Positions 1 to 64,000 of a stretch of DNA of 64,000 nt are shown here, piece by piece. The stretch's first letter is position 1; every line of letters begins with the position of its first letter. The notes under the pieces were generated by a model, which had not been told where the DNA came from, did not search any database, and was given only the letters and a program-made list of their open reading frames with translations. The position numbers and the translations under genes were made by a program. The stretch lies in contig NC_087082.1 of NCBI RefSeq assembly GCF_026151205.1, positions 9,742,901-9,806,900 of the forward strand, in the 5' to 3' direction. The DNA comes from Bolinopsis microptera (Eukaryota; Ctenophora; Tentaculata; Lobata; Bolinopsidae).

Positions 1-334
1 AGGGTGTGTGTCGAACTGGGGTGCGTGTGCCATATAGGTTATAATTACTCCCAAATGTTGTAATACAAAGCCAGAAATAGTAATCCACAATGCGTATGAA
101 TATATTTATTCTAAGAATATGCGAAAATGCTTTGTGATACATCCAACGACGTTAAATTGCATACAGGACAATTTTCTTCAAATGATTTCAAGTCACGAAA
201 TGTGCTCGTAGATTTATGAGCAGCAATCTCAGACTTGGATTCTTGAATTATTATATAACTTTATTCAAATCAAAAATAGAACATAAATAAAGATCTGATT
301 AGTAGCTAGAAAAAAATAAATACTGATACACAAG

Positions 335-589
335 CTATAACAATTTCTTCCATCCCACTCCATCAGAGGCTAAAAGTCTTAAACTGTAAAAATCGTCTAT
401 ATTTACAAATGGAATGTTCCTACTACCTAAATCAAATTTAATAGTCCTAAGCAAGTTCGACTGGTGTCTGCCTACTCTACCCTTTTTAGTACTCTGACTC
501 TCTACTGCAAAATGTAATGCAAGCTGTGCAGGTGAGTTGTTATCACTGCGAAGGACATGTCCGAGCATCCTCCATCGTGCACATGAAAC
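335..589 (-). mobile_element. Non-LTR retrotransposon (LINE) 3' coding relic
   Basis: The minus strand reads about 85 codons resembling the extreme C-terminus of LINE reverse transcriptase polyproteins. It contains the post-RT block RWRMLGHVLRSD followed by a Lys/Gly/Arg stretch of the KKGRVGRHQ type. The usual upstream RT motifs (catalytic YADD region) are absent, so this is a 5'-truncated dead copy. The true 3' end and target duplication could not be recognised. Assignment to a LINE clade (jockey, L2 or CR1 type) is not possible from this piece. Confidence 0.6.
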
Positions 590-1262
590 TGTATTCCATT
601 TTTTTTTTAATTACAGGTTTTCCAGCCGATCGGTTTAAAACGATATCAAGAAGAAATCTGCTTGAAAAATGGAAATTAGCCGCCGGAGTAAACCACGAAA
701 CCGACACTGGATCAAAATCTTCAATATTTGTGCTATGGATCTGTGCTTAATCCATATGTAATATGTACGTCATGATGATGGAAGAGGCAGCGATCAGTTT
801 TTGAAATTATCAAATGTATAGATCAAGTGTATGGATATAATATACTTATAGCAGCAAAAAACTAGTGAAAGGTTCATTTTCAGGCTAACTCTTAGCATTA
901 GCAAAGAAAAGCACTAATGTAGTAGACTGTATCGAAAAGCAATAAATACATGGTTATCAACGTGAGCTTAAAGTCAACGATCGACCAATAATATGTTATC
1001 GAATTCATTATTATTTCGATACATGCAGCACGTGACCCGCCGAGCTTCCTATTATAAATGTTAAAGTTGGTCACGGTACTTGCAGGTGCTCTGCGCAAGT
1101 TAATAATCCCTTATTGTATAGATATATACTGTTTTTAAAGCGGGAAATCCAATTAAAGCGTTGTCAAGAGTATAAAGAACTGACGAGTGATTAGCCCCAA
1201 TATATTTGGAGGGGGTTCTAACAAAAATCGCGGCCCAGCAAAAAATCTGCGTCCTACTTCGT
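590..1262. other. Gap with no recognisable gene
   Basis: AT-rich sequence with short open frames only. None has a recognisable domain, splice-consistent extension or start context. It may be further decay products of the neighbouring LINE copy. Confidence 0.5.
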
Positions 1263-1348
1263 AAAGTGCTTTCATTGTTGAAGATCTATATATTATAAAA
1301 ATATATATAGATCCTCAACAATGGAAGCAGCAAACAACAAGCACTTTT
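1263..1348. repeat. Imperfect inverted repeat / hairpin
   Basis: The left arm runs from 1263 (AAAGTGCT) through CATTGTTGAAGATCTATATA. The right arm is its reverse complement with one substitution in the inner 23 bases and a 15-base insertion near the outer end, closing with AGCACTTT at 1340-1347. The loop is only about 7 bases. It could be a solo MITE-like hairpin or a hairpin-forming remnant; no target duplication is evident. Confidence 0.55.
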
Positions 1349-1822
1349 AGTTACGAGAGCTTTGGTATCGTTACATGATACCTAGCCCTCCCAATATGCA
1401 GCATGACACTCAACAGCTCAGCCTCAACTGCCTTTACTAGATCCCTACTTGATCTATTTTAGCTTTACAAAAGGACCATCTGTTGTGACAAGAATGGATC
1501 AGCTTATAGAAGGGAAATCAATCTATGAGCAGAGAATGTATTATTTTATAAAAGACATCCATAGGCCGATTTAAGGTACCTTTTCGAACCTTATACAATT
1601 ATATGGGCGGACATTTATACGTAGACGGACATAATTTTGGGCCACCATCAATATATAAAACCGGCTGTAAGAACTCTTACTAAATTTCAATACCGTCCAC
1701 TCCTTACTCTTTAAGCATAACGGGTCCCTGAGCTGCAAGCACATATGTGATATGGGTGAGCGATTGAACAAAAGCTAAATAGATCTCAGTATCTGCAAGC
1801 GCATTACTAATTACGTGTATGC

Positions 1823-1958
1823 AAATATTAAATATTAAATATTAAATATTAAATATTAAATATTAAATATTAAATATTAAATATTAAATATTAAATATTA
1901 AATATTAAATATTAAATATTAAATATTAAATATTAAATATTAAATATTAAATATTAAA
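1823..1958. repeat. Microsatellite, 7-bp unit (AAATATT)n
   Basis: About 19 essentially perfect head-to-tail copies of a 7-base A/T unit. Confidence 0.97.
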
Positions 1959-2300
1959 GGCACTATCGACTAATCGACCTCGGACTTTAAATCACTAAAC
2001 TTTTCGCCGATCTATCTTAAAAATGTTAAAAACATTACTAAAGCGATTTGTAATCGTTTATAAACGGTGTGTTTATAAGCCAGTTCATTATCAAAAGCAA
2101 CAGGCGTGAGAAGCACCGGCCATGAAATTAATCGCTTTTAATACAATGTGATCACCGTACGATGGCCCATTAGTAATCACTAGCGTAACATTCAAACCAT
2201 AATCGATAACCCTGGAGGGGGATTTATTTAAAACATATAAGCGATACGAAAAGATTGTATTAGCAGGAGCTTTCAAAATACATGTGTAAATCGTCTTCAG

Positions 2301-3040
2301 CTCGATAAGTCAACCTATAATGAGAAGTACGTACGGTACTGGGCTTAAAGTACGTACGGTACAGCAACTTTTAAAAGTACGTACCGTACAGGCCCTATAG
2401 GGTACAGCCTTTTTTGGGAAAAAATGTTACTTTTTTCAAAGTCAGTGGAGTACTTGCAATGTTCCTTCAGTATTATCATAATTTTATTTGAGGTAGTATT
2501 CGAAGAGAAACATGAATTATTAAGATAGTAAATTAACAGTGAGAGATAAAAATGAGCAGTGACAGATAAAATCAGTATCACATTTTAATGTGCTTATTGG
2601 AGTAAATAAACACTAGTTTTTCAGCAAGCTGAGGCTTCAGCCTCAGCCTTCCTTTATTCATAAGATATTCGTAGTCTCTAAAGTTTGTTTCACACAATGA
2701 CGATGCGCTCAAATTCGCGTAAACAACATCTGCCAACTTTTTCAACCAACATATAATAGTTCAAAGCGCCAAAATCCAATGTCACATGGTCCAACCCTTC
2801 TGGAACATTCTTGGGCGCACGTATTGTACAACTGCTCTAAATCTAATGGTATAAATTTAAATGCAGCGATGAGCGAATTCAGCTTCCATGAAAGTTGTCG
2901 TGTGAACGTGGTTTTTGTGCATTTTTTTGCAATTGCAAGCACTGTACCTTTCAGCCCAAGTTTAAAAGTATGTACCGTACTACAGCTATTTTTAAAGGTA
3001 CGTACCGTACGTATTTCTCATCTTAGAAGTCAACTCGATT
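2301..3040. mobile_element. Non-autonomous DNA element with ~100-bp terminal inverted repeats
   Basis: Both ends carry inverted copies of a block built around the quasi-palindrome GTACGTACGGTAC. The left end has it at about 2329, 2350 and (inverted) 2377. The right end has it at about 2970 and 2998 in inverse orientation. The outer flanks ATGAGAA(G/A)TACGTACGG match 19 of 20 when inverted. The roughly 540-bp core has no transposase-like ORF. Boundaries are approximate and no clean target duplication was found, so superfamily is unassigned. Confidence 0.6.
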
Positions 3041-4104
3041 GTTAGGGAGGATTAAAATACCAGTACACCACCCGGTGCTCAGGCATAGTCACATAGAGCT
3101 GCATAATTCAGTAAGTCAGTCACCACTAGTTGTATACCACTAACCACTGCAACAAACTATTATATCACGATCGAATCAGCTGATACAGTAAAGTTAACGA
3201 AACAGCTCAAATGAAATGTCGATTAAGCAGTGTATAATAGTAATATACAGCTCCGAATAACTGACAACTAGTATATATACAAATACAATAACCACCAGTG
3301 TCCAGTAAGAGACAGAGAAAGAGAACAATGTCCTACCACTCATCATACTCACCGGTGTATCAGCGTATAATTGTGGACTGTGTGGATACTACTTTATCAT
3401 ACTAATTCAACTACAGTAGAGGCGATAGCAACTGCTACTTGTTGATATTAAACTTTTGTTATTAATTTATTTATATTTTTCCACAGAAGTAAACTTTTAA
3501 TGTATATCTCCATACGAGGGATAATGGGTGTCGACTGTAAAGTCACATCACCATATTACAATCAACCATCATACTCAGCCGAGATGAGTTAAGAAATTTA
3601 TCCAAAAATTGTTCACTTTTTATCCAACTTACCAAAATTACTTTTTAACTGTTCTTGCGTGTAATGTTTAACAAACTTTTTCTTAGTATTAAAATATTGC
3701 CAAAGGGGGCTCCGGGGCTATGAAGTGTTAATAACAGTTAATTCTCCATACAGTCCCCAAATAAATTATACCGCGACTTTTCGCGTTGGATTCCCCCTTG
3801 CTTTTGCGAGCAGAGAGGGATACTGTTTCTACCAGGTAACTAGGTAGGTAACAGGTAACTTGGTAACAGGTAACTACAGGTAACTGAGTCTCGAGCATTA
3901 CATACCTTGGATCAGATTGTACATGTAACGACACTGCACAATCTTAAAGATACAAGAAAACCAGTACTTCACTATGAATACACAAAGATCATTGTAGTTG
4001 TAGCACTACAAACAGCAAACAAAACGACCGTGGTCTATGTTAACCTCCTATTGGTATTAAAGTACAGTCGTTTAGGTATCCATTAAGCCATTAGCACATG
4101 ATGC
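3041..4104. other. Gap with no recognisable gene
   Basis: Only short spurious ORFs. A small direct repeat of AGGTAAC occurs at about 3833-3888. Confidence 0.5.
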
Positions 4105-4902
4105 TCTCTGCTCTCTAGGTTCTATATAATCAGTATGTAGTGCGGATACAGTGTACACACGCTCACTAGGTTCTATATAATCAGTATGTAGTGCGGATAC
4201 AGTGTACACATGCTCACTAGGTTCTATATAATCAGTATGTAGTGCGGATACAGTGTACACATGCTCACTAGGTTCTATATAATCAGTATGTACTTGTAGT
4301 GCGGATACAGTGTACACATGCTCACTAGGTTCTATATAATCAGTATGTAGTGCGGATACAGTGTACACACGCTCACTATGTTCTATATAATTTAATCAGT
4401 ATGCGGATACAGTGTACACATGCTCACTAGGTTCTATATAATCAGTATGTAGTGCGGCAGGGACAAAAGGATTTCGCGGCATGTACGAAATCGCGAAATT
4501 TCCCATTCTCCGCGACAAATTTTATGTATAGTTTAATGTATAGCCTGTTAAATTTCGCGGTACCGCGATTTTTGGCCAAAATAATCGCGAAATCCTTTTG
4601 TCCCTGTAGTGCGGATACAGTGTACACATGCTCACTAGGTTCTATATAATCAGTATGTACTTGTAGTGCGGATACAGTGTACACATGCTCACTAGGTTCT
4701 ATATAATCAGTATGTAGTGCGGATACAGTGTACACATGCTCACTAGGTTCTATATAATCAGTAAGTAGTGCGGATACAGTGTACACATGCTCTCTAGGTT
4801 CTATATAATCAGTATGTATACTTGTAGTGCGGATACAGTGAACACACGCTCACTATGTTCTATATAATCTGTATTCGGATACAGTGTACACATGCTCTCT
4901 AG
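4105..4902. repeat. Minisatellite, 51-bp unit, interrupted by a MITE
   Basis: Around a dozen copies of a 51-base unit containing TCTATATAATCAGTATG and GCGGATACAGTGTACACA, with 6-base insertional variants and a few shortened copies. Because 51 is a multiple of 3, the array stays open on the minus strand as a repeating 17-residue peptide. There is no start context, domain or flanking exon, so I treat it as non-coding. Confidence 0.9.
4458..4606. mobile_element. hAT-like MITE, 149 bp, with 8-bp target duplication
   Basis: The insert begins CAGGGACAAAAGG and ends CCTTTTGTCCCTG. The terminal inverted repeats are perfect for 21 bases (4458-4478 and 4586-4606). It is flanked on both sides by TAGTGCGG (4450-4457 and 4607-4614), which is part of the surrounding 51-bp minisatellite unit and so gives an exact empty-site reference. 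The 8-bp duplication and CAGGG termini fit the hAT superfamily. There is no coding capacity, so mobilisation would need a transposase supplied elsewhere. Confidence 0.92.
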
Positions 4903-5900
4903 TGGACATTGCTCTCCCGAGACTCTATATATTGACCTTTAACATCTAGGTTTGTATTATATGGAGCGAACCAGTGCAGAGTGGACCCTCTTTACTTATA
5001 AAAATTTAAAAGTAAATAGAGGGCGCCGTGGGTGTCTTAACGTTTTAATCTTACTGTTTCTGTTTTATATGATTAACCACGCCTGTTTTGGAGACTGAAA
5101 GAAGGTATTTGTTTGTAGATTAAATGGTATTTGTTTGTTTATAACCTACCACGACCGTCAACCCCGGACCCAGTCTCACTCTCACGCGCCGAACTGCACG
5201 CCTCGTTCGCGTATAGCCGGGTTTGAAACAAATATTTACGGGTATCATCCGTAAAATATTTTTAATCATCAATCTGCATGCAAAATAGAATGAACGACTG
5301 CTTCAAAGTTTATTAACTACTGGGTTGAAGTGCTTCCACTAAATCGCTTGCCCAAATCATAGAAAATTCTTGTGAAAAGGTACTGAGGGTATGAAAATAA
5401 TTTTAATAATAATCGGTGTATTTTTGGACGCTGATTCCGAATCACCCGTGTTATGGGAGATTTATGGAGAGTTTATATTATAATTATATGGGCAAAAAAT
5501 TTTTTTGGTGGCCCGGGTTAAGGTTAGGGTCGAAAACCATATTAAATCGATGTATATTTAAACGTACGTTTCGAAATTTTGTTGTTGATCGAACGAGTTA
5601 TCGGCGAAAAACTGTTTTGCGGTCGAGCGGGAAGAAGCTCGCAGCACTCAGCAGAAAGCTTAACAAAACGAAAATTCATATTTTCCAATTTCTGTCGCAT
5701 TTTTAAATATGAAAATTTCTGAACACAGATTTGACAGATTCAAGGTTGGACATTTTTCCCAGAGATTAATTAGTAAATTAATTGATGATGGTATGAAACC
5801 AAATTTAGGTACTGGAAATCAAAATCCCGAAGAGAATTGGAAAATCACATTGTCCCATTCTCTGTCCCATTTTTAGTTTTTGAAGATGAAATTTCCGGGG
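4903..5900. other. Gap with no gene; holds a dispersed-repeat relic
   Basis: No supported gene. Around 5419-5446 a motif GACGCTGATTCCGAATCACC is followed at about 5600 by GGCGAAAAACTG. The same two motifs recur in the same order at about 20255 and 20311, so this is probably a decayed copy of a dispersed element. Confidence 0.45.
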
Positions 5901-6931
5901 AAAATGGGCGATTAGGTTTGGCCTCTATACGGCCACTATACAGCCTCTATACGGCCTCTATATGGCCTTTATACGGCCTCTACACGGCCACTATACGGCC
6001 TTTACACGGCCTCTAGCCGGCTAGTGACCACAAAGTGGCTACTAACCGGCTACTAGGCGGTCACTAGCCGGCTTCTAACCGGCACTTAGCTACGTTATAA
6101 AGAAGACCCGCTTATTCGAGGTTCCAAACCGGCTACTAATCGGCCACTACTTGCTATTTTCCGATTAGTTGCAGTCAAATAGTCACAGCAGGTCACAATT
6201 TAACTTTGATTCTTTCTTACAGCAATCAAGGATCTGAGAATATTCCGGTAGACACGTCTTCCGCCCCGAGGTTTGAGACCTGGAACGGATCAAGGGACCC
6301 CTAAGGAACAAATTTGGCTTGGGTAGACTTTCTGAATTATATGGGGCAGTTTTGCGCGTGAGGACTTTGAAACCAGGTTCTACCCCACTAAATATGATGA
6401 TTCTGATCATTTTCATAGTTGATCTCCTTTCTCCAATCAGAAGTGGAGATATGTGGGTTTAGAAATCACGAAAGCGCCAAAAAAGGGCGTGGTCAATTGC
6501 TCAAAACTGCCCTATATTCAGAAAGTAGTCTACCCAAGCCAAATTTGTTCCTTAGGGGTCCCTAAGTGCCGGTTAGTAGCCGGCTAGTGACCGGCTAGTG
6601 GCCGGTTATAGTAGCCACTTTGTGGCTTAAAATATCTTTTAAGTGGCCGTATAAAGGCCGTATAGTGGCCGTATAGAGGCCGTATAGTGGCCGTATAGTG
6701 GCCGTATAAAGGCCGTATAGAGGCCGTATAAAGGCTGTATAAAGGCCGTATAAAGGCCGTATAGAGGCCGTGTAGAGGCCGTATAAAGGCCGTATAGTGG
6801 CCGTGTAGGGGCCGTATAAAGGCCATTTGGAGGCCGTATAGAGGCCGTATAGAGGCCGTATAGAGGCCGTATAGAGGCCGTATAGAGGCCGTATAGTGGC
6901 CGTATAGAGGCCAAACCTAATCGCCCATTTT
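5901..6931. mobile_element. Foldback-type element with tandem-repeat arms
   Basis: The outermost bases are AAAATGGGCGATTAGGTTTG at 5901 and its perfect inverse ending at 6931. Inside, each arm is an array of a 10-base unit (GGCCGTATAG and its variants), about 10 units on the left and over 20 on the right. Next comes an inverted block rich in CCGGCTA around ACAAAGTGGCTACTA (left about 6001-6090, right about 6556-6630). A third inverted pair (about 6295-6350 and 6495-6562) contains AAATTTGGCTTGGGTAGAC. The whole element can therefore fold into one long nested stem. No transposase ORF is present. The architecture resembles Drosophila FB elements or long-TIR Mutator-like elements. Confidence 0.8.
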
Positions 6932-7045
6932 AGCCCACTATTATAAATGGCACAATTGAGGTGCTGGAAGTTTGATTTCGGTCGGAGTTCAAAGTAAATT
7001 TGGTTTTTAAATGTTTATTGTTTTGCGTTTCTTAGGTATTTGAAG

Positions 7046-7337
7046 AAAACACATTGATTGCAAAAATTCATTCTGTCAAACAAAACTGTTAATGAAGGGA
7101 ATTCTATACATTGCAATTTGTAATCATCCGAAAGGTTGAACAATCAATATCCGTGATTTCCCTGGCCATTATTTCACGCTGCATCAGTATGGGCTTATAC
7201 AATTACGAAAACCAAAACATTCTGGTAAGTTCTTTAAAACACAAAAAAAGTTCTTTAAAACACAAAAAATAAAAACACATTGATTGCAAAAATTCATTCT
7301 GTCAAACAAAACTGTTAATGAAGGGAATTCTATACAT
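7046..7337. repeat. Tandem host duplication, 226-bp unit, split by the Penelope insertion
   Basis: A unit starting AAAACACATTGATTGC is complete at 7046-7271 and starts again at 7272. The second copy is interrupted after 7337 by the Penelope-like element and resumes at 10794-10940. This gives an internal reference for the empty target site. Confidence 0.85.
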
Positions 7338-7474
7338 GAGTATTATACCCAACATTGACCGGCGAACTGATAGCTACTTCAGAAGCAATGAAACTACAAT
7401 CTTCTAGATAAAATGAGTCATAGTACTTTCAGCCGGAGCCATCATAAGTGACATAAATCTAAAAGATAGTATGG
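7338..7474 (-). repeat. Penelope pLTR, copy downstream of the ORF
   Basis: 137 bp, starting GAGTATTATACCC and ending GATAGTATGG, identical base for base to 10657-10793. It includes the inverted pair CCGGC / GCCGG. It lies 121 bp past the ORF stop codon. Confidence 0.93.
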
Positions 7475-7595
7475 TTAGTTTCTAAATATAAACTCAAACT
7501 CTGAAAAGGAAACTGCCGTGAAATATGAAACATCAATAAAAGGACCAATTATTTAAAAAAATAATTTATGGAAAGCCCCTCAGACAAAATAAAAA

Positions 7596-10500
7596 TCAAT
7601 TATGCAATAAAGGAATCTTAAAAGGGTTTGTACTATTCATTCCTGAGGGGCGGAGGGAATTTAAGGCATGTATATATCGGTGCTCCTTAACATCTAAACT
7701 ACTAGGACTTGAATTTTCTAGGATACACACTGAAACACTATTGTTAAAATTTTCCTTCTGAGTCAGTCCATGCTCTATATGGAGGTGGAGTCCTACGCAG
7801 TTTGAGTCATCATCCGTGTCAACCTTTTGCCCACTGATGATCTTGTAGAATGCTCTTCTGTGTTCGCCAAACCTTACCCGTAGCATTCTGGTGGATTTGC
7901 CTACGTATGGTTTCTCACACAGTTTACATCTGATCAAATATATGATGTTGTAAGTGATGCATGTACCTGGTGCTGGTTTTACCCGTTTCCCATTGATGCT
8001 GATTTGTGTAGCACTATCAATAGACTCACACGTTGCACAGTTCTTCTTTCTACACGGCCTTGTTTGACCATGCTTATTCCCCAGAGCTATTTCTTTCACC
8101 TTAACCAACCGGCTTTTGAGGTTGCTTCCTGTTTTCTTGACAAATTGGAAGAACTTTTTGCCATTCTTCTTTTCTTCAAGGGTGTTACTCTGTTGTTTTG
8201 AGTCACTCAGGTTACAAAAACTTCTGGTCTTCTTTAAGTTCTCCTCATACTTTTTCACTGTGGTGACAATGTCAGAGTCACTTCCGTAGGTTGAGACAAC
8301 CCTTATTGGTAGGATCTCTGGCTTCAGTGTGTTGTCCTTGGGAGGTCTTCGTTCAAGGTTTCTTTCGGAGTTGAGAACTTTTTTGCTAATGTTGTTCACC
8401 ATTTTTGAGGGATAAGCAGCTGCCTTGAATGCTTGGCTTAATTCACTCAATCTGGTTTCCAGTCGTTCTTGTGAGTTGATTATTCTCCTGAGTCTGATAC
8501 ACTGGCTGTAAACTATTCCACTATAAATGTGGTTTGGATGTGCACTGCTAAAATGTAGATAGCTCCTTGAATCTGTTTCCTTGATATGGAGGTCAGTTTG
8601 TAAGTTTCCCTCAGGGTCGAAACAAAACTCGATATCTAGAAAAGCCACAGGCGTGCCAACTTCCTTCCATTGGGATTCGTCAATGAGTAGCCCATATTCT
8701 TTCAAGGATTTGTTTACATCGGAAATCCACTGGTCAAATTTCCTTTCAGTGCTGTAGAAGAAACCTGCACCATCGTCAATGTACCGTCTTACAGTCCTGA
8801 CTCTCTTCATCATGTCAGTGTTACTGTAAACGCATTTGTTCATTACATAAAATACAGTTATGTTGGCCAACTGCACACACAGACTTCCACCTGTAGGCAC
8901 TCCGTTCTTTTGGACGTACCACTTGTCTTCGAAGCATCCAATAGAGGATCTTAGACTGATATCAACGAGGTCGACCAGCCAATCACAGAGTGCTGGTGTC
9001 CAGTCTGGTCTGGTGGTATTCATTGCATGATGAACGGCTTCCTTGACAAGTTCAGGGTTTAATGAGTCGTAGAGAGCTTTGAAGTCGAAAGTGAAAGCTC
9101 GGAGGGCTCGTTTGTCTGTTTCAACTTCATTGCATACTTCAAGCCATCTCAGTGCGTCCGTTGAGTCAGTCAGTAAGTCTTCGCAATAGTCCTTTTCAAG
9201 ATTTTTGAAGTACTCACTGGCCAAGAAGACATCACTCCTTTTTGCTATTCCTTCCTGTAGTGCAGTGACTAGTCTCACAGGGGGCTCTATGCCTGGCACA
9301 AGGTCTTTTCTCTTCAATTTGTGGATCTTCAAACTCGGGTAAAAGTAGGCTTTTCCTGGCTTGAAATGTGAAGAAGTGCTCTTTGCATTGGTCTTATCTT
9401 TCCCCTCTTTTGTGCTATCATTATCAGAAACACCCATGACACTTTTTGCAGTCATCGGATGGATAAAACCTTTCTCTTTACCTTCAACCCATTTGAGGAA
9501 TAACTCATGGTGTAATGTTTGGGTGAGATCTTCCTTCAGTTCAGTATAGATATTCGGGTTTTGGAGCTTCTCAAGTGTCTTCTTCCTTAGTGTCTCTGGG
9601 TTGATAATGATCACTGCACCTCCTTTATCAGCTTGAACAACGGATAGTTTTCCCTCATTGTTCATGCACTCAAGCCATTTTAGGCCCTCAGTCTCTTCCT
9701 TTGACAAGTTCTTCTTTGTGTCGCCTCTTGTAGTTTTCTGAATGGTCAATCTCTGGTCAAGGTCCGCCTCCATACTCTTCACAATATCATTAACACTACT
9801 GTCATCTGATGACTGTGATGAATAGTATGATTTTTGGTAGAGTTTTGGTGGTATTTGGGGCAGATTCGGGGTTTCAAACTGGTCATTGCTGTTAAGTGAC
9901 TGATTTGAAGACTGAAGGATCCTGTTCGTTGTTAAACGCATGTCCAATCTTGTTCCTTCAACATCAAGAGAAGGTGTAGGTACAAAGCCCAACCCTTTTC
10001 CAAGTACACACACAGCCCCGGGTGGGACAGGTTCATTCACAAGGATGACAACACTTCCGTCCTTTATGAGTCTTTTGGCTTCTTTCTCAGTTCGTCTTCT
10101 GTTTATCTGCTGTCGGTTCTTAAAATTCACACGCTTCTTATTTCCCTCAATGAGTTGAAGAGTTTTTAATGTTTTTCTTGGCCACCTCTTCCACTCAGTT
10201 TCCTCTTGTTGTTTGTAGAAATCAAGTTTGTTTTGGTGTTTCTCCTTGGTTCTCTTAACCTCAGAGGGGACTAACGGGATTTTTTCGTGTGCACCAGCCT
10301 TAAAAACAGAGGCCATGTGTTTGATTTCATTCAGTTTGTTTTTGATGGCCTCTCCTAACATCAGTGTCTCTAGTACAGAAAAATGTTTAAGTTTAGATGC
10401 ATCAGGGATAGTAGGGGCTCCTTTAACCCGAAGGGATGGTGGTGGGCGTTTCAATTTCACGCAGTTTCTCAAGAATTTCAGTTTCATTTTCAGCAACTGA

Positions 10501-10640
10501 AGTTTCTGGAAGACTGTTTTTTCTCCTGTTTGAGAGTTCTCTAAGAGGTGGCTTTCATCATTTTGATTCACAATGGGTTGGGTCTTCCCATTGTCTAGAG
10601 AAAAATCGGGCTCCAGAACCATAAGCGCCAGGTTGTCCAA
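7596..10640 (-). CDS. Penelope-like element polyprotein: reverse transcriptase plus GIY-YIG endonuclease
   Basis: A single uninterrupted ORF of 1014 residues. RT motif A is FTFDFKALYDSL near residue 518. Motif B is GVPTGGSLCVQLAN. The catalytic motif C is YIDDGAGFF near residue 620. A Cys-rich stretch (KKNCATCES, then IRCKLCEKP) precedes and overlaps a C-terminal GIY-YIG nuclease with IIYLIRC and YVGKSTRMLRVRFGEH around residues 895-925, where the usual GIY/YIG pair is degenerate as in other Penelope elements. The N-terminal ~300 residues are charged and contain a second basic region, with no domain I can name. The Cys motif between RT and nuclease is reminiscent of the Neptune clade, but that is inference. 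All key catalytic residues are present, so it may be active. Confidence 0.95.
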   Translation of the reverse strand: MDNLALMVLEPDFSLDNGKTQPIVNQNDESHLLENSQTGEKTVFQKLQLLKMKLKFLRNCVKLKRPPPSLRVKGAPTIPDASKLKHFSVLETLMLGEAIKNKLNEIKHMASVFKAGAHEKIPLVPSEVKRTKEKHQNKLDFYKQQEETEWKRWPRKTLKTLQLIEGNKKRVNFKNRQQINRRRTEKEAKRLIKDGSVVILVNEPVPPGAVCVLGKGLGFVPTPSLDVEGTRLDMRLTTNRILQSSNQSLNSNDQFETPNLPQIPPKLYQKSYYSSQSSDDSSVNDIVKSMEADLDQRLTIQKTTRGDTKKNLSKEETEGLKWLECMNNEGKLSVVQADKGGAVIIINPETLRKKTLEKLQNPNIYTELKEDLTQTLHHELFLKWVEGKEKGFIHPMTAKSVMGVSDNDSTKEGKDKTNAKSTSSHFKPGKAYFYPSLKIHKLKRKDLVPGIEPPVRLVTALQEGIAKRSDVFLASEYFKNLEKDYCEDLLTDSTDALRWLEVCNEVETDKRALRAFTFDFKALYDSLNPELVKEAVHHAMNTTRPDWTPALCDWLVDLVDISLRSSIGCFEDKWYVQKNGVPTGGSLCVQLANITVFYVMNKCVYSNTDMMKRVRTVRRYIDDGAGFFYSTERKFDQWISDVNKSLKEYGLLIDESQWKEVGTPVAFLDIEFCFDPEGNLQTDLHIKETDSRSYLHFSSAHPNHIYSGIVYSQCIRLRRIINSQERLETRLSELSQAFKAAAYPSKMVNNISKKVLNSERNLERRPPKDNTLKPEILPIRVVSTYGSDSDIVTTVKKYEENLKKTRSFCNLSDSKQQSNTLEEKKNGKKFFQFVKKTGSNLKSRLVKVKEIALGNKHGQTRPCRKKNCATCESIDSATQISINGKRVKPAPGTCITYNIIYLIRCKLCEKPYVGKSTRMLRVRFGEHRRAFYKIISGQKVDTDDDSNCVGLHLHIEHGLTQKENFNNSVSVCILENSSPSSLDVKEHRYIHALNSLRPSGMNSTNPFKIPLLHN

Positions 10641-10656
10641 AACGGTTAAATCACAA

Positions 10657-10793
10657 GAGTATTATACCCAACATTGACCGGCGAACTGATAGCTACTTCA
10701 GAAGCAATGAAACTACAATCTTCTAGATAAAATGAGTCATAGTACTTTCAGCCGGAGCCATCATAAGTGACATAAATCTAAAAGATAGTATGG
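10657..10793 (-). repeat. Penelope pLTR, copy upstream of the ORF
   Basis: Identical to 7338-7474. It ends 16 bp before the ORF start on the minus strand, so it probably carries the element's promoter. That role is inferred from the family. Confidence 0.93.
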
Positions 10794-10805
10794 AATTCTA
10801 TACAT

Positions 10806-11756
10806 TGTAATTTGTAATCATCCGAAAGGTTGAACAATCAATATCCGTGATTTCCCTGACCAATATTTCACGCTGCATCAATATGGGCTTATACAATTAC
10901 GAAAACCAAAACATTCTGGTAAAGTTTTTTTAAACACAAAAAATTAACATTAAAAATACATATCCTAAATGTAATCTTAAAACGATTACATGCTTCATGA
11001 TTGCCTCATGTTATAAATTAAGTGCCCGTACTCTTTCTGCCGAAGCTTTTTAAAGGTGATAACAGCATAAATGATGTGGGTTAATTTGAAGCATATTAAT
11101 TCAACAAATAGAAATTAACAACTGTCGACATGATTTAGATTTCATTATGTACATAGTGAACCCAATTGCATTGAAAATCGGATAATCTTGATCTTAATCT
11201 AGTTTATATTACATAATATGCATATAATATAGTGAACCAAATGAGACTGAGTTTTAAAAAAATCGCCACATTTGAGTTTACCGAAAAGGTTCATTTCATA
11301 CATCGATATGGCGATTTTCACCAAAAATATAAGTATAACAGCGACCATTTTTTGGTCCTCCAGAAATCTGTCGGCATAATAATGTAAGCTATATTGTAAA
11401 CTAAATTAACCATGAAAATACTGAAAGATATTAAAAAACATAGTCTCGATGCACTCATTATTAATAATTATTGTCCGTGTAGGTTCATTGTCTCAGTTTC
11501 TATAATTGTTCCTGACTTACTCACAGCTAATCACTGAAACGGTCCTACTTCAAGATAAGGTCAGAGTCAGCGTCCACCTGAGGGAGATTTAAATTTAGTT
11601 CAATGGCAGCTTTTGTTTTGTTAAAGTTTACATTCTAATTTATAGCTTTCTTGAAAAAAAACTGGAGATTTCTGTTTCGATGTATGTTGCAAATTTCACA
11701 ATAAAAACAATTAGTGAATAGTAAAAACGAATTTACATGTACCTTATTAGTTAGTC
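10806..11756. other. Gap with no gene
   Basis: The first ~135 bp are the interrupted host repeat. A short inverted pair (AAAATCGCCA near 11268, TGGCGATTTT near 11308) flanks about 30 bp. The rest is AT-rich with no coding signal and would be the 3' flank of the SRCR gene. Confidence 0.5.
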
Positions 11757-14700
11757 CTATTGTTTATCTACAGTTTCGTATATGTTCTCAGTGTCTGATG
11801 CTAGGAACTGTCCACCCTCAGCAGCTGCAGAAAAACACGCTCCAACTTCAGCCATGATCATTGGACTCTCACCCGACCGCTCAACTAGTTCCATTTCTTC
11901 CTGGACGCCTTCATGAACACTAGCCTGTGCATTATAGACAACTCTTACTGGATCTCTTTCTTCTAGCCTACCCTTTCTTTTCTCGTGGAGCAGAAGCAAA
12001 CCTAGTGTAATGGACACCACTGCCAGGAGTACCGATGTGCATGACACAAGAATCAGAATGTAACTTATTTTGTGAGCACTCCTTTGAACTTTAGCAGGCG
12101 ACAGAGACTGACAGGATCCATTTCTATGCTCACTCCAACTCCATAGGTTTCCGTTCATGCAGCTGCAGAAGGTCTTAGAGGGGTGGGCAGATGAGCCTGC
12201 TGGACATTCTTGACATTGAAGGGATCCCTTCGAACTCACTAATCCTTGAGGGCATCTTTCACACGCTGTTAAGTTCCAAAATTTACCTTCTGAGCAAGAA
12301 CAGTGGTCCAAACTTGGAGCAGATGTTGCATCTATTGGGCAACTAAGACATGAATCCATTTGCTCATTTTTGTATGTTCCAGTAGCACAGACTTTACAAG
12401 ATCCGTGATGAAGCTCATCCCAACTCCATATCTTACCAACATTGGTTTTTCCGTCCCAAGACCACATTTCTCCAGCATTACAGCTACACGATGTTCCATT
12501 ATGCAGCGATATTGATTTGATGGGGCATTCAGTGCAACTAAGAGCCCCTTCCTGGCTGGAAGAAACTTCTGAGCAGCTATGGCAGCTAGTGTCGTTCCAA
12601 TACAGACCAGCGGTACATGAGCAGTAGCTAGATCCAGCAACAGAAGATGTACCTCTAGGACAGCTCGCACACATCTCCATTTGATCATTCCTGTAGGTAT
12701 TATTGGAGCACGCCTTACAAGACCCGTTGGTTTTTCCATCCCAAGACCAAATGTTTCCAGCGTTACAGCTACACGTTGTTCCATTATGCAGCGATATTGA
12801 TTTGATGGGGCATTCAGTGCAACTAAGAGCCCCTTCCTGGCTGGAAGAAACTTCTGAGTAGCTATGGCAGCTAGTGTCGTTCCAATACAGACCAGCGGTA
12901 CATGAGCAGTAGCTAGATCCAGCAACAGAAGATGTACCTCTAGGACAGCTCGCACACATCTCCATTTGATCATTCCTGTAGGTATTATTGGAGCACGCCT
13001 TACAAGACCCGTTGGTTTTTCTATCCCAAGACCAAATGTTTCCAGCGTTACAGCTACACGTTGTTCCATTATGCAGCGATATTGATTTGATGGGGCATTC
13101 AGTGCAACTAAGAGCCCCTTCCTGGCTGGAAGAAACTTCTGAGCAGCTATGGCAGCTAGTTGTGTTCCAATACAGACCAGCGGTACATGAGCAGTAGCTA
13201 GATCCAGCAACAGAAGATGTACCTCTAGGACAGCTCGCACACATCTCCATTTGATCATTCCTGTAGGTATTATTGGAGCACGCCTTACAAGACCCGTTGG
13301 TTTTTCCATCCCAAGACCAAATGTTTCCAGCGTTACAGCTACACGTTGTTCCATTATGCAGCGATATTGATTTGATGGGGCATTCAGTGCAACTAAGAGC
13401 CCCTTCCTGGCTGGAAGAAACTTCTGAGCAGCTATGGCAGCTAGTGGTGTTCCAATACAGACCAGCGGTACATGAGCAGTAGCTAGATCCAGCAACAGAA
13501 GATGTACCTCTAGGACAGCTCGCACACATCTCCATTTGATCATTCCTGTAGGTATTATTGGAGCACGCCTTACAAGACCCGTTGGTTTTTCCATCCCAAG
13601 ACCAAATGTTTCCAGCGTTACAGCTACACGATGTTCCATTATGCAGCGATATTGATTCAATGAGGCATTCAGTGCAACTAAGAGCCCCTTCCTGGCTGGA
13701 AGAAACTTCTGAGCAGCTATGGCAGCTAGTTGTGTTCCAATACAGACCAGCGTTACATGAGCAGTAGCTAGATCCAGCAACAGAAGATGTACCCCTAGGA
13801 CAGCTCGCACACATCTCCATTTGATTACTCTTGTAGGTACCTTCTGTACATGAGATACACGTGCCGCTAGTAAGATCGCTCCAGCTCCATATCTGCCCTG
13901 CAGGACAACTGCAAGATTTCCCATTATTTAATGAGCGTGATCCAGTGGGGCAGGTAAGGCACTGTAAAGCACCGACTTGACTCGCAGAGCTCGCTGTACA
14001 GTTTTCACAAACTGTATCACTCCAAAACATGCCAGCTATGCAGGAGCAAAGGGTGGAACCAGTAGTGGAGGAAGATGACTCTGGGCATGAAGTACAGGAG
14101 GTCTCAGTTCCAGTCTCAGATTTGTAAGTGTTAACGGGGCACTGTCTACAAGACCTAGAATTACTGTATTGTCCTGGTGGGCACGTAACACTAGTGCAAC
14201 TGGAGGAACCAAATGTGGAGGTAGATGAAGACGAGCATGATGTACAGGATGTACTAGTTCCAGTTTCAGATTTGTAAGTGTTAACGCGGCACTGTATACA
14301 TGACCTAGCGCTACGGTATTGACCTGAAGGACAGACCACTATGCGACCGTTGCACATTAGAAATACATCCTCACCATGAGAACAGTCATGACTTGTTTTG
14401 TAACTACATGAAGACCAACGCGGAGAGGAGCACTTAACATTATCAAGCCTTATATCATAACCACTCTGTCGACTCCAAATGCTTCCAGATGTCCAGCCAT
14501 TAGCTGAATCATATCCCATCTCTCTACATATGGCACTGGCTGAATTGTCACTAAAGCTATCGTCACACACAGTACCACCATTATACAGTAGCAGTCCCAG
14601 ATCCTCATTGCTTATCGTACTCCCGTACTCATTTACCAGGCGGAAGCTGCAACCTGAAACACGTTAACCTTTTACGTTAACGTCAAATTACAGTGCAGTA

Positions 14701-17700
14701 CAATGATGACGATAAAGGTTGTTCAATGTTCATTGTGAATGAACTGACTCGGAGCACTTTCCCTGGAATCAATATGTTTCGAAGAAATTTAGACGCGTAT
14801 CATCCGTCAAGGATGAAGGTCATACTAGTACTGTTTATCTTACATACTGACACTTTTATAGCTTTATAGGATTAACGATTTAGTTAATACTAGCAGCACA
14901 CAGCTAGTAGCACACAGCTAGTTATCAAATAATGCTAGCACACTGCTAGTAGCACACTGTTAGTAACACACTGCTAGTAGCACACTGCTAGTAGCACACA
15001 GCTAGTAGCACACAGCTAGTAGCACAATGCTAGTTATCAAATAATGCTAGCAGCACACAGCTAGTAGCACACAGCTAGTAGCACACTGTTAGTAGCACAA
15101 TGCTAGTAGCACACTGCTATTAGCACACTGTTAGTAGCACACAGCTAGTAGCACACAGCTAGTAGCACACAGCTAGTAGCACACAGCTAGTAGCACACTG
15201 TTAGTAGCACAATGCTAGTAGCACACTGTTAGTAGCACACTGCTAGTAGCACACTGTTAGTAGCACACAGCTAGTAGCACACTGCTAGTAGCACACTGTT
15301 AGTAGCACACTGCTAGTAGCACACAGCTAGTAGCACACTGTTAGTAGCACACAGCTAGTAGCACACAACTAGTAGCACACTGCTAGTAGCACACTGTTAA
15401 TAGCACACTGCTAGTAGCACACAGCTAGTAGCACACTGCTAGTAGCACACAGCTAGTAGCACACAGCTAGTAGCACACAGCTAGTAGCACACCGCTAGTA
15501 GCACACAGCTAGTAGCACACTGTTAGTAGCACACTGCTAGTAGCACACTGTTAGTAACACACTGCTAGTAGCACACTGCTAGTAGCACACAGCTAGTAGC
15601 ACACTGTTAGTAGCACAATGCTAGTTATCAAATAATGCTAGCAGCACACAGCTAGTAGCACACAGCTAGTAGCACACTGTTAGTAGCACAATGCTAGTAG
15701 CACACTGCTAGTAGCACACAACTAGTAACACACTGCTAGTAGCACACAACTAGTAACACACAGCTAGTAGCACACAGCTAGTAGCACACAGCTAGTAGCA
15801 CACTGCTAGTAGCACACTGTTAGTAGCACACTGCTAGTAGCACACTGTTAGTAGCACACTGCTAGTAGCACACTGTTAGTAGCACACTGCTAGTAGCACA
15901 CTGCTAGTAGCAAACTGTTAGTAGCACACAGCTAGTAGCACACAACTAGTAGCACACAGCTAGTAGCACACCGCTAGTAGCACACAGCTAGTAGCACACT
16001 GTTAGTAGCACACTGCTAGTAGCACACTGTTAGTAGCACACTGCTAGTAACACACAACTAGTAGCACACAGCTAGTAGCACACAGCTAGTAACACACAAC
16101 TAGTAGCACACAGCTAGTAGCACACAGCTAGTAGCACACTGTTAGTAGCACACTGCTAGTAGCACACTGTTAGTAACACACAGCTAGTAGCACACTGTTA
16201 GTAGCACACAACTAGTAGCACACTGGTAGTAGCACACTACTAGTAGCACACAGCTAGTAACACACTGCTAGTAGCACACAAATAGTAATACACAACTAGT
16301 AGCACACAACTAGTAGCACACAGCTAGTAGCACACAGCTAGTAGCACACTGCTAGTAGCACACAGCTAGTAACACACAGCTAGTAGCACACAGCTAGTAG
16401 CACACTGCTAGTAGCACACAGCTAGTAGCACACTGCTAGTAGCACACAACTATTAATATACAACTCGTAGCACTCAACTAGTAACACACTGCTAGTAGCA
16501 CACAACTAGTAACACACAGCTAGTAGCACACAGCTAGTAGCACACAGCTAGTAGCACACTGCTAGTAGCACACTGTTAGTAGCACACTGCTAGTAGCACA
16601 CTGTTAGTAGCACACTGCTAGTAGCACACTGCTAGTAGCACACTGTTAGTAGCACACAGCTAGTAGCACACAACTAGTAGCACACAGCTAGTAGCACACC
16701 GCTAGTAGCACACAGCTAGTAGCACACTGTTAGTAGCACACTGCTAGTAGCACACTGTTAGTAGCACACTGCTAGTAACACACAACTAGTAGCACACAGC
16801 TAGTAGCACACAGCTAGTAACACACAACTAGTAGCACACAGCTAGTAGCACACAGCTAGTAGCACACTGTTAGTAGCACACTGCTAGTAGCACACTGTTA
16901 GTAACACACAGCTAGTAGCACACTGTTAGTAGCACACAACTAGTAGCACACTGGTAGTAGCACACTACTAGTAGCACACAGCTAGTAACACACTGCTAGT
17001 AGCACACAAATAGTAATACACAACTAGTAGCACACAACTAGTAGCACACAGCTAGTAGCACACAGCTAGTAGCACACTGCTAGTAGCACACAACTAGTAA
17101 CACACAGCTAGTAGCACACAGCTAGTAGCACACTGCTAGTAGCACACAGCTAGTAGCACACTGCTAGTAGCACACTGCTAGTAGCACACTGCTAGTAGCA
17201 CACTGCTAGTAGCACACAACTTGTAGCACACAGCTAGTAGCACACAGCTAGTAGCACACAGCTAGTAGCACACTGCTAGTAGCACACAACTAGTAACACA
17301 CAGCTAGTAGCACACAGCTAGTAGCACACAGCTAGTAGCACACAGCTAGTAGCACACAGCTAGTAGCACACAGCTAGTAGCACACTGCTAGTAGCACACT
17401 GCTAGTAGCACACAGCTAGTAGCACACAGCTAGCAGTACACAGCTAGTAGCACACAGCTAGTAGCACACAGCTAGTAGCACACAGCTAGTAGCACACAGC
17501 TAGTAGCACACAGCTAGTAGCACACTGCTAGTAGCACACAACTAGTAACACACAGCTAGTAGCACACAGCTAGTAGCACACAGCTAGTAGCACACAGCTA
17601 GTAGCACACAGCTAGTAGCACACAGCTAGTAGCACACTGCTAGTAGCACACTGCTAGTAGCACACAGCTAGTAGCACACAGCTAGCAGTACACAGCTAGT

Positions 17701-20700
17701 AGCACACAGCTAGTAGCACACAGCTAGTAGCACACAGCTAGTAGCACACTGCTAGTAGCACACAGCTAGTAGCACACTGCTAGTAGCACACTGCTAGTAG
17801 CACACAACTAGTAACACACTGCTAGTAGCACACAACTAGTAATACACAACTAGTAGCACACAACTAGTAGCACACTGCTAGTAGCACACAGCTAGTAGCA
17901 CACTGCTAGTAGCATACAACTAGTAATACACAACTAGTAGCACACAGCTAGTAGCACACAGCTAGTAGCACACAGCTAGTAGCACACAACTAGTAACACA
18001 CTGCTAGTAGCACACAACTAGTAACACACAGCTAGTAGCACACAGCTAGTAGCACACAGCTAGTAGCACACTGCTAGTAGCACACAACTAGTAACACACA
18101 GCTAGTAGCACACAGCTAGTAGCACACAACTAGTAACACACAGCTAGTAGCACACAGCTAGTAGCACACAGCTAGTAGCACACAGCTAGTAGCACACAGC
18201 TAGTAGCACACAGCTAGTAGCACACAGCTAGTAGCACACAGCTAGTAGCACACTGCTAGTAGCACACTGCTAGTAGCACACAGCTAGTAGCACACAGCTA
18301 GCAGTACACAGCTAGTAGCACACAGCTAGTAGCACACAGCTAGTAGCACACAGCTAGTAGCACACTGCTAGTAGCACACAGCTAGTAGCACACTGCTAGT
18401 AGCACACTGCTAGTAGCACACAACTAGTAACACACTGCTAGTAGCACACAACTAGTAATACACAACTAGTAGCACACAACTAGTAGCACACTGCTAGTAG
18501 CACACAGCTAGTAGCACACTGCTAGTAGCATACAACTAGTAATACACAACTAGTAGCACACAGCTAGTAGCACACAGCTAGTAGCACACAGCTAGTAGCA
18601 CACTGCTAGTAGCACACAGCTAGTAGCACACTGCTAGTAGCACACTGCTAGTAGCACACAGCTAGTAGCACACAGCTAGTAGCACACAGCTAGTAGCACA
18701 CTGCTAGTACTACACTGCTAGTAGCACACAACTAGTAACACACAGCTAGTAGCACACAGCTAGTAGCACACTGCTAGTAGCACACAGCTAGTAGCACACT
18801 GCTAGTAGCACACTGCTAGTAGCACACAGCTAGTAGCACACAGCTAGTAGCACACAACTCGTAGCACTCAACTAGTTACACACAGCTAGTAGCACACAAC
18901 TAGTAGCACACAACTAGTAACACACTGCTAGTAGCACACAGCTAGTAACACACAGCTAGTAGCACACAGCTAGTAGCACACAGCTAGTAGCACACTGCTA
19001 GTAGCACACAACTAGTAACACACAGCTAGTAGCACACAGCTAGTAGCACACAACTAGTAACACACAGCTAGTAGCACACAGCTAGTAGCACACAGCTAGT
19101 AGCACACAGCTAGTAGCACACTGCTAGTAGCACACAACTAGTAACACACAGCTAGTAGCACACAGCTAGTAGCACACAGCTAGTAGCACACAGCTAGTAG
19201 CACACAGCTAGTAGCACACAGCTAGTAGCACACAGCTAGTAGCACACAGCTAGTAGCACACTGCTAGTAGCACACTGCTAGTAGCACACAGCTAGTAGCA
19301 CACAGCTAGCAGTACACAGCTAGTAGCACACAGCTAGTAGCACACAGCTAGTAGCACACAGCTAGTAGCACACTGCTAGTAGCACACAGCTAGTAGCACA
19401 CTGCTAGTAGCACACTGCTAGTAGCACACAACTAGTAACACACTGCTAGTAGCACACAACTAGTAATACACAACTAGTAGCACACAACTAGTAGCACACT
19501 GCTAGTAGCACACAGCTAGTAGCACACTGCTAGTAGCATACAACTAGTAATACACAACTAGTAGCACACAGCTAGTAGCACACAGCTAGTAGCACACAGC
19601 TAGTAGCACACTGCTAGTAGCACACAGCTAGTAGCACACTGCTAGTAGCACACTGCTAGTAGCACACAGCTAGTAGCACACAGCTAGTAGCACACAGCTA
19701 GTAGCACACTGCTAGTACTACACTGCTAGTAGCACACAACTAGTAACACACAGCTAGTAGCACACAGCTAGTAGCACACTGCTAGTAGCACACAGCTAGT
19801 AGCACACTGCTAGTAGCACACTGCTAGTAGCACACAGCTAGTAGCACACAGCTAGTAGCACACAACTAGTAACACACAGCTAGTAGCACACAGCTAGTAG
19901 CACACAGCTAGTAGCACACAGCTAGTAGCACACTGCTAGTAGCACACAGCTAGTAGCACACTGCTAGTAGCACACTGCTAGTAGCACACAGCTAGTAGCA
20001 CACAGCTAGTAGCACACAGCTAGTAGCACACTGCTAGTACTACACAACTAGTAGCACACTGTTGGTAGCATCTCTTTTTGTTCGACACTAATTACTCTGT
20101 AATATAAGTCCCTGTATTTTGAACGAGAAGTCGATTTTCAGAGCAGCTCATGAGAGCCGAGACCGAGCGAGCTAAATCACTTTACAGTTGATCTTCGAGA
20201 TGGTTCTAATAAAAATGCCCCCGACAGTTGAAACCAACTATAATCGATGTTTTTTTAGACGCTGATTCAGAATCACCCCCCTTGACATCGGGTTAAAATG
20301 CTCCCCTGGCGAGATATTGGCGAAAAACTGTCTTGATCACGTGATATGACCGTATAAGGAAGTTGGTCGAATTTCTCGTTAGGGTTAGGATTTGAACATA
20401 TGCTTTTGTTAGGGATTGGGTTAGGGTTGGGATCAGACTAGATAAGAGGGTTAGGGTTAGGGTTTCGAATAGTCGTTCAGGGCCAGCTAGAGAACGGGTT
20501 GAAAAAGTTACGTGACATTCGAGTGTAGAATGATTAATCATCACACCGAGACACAACTCGCATATTCCTACTAAAATTAGAACACACCCGGATCAACAGG
20601 GGGAGGGGGTGGTCTGAAAATCTGCGATTTTGGTGGACGTAATAAGTATATCAATATGGCCCCTAATTAAATAATAAATTTTGCAACTTGTTTGAATATA

Positions 20701-20884
20701 ATTATATATTTGCTGAATTGTTTTATCCCAAAAATCCATAAAATCAGGGAATATAATATTCGACTACCATTGCAATTTTGTTTAAAAACTAAAAAAGCTA
20801 TTGGCTCACAATCATGATTGGAAACTTACGGCAATTTGTCACAAGTAGAGCGAGCAGCAATCCTATCTTTGTCTGAAGCAGCAT
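11757..20884 (-). CDS. SRCR / ephrin-receptor-like cysteine-rich type I membrane protein
   Basis: Two coding exons: 20884-20830 and 14653-11757, joined in frame (phase 1), giving about 983 residues. Exon 1 encodes a textbook signal peptide (MLLQTK, then a Leu-rich core) and ends at a GTAAGT donor. Exon 2 opens with an SRCR domain (LLYNGGTVCDDSF, AICREMGYD) at residues ~20-125, then about a dozen GCC2/GCC3-type ephrin-receptor-like Cys repeats. Five of the repeat blocks are near-identical 95-residue units. A transmembrane helix follows (ILILVSCTSVLLAVVSI, near residue 890), then a ~75-residue tail ending NIYETVDKQ with a possible SH2-binding tyrosine. A surface adhesion or recognition receptor is inferred from the domains. 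The intron between the exons is 6.2 kb and nearly all satellite. Orthology to a named gene cannot be claimed. Confidence 0.85.
12430..13855 (-). repeat. Five 285-bp intragenic coding repeats
   Basis: The same DNA block recurs with a period of exactly 285 bp (for example GTTCCATTATGCAGCG at about 12494, 12779, 13064, 13349, 13634). Copies are almost identical, including at third positions, which points to recent unequal crossing-over or gene conversion. Each unit encodes 95 residues with conserved CSC, CxxC and N-glycosylation (NxT/S) sites. A second frame is also open for about 530 codons, purely because the repeats are homogeneous. Confidence 0.95.
14891..20068. repeat. 5.2-kb satellite array, 14-bp unit
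   Basis: About 370 copies of AGCACACAGCTAGT. Nearly all variation falls in 2-3 adjacent positions (CAGCT, CTGCT, CTGTT, CAACT, CCGCT). Long blocks are repeated at higher order; for example the rare variant TAGCAGTACACAG recurs near 17430, 17682, 18300 and 19308, with surrounding variants in the same order. It lies entirely inside intron 1 of the SRCR gene on the minus strand. Three early copies include the filler GTTATCAAATAATGC. Confidence 0.98.
20069..20829. other. Intronic spacer with telomere-like and dispersed-repeat traces
   Basis: Contains scattered TTAGGG units (about 20378-20475), short and degenerate and unlike a true telomere. It also has a second copy of the GACGCTGATTC-GAATCACC / GGCGAAAAACTG motif pair seen near 5.4-5.6 kb. 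No gene. Confidence 0.5.
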
Positions 20885-22273
20885 CTTTCACAAAAACGTG
20901 TAGGTTTATCAGCTAGTAGCTTACCAAGACACGCGCCGAGTTTAGTTGGACTCGTCGACGGTCTTGGAACAAATATTTTACGAATATCACCCGTTAAGCA
21001 AAAAGATGTGCGACTTAAAAGTTATCAACAGTTCGGAATTAACTGCCGTTGTGATTTGTGGAGTTACTTAATAGCATCACCGTGGATGCACGTGCATTGT
21101 GACTATCAAAATATTTCAGTTTACGGATTTTGATTTCCTCATTCCATATTTTTGATTCCGTGATACAATTTGTACTTTAATCAGAATCTGGTGGTTGAGT
21201 TGGTGGAGAGGGCTGGATTCCTGGAATTTGTTAACTCACAGATATAATGTTAACTACAGCGGATCATCCGATAATCACAACAGAGATTATGAACTTTTTG
21301 TGACTTCAATGAAATCATAAAAAATGAAGGAAATTTTCAGTAGCATGTTAAATCAGCCATAATCATAGATACCAGGCATGTGGCTGTATCCATGAAATTA
21401 ATTTTTATAAAACTTGAATAGTATTACTAGCATTAACACACACAGAAGAACACAATTTGAAATTCTATACTTATCTGTACTCACCAAATAAAATGACGAG
21501 TTGGGTGATCGTGCTCGATGCAGTGGGCAGTGGTTATAGTTAAAATGCAGAAAGTAGTGTACAGTATATAATCATTATACATAGACACGCGACGTATCTA
21601 TCTCAGATAAACCCGAACTTATTTATCTCAGATAGACCCGACCCGCCGTCTATCTAAGACCCGTGTGAGCTTGAGTCTATCTAAAAAGTGCCCCAGGGGC
21701 ACGAGGTGTCTGTCTTTGAGTAAACCTAAGCGGTAAGTGTTTATAAACACTAAGCCTCATTATTCATCTCCTGCGTGAGTGGTATCCCAACGTAATATCA
21801 GAGAAAACGTAATATCAGAGAAAATAATGGAACTCTAGTCATGCTTCGGGATGCATCGGCCTTTTCGATGCTGAATAGGTTAAGCGTCTTATCATTTATG
21901 GTTAATTTAAATTTAGATCGGTATTATATATTATTAGTACTACATATACTACATAATGATAGTACTAGCACCAGTTCGCCGTTTCAAAGTAAAACTTCTC
22001 ATTTTACAAGTTTACAAATTAAATAGTTACCACGATAATACCATCATTAGAAACAACAGTATTGTCAACTAGAATTCACCCTGTCAATACAAAGGTGGCA
22101 CAGCCTACCAGAATTGCAGAAATGATTTCTGAAATCTGTTGAATAACGAAAAACACTCGAAATTCACATTTTATCCCGGATAAATAGATCTTCACTTGTC
22201 GCAAGTAATAAAATTGATATATAAATACATTAAACACCAGACTGTCCCCCGTGCCGGGAACTCAAACTATAAA
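20885..22273. other. Gap with no recognisable gene; 5' flank of the SRCR gene
   Basis: Presumably contains the SRCR-gene promoter, but no convincing TATA or other element was identified. A run of related TCTATCT(C/A)AGA motifs lies at about 21596-21690. Confidence 0.45.
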
Positions 22274-22750
22274 TAACATAAGCTAAGCTAACACTACCTT
22301 ATAAGGAGTGTAACATAAGCTAAGCTAACACTACCTTATAAGGAGTGTAACATAAGCAAAGCTAACACTACCTTATAAGGAGTGTAACATAAGCTAAGCT
22401 AACACTACCTTATAAGGAGTGTAACATAAGCTAAGCTAACACTACCTTATTAGGAGTGTAACATAAGCTAAGCTAACACTACCTTATAAGGAGTGTAACA
22501 TAAGCTAAGCAAACACTACCTTATAAGGAGTGTAACATAAGCAAAGCTAACACTACCTTATAAGGAGTGTAACATAAGCAAAGCTAACACTACCTTATAA
22601 GGAGTGTAACATAAGCAATGCTAACACTACCTTATAAGGAGTGTAACATAAGCTAAGCTAACACTACCTTATAAGGAGTGTAACATAAGCTAAGCTAACA
22701 CTACCTTATAAGGAGTGTAACATAAGCTAAGCTAACACTACCTTATAAGG
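22274..22750. repeat. Minisatellite, 37-bp unit x ~13
   Basis: Near-perfect head-to-tail copies of a unit containing TAACATAAGCTAAGC and CTACCTTATAAGGAGTG. Substitutions cluster at two A/T positions in the AAGC(T/A)AAGC part. Confidence 0.97.
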
Positions 22751-23493
22751 AGCTAATCAGTGTTGGTATCAATCCGGAGAACTAACATTAACTCAAAACA
22801 TCAGACTATATATCATGGGTGTGAGATCAGTTAACACCATCAATTTTTCGAGTTTACGACTTTCATTTTAACGGTTAAAATGTCAACCATTTTAGTCATT
22901 TCTCCATCAAACGCAAAATTTCTCATTTCAAAGTCGCAGCGTGAATGTTTGCCATTGTCAACACGGGCCACGGCTTCATTGGAAATTTCTGAAATCGATG
23001 GCGAATAAAAATAATCTCCGATTCTAAGATTAAATTCTTTGTCACTCAGTTCCAGTCCAGTAGATTACGAAAAGAAATTAATAAACAAAAGCCACTTTTG
23101 TCCAAAGGTCCCAAACTGCACACCATACTGACACAGTTATAATCAAAATAACCCTTCCCAAACTAAATATATAAACACTACAACATTTTCCGGGCACTAA
23201 GAAGACATCGCAAGGATTTCGTTGGCGGTAATTCTGATTTTGTGGCTGAACTTTTGGGCGGAGAACTGTTCCATAAGAGTCTTGACAACGAACTGTTTTA
23301 TTTGCGGGTGCTTTGTCAATAAATTTCCTGGAATGGTTGAGTTTAGTAACACAAATAAATAGAATGTTTATTTTTGGTTTAATAAGCATCCTTTAAACAA
23401 CACAAAACATGATCAAAATGTTGAAGTTACCTTTAAATTTAAAATTTGTGCTCCGGGTGTGCCCTAAATGTGCCCCTAATGTGCCTAGCTAGA
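22751..23493. other. 3' flank of PLAA; unexplained open stretches
   Basis: On the minus strand about 22850-23065 is open for ~70 codons, with no Met, an upstream stop and no clear acceptor. A second minus ORF lies at 23078-23389. Neither matches a family I recognise nor joins the PLAA frame. They may be transposon remnants. Confidence 0.35.
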
Positions 23494-24800
23494 TTACCAA
23501 CTGGCCTTAAATAATAAGTTAAAATCATAAGTACCCGTTGCAACGAGAAGGTTAAACTGCATAGTCTCAATCTTGTCTTTTTCTGTCAATTCCCGCTGTA
23601 TATATTCCAGTAACTGGAAATTAATAGAATTATAAATACGAATTTTATAAATAAATCATCCAATAAACAACGTCACAATTAAATAGTTGCAATTTGACCG
23701 AAACCCAGAATCATGGGTAAAGTGGACCACTGCCAGTGTCTCTCTTGCCAGTACTGTGATGACCACAATGTCTGACCATTTCTCCACTTGACAGTCTACA
23801 TTAGAATCACTGTTTCATCTAATAGATCTAATATAACCACATAACTAAAATACCGAGAATGAAAATGATGATAAATAACCCAAACCTTAGAAATGCAGTC
23901 TAAAAGATATCTTGAAGTGACTTGGTCTGTTTCCACGCATGTCATGTTGTGTAGAATCTTGTTAAGAGACATACACACGAACTTCTGTAAAAGTGTGTAT
24001 TAGTTATTAAATAGTTACTAACTTACTTCTGACATTTCGATTATCCGATACTCAAAATTACTCAAAATTACTCAAAATTGCTCAAAATTACTCAAAATTA
24101 CTCAAAATTACTCAAAATTACTCAAAATTAACTGACATTGGGGATAAACGGATACCAAAATTGACGTAGTAACTACAAAAAAATGACAAAGTTACCGCAC
24201 CACAAGTGACCAAGTTACTACCACAAGTGACCCAGTTACTACCACAAGTGACCCAGTTACTACCACAAACCTTATCAGTAGTGTTGAGACAGTCCATAGC
24301 CGGAGCGATGAAGTCTACAAAGTTCTGAACACAGTACTCAGTGTGCTGACACGTGATGTCAACCAGGAAGCGCAGCGCGACCCTCACGCACGTGGTGGAG
24401 TCAGCCTTGTAGTTAGTCACGGCGATACTGTAGACAGGGGTGTGATTACAAATGGGGACCAGATTTGAGTTATTCTAATTTCAATAATTAGAGTTAATAA
24501 TTAGCAAGACCACGGTTGATGCTATGCTGGGAGGCTCACACTCCAAATACAAGTTCAACCTGATTCTGAGGAATACACTAAAACTCATTTAAAAATAGCT
24601 CAAAACCAAAATCAAACACTAACTTGAACTTATCCTGAAGTTCGAAGAAATCAGGTGATGTTTTGTTGATGGATCTAGCTAGATCTAAACAGGGGAAGAC
24701 AAGACTCTTGTCCCAAGATAACAGTTTAGCTACCAGCTCCATATCACCTGCATCCAGCTTCTGTCCCTCACTTGTCTGTAAAGGAATGTTTTAAATCACT

Positions 24801-24835
<35 letters not shown>

Positions 24836-27800
24836 AGGAGGGGGGATCAGGTACTCGTTCACAATAATTGAACACTCAAGAAATGTAAAATTAGTGTTTA
24901 ATATCACAATTCGCACAACAGTGAATGAGGTAGGAGGATCTAACCTACAAACATTCAAAACTTGTCACAACAGAAACTTAAATGCAGAGTGTTACCTTCT
25001 TGGCGATCTTCTCGAAGTGAGTCAGTTCATCTCCACTGAGCTGACTATTCTCATTTACCGAACCATTGTGTTCTGTTATCTTCTTGATCAGTTTAGAAGC
25101 GTCAGGAATGTTCTCTGTCAGTACCCTGGTGGCAGGAAAGTGTCTTGTCGTACCCAGAGCTGGACTCTTACCTTGACCTGGATAAGGGGGCGGTGATAAG
25201 AGGGTAACAACAGGACCCATCTTAGAGTGTGCGAATATAGGATTTAGGAGCTATTAGAGTAAGGAGCTAGAAGACTTTAAAACCCTTAGTATTCGTCCCA
25301 GCTAAGGTTATAATTATTTGTTTTTGTCAGGAGACATACTTTGATCTCACATATTATCCGTAGACTACAATTTATTTCAGACCTATTCCCAAGATATGAC
25401 TGAGACGACCTTTTGGTTCATTGTCTTCAGCATCAGTCATCATAAAATTAAGAAAGATAATTAGAATTACTCAGAAAACGCAGCAAAACGATTCTGCAAA
25501 TTTACAATTCATTACAAATTTTCTCAGTCTTTACACGATATGATTTTCACTGTCACTTTTAATTATATACGCGTTGCATTAAACTTCATTTATCTAGACT
25601 AGATCTAATATAGCCGTGATCTAGATATCGTGTAATGTAACACACAGTGTTACCATAGCAACACTACTAGTTACCATAGTAACAGTAACTAGACTAGATC
25701 TAATATAACCTTGATCTAGATATCGTGTAATGTAACATGTTTATCTTGCTGTGACGTAGCACCTAGCAACACCTAGTAACACCTAGTAACACCTAGTAAC
25801 CAGTAATCTAGAGTCTAGATCCAATATAGCCGTGCTCTAGATATCGTGTAATGTAACATGTTTATCTTGCAGTGACGTAGCACCTAGCAACACCTAGTAA
25901 CACCTAGTAACACCTAGTAACACCTAGTAACACCTAGTAACCAGTAATCTAGAGTCTAGATCTAATGTAACCTTGATCTAGATAACGTGTAATGTAACAT
26001 GTTTATCTTACAGTGACGTAGCACCTAGCAACACCTAGTAACACCTAGTAACACCTAGTAACCAGTAATCTAGATCTAATATAGCCGTGATCTAGATATC
26101 GTGTAATGTAACATGTTTATCTTGCAGTGACGTAGCACCTAGCAACACCTAGTAACACCTAGTAACCAGTAATCTAGAGTCTAGATCTAATATAGCAGTG
26201 ATCTAGATATTGTGTAATGTAACATGTTTATCTTGCTGTGACGTAGCACCTAGCAACACCTCTAGTAACACCTAGTAACCAGTAATCTAGAGTCTAGATC
26301 TAATATAGCCGTGATATAGATATTTTGTAATGTAACATGTTTATCTTGCTGTGACGTAGCACCTAGCAACACCTAGTAACACCTAGTAACACCTAGTAAC
26401 CAGTAGTCTAGAGTCTAGATCTAATATAACCGTGATCTAGATATCGTGTAATGTAACATGTTTATCTTGCTGTGACGTAGCACCTAGTAACACCTAGTAA
26501 CACCTAGTAACACCTAGTAACACCTAGTAACACCTAGCTACCTAGTAACCAGTAATCTAGAGTCTAGATCTAATATAGCCGTGATCTAGATATCGTGTAA
26601 TGTAACATGTTTATCTTGCTGTGACGTAGCACCATGTGCGGAGGCGGATATTTTTCAACTGTATCACATCTCTGTATATAGCCATCCTATTTGAATAACT
26701 CTTCTCTTTAGAGAAGATACAACAATCATTTTACATTACATTTTACATTACATTTCACATTACATTTCACATTGCATTTTACATTACATTTTACATTACA
26801 TTTCACATTACATTTTACATCACATTTTACATTACATTTTACATTTCATTTTACATTGCATTTTACATTCCATTTTACATTCCATTTTACATTGCATTTT
26901 ACATTACATTTTACATTACATTTCACATTACATTTTACATTACATTTGTCTCGATAAAAATCATTAGCTAGACCTGTGAATGAGGTACCGGGTTTCTCGA
27001 CTAACACGCCGTCAGACATCTTGAAGTCGAGGAGTGAAGGGTCGGACATTGTGAGTGAGGCGGAGGGTGGTGTGGAGTGGAGTGGGACTGAAACGAGGAC
27101 ACCCATTAGCCAATAGTTGAGTGAAATGTGAAGTACAAGTTGCAATCATCATGGTCACGGTATCTGTATGTTACACATACACATGGTATGAACCCGTTAA
27201 AATTATAAAAGTTTAACCTGCAGTACTAGTATTAACTTGCCATTTCTGTAAATCTAGTACAATCTCTAAGGAGCACATATTTTAATGGCGGGTTTCTCCT
27301 AAAATGACCAACTAACGACGAACAGGTCGGGTATTATCACTGTCTGCGTATAACAGGCTGGTGTGGATTCTGAAGAAAGTGCCAAGTATCGTAGAAATAT
27401 AGTGCCAGCCCATCAGCCGACATTAACTAGGCTTGTTAGCTGCAGATCTGCTTGTTAGTTACCAGTTTGCTGGTTTGAGGTTGGTAACCATAGTTACACT
27501 ACTAGTTACCATAGTTACACTACCAGTTTGCTGGTTTGAGGTTGGTCATCTAGTTCGTTACAACTGTTTCTCTTTAAAACATGCGCCGCCTTCAATGTAA
27601 TACTTCCACGTCTTCTATCTAGATCATTAACGACAGAAGATCATGTTTTTACAATTTTGAAACGTTTTCTAAAAACTTCCCAAACAATCGTTCAATTAGC
27701 AAACTCAGGACAAACTTACTGCGAACAATTTATTTCTCAACTTGCTTACATTGAACATTTTAACACCAGACACCATGTAATGATGACCTAACCTCATGGT

Positions 27801-30800
27801 AATGGAGGAGGAAAGAACTGAGGATGTTATTGAGACCCACCCTGAACAGCCAACTCTAACATCGTGGAAAGGAGCCCTGATAAAGGATGATAGTTTGTGG
27901 GCCAAGTGGAGGTTTGGTAAGGGAGGAGAAGGGCCCGAGCTGAGGTTTAACCCTGCAGTGGTACTTGTATCTTTACTGATGATAGCAGGGGTCGGACTCT
28001 GGTGTATTGTCCGGACAGAAGATGCTCACAAGACGTTAAAGGATGGTGAACTGGCTCTGTCAGGGGGGTTGTCCTGGTTTTATATATTCTGTAGAATGTT
28101 CTGGATAGGCTTCATACTGGTGTTATACGTCAGTAAACACGGGGCAGTAAAGCTGGGAAAGGACAGGGATAAGCCCCAGTACTCAGAGGGCACCTGGTTC
28201 TCCATGATCTTCTGCAGTGGAGTAGGGGTGGGTATATTCTTGTACGGCGCTTCAGAGCCCGTCTACCACTACACCACCCCCAACAAACACACTGCACACG
28301 GTTACACCCCTGATAACGAACTAGCGGAACCGGCCCTGACCCTGGCTTTCTTCCATTGGGGCCTCCAAAGTTGGATTGCGTATGTGGTATTGGGGGTGGG
28401 ACTAGCGTTTGTAACTCACAGAAAGGGGCTGCCCATGACTATCAGATCTTGTTTCTACCCTCTGATTGGAGGTAGAGTATATACCTGGCTAGGGGACCTG
28501 ATAGATATTCTCTCTGTGGTGTCCACCATGTTATCCCTCATCTCTGTCATCGGTATCGGAGCTCTACAGATAAACTCCGGGCTAAACTTCGTGTTTCCGA
28601 ACAGCAACATCGGGAACAGTACGGTCTCCCAGACCATTATAGTGTGGACACTAACAGCATTCACAGCAGCGAGTGTGTTGTGCGGTGGTGGAGTCAGGAG
28701 GGTTTGTGAGCTGTGTCTAGCTGCGGCAGTGCTCCTCACTCTCACTGTCCTCCTCTCTGATGACACCCCCTTCTTACTGACCACTTTCTTCCAGACAACA
28801 GGGAACTATTTCCATTATTTGTTGAAGTTAGGGTTTAACGGTGACGCTATGGAGGAGATGAATATAACGTCCGCTCAGGGGGCGGATAGAGGGAGGGATT
28901 ATAAAGATGGAGCTGGGGACGGACCTTCAGGGTGGTTACAGATGTGGACGCTCCACTACTGGGGACTCTGGCTATCCTGGACACCTTTTGTGGGCATGTT
29001 CATTGCTAAGATATCAAAGGGTAGAACTGTGAGAGAAGTCATCAGAGGTGCACTTGTGGCACCCATCACGTTCAGTTTCCTGTGGGTCGCTACCTTTGGA
29101 GGAGCAGCTATCAGGAATGAGAAGATTGCAGCCACCTTGGTCACCGATGAGACTCCATTCTGTTGTCCCGCACAACCAGAGTTACTGAACTGGGGACCAG
29201 CAGCTTTAGCAGGTGCTAACTGGCGGACAGAACTGGTTAGAGACGTTCAGAAGAAGTATGGTGGGTACGATAATGTGGAGGGATGTACGGAGAAGTTTAT
29301 TACACTGTGGGACCAGCACTGGAAGGACAACACAGCGGGGGGTCTCGAGTTTACAAACTTTGGAACTTTCTACAACACCAGCAAGAACAGGTACAAGATA
29401 TCCCTGATCAGATCACACGATGAGCTGTACCCGTTAAACGGCAACAAGACAGCAGCTAGACTCTCCTGTATCCCGGCGGGTGATCTCTGGTACTCCCTCA
29501 TGTACACCTACAATAACCTGGGCAACATGCTCAGTATCGCGTCCCTTGTCGCTATCTTCCTCTTCATCATCACCAGCACCAGCTCCGGAGCTCTCATGGT
29601 GGATATAATCGCAGCTAACGGAGACAAACACCCACCTCGGGTCCAGAGGATCTTCTGGTGCTGTGTGATGGGCGGGGTGGCAAGTGCCGCTTTAGCCACC
29701 AAGGGGGAAGCGGCACTGGCGGCTATACAGACGGCTAGCATCCTGACGGCACTACCTTTCTACCTGTTCTTATCTGTTCTGTGTGTTTCACTGTGGAGGG
29801 GTCTGGAGATGGAATGTGGGGACGTTAACCCGTACGGTGTAGACTTTACAGTGGGTGTTATAGACCCTGTATCCAGCTGGAGACCCACCCTCTGGTGCTC
29901 CCTTCTCAAGAACTTGGTCCTGACCCCCGTCACTCTTTACTTTGTCAGTGTTAAGATCGGGGCCAGTAAGAAAGAGGCTGGAACCACCTGTCTGCTGGCC
30001 TATCTGTTCTGGGTATGCTGGCTGTTCCTGGTGATCCTAGAGACACAGGTGCCAGGGTGGGGAGCAGTGGGTTGGGTGTGTTACCTGGCACACGGGTACA
30101 TTGTCTCAGCGGTTAGAGGGGCGGTCAGGGACCGGTATCAGATACATGGTAGTTCTGCGGAGGACTTGTTAGTGGCTGTGTTGTTGTACCCTTGTGTAGC
30201 GGTACAGTTACAAGCTTCTGTTGTTAGAAGGGGACTCTCCACTGTGCTGCCTCTGCCTTATAGAGTTACTAAATCTAAATCTGACAAACTGTAGACTTAG
30301 CCTGCTCATATAAACACTGCAACTACATACTGTCATGAACTGAAGAGAACTGTACAGATTTTTTAAAATAACCTCGTTTCCTAGCGGATTCTACGTTTGA
30401 ATCCGGATACATTTGGATTGCCAGCTTCAAAATATAGTTCCAATGACGGCCGGCAGTCCGTCTTTATAACGATTTGCTGAATTTGTGCGTAACAAATATG
30501 CGAAATATGTTTTCACAATTCTTTGATCTTTGTTATAATTTGTAACTATTAAATTGTACATAATATCCAACAAGTGCAAAATGATTAAAAAATCTCTGTC
30601 TGCTGATGAAGATAATAAGGCTTTTGATCAGATTACTTCTCCTACCGATTGCAATATCATCAAAGACTTAAATTGTCATTAGAAAATTTCAATCAACTTG
30701 TCAACTTAAGCTTTATTGTTTTGGTTACCAAAATATAATTTGAGCAGATAGGTATAGGGGTATAGACAAATAAAGGTTCAGGACAGATTTTCACCTGATT

Positions 30801-33800
30801 CCGTTTGTATGGATACATATTATTATTGTTTACATAACATGTATTATTATTGTTTACTGCATGCTAGTCCTCATAAAAAGTAATAAATCGAACAAAAGGA
30901 AAAACAAACCAGCATCAGGAACATGTCTACTCCCACCAGTGTAGGGGTCGCTGAAGTTAGGGTCGTACTCCATTGCCTTGTTATCAATACCCGTGTTCTG
31001 CCTTATGTACTCTGCTATCTGGGTTAGGTACGCCTGAAATAATTTGAGCACCATAATATTACTCTGTTGTTTGGTATCTATAATATTTATCTATATGTTT
31101 ATTGGTCAATCTGAAGCACTTACACAGCATTGTCAGCATTTAAATATCTGCTTCCTCACCTTGAACTTGTTCACAGTAAGAACGTTGAGCTATTGAATTC
31201 CCGACACTAACCTGAGAAAGACAGTTTTTGTTGATGAATTCCTGAGCCACATTCCAAGGATCGTCCTCTTTATTACAGCCCAGCTTGAGAGGAGGCTTAC
31301 CCTCCTCTACATCTACATTTATCACAAAGTCGTACTTTACTCCGTCCAGTTCGTGCTTATCCTTGTCATACGCGTCCTGTACTACACCTGGGGAGTGGGG
31401 AGGAGAGTGGTTACTAAGCAGTGGTTACTAAGCAGTGGTTACTAAGCAGTGGTTACTAAGCAGTGGTTACTAAGCAGTTGTTACTAAGCAGTGGTTACTA
31501 ATTACTAAGCAGTGGTTACTAATACTAAGCAGTGGTTACTAAGCAGTGGTTACTAAGCAGTGGTTACTAAGCAGTGGTTACTAAGCAGTGGTTACTAACT
31601 ACTAAGCAGTGGTTACTAAGCAGTGGTTACTAAGCTAAGCAGTGATTACTAAGCAGTGGTTAATAACTACTAAGCAGTGGTTACTAAGCAGTGGTTACTA
31701 AGCAGTGATTACTAAGCAGTACAGTGGTTACTAAGCAGTGGTTAGTTAGTTACAAAGTGGGAGTTAGCAGCCGGGTTACTCAGGTTTCAAAACATATCAC
31801 GAATTAGGGAGCTCTGACCGGAGTCAGAACTCTAAACAAACAGCATTGTAACTCAGATTACTAGAGTTACTAAATATTAAACAGATTACTAAGTAACGAA
31901 CCTAAGCTCTGCCAGCTGCCCCCTGAGTACTGGTACACCTCCACAGTACCCGACCTGTTTATCATCAGGGTCTGTCCCTCTCTTCCTGGTTTGTTCAGAG
32001 CCTCAGGTCCTTGTAGTTTATCCAACTGAGGAGAAATAATGTGTTTTTAATGGGTATCGAGCAGTGATAGGACAAAGGAGGAGGAAACTGTCTTATTTTC
32101 CATTCTCTTCTGGTTCCTTAGTTCCCAAAACTCCTCACGAGTTGAAACACAATGAGACAGATACAAGTTCTATAATGAATTAACCATTTCTACTCCCAGA
32201 TAGTCTATCTACCTGTAAATCTCCCACACTCTGTGCACTGTGTTTCTGTGCAGCTAGCTGTTCCTTCATCTGCTCCCTATCTATCAGTGGTGCTAATCTC
32301 CCCTCGTGGGGACTGAAGATGCGAGCTACTCCGTCGCTACCTTCAGGGAATAGTTAGTTAGAGTAGGTACTGAAATGGTTATTAACTTAAAGTACTAAGA
32401 TCCGGATATAAGGTAGCGTCTTATTCAACATGTTGTCATGGAAACTACCAAACTGATGAGCTCACCTCCGACGAGAATATCAGAATCAGGGAGAGGTTCG
32501 CAACACCACGCACTGATAGCTGGTATCTGGATGCTCTGTTGGAGTGAACCATCCTTTACTATAAACAGGTTACCTCCTTCTCCTGACACTGCGAATCCTG
32601 GGGAGGCGGTACAGAGGTTATTAGTTATTGGTTACTGATTTGGATGCTATGGTTACATAATACATAGCTATCTAACTAGGTTAATAACATGTATGCCATA
32701 CATTGTATGGTTACTACGTTGGTCACTAAGTTGGTAACCAGGCACGTGTTTCCAAAATCAAACACATACCTTCAGGAAGGAGACAGAGAGAGTAGAGGAA
32801 GTTGCTGCTCAGCTGGACCGTGTTAAGACAAGAACCCGAAATGTCCCAGTGTCTGACGGTCCCGTCGTTACTGCAGGACATGAAGGTCTTGTCAGGGAGA
32901 ACTGATAGCTTCCTTACTGCGTCCAGATGTCCTTTGTACACTGTCTCCTGTTTACCTGCGATAGGTGGTTATAGTCCCCAGTTATACGGCATGTCAGACG
33001 GTACGTTAGACGGCATTTCACAGCTTGGATAAGCTTGTGAGAAATATTGTTATCATAGTTTGAACCTACTCAATCTTGTCACTAATTTAAGATCTAGGTT
33101 CAAGACGACCATTTGCATTTGACATTTGTCCAAAAAAATCATAGAATTATGAAGATGTGAAAGGTGCATCTATGTGGGCAGTTGGTAGATTCTCACCATC
33201 TCTCCAGAGTCTAATGGTCTTGTCTCCACTAGCAGAGAGGTAGATCCCCGCACCAGGGTAGATGGCCACGTCCCACACCGGAGCAGAGTGTCCCTTCAGC
33301 ACCTCCTTCAGTTCCATCTCCTCCCATACCTGAAGGAGCATATTATGAAGGAGCATATTATGAAGGAGCATATTATGTAGGAGCATATAATGTAGGAGCA
33401 TATATTATGAAGGAGCATATTATGTAGGAGCATATAATGTAGAAGCATATTATGTAGGAGCATATAATGTAGGAGCATATTATGTAGGAGCAGCATTAAA
33501 TTTGTGAACTTCAAAACCTTACCTTTATCTATCAAACTTAAAAGAGTCTAGAGAGTGTTAAGAACTAAATAAGAGACAAAAAGGTTTTAAAAAACCGTTT
33601 ATTTAATCGCTTCACGAGCAACCTTACCCCTCCGAGTCATTAAAAGTACGTACCCTAACGGTGCTATCAGCTGACCCAGACAGAATAGTACCGTGCCATC
33701 CCGTGGAGAGACACGTGACTCCCTCCGTGTGTCCGATAAGCTGCTTGATCGGCTCTGCTACTCCTGCAAGAATTTAAATTATTTATGCAGTTAAGTTCTA

Positions 33801-35636
33801 CATGATTGACCGTCAAAATATCTTTTTAGAAATTCTAACACTTTTCGAATGGTGTGGTAAACTGTTAAGGGAGTTTAAACCAGGCTTTATGAATGCTCAA
33901 TACAATAATTTTAATATTGTCTAAAGATTTTTAACCGAAAGAATGCTGATATTTTTCATGGAAAAACTCTTTCTGGTGACGACACTATTAACAGATCGTG
34001 TTTGCAGCAGAAGAGAAAATACAGAGAAGAAAGGAGCAAAGATATTTGATATAAGGGCGAGTGGGGGAACTTATTGGTCTACAGAAAAGGTTGCTGCACT
34101 CGGTGGGAGAAGGCATAAAACTGACAACGCCCAACAACGTATCCCATAAGAGCTATATTCTACTCCAAAAGGTCTCCAACAAACCTGTCCCCAAATAAGT
34201 TTCCAACCAACCTGTACAATAGATGTTGATAACTTTGTCCTGTCCGCCAGTCACAATAAGGCCCTTCGGAAAGTCATCAGTGGTCTTGAGGGACGCAACT
34301 GCGTTCACAAACCCTGTGTGTCCAGTTAGCTGACATATCACGCTCCACCTAGTAACAAAGATAGTAACACCTAGTAACACCTAGCAACACCTAGTAACAC
34401 CTAGTAACACGGGTAGTAACACCTAGTAACACCTAGCAACACCTAGTAACACCTAGCAACACAGGTAGTAACACCTAGTAACACAGGTAGTAACACCTAG
34501 TAACACCTAGCAACACCTAGTAACACCTAGTCACATAAGTAGTAACACTTAGTAATACCTAGTAACACCTAGTAACACCTAGCAACACATGTAGTAACAC
34601 CTAGTAATACCTAGTAACACCTAGTAACACCTAGCAACACATGTAGTAACACCTAGTAACACCTAGTAACACCTAGTAACAAGTTTCAAGGTAGACAGTT
34701 GAAAAGTAAATGTAAACCTGTCAGCAGCGGGTGTGTCCTTGTCACAGTCAGAGTTCTGTTCCCAGAGCCGGGCAGTGTTGTCCCTGGACCCTGTCACTAT
34801 CAGACCCTGGTTGTGAGGGGTTGTTATTGTATACATAGTGTATAGTGTATAGTGTATAATGTATAGAGGTGGTGAGGACACTATTAACAGATCGTGTTGT
34901 CCCTGGACCCTGTCACTATCAGACCCTGGTTGTGAGGGGTTGTTATTGTATACATAGTGTATAGTGTATAATGTAGTGTATAATGTATAATGTATAGAGA
35001 TGGTGAGTCGTTAAGGAATATATACTAAAGAATTGGAAACTTGCCAACCAGGCTTTCTCTATAACTAATCCCTATAAGCGGACAACTTGCTGTCAAAATA
35101 TAGCAAACAAACTAATTCAACCGTCTAATTTGCCCCATTATGTTGAATGTTGATATGAAACTTACAGTGGCGGTCATGCTATTAACTTACAGTGGCTGTC
35201 ATGCTATTAACTTACAGTGGCTGTCATGCTATTAACTTACAGTGGCGGTCATGCTATTAACTTACAGTGGCGGTCATGCTATTAACTTACAGTGGCGGTC
35301 ATGCTATTAACTTACAGTGGCGGTCATGCTATTAACTTACAGTGGCGGTCATGCTATTAACTTACAGTGGCGGTCATGCTATTAACTTACAGTGGCTGTC
35401 ATGCTATTAACTTACAGTGGCGGTCATGCTATTAACTTACAGTGGCGGTCATGCTATTAACTTACAGTGGCGGTCATGCTATTAACTTACAGTGGCTGTA
35501 ATGTATATTGTATAATTTGTATAGTATAAAGAGCATAGTGTATGGTATACAGAGTGTATAAACTTACAGTGGCGGTCATGCAGCAGCACCGGACATCAGA
35601 GGAGTGACCGACAAGGGTAGCAGACAGATCGTACAT
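23494..35636 (-). CDS. PLAA: PLAA / Ufd3 (Doa1) ubiquitin-binding, Cdc48/p97 cofactor
   Basis: Coding exons on the minus strand: 35636-35568, 34806-34718, 34348-34212, 33763-33654, 33329-33197, 32955-32770, 32597-32466, 32340-32213, 32025-31902, 31387-31212, 31033-30910, a probable linker exon 27087-26974, 25177-24996, 24775-24624, 24427-24271, 23984-23886, 23613-23494. All junctions are GT-AG and in frame; the product is about 743 residues (705 without the linker exon). The order is a seven-bladed WD40 propeller (for example GLIVTGSRDNTARLW, GHTGFVNAVASL, GDKTIRLWRDG), then a PFU domain (YDFVINVDVEEGKPPLKLG, SDDPW-like EDDPWNVAQEF), then a PUL domain (GDELTHFEKIAKK, WDKSLVFPCLDL) ending LLVATGT. 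PLAA binds ubiquitin through PFU and p97 through PUL, and acts in ubiquitin recycling and endosomal sorting. Its 5.7-kb interior (30909-25178) hosts a BCCT gene. Confidence 0.93.
24051..24130. repeat. Tandem repeat, 10-bp unit (CTCAAAATTA) x 8
   Basis: Perfect copies apart from one substitution, in the PLAA intron between 24270 and 23985. Confidence 0.97.
24185..24270. repeat. 21-bp repeat abutting a PLAA donor site
   Basis: About four copies of a unit containing CCACAAGTGACCCAGTTACT. The array runs directly into the 5' splice site of the exon ending at 24271 (GTTTGTGG on the minus strand). Confidence 0.85.
24802..24833. repeat. Poly-G tract of 32 bases
   Basis: Uninterrupted G run on the plus strand, 26 bp from the 3' splice site at 24776. 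On the transcribed strand it gives a C run in the intron's acceptor region. The length may not be exact, because such runs are hard to sequence. Confidence 0.95.
25590..26632. repeat. Composite minisatellite, ~100-130-bp unit with nested 10-bp repeats
   Basis: About nine copies of a unit containing TCTAGATCTAATATAGCC, GTGTAATGTAACATG and TTTATCTTGC(A/T)GTGACG. Each is followed by a variable number (2-6) of the 10-mer CACCTAGTAA. The same 10-mer forms a separate array at 34347-34680 in another intron of the same gene. Confidence 0.93.
26733..26948. repeat. Tandem repeat, 11-bp unit (ATTACATTTTAC-like)
   Basis: About 19 copies of an ACATT(A/G/C)CATTTT unit, 25 bp past the donor of the PLAA linker exon. 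ORFs across it are repeat artefacts. Confidence 0.95.
27088..27795. other. PLAA intron / upstream region of the nested BCCT gene
   Basis: Contains duplicated AGTTTGCTGGTTTGAGGTTGG segments (27465-27487, 27523-27545) and the presumed BCCT promoter. An acceptor-like TTTTAACACCAG lies about 24 bp upstream of the BCCT start codon. No other gene. Confidence 0.5.
27796..30294 (+). CDS. BCCT-family (betaine/carnitine/choline) transporter, intronless
   Basis: A single-exon 832-residue protein. The family signature is GVGVGIFLYGASEPVYHY at about residues 140-157. The conserved segment around TM8 is WGLWLSWTPFVGMFIA then KISKGRTVREVI (residues ~390-415). A Ser/Thr-rich ITSTSSGALMVD lies near residue 595. 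About 12 hydrophobic segments are visible, and the length exceeds bacterial BetP/CaiT because of extracellular loops. BCCT proteins carry quaternary-ammonium osmolytes, often with Na+; substrate here is not predictable. It lies antisense inside a PLAA intron. BCCT genes are chiefly bacterial but occur in several non-vertebrate animals. The absence of introns fits either retroposition or an ancestrally intronless or transferred gene. Confidence 0.93.
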   Translation: MVMEEERTEDVIETHPEQPTLTSWKGALIKDDSLWAKWRFGKGGEGPELRFNPAVVLVSLLMIAGVGLWCIVRTEDAHKTLKDGELALSGGLSWFYIFCRMFWIGFILVLYVSKHGAVKLGKDRDKPQYSEGTWFSMIFCSGVGVGIFLYGASEPVYHYTTPNKHTAHGYTPDNELAEPALTLAFFHWGLQSWIAYVVLGVGLAFVTHRKGLPMTIRSCFYPLIGGRVYTWLGDLIDILSVVSTMLSLISVIGIGALQINSGLNFVFPNSNIGNSTVSQTIIVWTLTAFTAASVLCGGGVRRVCELCLAAAVLLTLTVLLSDDTPFLLTTFFQTTGNYFHYLLKLGFNGDAMEEMNITSAQGADRGRDYKDGAGDGPSGWLQMWTLHYWGLWLSWTPFVGMFIAKISKGRTVREVIRGALVAPITFSFLWVATFGGAAIRNEKIAATLVTDETPFCCPAQPELLNWGPAALAGANWRTELVRDVQKKYGGYDNVEGCTEKFITLWDQHWKDNTAGGLEFTNFGTFYNTSKNRYKISLIRSHDELYPLNGNKTAARLSCIPAGDLWYSLMYTYNNLGNMLSIASLVAIFLFIITSTSSGALMVDIIAANGDKHPPRVQRIFWCCVMGGVASAALATKGEAALAAIQTASILTALPFYLFLSVLCVSLWRGLEMECGDVNPYGVDFTVGVIDPVSSWRPTLWCSLLKNLVLTPVTLYFVSVKIGASKKEAGTTCLLAYLFWVCWLFLVILETQVPGWGAVGWVCYLAHGYIVSAVRGAVRDRYQIHGSSAEDLLVAVLLYPCVAVQLQASVVRRGLSTVLPLPYRVTKSKSDKL
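30295..30909. other. 3' flank of BCCT within the PLAA intron
   Basis: AT-rich, no further ORF. A possible polyadenylation hexamer AATAAA occurs near 30768 on the plus strand. Confidence 0.4.
31412..31745. repeat. Tandem repeat, 14-bp unit (GTGGTTACTAAGCA)n
   Basis: About 23 copies with occasional 7-8 base truncations, starting 25 bp from the acceptor of the PLAA exon that begins at 31387. Confidence 0.95.
33331..33492. repeat. 16-bp repeat contiguous with a PLAA acceptor site
   Basis: About ten copies of a GGAGCATATTATGTA-like unit. On the sense strand each copy ends ATATGCTCCT, which is the polypyrimidine tract of the real acceptor (GCTCCTTCAG, exon start 33329). The array therefore begins at the splice site. 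Confidence 0.93.
34347..34680. repeat. 10-bp repeat (CACCTAGTAA)n spanning a PLAA acceptor site
   Basis: About 33 copies with variants (CACCTAGCAA, CAGGTAGTAA). The sense-strand unit GTTACTAGGT is the sequence of the real 3' splice site of exon 3 (TTACTAG, exon start 34348), so every unit presents an AG in the same context. Confidence 0.93.
34776..35007. repeat. Tandem duplication of a PLAA exon 2 acceptor and 5' exon part
   Basis: About 110 bp covering ~31 bp of exon 2, its acceptor and upstream intron (34776-34876) is repeated at about 34892-35007. The extra copy loses the reading frame after ~11 codons (stop), so it cannot replace exon 2. Confidence 0.85.
35162..35500. repeat. 25-bp repeat carrying copies of the PLAA exon 1 donor site
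   Basis: About 13-14 copies. The sense-strand unit contains CATGACCGCCACTGTAAGTT, that is the last 15 bases of exon 1 plus its GTAAGT donor. The true donor is at 35567-35566, 70 bp away. Confidence 0.95.
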
Positions 35637-36308
35637 TCTAATAACTCTGGTGGGGTGGAAGAAATGTAGTCACTGCGCAATTTCTAGGTATAAATTACGC
35701 TCTCTGGAGAGCCAGGGATGAAATTGAACAAATTTGGTAAGTTTTTGAATCTCGAAAGTAAAGGCTCGAGTTGGTGAAAGTCGTGTAAATAGAATTCGCA
35801 CTCTATGAACTACTAGGACGGCGAGGTAACAGAATGATTTACAGATATCAATAAAACTCCAAATTCTGATAAAATAGAAATGTAAATTTGAAACAAAACT
35901 AAATGTACAAGTCAAATGCTCAAATAAAAGATATCAGTGATTATCAAAATGATGTAAAAGCAATTATTCGCACTAAAGATAACTGAGACTGAATCTGTAT
36001 GGTTCTAATCTTCACAGTTTAGATCGTAACTGGACACTTTCTATTATGCCAATCAATTACAAGACAATCATTAAACATATAACACATCATATTATCATCT
36101 TAACACAAATCATATCTAATTTGTAGATCTAACAAATTGGAAGAGGACAATGTAAACTGTAAACTCAAAGCTCAGGCGAAGATGACCATGTGAAAATAAC
36201 CAAGTACAACTGATCACTAGGTCTATCTTGTCATTATCGAAAGTTGAACTTCTGTCCGCTTTCACTTCTTCTCGCTGTAAATTTGTCCTCATTGACAAGT
36301 GACCAGTT

Positions 36309-39300
36309 TCAGTCCATATCAGTTGACTTCTTACTTCTTAGTTTCTTAAGATTCTCCAGATCATCCTGGAGTCGTTGTTGTAGGAATGAGTTGGTGGTAC
36401 GAGCTACCTCCACCTCTAACCCTCTTATCTTCCTGTCCAAGGTCTGAAATATGTGAAATATGTGAAATATGTGGAATTTTGTTATTTAAACAGAATGCGG
36501 ATGCTATTTTTACAAATCGTAGTTATTTTTGTAACATTCAGTCGGAAATGATTGCACAGTATCTTAAATCTTAATTTTATAGTTCAAGTTAAAGCAGTAT
36601 AAAGTCTGCTAAATACACTCTAATTAACATGTCCGCTACATGCTATAGTTATGAACACTAGCAAAATAATAACCTCCAGCTCAAATATAGCATCCTGACT
36701 GGTAGAATTGCTGGTATCCATGGCTACCCTCACAGCTCCTTTCCTAATGGCCTTTGTAGTCGTACCGTCCTGTAGGTGGAACATTATTATTATTATGATT
36801 AGAGAGTATCATGGTTATGAAGGGATTAACCGTGATTTGCTTTTACTAACTGTACAATAGGTAAAGAGGTATCAGTCGAATAATCTGTAGAATAAAGTCC
36901 GAGAATAATCGCAAATTCTCAATAATTTGGTAGTGAAAGCTAGAAAACCTCGTCTGGACTAATAATTTGGGAGTGAAAGCTAGCAAACCTCGTCTGGACT
37001 AATAATTATGGAGTGAAAGCTAGCAAACCTCGTCTGGACTAATAATTAGGGAGTGAAAGCTAGCAAACCTCGTCCGGACTAATAATTAGGGAGTGAAAGC
37101 TAGAAAACCTCGTCTGGACTAATAATTAGGGAGTGAAAGCTAGCAAACCTCGTCCGGACTAATAATTAGGGAGTGAAAGCTAGCAAACCTCGTCCGGACT
37201 AATAATTAGGGAGTGAAAGCTAGCAAACCTCGTCTGGACTAATAATTAGGGAGTGAAAGCTAGCAAACCTCGTCTGGACTAATAATTAGGGAGTGAAAGC
37301 TAGCAAACCTCGTCTGGACTAATAATTAGGGAGTGAAAGCTAGCAAACCTCGTCTGGACTAATAATTTGGGAGAGAAAGCTAGCAAACCTCGTCTGGACT
37401 AATAATTTGGGAGTGAAAGCTAGCAAACCTCGTCTGGACTAATAATTAGGGAGTGAAAGCTAGCAAACCTCGTCTGGACTAATAATTAGGGAGTGAAAGC
37501 TAGCAAACCTCGTCTGGACTAATAATTAGGGAGTGAAAGCTAGCAAACCTCGTCTGGACTAATAATTAGGGAGTGAAAGCTAGCAAACCTCGTCCGGACT
37601 AATAATTAGGGAGTGAAAGCTAGCAAACCTCGTCCGGACTAATAATTAGGGAGTGAAAGCTAGCAAACCTCGTCCGGACTAATAATTAGGGAGTGAAAGC
37701 TAGCAAACCTCGTCTGGACTAATAATTATGGAGTGAAAGCTAGCAAACCTCGTCTGGACTAATAATTAGGGAGCGAAAGCTAGCAAACCTCGTCCGGACT
37801 AATAATTAGGGAGTGAAAGCTAGCAAACCTCGTCTGGACTAATGATTAGGGAGTGAAAGCTAGCAAACCTCGTCTGGACTGGAGTCCCCGTCATCACTAC
37901 TCAGATCCTGGAACATCTCCATTAGCTCTTTGTCGAAACTCTTCTCCTCTTCTCCCTCCTGAATCAGAATGTTTTGTATACAGAGTGTATACTGTATAGG
38001 GTATAGTGTATGGTGTATAGTGTATAGTGTATAATGTATAATATAACTCTTCTCCTATTTTCCCTCCAGAACAGGGGTGTAGGAAGCGGGGGGGGGGGGG
38101 GGGGGGCAGAATGTTTTGGGGTTTGGGGATAGCAGCCATATTTTGTCAAGCTGAGCAATTTACCGCGATGGAACGGCTGTGAGAAGCAATGTTTGGATTT
38201 CAAGAAAAAAAAAGTCGTGAAGTTAAACCACTGATTTTTACTGAATGATTTCAGATGAAAACGTTAAACCGAGCATGATTTTTATTTGTTGTAATCCTAC
38301 CTGAGCGCTGTGTTTTGTGGCTGAAATGTCAGCAGTCAGCGTTTCATCCAACATTTTAGAGAGGTCACATGTAGCAGTCTGGGGTATCTCTATTATTTCT
38401 TGAGAGAGGCCTGCGTGGGAATAGTGTTACAGAGGGTTTGTGAATTACCCTGAAAGAGCACGTATTATCGGCTCTGCTGTTTACTGTGTCTGTAGCACAA
38501 AATATCAGAGTTAGTTTGGAGGTTCAGCTTGTGTCTCTTTTACTTGATGTACGTGCAGCAACGCAGTGGTGGTGCGCCGTGCAGAGAGTATGTGTCTATT
38601 AAAATAATAGCTGCATTGTTAAAATAGGACAGGTTGGATCACTTTGTAGCCTGAACGAAATGTTAATACAGGCTTATTTAAGTACACATTCAACACTTTT
38701 TAGTTTTATTGAACAACATGCTTACTATTTGTATGCATAAAATAAAAATAAAATATATAAATTATAAGTTATCCCAAGTTTTATTAATATTACAATATTT
38801 ATCACGTGGTTGTTATCAGTTTTGTTTTGTTTTGTTTTGTTTTAGTTATGCAGGTTCGGTTTTCTACAGGGCACAATGTAGCAAATTGATAGACGCCGTG
38901 GTTTCTGTAATGGAACATAAAATAAGAAAGTACAATCTGTACTTCATCAATTCCGATAGTAAATATGTTTCAAGAATGACCACGACACCGCAATTGTATC
39001 TATTGACTAACTTGTTATCTTGACGTTATCATCAGGGCTTTACTTGTTACTCAAATACAACGACACCTTTACACTCCATAATCTCAATGCTATCATACAA
39101 TTATCCCGTTAAACACAGCTGAGGAGACATCCTTTAAACATCCCGCTACAACACGCTACAACCCGCGACACCACCACAACCCGCGACACAACCCACAACA
39201 TGCTATCAGCTGTATTACATAGCACTCAAACCAAAGTCGGTCACGTGCAAGCCAGGAGTAACCGATGAAGTTATTACAATTGCACTTGATATAATCAGAG

Positions 39301-42300
39301 CTGTGATCTCAAGCTGTGCACCTGTTTAAAGTTTAAATCAGGCAGTGTGACACCAGGTAATGAGAAGCATATTGCAACGGTAAAAACGACCGTGCAGCGC
39401 TCAACACATTCATTGTCCTATTTGTGAGAGCGATCAAGGTTTCAATTTGATGACTGAGAGATGACTTCTGCACTGCCGTCCTATTTCGATCACAACTTTG
39501 AGCAATGTCAAAGGTAGCTTATGCGAGAATACATCATGTTTTTGTAGACTATTCTTTCCATAAGTTCACGATTGGAACGAATGCATTATCCATTATACAG
39601 TCAAATTTCGCACTCACCCTTTTGTTTATGTCGGCTTTGCTTTTTCTAAAATCTTAAACTTGAACTTATGGTTAAATCCGATATTTTCAGAGTAACGGCT
39701 GTCCGAGACAAGTTGATCTTCTCCCTGCCCCTCTTCAAGGGACGAGAGAAACTGTCCCTCCTCAGTTTACTCTCCTTTATCTACACTGTCAAGGGGAACT
39801 ACAAAGAAGCAGCATCAGTCATCAGCCGCTGCAAGCTTCTCTCTTCAGCTACTCTCCTTGTTCTCACTACCGAGTCCGAACTGTTTAACCGTACCTCCGA
39901 TACTAAAAATGCTAAAAAAACTCTGAAACTACTGCAGAGGAGCCTGCTAGACACATACTATGAGTCCTTTCAAATTGAAGCTATTATTGATCTAGCCCTG
40001 GCGCACATTGTGTTTGGTCTGAACTGCGCGGCGCTCGAGATGCTCCATAAAGCTCGGCTTCGCCTCAGCTCTAAGAGGTCCGGGAGAACTGTTTGCTTTT
40101 TAAGCTTTTGTTATGGTCTAGTTTACTATTACTTCAACCAGAACGCTGAGCGAGGGTTGTCCAAGTATTACGCGCAACTCTGCATTGACAAACTTACTCC
40201 CCTACTCAAGATATCCCATTATAGAAACGTTTGCGGAGTGTATCTGTGGAAGTTGCAAGTAAGAATGGCGTCAGTGACTATCCCAGTACCAAACAATATG
40301 GTCGTGTCAGGGTATGCTCAGTATCAGATAGGGAAGGAATATGTGAAAGCGGGGTTCCCCGGAAAGGGGGTCCACTTGTTGAAGCGATCATTGCAAGTCA
40401 GCAAGCTGGCTGATACTTACTATTGGATTGGGGAGGGGATGGTTAAGTTGGCGAATAGACAGAAGGGGTGTGACCCCATGTGGACGGATATCCTGGAGAG
40501 GTGTCCAGTTTACGTGAAACCTCCAACAAACGAGCAAGATAGTGGCTTATCTCCTCCACCACCCACAGCAGTAGCTCTCTACAGAAGAGACAGAGAACGG
40601 AGGTTAGCTCTAACTTCGCCCACAGCTGTACTGAAAATCATTCAGAGGATCGATACAGATTCTAGGAAATGTTCCAATGAAGTTCTGTACATTGAGGCTC
40701 AAGAATATTACAAGAGAGCAATAATTTCATCTCCTATTTTGGAGGAAAAATACAATCTCTCGCTAGCCAAGCTGATGATCTACCTCAACAAAGTAATGAG
40801 TGCAGAGGCTCTCCTCTCCAGGGTTATCAGCCGGATATCCTCCCCCTTCATACTGTTCGAAGCCTCCCTTCTCCTCGCCACCTGTTTCGCGAGTGGCAAG
40901 ATCATGATAGCTTCAGAACACATCTCCCGGTGCTTAGACCTACTCCCTAAGATCAGTGTGAGCAGCGAGAAGCTGCACTTGTTGACCCAGTGGTGTGTCT
41001 ACTACGCGTACTACCATTGTAACCGGAGGAACAGTCTGGATAGCAAGTACTGGGTGGACCACCTGCAGGACCTGGGATACTCTCAGGTGGAGCCCCTGGT
41101 GGAGAAGCTGAAGGGCATGCAGGAGGACAAGGTGGTCAGGATGGTAGGCAGCAGGTGGGTTAGCAAGAACAGGAACGCTAAATCTCATAGCATTGATGTG
41201 GACCAAAGTTGAGTTGTGGTAACTGTTTTAAAAGATTTTGATTAATTAAAGCTTGAATAATGTACAGTACGCGATGAATTGTGATTTGATTTTAATTGTG
41301 GTTTAATTCGAGAACAGAGAAACAGTGTAGAGTGAGAATACCACAAGGTGTTTTAAGAATAACGCTTTGAGATCGACTTGAAAACTGTTAGTGCTTGGTG
41401 ATTTATAAGTGCTACCCTCTGGGGCCAACATCACGAAGACAGCACATTTTTTATAAAAACTCAATTTATATGAAGATCTTTTCTTTGTTGATATACATTG
41501 AATTTGCCCTTTTATTGAATAGGAAAAGAAAAAAACACGAGTAAGAAGTTTTAAAACAATTGAATGTTTATGAAAAAATATATTGGGTTTAATTCTAAAA
41601 TGTCCAGCGTCCAGGTCCCAGGATAAACTGTAGAGGAGTTTCACGCTACATAACATTTTTACACGAATTCTTACTGCACGTATGAAATGATAAAGTTGTC
41701 TTTGTCCTCAAAGTGTGCCGTATCACTCTCAAAGATCTTGATGCTGGTAAGAAGGGAACAGGAGTCGTGACTGAACTGGCCGTCAAAGTTTACTTTGTGC
41801 TGCATCACCTTGAAGTTCTTCCCAGGGCGGATGATGAATACGATCTTCTCAGTCTTTGACCAGGACAACTCATTGTTCTCAGAGAAAGTTGTTTCCAACT
41901 CGGACGAGTAGTCGGCTTTCGCTGTTGCGCTCATGCCGAACAACTTGAATCCTCCCTTCATTGATGCTTCCACGGACATTTTATAAGTGGACTTGTTGGT
42001 GATGGTGTGTGAGCTGGATCTCTTGATGCCAGTTGTAACAGTAATCTCCCGAGTGATGGGGCTGGATCCCTGCCTGTTATCAAAGTGAAACACCTCATCT
42101 GTGTAGAAGTTTACCTTGAACCTGGGAACTAACTTCCACATCTGATCGTTGTAACGTGGCCCGCTGTACATCGAAATTTGCTGATTTCCAACACCATACT
42201 TGGCGATTCTGTCGTTTTTATAAAGGCAACTGTAGATGTAAAAGAATCCATCGTTATTTCCGGAGGGCACAAAGCGAAACAGTTGGTCGCTAAAGTGGGG

Positions 42301-45300
42301 CCCACTGTACACTACGAATCTGTGTACCCAGTTAGCGATCCTATACTGAGAGTAAACTTCATTGATGATGTAGTAGCACCCCTTTTGTGAAGGATGAGGT
42401 TCTAGAGTCCAGAGCTGGTCCGGGTAGAGAGCATGTTCGTATGTTCCCACGTTGGAACCTCCACTACCCCACTGGGTCAGCCGGGCTTTATGGTACACTT
42501 TGTTGTATATTAGAAACTGGTTGTTGTCCAGAACTAAACTTTGGCAGACCGCCAAATTTATCGTTAAAGTCACGAGAAAAATAAGAGATAGTTGGGATTT
42601 CATCTCTTTTTTATTATCTTTAACGAAACTGCTAACCAAGATTTTATAGCAGAGGCTCTGTCTGTAAGAAAATTCAAGATGAAAAGGAGAAGAGTGAAGC
42701 CAAAAGAGATTGATGCAATAAATTGTGTTCGGATGGAAGGTAAATGATGTGGATTCTGGTGGAGAGGTGGGGCATATTTGGAAGATAATATATGATAAGG
42801 TTATCTGTTAGAACTGTGGAGTGTGGTCTACTGTGGTATACTGGAATGGTAGGACTGCAAAAGTAATGTCCTCCTCGTACGATAAGGCAAGGAGTGAAGT
42901 GAACTTCATACTGTATTCTTTAAATTATTGTAAAAAAATCTGACCTGGACAAACTGGAACCCCCAATTTCAACTTAAATTAATTAACAGACTGAAGCTAA
43001 AATATTCTGCCTCGCACAAAATATGTGAGGAAACACGGAAATATTTGTACTGGATCATCATTATCTGACCTGGTAGTTCCAATACAGTCTTGCTACTCTC
43101 CGGAACGGAGGACGGAGCCAAGTGTGGTTTGTCGTATACAATCCTCGTTTGGACGCTGATAGCACTGATATCAGCTCGTAGTAGGCGTCTAACCTGAGTT
43201 GGTGGTTTTTAGCTGACTTTCTTTAGTTTAGCACTTAGATATGAAAAGTAGATATGATTTAAAAAACTTAATCTGATTTCAGTAATACAGGGTTCAAACT
43301 CAGATACTAACACTGGTATCTGCTCGAAGTAGGACGTCACTCCGGTCGGAGATTACATCAGCCTAATCTGTAGGCTTAACTTTAAAACAATTAGAAAAGA
43401 GCAATTCAGTAAAATATGACAGAACTGATGAACCAAAATTTAGCTGCTTACCTCTTTCTCCACCTCAGGATCGTCTATTATCTTTTTAGGAGCAGTTTTC
43501 CTGAAACGCTTCTTCCGTACGTTCTTAAAGGGAGGGGTTATACCGTGGGAGTGAACATATTTCTTGTGATCGTTCTTCTCCTTTCTTATCAGCTGTGATC
43601 TGTTCGCATCCTCCGCTTCTAGCGGTGTTTCGGCCACCTGCACATGGTATGTTATACTCTACTTTCCTTCGATACTGGATAGTTATAATAAATTAAGAGA
43701 TCAGCTCTGTAATCACTATAAAATAATTAAGAGATACGCTCGGTAATCACTAAGATTTGCCGCAAACCCCGATTCCCCGCTGCTGTTACCTTTCCCCCAA
43801 ACTCCACGGTAAATCGGGGTTTTACTGTGATCGGTGAAACTTACCAGTAACATCTGGCAGATGTCCCCAGATTTGTAGAACGTTTTGTTATCCACAGTTT
43901 TCTGACACTCAACTATGCACGGCAGGTCAACTATCCTTGCTGACAGTATGTCATTTTCAATCTGAAATTGTAACATTATCATCCGCGAAAATTGCGATCA
44001 TTTTAACTTGGATATCATATAAAATGGTTTGTCATTAAAAAAATATATCTGTGTTATATAAGTTAGTGGATTTACCTTTATGTATGTCCACTGACCAGTG
44101 ACCTCTGTGTTCACCAATAAAATGTCCTAAAACCATGGGGGTTACCCGGATAGGATCATTATCTTAAAACACAACCCTTCCACAGACAACAGATGCAGTG
44201 ACTTTAACTCCTTTACGAATCGAATCTCTTTTCTATCTCATGTGACTAATAACTGATATTAATAAATGCCATGCCCGTTCACAAGGTGCGGGAACCGGAC
44301 ACAAGGGCGGTGGACGCGAGGGCGTCGGACACTAGGGCGGTGGACGCGAGGGCGGTGGACGCGAGGGCGGTGGACGCGAGGGCGGTGGACACAAGGGCGG
44401 TGGACGCGAGGGCGGTGGACACTAGGGCGGTAATAACATCACGCAATTTGATCTTAACTATTGTCATTAATTAACATTTAACTGTTAACGTATTATATAG
44501 TCACATAACGAAGTAGTAGATGCAGTCGTATATAATATGTAGTTGGGTGGTTGGAATTTGTTCTAATTGACAATCAAAGTTAGATCCATTTATTCATTTC
44601 TGGTGTAATCCGTAGTATTGTAGTAAATGTAATATATGTTTCGGTGGAATTTCACCGTGATATATGGTGAAAACGAGGGTGAAATGATCAATCGGACGCC
44701 TTTAAATATGTTTTGCCTAAGTACACAGAAGTTTTAATATCGCAAATAGGATCACGATACGATAGAGTTTGGTTGGAATTAGTTCTAAATAACAAAGCGA
44801 GGAAAGTTAGATCCGTTTTTTCATTTAAATGTTTGTAATTATTGATGGAATTTCATCGTGTACCGTGATATATGGAGACATTTTGATATCGCAAATAGAA
44901 TCACAGTACGATGGTTATTCATTGTGTTCGTTATTCAATGATCAATCGTGGTGGAAACTGGAACCACCGCAGTGTTTTATATTTGAGAGATAGCATACTG
45001 TACCTACTTGTTCCAGGATTCGGTCACCAAAATTTGGTAATTCGATTTTTGGGGCCACACCCAATCAACATTGAATTGGGTGAACATATTAAAGACTCCG
45101 TTGTAACATATTGCAATAGGTCATTTAATCCGGAATATAATCCGAAAAGATGGTGCGAAACGGATTTAGAATGACGAAGTTATCAAGCAATTTGTTTATC
45201 TCGTTATCAAAATTGATTGGTTAATCAATGATTACCCAATTACGACACCGTAATTGGGTTCTCTGCACGATTCCTATAATGCGGATCTAGCCTCAGCCCA

Positions 45301-48300
45301 ATCACCTGATCACACGTAATGAACAAACTCGTTATGCTTCATATCTCGGTTATCTGAGAAGCTAGAACTCTCATTTTTTTCAGGACAAACGTTATTCGAA
45401 TGGCCAAACACAATTCAATAGTACTTTGGCTCCATCCGACTTATTAATATTGATATGTCACTGTACTAACTTTTATTTTTAACTACAATCAATTGTAACG
45501 TTAAACCAATTAAATAAACTGTAAATTAAAAACACGTTCTGAATTCATGCCTGTATTTAGTGCAGCATGGACTCTTCAATGTATGACAAAACCGTCTGCA
45601 CTCAACAGTACAACAGTCAGACTTAGCATGCATACACGCGGAACATGGAAGCCCAAAAGGAAAGGCAATTGCAAAACAAATTACTCGCACTGAAATCACA
45701 ACTCTATAAATGCCTGTGGAGGGCTCTAATACGGCGGGATTTGAACTCCACGCTTTGTAAAGAAGGTACTGCTAAAACTATGACCTTGACAAACATTTCG
45801 GCTGGCTGTCACCTCGATACGTGGTGACTGCTGGCCTTCTGCAAAAACAAGTAACAGAGCTTGGCAAGTGGCCAATTCGGGACCCCTCTCCCACCAGGGC
45901 ACCATGGGTTTTGGCAGGTTATATCTTTAAAAACGTGGGCCGGTGGGTGCAGAATCACACTTTCAAAACAGGAAGAGAAAAGAAAAGAAAAAGATTTACC
46001 TAGCTATTCTATGATCTATAACGTATTAATGTCTAAATAAGACAATTAATAATAAGACAATTAAAGAAACCAATTAAAGAAACTATAAAATAACACAATT
46101 GTATTTTCATTTAAAATTTTCTTTCATCAAACCTATTCTACAAAAACAGGATAACCAGGCCACAATATTTAGGTCGGCTCCGAGAAATGGTTCTTAACCC
46201 TCCACTGGCAAACAGAGATTTTACAGTCCTTGTCTTTACTGACAGTCTCCTTAAAATACTTCCTCGTCTCACAGTTGAATCGTATCAATGTTCCTGTTTC
46301 ACGAGACTCGCTATTCTCCTTTCGCTCAGCTTCCTTCACGTAAGAATTTTCCCCATAAACAGAATATCTCACAACATTTTTGTGTTCAGATCGAAAATAC
46401 TTCAGCAAATCTCCCATTTTGACAAAAAACACATACGAGCAGATAATTAAAATCAACATGACGACAATGGCCATTAAAATGAGGATAACATAATCAAACC
46501 CGTTCAGACACTTATAACTGAAGGGTGTGTGAACCAACTCTCCCATATCAGTAGCATTTAAACAGTGCTGCGCTATATTCGCTGAACTGTACTGATAAAT
46601 CATGCCCATCACACGGAATATCATGGTAAAACTAAAGAAAAAATGGACAAAAGCACAACACACAAAAACACGTGACCATTTGAACAAGTCCAGGTGAGTC
46701 CCGAATATGTCCAAGTAGATAGTTGAGGAGGTTGTCAGCAGTTGGTAACTCCCACTTCCTGACTTAACAAGCCTCACGATGGGCAGGATGTAGAGTAGGG
46801 TTGTGACTGCATCTTTGAAGATGATCCACCAAGGAGGATTGGAAGTGACGTACTTGTCCACGTAGAAATATTCTAGTAGCAACTCGGGACCATCTTCAAC
46901 CACTATTTTGAAGCAAGCTGCCATTACCTTCAAGAGGTGGGATCTGACATTGGCAGTTTCGTCGTAGCTATTCTTGACCACTTTCAGCACAAGATAAGCA
47001 AACACGGTCGACTTAATCGCACCGAGTATTCCAAATGTCAGAATACCGTAGGTGACGAACACATTCCGGGTAATGGCTCTGGGAATGAGATCACCTGAAT
47101 CCAGCCGTACGAAATAATACACATCCACCATAACATCTGCATGATCCACAGCTATCTTCCCTATTGGGAGTGCGATGAGTTTTAACATCGACCAGACTAA
47201 CCTCACAAGTTTGGGGGTTGCACAAGAAAAAGGGCTGCACTTCTGTGCAGTTATCAGCTGCTTCCCAGACACCCAAACGCTCTGTATACCCGCCATCTTT
47301 GTACCAGCCAGCTGATCACAGAACTTAATAGGAAGCTGAACACCAGAAGCACTGATATAGATACCATCAGTCCGCCTGAAGACATGATACTTGAACAGCA
47401 CAGGCTTGTCAAACAGCTCGTATATTTCAGGTGGTAAGGTCATGGTGTTGTGAGGTGAGGGGAGGAGTAGTGGGCGGATAGAGGGGAGGAGTTGAGCTCT
47501 GGAGATATTCGGGTTTCCTGTTGGGAAGGGGACTGTCTGGCGCATGTTTGTCATACCTGCCATATTCATCCCTGGGTTAATAAACCTAGGTCTTTGAAAC
47601 GTCATCCTTGAAGATGTTCCACGGGGAAAAGGTGCGGCAAAGCCTTGATTAGCACCTGCAGTAAAGCCTTGATTAGCACCTGCAGTAAAGCCTTGATTAG
47701 CACCTGCAGTAAAGCCTTGATTAGCACCTGCAGTGAAAGGAGAAGTGTGACTAAAGCTGGGTATTGCAGCAGGTCGACTATTAGCTGCTAATCGGATCTG
47801 ATTCTCTCTCGCCCTACATTCGTGTCGATACATATTTATTTTCAGCTTAATCTGTGGATCAACTTGCTCGGTTATCAAGGCGAATAGCTCCTCTCCAAAA
47901 TACTCCTCAAAGTAAATGCAGTTCTTCTTATCCTGATAAATCTTGACGATTTGGCGCCACCCTAAGCGATTAGCTCCAAGTTTATACAAGAGAGCAGACG
48001 TTAACACTAGGTATAAACCGGGAATCACAAAAGCTAAGGCAGCTTCGAGGGAGTTGAGGTGGGGCTGCCATAACGTTGTGACATTTTCGTACACAATCCC
48101 ACTGATATTCACAGAGTGAACACTGTTGGTGGACATTGAACAAGGGTTATAGTCTATAAATCAGAATCTCAATGTTACAACCATCTAACCATGTCATAAC
48201 CATGTTACAACCATGTCATAACCTGAAATGTAGGGCGGTTAGAACTGTTGATCCCTGAAATACCGGGAAAGGGAAATAACACTGTTTGGAATCAGTGTTT

Positions 48301-50721
48301 GGCACAAAAGTTGAAGTTGTCAAAAAAGTGAACTTAAATGTCAAAATTTCCAACGTCAAATTCGTATTAAAAAGGGGCGAAATATGAGCATAATTCTGCT
48401 GGCAGAGATAAGCAGTATGGATTTCAAAGTTAGGATTTCAAAGTTAGGATGAACGATGCGGTTGTTCATGGGAAAATCTTAAAATTTAGAAAAACAGAAT
48501 CACATCATAGCTTCTTTAACATGCTGTTGAGTAGCACTGTTTCTGGATTGGAACCTAAAACGCACGGTCACCAGCGAAATGACCTCATATGAACCGATTG
48601 GGCGACTCAAATCACGAGCGAACAAATTACAAACAGTAACGAAATCTTATGAAATGAGAATGTAACTTGATACCCATAACTATCAGGCGTGAAGTCATTA
48701 TGAAGTCGATTGAGTGATTAACAGGTGACACGTTATATACCTTACTGATTTCGGGAAATTCACTATTTAGTAACCAATTTATTAATATAAAGCTGTATAG
48801 TTGCAACATTAAAGATACCAAAATGGTTTGTCTGTGTAGTAATTTGTTTATTTGTACTTTTAGTAATCCTCAACAACTTCAGCCACTGCCTTCCAGTACA
48901 AATGGTGTGCGGATGCGAACACAAATATTTAATATTACAAACCATAATTTTCTGATTGAACTGCATTCTTTTTATCTATAATTAATATATAACTATAAGA
49001 TAAATTAGCAACGTAACAGTTGAAAAGTTATAATAAAATAAACACACTCATACTCGAATAAAGCTTTAAAATCGTACAATAAAAATGTATGGTTAGGAAC
49101 TGGTTGTAATAATAAGGAATATTGAAACTGTCCCTTTGATCACGAATCAATATGAACAAAAAGGTAGATTGATAACAGCGTGAATATGAGGTATATAAGA
49201 TGAGCTATAGGAATGAATAGATATGTTTCGCTCTATAAGGCAGCTGACCAAGGACGAGTATATCGAGCACAAAATAAAAGAATGAAACATTTTCCTGTAA
49301 GCTTGTAGTAAAAATATACTAGCTTGTTGAGGATTACATGCGATGAGCTATTCTTACTTTATATCACAAGATCCAGTCATGTCCTAACATTCCCTACTCA
49401 AAGTCAATATCCCATTCACTGTAATTGATAAGCTAAGAAGGTACACGAAACGTGTGTGAACAATATTGCGTTATCCAGCTATTGTCGTGCGAAGTACATA
49501 CAGCTTTACACGTCACGAGGTACACTGTTCCTACTCAAGTATTGTATCCTACAAATCTTCTCTCCAGATACTATTTATTCAGGCAATACTATCGAGAATA
49601 TACCTATTTTAATGATTATTTTAACGTCATTTTGATCGGTTTTGTTGATATTACGCTGTGTTTAGTACGAGCAACATTTTATTTGGCTGTATCTTCGGTT
49701 GTGTAGGATATTTTTTGACGCGATTTAATCTTACTAACAAAGAATACCATTAGGTTCCTCCCTGTGACCACGGGTTTTCTAGTCTATATTATAAATCAGA
49801 GAATTCTTTCTGTACGTACACTGTACGACCGCCCACGTGCAAATCAAACGAAAAATATGAACTTGCGTAGTAACCATGGTTGCGAGGGTTATTACACGCA
49901 CGTGCACGTGCAATGATTGTTTTAACGTCATTTTGATCGGTTTTGTTGATATTACGCTGTGTTTAGTACGAGCAACATTTTAATTGGCTGTATCTTCAGT
50001 CGTGTAGTATATTTTTTGACGCAATTTAAACTTACCTACAAAAAATACTATTGGCTTCCTCCCAGTGACTACGGGTTTTCTAGTAATAACTATAAGATAA
50101 ATTAGCAGAAAACGTAAAATATTAAAAGTTCTACGTAATTAAATAACCGTAATTAAATAAACACATTACCTTGAGCAGCGCGTTCCTGCAGTCATCCTTG
50201 ATGTCCACCTGTAATCTCTCACGTAGGTTACCCTTACTTACTGCCTGTCTCACTGTCTGTAAAACACGGACTGTCGTTATGTGAAACTGTATAGTGTGTA
50301 TCAGTAGTAGTATTATATAGTATTATATATAGTAGTAGTATTATATATAGTAGTAGTATATCTAATACAAGATTCTGTGGTGTTGTATGTGATAATATTG
50401 CAAGTATTAAGGATTATTTAGCTAAATATTATTATATATTATACAGTAAATTGCCAATTTACTGGGGCTTTCTAACCCAGTAATTCGTAGTTTGATCTAC
50501 ATTAAATAAAGTATACAATTATTATGGGGATATAAAAAACACCCAGCAAATCGGGGTTTTGTTGTATGATCCTACTGTTAGTCTACAAGTTCACTTAATC
50601 ACTAAATACCTTAATTATATTACAAAGTCAGCTGACAGTTTACCTGAGCGTATTTGTCGGGAAGTCTGAGGATCATCAGGTTTTCTTGGTTTTCATCGTC
50701 CTCATCCTTCTTTCTCGACAT
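36309..50721 (-). CDS. TAF7: TAF7, TFIID subunit
   Basis: Ten coding exons on the minus strand: 50721-50644, 50256-50170, 44126-44076, 43961-43845, 43637-43452, 43193-43070, 38410-38301, 37958-37869, 36769-36674, 36443-36309. All junctions are GT-AG and in frame; 357 residues against about 349 in human. The N-terminal TAFII55 domain reads LMILRLPDKYAQ, VRQAVSKGNLRERL, ARIVDLPCIVECQKT, then KTFYKSGDICQMLL, YVHSHGITPPFKNVRKKRF and DDPEVEKEV. An acidic stretch (EMFQDLSSDDGDSSPDE) and a C-terminal coiled coil follow. In TFIID, TAF7 binds TAF1 and restrains its activity until pre-initiation complex assembly. Introns 2 (50169-44127) and 6 (43069-38411) host three intronless genes. Confidence 0.95.
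36444..36476. repeat. 9-bp repeat spanning the TAF7 last-exon acceptor
   Basis: Four copies of an ACATATTTC unit on the sense strand. The last one is the acceptor itself (ATATTTCAG, exon start 36443). Confidence 0.8.
36925..37880. repeat. 40-bp repeat carrying copies of the TAF7 exon 8 donor junction
   Basis: About 24 near-identical copies. On the sense strand each unit starts AGTCCAGACGAG (the last 12 bases of exon 8, encoding SPDE) followed by GTTTGC, the exon's donor, then 22 bases of intron. The real junction is at 37869/37868, at the edge of the array. Confidence 0.96.
37938..38118. repeat. Partial duplication at the TAF7 exon 8 acceptor, with a G19 tract
   Basis: AACTCTTCTCCT followed by a CCCTCC-type tract occurs at 37938 (exon 8 start and acceptor) and again at about 38044. 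A (GTATAGT)n stretch lies between. GCAGAATGTTTTG recurs after a run of 19 G (38088-38106). Confidence 0.8.
39668..41212 (+). CDS. Unidentified alpha-helical repeat (TPR-like) protein, intronless, nested in TAF7
   Basis: A 514-residue ORF without introns, with an in-frame stop just upstream of the chosen Met. Throughout, it alternates amphipathic helices with the alanine/tyrosine spacing of TPR/SEL1-type solenoids (for example LSFIYTVKGNYKEAASVI, YAQYQIGKEYVKAGFPGKG, YYWIGEGMVKLA). A proline-rich break (SPPPPTAVALY) near residue 300 separates two helical halves. No catalytic motif, signal peptide or membrane segment is seen. A scaffolding role is inferred from fold only, and I do not recognise the family. 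It lies antisense in TAF7 intron 6. Codon content and GC are higher than the flanks, supporting real coding. Confidence 0.7.
   Translation: MVKSDIFRVTAVRDKLIFSLPLFKGREKLSLLSLLSFIYTVKGNYKEAASVISRCKLLSSATLLVLTTESELFNRTSDTKNAKKTLKLLQRSLLDTYYESFQIEAIIDLALAHIVFGLNCAALEMLHKARLRLSSKRSGRTVCFLSFCYGLVYYYFNQNAERGLSKYYAQLCIDKLTPLLKISHYRNVCGVYLWKLQVRMASVTIPVPNNMVVSGYAQYQIGKEYVKAGFPGKGVHLLKRSLQVSKLADTYYWIGEGMVKLANRQKGCDPMWTDILERCPVYVKPPTNEQDSGLSPPPPTAVALYRRDRERRLALTSPTAVLKIIQRIDTDSRKCSNEVLYIEAQEYYKRAIISSPILEEKYNLSLAKLMIYLNKVMSAEALLSRVISRISSPFILFEASLLLATCFASGKIMIASEHISRCLDLLPKISVSSEKLHLLTQWCVYYAYYHCNRRNSLDSKYWVDHLQDLGYSQVEPLVEKLKGMQEDKVVRMVGSRWVSKNRNAKSHSIDVDQS
41671..42606 (-). CDS. Secreted beta-trefoil plus aerolysin/ETX-MTX2-like pore-forming protein, nested in TAF7
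   Basis: Intronless, 311 residues from the preferred Met at 42606. An upstream in-frame Met (42639) would add 11 charged residues before an otherwise canonical signal peptide, so the inner one is favoured. Residues ~24-160 form a ricin-like beta-trefoil with three similar lobes (DQLWTLEP, DQLFRFVP, DQMWKLVP). The C-terminal half is rich in alternating Ser/Thr (EITVTTGIKRSSSHTITNKS, a likely transmembrane-hairpin region) and resembles aerolysin-superfamily pore-forming domains. In animals such proteins serve as venom, digestive or immune effectors; which applies here is unknown. It lies sense-oriented in TAF7 intron 6. No disruption is seen. Confidence 0.75.
   Translation of the reverse strand, partial: EMKSQLSLIFLVTLTINLAVCQSLVLDNNQFLIYNKVYHKARLTQWGSGGSNVGTYEHALYPDQLWTLEPHPSQKGCYYIINEVYSQYRIANWVHRFVVYSGPHFSDQLFRFVPSGNNDGFFYIYSCLYKNDRIAKYGVGNQQISMYSGPRYNDQMWKLVPRFKVNFYTDEVFHFDNRQGSSPITREITVTTGIKRSSSHTITNKSTYKMSVEASMKGGFKLFGMSATAKADYSSELETTFSENNELSWSKTEKIVFIIRPGKNFKVMQHKVNFDGQFSHDSCSLLTSIKIFESDTAHFEDKDNFIISYVQ
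44288..44432. repeat. 15-bp GC-rich tandem repeat
   Basis: About nine copies of GGCGGTGGACGCGAG and variants in TAF7 intron 2. It is open in several frames because the unit is a multiple of 3. The high GC contrasts with the AT-rich surroundings. Confidence 0.93.
44525..44915. repeat. Two diverged direct copies of a ~190-bp sequence
   Basis: Both contain, in order, GGTTGGAATT(T/A)GTTCTAA, AAAGTTAGATCC, GGAATTTCA(C/T)CGTG, GTGATATATGG and a TATCGCAAATAG(G/A)ATCAC stretch. The copies start at about 44540 and 44770. No coding content. Confidence 0.75.
45720..45790 (-). repeat. tRNA-derived SINE head or tRNA pseudogene
   Basis: On the minus strand a box A-like TAGTTTTAGCAGTACC (45780-45765) is followed at normal tRNA spacing by a box B-like GAGTTCAAATCCCGCC (45748-45733). 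The T-arm and acceptor stems do not pair well, so it is not a functional tRNA. It lies in TAF7 intron 2. Confidence 0.6.
46169..48136 (-). CDS. Unidentified multi-pass membrane protein, intronless, nested in TAF7
   Basis: 655 residues. One hydrophobic helix lies near the N-terminus (AALAFVIPGLYLVLTSALLY), followed by a soluble region with four exact TAGANQGF octapeptides and a Pro/Met-rich linker (residues ~130-240). The C-terminal half has five or six hydrophobic segments with charged, conserved-looking loops (DHADVMVDVYYFVRLD, VVEDGPELLLEYFYVDKY). The acidic/aromatic TM pattern vaguely recalls XK/Kell-related scramblases, but that is a weak resemblance and I do not assign a function. It has the same orientation as its host TAF7 and is contained wholly in intron 2. 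No introns or frame breaks. Confidence 0.75.
   Translation of the reverse strand: MSTNSVHSVNISGIVYENVTTLWQPHLNSLEAALAFVIPGLYLVLTSALLYKLGANRLGWRQIVKIYQDKKNCIYFEEYFGEELFALITEQVDPQIKLKINMYRHECRARENQIRLAANSRPAAIPSFSHTSPFTAGANQGFTAGANQGFTAGANQGFTAGANQGFAAPFPRGTSSRMTFQRPRFINPGMNMAGMTNMRQTVPFPTGNPNISRAQLLPSIRPLLLPSPHNTMTLPPEIYELFDKPVLFKYHVFRRTDGIYISASGVQLPIKFCDQLAGTKMAGIQSVWVSGKQLITAQKCSPFSCATPKLVRLVWSMLKLIALPIGKIAVDHADVMVDVYYFVRLDSGDLIPRAITRNVFVTYGILTFGILGAIKSTVFAYLVLKVVKNSYDETANVRSHLLKVMAACFKIVVEDGPELLLEYFYVDKYVTSNPPWWIIFKDAVTTLLYILPIVRLVKSGSGSYQLLTTSSTIYLDIFGTHLDLFKWSRVFVCCAFVHFFFSFTMIFRVMGMIYQYSSANIAQHCLNATDMGELVHTPFSYKCLNGFDYVILILMAIVVMLILIICSYVFFVKMGDLLKYFRSEHKNVVRYSVYGENSYVKEAERKENSESRETGTLIRFNCETRKYFKETVSKDKDCKISVCQWRVKNHFSEPT
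48137..49609. other. TAF7 intron 2, no further gene seen
   Basis: AT-rich. A short tandem CCATGTTACAA / CCATGTCATAA pattern lies at about 48183-48222, and a segment near 48985-49050 (AACTATAAGATAAATTAGCA) recurs at about 50085. Confidence 0.45.
49610..50095. repeat. Pair of ~185-bp direct repeats
   Basis: 49610-49795 and 49911-50085 share GTTTTGTTGATATTACGCTG, GTACGAGCAACATTTTA, TATTTTTTGACGC and CGGGTTTTCTAGT at about 85-90% identity. They look like two copies of a dispersed element in TAF7 intron 2. The intervening ~110 bp has CACGTGCA-type palindromic motifs. Confidence 0.8.
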
Positions 50722-51052
50722 CCTTTCTGTGAATACTTTGTCGCATGTAAAGGTGAGCAGACAAATCTCGCTTTAAAATACGATCATAGTTGATAGACAA
50801 TAGTAATAATAGTAGGCATAACGTAAAATATTTATTTATTTTCGTGTTCAATGGGAGGAAGAAGTAACCGAGCTGGAGTGAAGACTAAAAGATTGAAAAC
50901 TCATACACAATAAATAAATTAAAACCATAAAAATACCCAAATTAGGCAATTTCACAAAAAAGAAAAACCTGCTGTGAATAAATAAAATGTTTAATCTATT
51001 CAGTAATCTAACTCATCAAATGCTCTCTAGAACTCAATCTTAAAATTATTGA

Positions 51053-54000
51053 TTATGATTCATGAGCTACTTCCAGTGCCATAGAAACAGTATTAATGAG
51101 CATAGAATTATCATCTGAACAAGCTGCAAACATCATCTCCTCCTCCTCCCCCTTACCCTGACCCGGTCTCCACTGCACTGTGTTAATGGTAAGGGTAGCA
51201 CACTGGTGTCTGGGCAGACTGCTCAGCAACTCTATCACGTCACCTCTCCTCTCCACTATACAAATATCCCCCGTTTCAAATCCTAATAGTATCAGACCAC
51301 GTGGTGATATATCCACCGCGGTTACTGAACTTTGGAACGTTCTCGAACACGCTTCCCTCCAGGATGCCTTACCCTCACTCTTATCTTCGTCCCATACTTT
51401 CAGTTTCTTATCTCTGGAGACGGTAGCGAAGGAGGAGGAGTCTCCGAACCAAGCACAACCCCAGATTATCCTGGAGTGAGCTTTAGAGGGGGAGGTGGCG
51501 AGGAGGGAGTGAGAGGGGATATCCCAAACTGCCCACTCACGGTCACGTGACACTGTCACCAGGTAACGGCTGTCTGGGGAGAACTTCATCCTGGACGGGT
51601 CATGTGGGTCAGTGTACCTACACTACCAAATTACCGGTACATTACCGAATTTATTTTGATATATCCACACTAGGAAACCCTACTTTGCAAGCTCAAAACT
51701 TCGGCTGATTATGTTGCGATTATTAGCAACAACAGAGATTTTAGAGCAATAAAAAATGTATCTTCAATCTGAGAAAGCGTCTGATAGATTACCTAGTAAC
51801 AGTAAGATTGTGATGTTGTAACTCTGCCAGCTTGGTCCAGGTGCCCGCTTCCCACAGGATCACAGCAGCGAACTGAAGCTGGGTAGCTCTGCAGGAGGAG
51901 GCCAGGACTCGTCCGTCCGGGGAGGCGGCGCATTGGTACACTTCGTAACCGTGTCCGTACAGCTTGTGTAACTCCGGCCACAGCGTGTTCTGGGGTTAGG
52001 GGGTTAGGGGACACTTGTAATAATGTTCATAGGTTTTAGTTTGTAAAGGAAATATTTGAGGTTAGGGGGTTGAGGAGACACTTGTAATACTGTTCATAAG
52101 TTTTAGTTTGAAAAGGAAATATTTGAGGTTAGGGGCTTGAGGAGACACTTGTAATACTGTTCATAAGTTTTAGTTTGAAAAGGAAATATTTGAGGTTAGG
52201 GGCTTGAGGGGACACTTGTAATACTGTTCATAAGTTTTAGTTTGAAAAGGAAATATTTGAGGTTAGGGGCTTGAGGAGACACTTGTAATACTGTTCATAA
52301 GTTTTAGTTTGAAAAGGAAATATTTGAGGTTAGGGGGTTAGGGGACACTTGTAATAATGTTCATAGGTTTTAGTTTGTAAAGGAAATATTTGAGGTTAGG
52401 GGGTTGAGGAGACACTTGTAATACTGTTCATAAGTTTTAGTTTGAAAAGGAAATATTTGAGGTTAGAGGCTTGAGGAGACACTTGTAATACTGTTCATAA
52501 GTTTTAGTTTGAAAAGGAAATATTTGAGGTTAGGGGCTTGAGGGGACACTTGTAATACTGTTCATAAGTTTTAGTTTTAAAAGGAAATATTTGAGGTTAG
52601 AGGCTTGAGGAGACACTTGTAATACTGTTCATAAGTTTTAGTTTGAAAAGGAAATATTTGAGGTTAGGGGCTTGAGGAGACACTTGTAATACTGTTCATA
52701 AGTTTTAGTTTGAAAAGGAAATATTTGAGGTTAGGGGTTTGAGGAGACACTTGTAATACTGTTCATAAGTTTTAGTTTGAAAAGGAAATATTCGAGGTTA
52801 GGATTATCATTGAGACAACTGAAACTCATCCTGTCCTCCTTTAGCTTGAACAAGGAATTCTTGATGGGTTGAGGAGAGAAACTGGTGTCTAGGTTGAGTT
52901 GAAAATGACACTATCTGGTTAGCTTGAGACACATTTACCGACATAGTTTCGTAAAGAATCATTTGAGTTAGCTGAGGACCACTTGTGACTGTTCATACAG
53001 CGTAGTATGAAAGAAATTTGGTTAAGGGCTTGAGGAACATGTTACTTTCATCAGGTTAGTTTAACGAAATTTATTTCGCCATAGTTTAGTATACTTTAAT
53101 ACTTTCATAAGTTATTCGAAGGAGGAGAGTTCCGAATGAAGGCTAGATACCTGTAATACTTTAAGGTTTAGGTTGGAAGGAAATTGAGAGGGGTCCCTAA
53201 GGCCACACTGGTATACACTGTTCCATAACGTGTTTGGAAAAGGAAACTTTCGGGAGGGTATGGGTCAGTAGACCAATTGATGGTACATTACATATATGTT
53301 TAAGTTCTCAGTTTGAAACCGTAAATTTAAGTAGCCTTGAGATGATCATGTTAGCTATTATTGCAAAAGATTTTAGGAAAAAAAATCGTATCTTCAGATT
53401 GAGAAGCGTCTGATAATTCTGTAAAGTTTGTATGATAGAAACTTGCAGTTGTGGTGCCGCGACCACTGTAAACGAGCAACAAGTGTAGCTTGAAGGAGGA
53501 ATTTGGCGTCTCGGGGAGCGGGCATTGTAAACTCGTAACGGTTATTAGTGAAACGGCACAGGTGTTTGGGTTAGGGGTTAGGGGACCTTTAAATGTTCAA
53601 GGTTTTAAGTTGTAAGAAATATTAGAGGTTTAGTTTGAGAACGGAATATTTAGTTAGGTGTTGGTAAACTTAGTTTCTGTTCAAATCTTAACTTTACGAA
53701 GGATCAAATTAGATTAGGGGTCTTGAACACTTAATATGTCATGGGTTTTAGGAGGAACTAAATTTTAGGTTTGGGTTGTAAGGAACATTGATTGGTCTGA
53801 GTGCCCTAAATAATTTTCAATCTGATAACAGTGAAATCAATTTTAACCTAATTCAAGAAAATTGAATCTTGTGCAAAGCGACATAATAACGAACAGACCT
53901 GCAACAAGACCTCCTCCAGAGGAGGTTCCACCAGAGTAGCAGGAGCGAAGGCTACCTGGTAGGGTATGTCGTAATCCTTGACATTAGCTGTACCAGTGTG

Positions 54001-57000
54001 CTCCACTGCACTCTTCATGTCCTCCGGGGTTATCGCTTTGTTTGACAGCCCTGAAGAGGGTAAAGTTGTTTAATAGTAGCCATTGATCTCTTTAATATTT
54101 GTTCTAAGTATAAAGGCAATAATGTAATAGAAATATTATAGCTTGGTATGGGGTAAAACTTAGTAGATTTTGCGAAGACGGATTCTAGCAGGCCAGTGTC
54201 CTTATTCTTGCCATCAGTACCCCTCACCATCCCTGACGACATGGTGACTAACTTTACACGGCTCACCCTCTCCCTCGACTTCCTCTTCCATCCCCTCATT
54301 AATCTACATTTAAAACGAAAGAAAAGCAAGATAATTAACTCCCTCTCCCTAACTCAGATATTATTAACTCAGATATCGTTCTAATCTTCGACCAGACTCA
54401 AAGAAACTATAAATTTAAGCCTTAATCTCAAAATAAGCGAACAATATTTTAAACAAATCCATAAAAACTGTAAGCATGCTTACCTAAAGCAGGAATGTGA
54501 GCCCCGATCACGCCCGGAACCGTGGGAACTATGTTACTACCCGTAATTGCGTTAACATTGGAGAAAAATGTAGAGGTAGCCTGAGGGTATAAACTATAAA
54601 ACTTGTCAATAAATCTCAGATCCCATTCAACAAGTTAAAAACAAATGCTTCTTAAAATAGAGAGGGCTTCGAAGTAAACCCACAATAAACTAATTTTGAT
54701 TTTGATCGTAAATTTTGATAATTTTCGAGATATACTATGCACCTCCCATGACAGATCTTATTTGTAAGCTGAATCAGAAAACTACCTGAAATACCCTGAG
54801 AACTTTCTCCTCGCTGCCACTAAAATAAGTGCTATCCGAAATGAAGCTAGCACAGCTGAGATCGTGTCCGTGAACCTGAGACCTGGCTACTTCATACCAG
54901 CCCTGTCCCTCCCACTCGCCACACACTCGTACACTCTGGTCAGTACTGGCACTGATAAGGTAGTTACCGCTGGGTGCCCAACTCAGGTCCTTGACAGGAC
55001 CGAAGTGTCCTCCAGGCATGGGGACCCCGACCCAGCCTCCCTCTGTGGTCCTCCAGGCTTGCAATGCTCCCTGAGAATAATGTTGCTTTGTAATGGACCT
55101 CCTGAGTTCTGATGTAAAAAGCAATGTAAATAAGAGATATTTCCTGCTTGTCTACAGCCGGCTAGAGCAGGGGTTACTTCGATAATACAAATCACTGTTT
55201 AGATTTAGCTTACGCTAGAAACACCCCCGCCGCAATCTGGTTGTTTATTTTGGAGAAGCTCAATCCGAGATTCAATCCTAACACACCATAATACTGGAAA
55301 TTGCTTTTTTAAAAAGGCTCCTAGGTCAACAACTTAAAACTGATATGATCAAGGGGTAGCGGGTTCAAGACCTATGTTTTATGTCTAAAATATAAGTGCA
55401 TCTTGAAGAATTGAACTTTGTATCACAAAATTGGCAAATTGTTACTAATATATAAAACTATATCCTAGGCCTCATGAGGGAATATACTACCTAAATACGT
55501 TCTTTTCACAGCCAGCTAGAGAAGGGGTTACTTCGTAAACACAAATACTGGGAATTCGTTCATTACACAACCGCCTCTACCGCCATCTGGTTTTAGTTAT
55601 TTTGCAAGAGTTTGCATATTGTTCGCATCAAGACCTTGGTGATCTTGAAAAAGTTCCAAAAACATGCTAAAGACCTAATGATTAATGATTTGACGCCGAA
55701 GTGATCGAAAGATAGCGGGTTCGATACCCACATGTGTTGCAATTTCTGTTTTCTTGATTTACTTTTTTAATAATTTCTTATCAGACAAACTCTAATAATA
55801 TACAACATATAAAATTGGTAAAGGCGCCAATCAACACTAAAATGAGTACCTGAAAGCCATGGGAGACAATGAGTGAGCAGTCTGCTGTGGGGAAAGCTCC
55901 GTATAGCCCTAAGTTGTTACCTCCAACCTCCCCCACATGCACACTCTCCGTCCACATTCCTTCGGTATCCTGGCAAATTAATAAACTCAGCGATTAACTC
56001 ATGGTTCAGCTTAGTGTTACAGGAGTGAAATAAAGGTCGGATAGATCAGTCTACGCGCTTATTCAGTGCGTTTCACACAAACCACGTGCAAATAAAAATA
56101 TCTGTACCTGTTGCCATACAATGAGAGTTTTGTCCATACTTGAAGATAACAACATTCCATTAGACATCCACCTCACAGACGTTACAAAGTTCTCGTGAGA
56201 AAGTAGAATATTATCCAATGTCAACCTGGGGAATGGGAAGTGGGGTTTGAAAGTTATGCCTGGCAAATTGTAAATTATTTCTAGATTGTTTTAACATTCT
56301 CAAAGTTTACTGATATTTATGACAGATAACAGTTGAATATCGTGGCTTATCAAATATCAATTATCATATCTTATCACAAGTTATCGGCATTTCATTCGAT
56401 GATTGATAAAATTGAATGGAATTGAATCGAAATGCGCGCGGCGCGAAAATCACGTTTTCGATGCCGAAACTCTAACTGGCTATCGACGGCGCATTCCATC
56501 AACAATAAAATAAAGACCCTTTCAGAACTTTCAAACTGTCGCTACGACGTGGAAACTTAAAAAACAAACTCACCTATACTTTCTATTTTGGATCTGAAAC
56601 AACTTCTCGTTGAGTTTGAATCCCTTAGCATCTAAGTCCTCCTGCACTAGCTCTATTTTCCACAGTCTGATATAGTGATCCTGACTGCCACTAGCTAGTA
56701 TACAACCCGTCTCTGTACTTCTGAAATCTAGCCCTCTCACCCAGTCTTCGTGACCTGATAGATATTATGTATCTTAGAAACTTAAGCTAGTTCGAAAATT
56801 TAAATAATTTAAAAAAATAGTTTTGTTGCCGTTTTTACACGAGATCAGATTCAAAGCTGATGAATGATTAAATAAGGATGAAAATATCTTGAAAAAAAAG
56901 TACAATACCCGTTAATTTAGTGAGAAGTATTGTTTCAGAGTCCGATATATGGTACAGTGATACAGAGGAATCATCTGTTCCCATAGCCAATATCACGGCG

Positions 57001-58313
57001 CCATTTACACGTGTAACTGATACAGAATGTGCAAACCCTTGCCTGGTAAACATTTGTATTGAGTGCAGAAAATAGCACTGGAAATTTCACTAACAAAACC
57101 AAAATATCGACTGTTAAATGAAAACATGCAGATTCAACATTGACGTTAAACTTTGATAATAATGTATGATACTGTATCCTTACCTTGGTAATGTGATGGA
57201 GGAGTGTTCGTTTATTTGGTTGGTTTTGCTGCAATGAACTTTAACAATAGAATCACCACCACTACTCACTATGTAAATCACATCTGGGGAGAAACTAATG
57301 TGGAATATTCAATATGATAGGATAGAAAACATCAAAATTAAACTTTAACTCGATTTGTTGGATGATTTTAAATAATCAAGATCTTAACTTGGTCACAAGC
57401 TATCAAAGTGAATATAACTCAAGATTTTGACCTTTCAATCAATAAATACTTTTTTTTTAACCTGTGAGCATATCATGAAGTGCTCGATAATAGCATAGCA
57501 GACCCTGGTCATTACTCTAGTAGCAGGGAGTAGTTGTACTAGAGTACATAGCACTTACCATAAATAAATAAATAAGTAAATTAAAGCACATACCATGACA
57601 CAAGATAGCAGAAAGGTACACGATAGAGTCGCCGTGTTTGCATATCTCGATAGTATCCACATTCTTCACATTCCACAAGTACACCCGACCATCTTCACAC
57701 CCGACCACTGCTATTTCTGCTGAGTCCTGAAGAGAAAACTGAAATCAGATTCTGTTCGAAATCTGTTTACCTCTATTATTGGATAACATTTATGATACCT
57801 AGTTTTTCTGGTAAAGAATCCACTCTGCGTGTATAAAAACATAATCATTGATAATGGGTACTACTGGAAATAAATAGATAAGCGCATACCAGTTTAACCC
57901 ATGCCACAGATTTAACAGTACTAGTAGTAGGAAGATACTGTGAAGTGGAGTAACGGTGTCCACTTCTAGTCAACACTACCACACACCTCCCACCCCCGTA
58001 CACTATAGAGTCAGTACCATTGTGTATATCTGCTGTGCCCGTACCTGAACACGTGGGTCAGTTAACACGTCAGTTGACACTTGATCATACACGTGCGTCG
58101 TGTATGTTAGTAGGGATTTGTCAGGGTAAGTGGGGAAAACATGGGATCTGTTAGCTCAACCCATTTTGATTGAAGCTCGAGCTGCTGTAAACACTAAACT
58201 TTGTAATTTCTGAACTTCAACAGTAAATGATTGTAGTGATAGTAGTACAAACCTCGGTTACAAGAGATGGATCTGTAATTACATCTAGTCTCAACTATCT
58301 CCCCACCAAGCAT
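51053..58313 (-). CDS. ELP2: Elongator complex protein 2
   Basis: Thirteen coding exons on the minus strand: 58313-58253, 58044-57890, 57726-57594, 57283-57184, 57042-56909, 56754-56574, 56225-56108, 55969-55850, 55070-54786, 54580-54484, 54050-53899, 51989-51793, 51590-51053. All are GT-AG and in frame; 756 residues (human 826). Two WD40 propellers are visible through blocks such as GHEDWVRGLDF, ASGSQDHYIRLWK, SHENFVTSVRW, ASTDQSVRVCG, VHGHDLSCASF, SGSEEKVLRVFQ, GLSNKAITPED, LYGHGYEV, LTVTRMKFSPDSRYL and VSRDKKLKVWD. ELP2 is the scaffold of the Elp1-Elp2-Elp3 subcomplex, which modifies wobble uridine of tRNAs. The stop is 332 bp from the TAF7 start codon. The intron before the penultimate exon is filled by a 62-bp repeat. 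Confidence 0.95.
51994..52810. repeat. 62-bp repeat abutting an ELP2 acceptor site
   Basis: About 13 well-conserved copies of a unit with GGTTAGGGG, GACACTTGTAATACTG, TTCATAAGTTTTAG and AAAGGAAATATTTGAG. On the sense strand the unit's CCCCTAACCCC leads straight into the real acceptor AG (51991-51990). Confidence 0.95.
52811..53880. repeat. Heavily decayed copy of the 62-bp array and neighbouring ELP2 exon region
   Basis: The sequence continues as indel-ridden copies of the 62-bp unit to about 53250. About 53260-53560 is a degraded duplicate of 51600-51990 (for example GTATCTTCA-GATTGAGAAGCGTCTGAT, with an exon remnant out of frame), followed by more decayed 62-bp units. Differences are mostly single-base gaps. 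This fits an old tandem duplication or uncorrected long-read assembly error. Confidence 0.75.
55141..55440 (+). repeat. SINE-like dispersed repeat, copy 1
   Basis: Shares with 55505-55780 the order CAGC(C)-GCTAGAG-AGGGGTTACTTCG, CCGCC-TCTGGTT and a terminal RNA polymerase III box B-like segment (TAGCGGGTTCAAGACC here). It lies in an ELP2 intron. The tRNA-like part is degenerate. Confidence 0.6.
55505..55780 (+). repeat. SINE-like dispersed repeat, copy 2
   Basis: A second copy, same orientation, with box B-like TAGCGGGTTCGATACCCA near 55713. Identity to copy 1 is roughly 65-70%, so the family is old. Confidence 0.6.
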
Positions 58314-58788
58314 CACCTCAGCAACTATATTTATTTTCAGTTATTGAACATAATATAATCTAATAAGCAACTACAAAGTTAATGTAAAATAATGGGTTTT
58401 ATGATATATTATTACGCTCACAACAAAATAAACTTAACGGGTTGTTCCACAGTTTAAAGCTGCGGAGGTAAAATTACATATTTCTCTTCAAAACCTAACA
58501 ATGGTCCGTTCACTTGATTTAAGATTGTATTTATAAAAGCATTCAAACACAATGTGTAGGAAATAAATTACCTAGAAATCATGTAGCAAATAAATTATCT
58601 ATAAATTGGTAAGTACGTCGACTGTACAATGTACATTCTACAGACGATTAATAAGTTAAGTCCTAATCCAAAAAGACTCTCAATCCTTTGACCAAAACAT
58701 AAAAAAACTAAAATTGGAAAAAAAATTCTTGCTCAAATCATATCTTTAAGGGTCATCAAATGATTAACAGTATCATAACATTTAAACT

Positions 58789-59379
58789 TTATCCTTCAGG
58801 AACCATTTTAGTCTGTTCAAATATTGATGCAGTCTGATCAGATTCAGTCTGATCAGATTCAGTCTGATCATTGAGTCTGAAATAAGGAGGCTGAGTCTTC
58901 CTCAAATCTTGTATCCTAGACCAAGGCCACAGTAACCACGTAACCTTCCCCACAATCATCTTCTCGTGTAACTGCCCGTACTCATTACTGTCCCTGCCTG
59001 CAGTGTCCCTGTTATCCGCCTCCACCCACACATACCCGGGTTTTATCAGCACTGGACTTCCACCACTCTTCATTAACTTACTCGGTACGATAGTCTGTCC
59101 AGAAGTAGCTGCAACACGCTTCATTGCTAGTCTGTTACCGTGTTTAGGTGACCTGAACACCACAATGTCACCCACCAGCGGTGTGAAGGAGAACTTGCTC
59201 AGCCAGACACGCTCCCGGAGTAGGGTACGTGTTGGACCAGGGTTCAGGGTGGGGGACATGGACCGGCCCCGGACAGTGTGGACGTAGCCCACGTTATCGT
59301 AGAATAAAACGGAGAGAACTCCTCCTCCCACAAACCATTTGGACATTTGCCATATCTTGTTAACTCTTGTTTGCCACAT
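58789..59379 (-). CDS. IMMP2L: Mitochondrial inner membrane protease subunit 2 (signal peptidase I family)
   Basis: A single-exon ORF of 196 residues. The N-terminal hydrophobic anchor is WFVGGGVLSVLFYDNVGYV. The catalytic serine is in GRSMSPTLNP (Ser40) and the general-base lysine in RLAMKRVAA (Lys87), followed by the conserved PGYVWVEADN and DSNEYGQL boxes and GKVTWLLWPW. This matches the Imp2 type of the S26 family, which in the intermembrane space removes sorting signals from imported proteins. The C-terminus carries a short species-specific tail with a repeated SDQTE unit (three copies), probably a local DNA repeat. It is 520 bp downstream of RIOK3 and 476 bp upstream of ELP2, same strand. 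Confidence 0.93.
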   Translation of the reverse strand: MWQTRVNKIWQMSKWFVGGGVLSVLFYDNVGYVHTVRGRSMSPTLNPGPTRTLLRERVWLSKFSFTPLVGDIVVFRSPKHGNRLAMKRVAATSGQTIVPSKLMKSGGSPVLIKPGYVWVEADNRDTAGRDSNEYGQLHEKMIVGKVTWLLWPWSRIQDLRKTQPPYFRLNDQTESDQTESDQTASIFEQTKMVPEG

Positions 59380-59898
59380 GTTGGCTGGTGTTACATTCCT
59401 TTCTTATCTGTTAGTAGTGTTGTGACATTCCAAGGGGAGAGCTGTTTGTAAAAGCACTGTTAAAGATTATCATCATTATCGTTTTAACAGCCAGTGAATT
59501 TCTAAAAATATTTTCACTTGGCGAATTGTAGTCAATGATAACGAAGAGTTTGGATTTCTATGGAAAGCAGTTAAAGAAATTAATTCACTAACTTTCACAA
59601 TAAAAACATTTTTACAATAAATGAGTACATACCTAAAAATGTTTTGAAAGGTCAAAATGTCAACCAAGAGGATCAGAATTAAATAAATCAGACTAAAGTA
59701 AATAAATCAGATTCTCCTAAGTCCTACTATTAGCATTTTTTAGGAACTGTTAATAAACTAAATAGTCTCCCAATAGCTAATGTTACAATTACAACTCACA
59801 GCACTTGTGAACTAAGTATTTCTAAACTAACACATTTCCCCAACTCCAATAAAACCATTCACAAAGTCCTACTCAACAGAAAGTTCCCCCAGTAATCC

Positions 59899-62800
59899 TT
59901 ACTCCTGTCCTGTACTGCTACAAGGTTCTGCATTACCTTGTAAACTCTCCTCCCCCCTGTCTCCTTCCTGCTGACTTTCTTCTCCCCTAGCCTCCTCTTC
60001 TTCTTCCTCCTCTTCTTCGCTATCACTATCAGATAAAAGGATTGTCTCTTGAAAAGATGTCTCAAAAGCGTAGTCAGTAGCTGTTGAACCATGCTTGAAG
60101 TCTTTTATTTCTTTTCGTTGTAAGTGCTCTATCTGTGGAAATTTGCAAAGCTGTTATACAATTGTTTTCATAGTTTTAAGGAAACGATCTGATTGACATT
60201 ATAGCTTCAGCTAGTGATATCCTACACAACTCATAGCTAGTCAAGTTCTGAATGAACAGAGATGAAACTAAGATTAGAGCAGTAACAAGAGACAACATAA
60301 ATAAGACTTACCCTAGCCACAAAAGTAGCTTCATCTGTGTACTCTACTTCCAATCCTGTCACGTGACAAAACATTTTCCTAGGATCTGCGACATTCTTCA
60401 ACCCCCGAGAGTGGAAATATTTGTACATATTCGTACAATCTCTGAAAATTGAAATATTTGTGTAGTACACAGGATTTCTGATTTTATGTTTGTATAACAT
60501 TCATACAATTTCTGGCAGTTAAATATCAGGTTAATGTGATGTTTGTAATTTGGAAGTGTTACACTGAAAATAATTATATCAAAGTATGTTCGTGCAGTGT
60601 GTCCATCAATATTATAAGTGCAAGTAATACTATCATAATACTGATTAAAATTAGCATATAATTATCATATATTAGCATATTATATGTTGCTAGATTCTCA
60701 CAAAACTTAAAATGCTTAAAATTAATATCATTTCAGACACAGCTAAATAGGTAGTCACGCTCGTCAGGGGATCTAAACCCTTTTCTCTACACTTCAGGCC
60801 ACTACACTACTGAGTTAGTTTATTACAAATACAATGTAATAATTAGTATTTGTGCGCAGTGTACTGTTATTATATGGGACTTGTTTTTGAAACCAAACAA
60901 ATAAAAAGCTCGAAAATACGAAAAGATCTGTCATCACGTGAACCACTCATCGTAACTGTTAAAAACCAACTCTGGAAATAGAGAAATAAGGCAACCTCAC
61001 CCCCAATATAACTACCTAGACATATTAACTACCTGTATAGATAAGTAAGAGCTGAGGGATGGTCAGTAAGGACTGCTTGTGATAGGTCTATAAAGTGCAA
61101 AACTCCGTTAGACCAAAGTAAGTTATATTCGCTAAGATCAGCGTGTACTAGCTTACTTTTACTGTGCATTGCCTGAAACATTAATTAATTAATTAAGTAT
61201 CATTAATATTATCAACTCACTAAGAAGTGTTATTTGTAGTGTCTTGTCAGATAAGACTTGCTCATTAAAAAACATAGCTTTTAGAAAAATAAAATAAATC
61301 AAAAATAAAAAATGAAGTCAAATGTGATAAATCATAACGAATTAAGTTTTGTTCAGGACGTTATAGAAGGAATTGATTTAATGTAGTCCGAGGATTCCTA
61401 ACTCTCCTTGCGTCCAAATATGGTCTTTCTCTTCTCTCATAAATGAATTTTAATACATAGTTGGACAGCAAATTATCAAAAGGAAATAAATAATGAAGGA
61501 AAGTTTTGTCACTTACAATGAGTTTCATTACACGGTGAAATTTTTAAAATTATAAAAATAGCGTTGATTTGGTTAGATTAGAGTGACAAGAATTTAATTT
61601 ACTACTCAGTATATTGCTGACCATCATGCCGGATAGCAGTTGCTGATAGGCGGATTTTAACTGGTCGGATGAGAAGGCAGCATCGTGGAGGGTCGGGGCC
61701 GGAACACCGTTAGATCCTGATTAAAAACCTATTTATACTTTTTATTTGGCAAGTTTAAAACTGTCCTAACAAAAAAAATCTACCCCAAGGGTTATGAGTT
61801 GCACCGAAATCAGGCACCATCACCCTTACCAATAAAGCTGAGAAGTAGCAACTGTTTTCTGTGAGCCACCACTTCAGGCACCCTTACCAATAAAGCTGAG
61901 AAGTAGCAACTGTTTTCTGTGAGCCACCACTTCAGGCACCCTTACCAATAAAGCTGAGAAGTAGCAACTGTTTTCTGTGAGCCACCACTTCAGGCACCCT
62001 TACCAATAAAGCTGAGAAGTAGCAACTGTTTTCTGTGAGCCACCACTTCAGGCACCCTTACCAATAAAGCTGAGAAGTAGCAACTGTTTTCTGTGAGCCA
62101 CCACTTCAGGCACCCTTACCAATAAAGCTGAGAAGTAGCAACTGTTTTCTGTGAGCCACCACTTCAGGCACCCTTACCAATAAAGCTGAGAAGTAGCAAC
62201 TGTTTTCTGTGAGCCACCACTTCTGGACACAATATCCCCGCTCTCCTCAACCTGTTCAGATTGTTAACTTCCTTCATAGCCCATACCTCTATTAGTTTCT
62301 TTGTTCTGTTGTTAACCACTTTAGTGTACCTTAATAATATGTACTGTTTAAATTATCTTAGAAATATTGCTTTTGACAGAGCAAATTGACGCAAGCTTTG
62401 TGATTCTGTTTTTTAGAGAAAGATAAGATATCAGCGTTTACACTATCTGTTATTTAGAACTTTATAATAAGTGTACCTGTCATCCAAGTACTCTCTCCTC
62501 CTCCGGAACTCGTTTAAACTGGTCTTGTGGATCTTGAATACACACTCAGCTGGTACGGGTATTGACTCGTTACCCAGCCCTGGCAGCCTGAAACAGACTG
62601 GATTAGTTGTGGATCAATACAAATAATTGGATGTGATAAGCTGAACATGTTGAAGGCTATGCATACTGAAACTGTGTGATGATCTCATTTTTGCTTCAGG
62701 AGAGTAAACGAAAGACTCGATAAAATTTATCAATGATCTAATTGATGATTTAAAAGGGAATTTTAAATCCTAAGAGTAAGAGCAAATAGTTGACCGTTGA

Positions 62801-64000
62801 AAAAGTCAGCCCACCGTATCTTCAGATAAAAAGATAAAATAAACTGAAAAAGTTAAAAACTGAAAAATGTAAAGTACCTGCCACCGTTACAGTGTATAAT
62901 AACACTCTCCTTGCCAGTGCTGATAATACCGTTTATCTTATTAACTATCCCACTGTTCAACATTTTCAACATCACTACCCTCGTTCTCTTGTCCAACACT
63001 TTCTCCTATCAACATTGCAATTTAAAATTAATTGAAATTTAATTAATTGCAATTTAATTAATTGCAATTTAATTAATTGCAATTTAATTAATTGCAATTT
63101 AAGTAATTGCAATTTAATTAATTGCAATTTAATTAATTGCAATTTAATTAATAATTGAAATTTAATTGTAATTACAATCCTGCTTCAGAGGAGGGGTATC
63201 GAGCATTAAACTCAAGTTATCAAATGTGATTTTGTTTGGCATATAGGCTACCCAACGAAGGAAAAAAACAAATCAGGTTCACTCTTAATGATTATTATTT
63301 GTTACATTTTATTTGAAAAGTTATCAACGATTAAGCTATAAAATTAAAAAGAAAAGGTGAAAAGCCTCACATGAGTAGAGATATCCCTCCTATCCTTCAC
63401 CCTAACACCATCAAACTTAGACTTATGCGCCTCAACTTGCAGCTCGTTGTAAACTTTATGGGGCACCTTGATCCCTGTAAAATCACCAGTGTTGAACTCA
63501 ATGTTGAAGGTGTCTGTTATCTTCTTCTGGTTGCGGGCCATGTTAGCCGCCTTGTCGTGCTTAGTACGACTCGGGTCTGACACTACTTCCGGTACTTCTG
63601 TAAATACATAAATTATCTCATCTAATTCTTGACGAAAATATTTATACAGACTTTATATTAAGTTAAACCTCAAACAAGCTTTTGGTACTGTCGCTAGAAA
63701 ACGATTATAATTCCGTTTTGAAAATCAGTACAAAAGAAGATAAGCTCAATGCACTACAGTGTAGTACTAGTGCTATACAGTGTAGATAATACACAGGTCT
63801 CTTACCGTAGAAACTCTCTTCCTCATCCTCAGAGAACTCATCCATATCCTGATCACGGTACTGGGTACCTCTGAAGGAACTCATGGTTACCTTAGCATTC
63901 CCGTTCCTGTGCTTCTCCTCAGCCATTCTCTCAGTGTCTATTTGGTTTTGTAACATGGCTGCTAGTAGCGCGTCGTTTGCTGTATTCTCGTCATCTTCTG
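59899..64000 (-). CDS. RIOK3: RIO kinase 3 (5' end outside the window)
   Basis: Nine exons are visible on the minus strand: 64000-63806 (open to the edge), 63597-63371, 63005-62878, 62587-62477, 62329-62178, 61716-61622, 61172-61033, 60441-60312, 60132-59899. All are GT-AG and in frame. The N-terminal acidic part has MLQNQIDTERMAEEK and DEFSEDEEESFYE, then SRTKHDKAAN. The RIO kinase core shows the P-loop ISTGKES, the ATP lysine in AECVFKIHKTSLNEF, the hinge LLLLSFIG, the catalytic loop VHADLSEYN and metal-binding FIDLSQ. After it, RDCTNMYKYFHSRGLK fits RIOK3 rather than RIOK1, which has a different tail. The C-terminus is a poly-Glu acidic stretch. RIOK3 acts in 40S/pre-rRNA maturation and signalling. 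An intron carries a 58-bp splice-junction repeat. Confidence 0.93.
60748..60815 (-). repeat. tRNA-derived SINE head
   Basis: On the minus strand the box A-like TAGTGTAGTGG (60809-60799) matches the TRGYNNANNNG consensus. A degenerate box B, GGTTTAGATCC (60779-60769), follows at tRNA spacing. It lies in a RIOK3 intron. Not a functional tRNA. Confidence 0.6.
61810..62222. repeat. 58-bp repeat carrying copies of a RIOK3 exon end and donor site
   Basis: Seven copies. On the sense strand each unit contains the last 46 bases of the exon that ends at 62178 (encoding VVAHRKQLLLLSFIG) followed by GTAAGGGTGCCT, the exon's own donor. The copy at the right edge is the genuine exon; six more lie downstream in the intron. 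Confidence 0.97.
63012..63172. repeat. 15-bp A/T repeat next to a RIOK3 acceptor
   Basis: About ten copies of AATTTAATTAATTGC, starting 7 bp upstream of the acceptor AG for the exon beginning at 63005. Confidence 0.93.

Follow-up and report, generated by a model that had tools for sequence, protein, structure and literature searches.

Gene content of the window

The window, the whole 64,000-nucleotide stretch that was analyzed (G000:C11:9742901-9806900), comes from an assembly of 264.65 Mb in 232 contigs and holds the genes PLAA (18 exons), TAF7 (10), RIOK3 (9), and ELP2 (13), with a total of 46 introns. The models were rebuilt with a small gene finder combined with a manual reading of the open frames; when each gene was left out in turn, the finder recovered 34 of the 46 known introns and called 16 extra ones. 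The RIOK3 model begins at an internal methionine, as the gene extends beyond the window. The 50 kb adjoining the window held few usable genes and was excluded from the counts.

Both PLAA and RIOK3 could be compared with independent proteins. P0121 (735 amino acids) is 94% identical to PLAA and is encoded on a contig of just 2,312 bp, so it is evidently spliced. It contains WD40, PFU, and PUL domains and agrees with the model at the protein level throughout, except for exon 12, which it skips, so that both junctions of this exon are unconfirmed. The alignment of a second protein, P0122 (53%), spans the same junctions. P0241, which has a RIO1 domain and is listed on a contig equal in length to C11, is identical to the RIOK3 model across all 455 residues and agrees at its eight junctions. 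Neither P0121 nor P0241 includes any array copy where its exons meet. The TAF7 and ELP2 models are complete open frames with Pfam matches (TAFII55_N and WD40, respectively), and their junctions are predicted.

The genes present suggest that the host is an animal. Among the matches listed, the closest named relatives of a nested BCCT protein were ctenophores (Bolinopsis, 44%; Mnemiopsis, 40%). No ctenophore name appeared among the 120 matches listed for PLAA and for RIOK3, and Branchiostoma was absent among the 120 listed for each of BCCT, PLAA, and RIOK3, many of which are nameless.

Repeat arrays at splice sites

Arrays with a period of at least 7 make up 22% of the sequence in the window and 15.6% in the kinesin blocks described below. 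After merging, the TRF predictions with such a period amounted to 27 arrays in or across the 46 introns of the window. The features located at splice sites are collected in Table 1.

Table 1. Exons, tandem arrays, and junction copies at splice sites of the window and of the kinesin sample. Positions are those of the window, or the block for kinesins.
Feature	Position	Strand	Basis and remarks
RIOK3 exon 5 of the model, donor at 62177	62178..62329	-	Junction agrees with P0241
RIOK3 intron 5 donor array, 58 bp x 6.9	61821..62223	-	TRF; 6 further donor-junction copies
TAF7 exon 8, donor at 37868	37869..37958	-	Gene model
TAF7 intron 8 donor array, 40 bp x 24	36921..37880	-	TRF; 23 further donor-junction copies
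PLAA exon 1, donor at 35567	35568..35636	-	Agrees with P0121
PLAA intron 1 array, 25 bp x 13.8	35159..35503	-	TRF; unit repeats the exon 1 donor junction
PLAA intron 15 array, 21 bp x 3.3, start at +2 of donor 24270	24199..24268	-	TRF; junction agrees with P0121
TAF7 intron 2 array, 14 bp x 1.9, start 9 nt from donor	50134..50160	-	TRF; weak case
Duplicate, within intron 1, of the PLAA exon 2 acceptor region	34894..34947	-	One acceptor-junction copy; limits set by eye
PLAA intron 2 array, TTACTAGGTG units, into exon 3 acceptor	34346..34681	-	TRF; junction agrees with P0121
PLAA intron 4 array, 15-bp units, end 1 nt from exon 5 acceptor	33331..33492	-	TRF; junction agrees with P0121
TAF7 intron 9 array, 9 bp x 3.7, end 1 nt from last acceptor	36445..36477	-	TRF
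ELP2 intron 11 array, 67 bp x 12.1, end 4 nt from acceptor 51990	51994..52802	-	TRF
RIOK3 intron 2 array, 15 bp x 9.1, end 8 nt from acceptor	63014..63173	-	TRF
Kinesin junction-copy array	C12:14427500		33 bp x 52
Kinesin junction-copy arrays	C2:22503000		35 bp x 25 at donor; 49 bp x 26-29 at acceptor
Kinesin junction-copy array	C2:16576500		53 bp x 8
Kinesin junction-copy array	C5:9863000		53 bp x 2
Kinesin junction copies	C13:6730000		38 bp x 2 at donor; 21-bp units at acceptor, junction word x 35
Kinesin acceptor junction, one extra copy	C12:14832500

A preliminary description of this DNA had reported intronic minisatellites seeded at splice junctions. When TRF arrays were set against the rebuilt junctions, all the arrays that it named were present, and its observation is largely correct and confirmed in nearly every detail. 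The units in the RIOK3, TAF7, and PLAA exon 1 arrays are copies of the donor junction. In RIOK3 intron 5, the array begins 46 nt within the exon (-46), and its unit consists of 49 nt of exon end followed by GTAAGGGTG. The TAF7 intron 8 array begins 12 nt within the exon (-12), with a unit that includes the exon end AGTCCAGACGAG followed by GTTTGC. These are the two arrays of the window that reach across a donor by over 3 nt. On the acceptor side, the PLAA intron 2 array extends 3 nt into exon 3. In seven arrays, an edge falls between -3 and +10 relative to a splice site, and five of these edges lie within 4 nt. The PLAA intron 1 array, which contains 14 copies of the donor junction, starts 64 nt downstream of the donor and thus not exactly at the splice site, as had been claimed. 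The arrays in RIOK3 intron 2 and TAF7 intron 2 are additional cases beyond those described earlier.

Junction copies in an independent sample of introns

A second set of introns was taken from kinesin loci, picked solely by their match to PF00225 and without regard to repeats. An intron was accepted if both flanking exons matched the profile or if it was anchored between adjacent matches. Among the 208 predicted introns, 78 with a single homology-supported exon and 75 that were purely ab initio were left out, with 32 of the 78 used in a first kinesin set only. Pairs with large profile gaps were skipped, one unsolved pair (C7:4100500 2249-2646) was dropped, locus L032 was excluded from the final counts as a near-copy of L013, and further loci that we inspected do not enter the count. 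The resulting sample comprises 61 introns in 20 blocks. Three of them were solved by hand and added after the first count, and as one was positive, the overall figure moved from 10/104 to 11/107.

A junction word was defined as 12 exon plus 6 intron nucleotides and was scored if it recurred in the intron. By this measure, the junction is copied in 8 of the 61 kinesin introns and in 3 of the 46 introns of the window (11/107 overall). In 10 of these 11 introns, the units recur in tandem or as one or more tandem pairs nearby, with the unit structure read for donors. Most of the junction-copy arrays (8/10) have a unit length not divisible by three (58, 40, 25, 53, 53, 38, 35, and 49 bp), the exceptions being those of 33/36 and 21 bp. 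At C13:6730000, the last acceptor copy yields DSLGGNSMTLM, which we take to be the expected kinesin pattern.

Position of arrays relative to splice sites

An array was considered near a splice site when it lay within 10 nt of it or across it. With arrays placed uniformly inside introns, 9 of the 27 arrays of the window are near a splice site, versus 2.19 expected (P=5e-5), and 5 of 24 in the first kinesin set, versus 1.73 (P=0.016). Uniform placement is not a fair test and was rejected as the main null: the founding unit, of period p, may itself lie across an exon edge, and an array lengthens its own intron. In the null that replaced it, the founder position is uniform over the pre-expansion intron and straddling of exon edges is allowed. 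Under this null, which treats arrays within one gene as independent when they are not, 9 of 27 arrays are near a splice site in the window versus 4.80 expected (P=0.017), 11 of 35 in the kinesins versus 5.11 (P=0.0025), and 20 of 62 overall versus 9.91 (P=2e-4), an excess of about two-fold. The preliminary description had considered nine such cases hard to explain by chance; the excess is real, but smaller than this implied, with nearly five of the 27 arrays expected.

Both components of the excess were also evaluated under this null. Straddlers alone are at expectation in the window (2 versus 2.60) and exceed it in the kinesins (7 versus 3.13; P=0.02), with 9 versus 5.73 overall (P=0.09). Array edges alone, at -3 to +10, are in excess in the window (7 versus 2.20; P=0.002) and number 4 versus 1.97 in the kinesins (P=0.12) and 11 versus 4.18 overall (P=0.0014). 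When only arrays of at least 60 bp are considered, straddlers amount to 9 versus 4.96 expected overall (P=0.036) and to 7 versus 2.58 in the kinesins (P=0.005). The excess in arrays of this length favors some seeding at junctions and is the main result against the reading that we favor below.

We give very little credence to chance combined with artifacts (permissive TRF edges, short introns, misassembly, or incorrect gene models) as the source of the pattern. It draws on the rise of the window expectation from 2.2 to 4.8 of 27 arrays once straddling is allowed, on the small samples, and on the fact that the window was flagged on account of its arrays. The kinesins, however, were picked by Pfam and still deviate from the null, with their eight copied junctions; the PLAA and RIOK3 models match independent proteins; and chance matching does not account for arrays with 24 to 52 junction copies.

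Copying of junction words and of intron interiors

If splice junctions were mutational hot spots, where slippage, R-loop-linked breaks, or template switching start duplications, copying would be expected to peak at the junction. The excess near splice sites points in this direction, both for edges and for kinesin straddlers, above all those in arrays of at least 60 bp, as does the GTAAG that copied donors have in common (see below). Against it stand the straddlers of the window, which do not exceed expectation, and the origin of several arrays from one gene (C12:14832500), which are therefore not independent.

The profile of word copying weighs further against it. Donor junction words recur in 8 of the 107 introns (window, 3/46; kinesins, 5/61) and acceptor junction words in 4 (window, 1/46; kinesins, 3/61). 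Interior words, taken 31 to 49 nt inside the intron, recur in 8/102 on the donor side (window, 3/45; kinesins, 5/57) and in 10/102 on the acceptor side (window, 6/45; kinesins, 4/57), while exon words 22 to 40 nt from the edge recur in 1/107 on either side. An earlier profile had the same shape. Over these 107 introns there is no peak of copying at junctions relative to the intron interior, and the frequency falls inside the exon. Such a level at the junction, similar to that of the interior and dropping inside the exon, is what tolerance of randomly placed duplications predicts.

We regard hot spots at junctions as an unlikely explanation, one that retains appreciable weight. Seeding at junctions, as originally proposed, is supported by the positions of arrays, with their two-fold excess, but not by the words that they copy.

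Sequence of copied donors

The copied donors differ from the others in two features, both noticed post hoc and resting on eight donors. GTAAG is present in 7 of the 8 copied donors versus 17 of the 99 others (P=9e-5). In the kinesins alone, the counts are 5/5 versus 11/56 (P=7e-4), and in the window alone 2/3 versus 6/43, which is not significant (P=0.07). Introns with other arrays lean in the opposite direction, with GTAAG in 2/32 versus 15/67 array-free introns (P=0.05). The second feature is the exon end: a terminal AG is found in 2 of the 8 copied donors versus 65 of 99 (P=0.05), and with a 15-nt exon word in 0/6 versus 67/101 (P=0.002). GTAAG and AG endings are anticorrelated among the other donors as well (P=0.001); among exon ends without AG, GTAAG is still enriched in copied donors (6/6 versus 12/34; P=0.005). 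The overall donor score does not differ between copied and other donors (P=0.65). TAF7 is the exception, with GTTTGC after GAG.

An in-frame stop lies beyond the used donor in RIOK3, TAF7, and PLAA exon 1. In PLAA and RIOK3, the genes in which the choice among copies was examined, the first donor is the one used, according to P0121 and P0241. The pattern of the copied donors fits survival through a splicing filter, in which early commitment at GTAAG and the absence of a stray AG may render the copies harmless.

Origin of the junction arrays

One proposed origin is the birth of introns from AGGT-containing duplications (Rogers model), with the arrays as its remnants. The exon 3 acceptor of PLAA (TAG|GTG) does lie within an array that repeats this motif in its unit and spans most of the 369-nt intron 2, and some acceptor units carry CAG|G. 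For donor arrays, this idea, also raised in the preliminary description, is disfavored and we have rejected it, since six of the eight copied donors do not end in AG; besides, the introns with donor arrays continue beyond the array to an acceptor of their own. As a general account, we consider it very improbable.

Hardly more probable is the insertion beside splice sites of mobile or dispersed repeats carrying minisatellites. An example of such an element may be the stretch of about 0.93 kb that lies in an intron of L013 and is absent from its near-copy L032 (flanks identical at 99.8% of 1,831 bp and at 94.7% of 1,329 bp). It shows a 9-bp target duplication, and its ends carry inverted terminal repeats with minisatellites next to them. 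A 21-bp unit, TTACCATAGTTACACTACTAG, is also common to the window, L019, and L034, and a donor lies 5 nt from the start of one of its arrays. A local origin does not apply to every intronic array, and some are dispersed or element-borne. The junction-copy units, however, contain local exon sequence and match only their own locus among the window and loci L011 to L045.

The explanation that we favor, with fair but far from complete confidence, is that the junction arrays are minisatellites of the type called mirages in amphioxus, derived from random straddling duplications that are tolerated by, and filtered through, the choice of splice site. The introns of this repeat-rich genome would acquire short tandem duplications along their whole length; a part of these would straddle an exon edge, persist, and then expand as minisatellites. 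They would probably survive because the splice site beside the full exon stays in use, that is, the first copy at a donor and the last at an acceptor, with the surplus copies being spliced out. Survival would depend on a splicing filter, with donor arrays persisting at GTAAG donors where the copied exon end offers no AG for use as a cryptic 3' splice site. For most cases, seeding at junctions is unnecessary, though the two-fold positional excess remains; pure tolerance predicts neither this excess nor that of straddlers in kinesin arrays of at least 60 bp.

A more specific proposal, which we put forward tentatively and with clearly lower confidence, is that about one in ten introns of this lineage has a copied junction, often in the form of a long array, and that the surviving copies point to a rule of splicing: harmless repetition of a donor, even dozens of times, would require a GTAAG that commits on transcription and a copied exon end with no AG. 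If this rule is true, the genome would offer a natural experiment, on a genome-wide scale, on how one of several identical tandem splice sites is selected. In a junction array, a single pre-mRNA contains the same splice site many times over within one local context, and the outermost copy is used at least in PLAA and RIOK3. Should this apply genome-wide, the arrays would be natural substrates to study what guides the spliceosome between equal sites (order of transcription, exon definition, or strength), and they would separate the tolerance of junction arrays from the creation of new introns.

Comparison with known systems

Ordinary intronic minisatellites (VNTRs) are the same kind of array, and most of them copy no splice junction. 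Introner-like elements are repeated sequences bounded by splice sites that form dispersed families (PMC4457414). The arrays described here resemble them in this repeated sequence bounded by splice sites and differ in that the junction-copy units match their own locus only; introner-like dispersal was rejected for these units within the window and L011 to L045.

In intron gain by tandem duplication of AGGT, a duplicated segment with splice signals yields a new intron (PMC3443670, PMC4974935). Tandem duplication of sequence containing splice signals is common to both systems. Here, an existing intron grows instead, and the AGGT of the duplicated segment is not found at six of the eight copied donors, which lack its AG, while some acceptor units carry AG|G.

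The closest system is that of the amphioxus mirages, which are described as minisatellite-like tandem repeats with a unit spanning the exon-intron boundary, affecting both 5' and 3' boundaries, reportedly without disturbing normal splicing, and with units of 10 to 72 bp in Adh3 (PMC3087553, PMC3902484). All of these traits have a counterpart here: a junction is copied in 11 of 107 introns, both boundaries are affected (8 donors and 4 acceptors of the 107 introns), the copies are kept out of the normal product (PLAA versus P0121 and RIOK3 versus P0241), and the unit lengths overlap (21 to 58 bp). Among the matches listed in our literature search, whose reach mostly left out subscription papers, there were no mirages outside cephalochordates and no genome-wide frequency. 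The present arrays differ in that their host is probably not a cephalochordate, that their frequency was measured over 107 introns against a null, and that the copied donors are mostly GTAAG without an exon-terminal AG. If they are genome-wide, they would extend the phenomenon from a handful of amphioxus genes to about one in ten of the sampled introns, probably in another animal group. The junction arrays match a known class, that of the amphioxus mirages.

Genes within introns and PLAA exon 12

PLAA intron 11 holds a gene for a BCCT-type transporter, whose protein has top matches, among those listed in the database search, at 95%, 81%, and 73% identity. Introns 2 and 6 of TAF7 also harbor additional genes, which together span positions 39691 to 48153 of the window. 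In PLAA itself, comparison of the gene model with P0121, an evidently spliced protein of 735 amino acids that is 94% identical to it, revealed no counterpart of exon 12 in the protein. As P0121 skips this exon, its sequence suggests either that exon 12 is a cassette exon or that species differ here.

Features of the window and of locus L013 (local coordinates)
Feature	Location	Strand	Remarks
ORF	7599-10661	-	1,021 codons, stop to stop
14-bp-unit array	14890-20070		5.2 kb, ~370 copies; beyond modelled genes
PLAA exon 12	26974-27087	-	
21-bp minisatellite	27487-27528		
BCCT-type transporter gene	27802-30294	+	no introns
Long ORF	39691-41206	+	TAF7 intron 6
Nested gene	41675-42657	-	TAF7 intron 6
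Nested gene	46169-48153	-	TAF7 intron 2
Inverted-repeat element	L013 1741-2671		9-bp target duplication; minisatellites adjoin its ends

Repeats and duplicated loci

The 21-bp minisatellite unit TTACCATAGTTACACTACTAG is found again at separate loci, in the window and in L019 and L034 of the same assembly. The inverted-repeat element of L013 is missing from L032, a near-copy of that locus. On the contig of the window, the kinesin loci L030 and L040 are inverted duplicates (identity, 99.3% and 97.7%), with ~3.5 kb of additional sequence lying between the inverted copies at L040. The 1,021-codon ORF may encode a Penelope-type retroelement protein.
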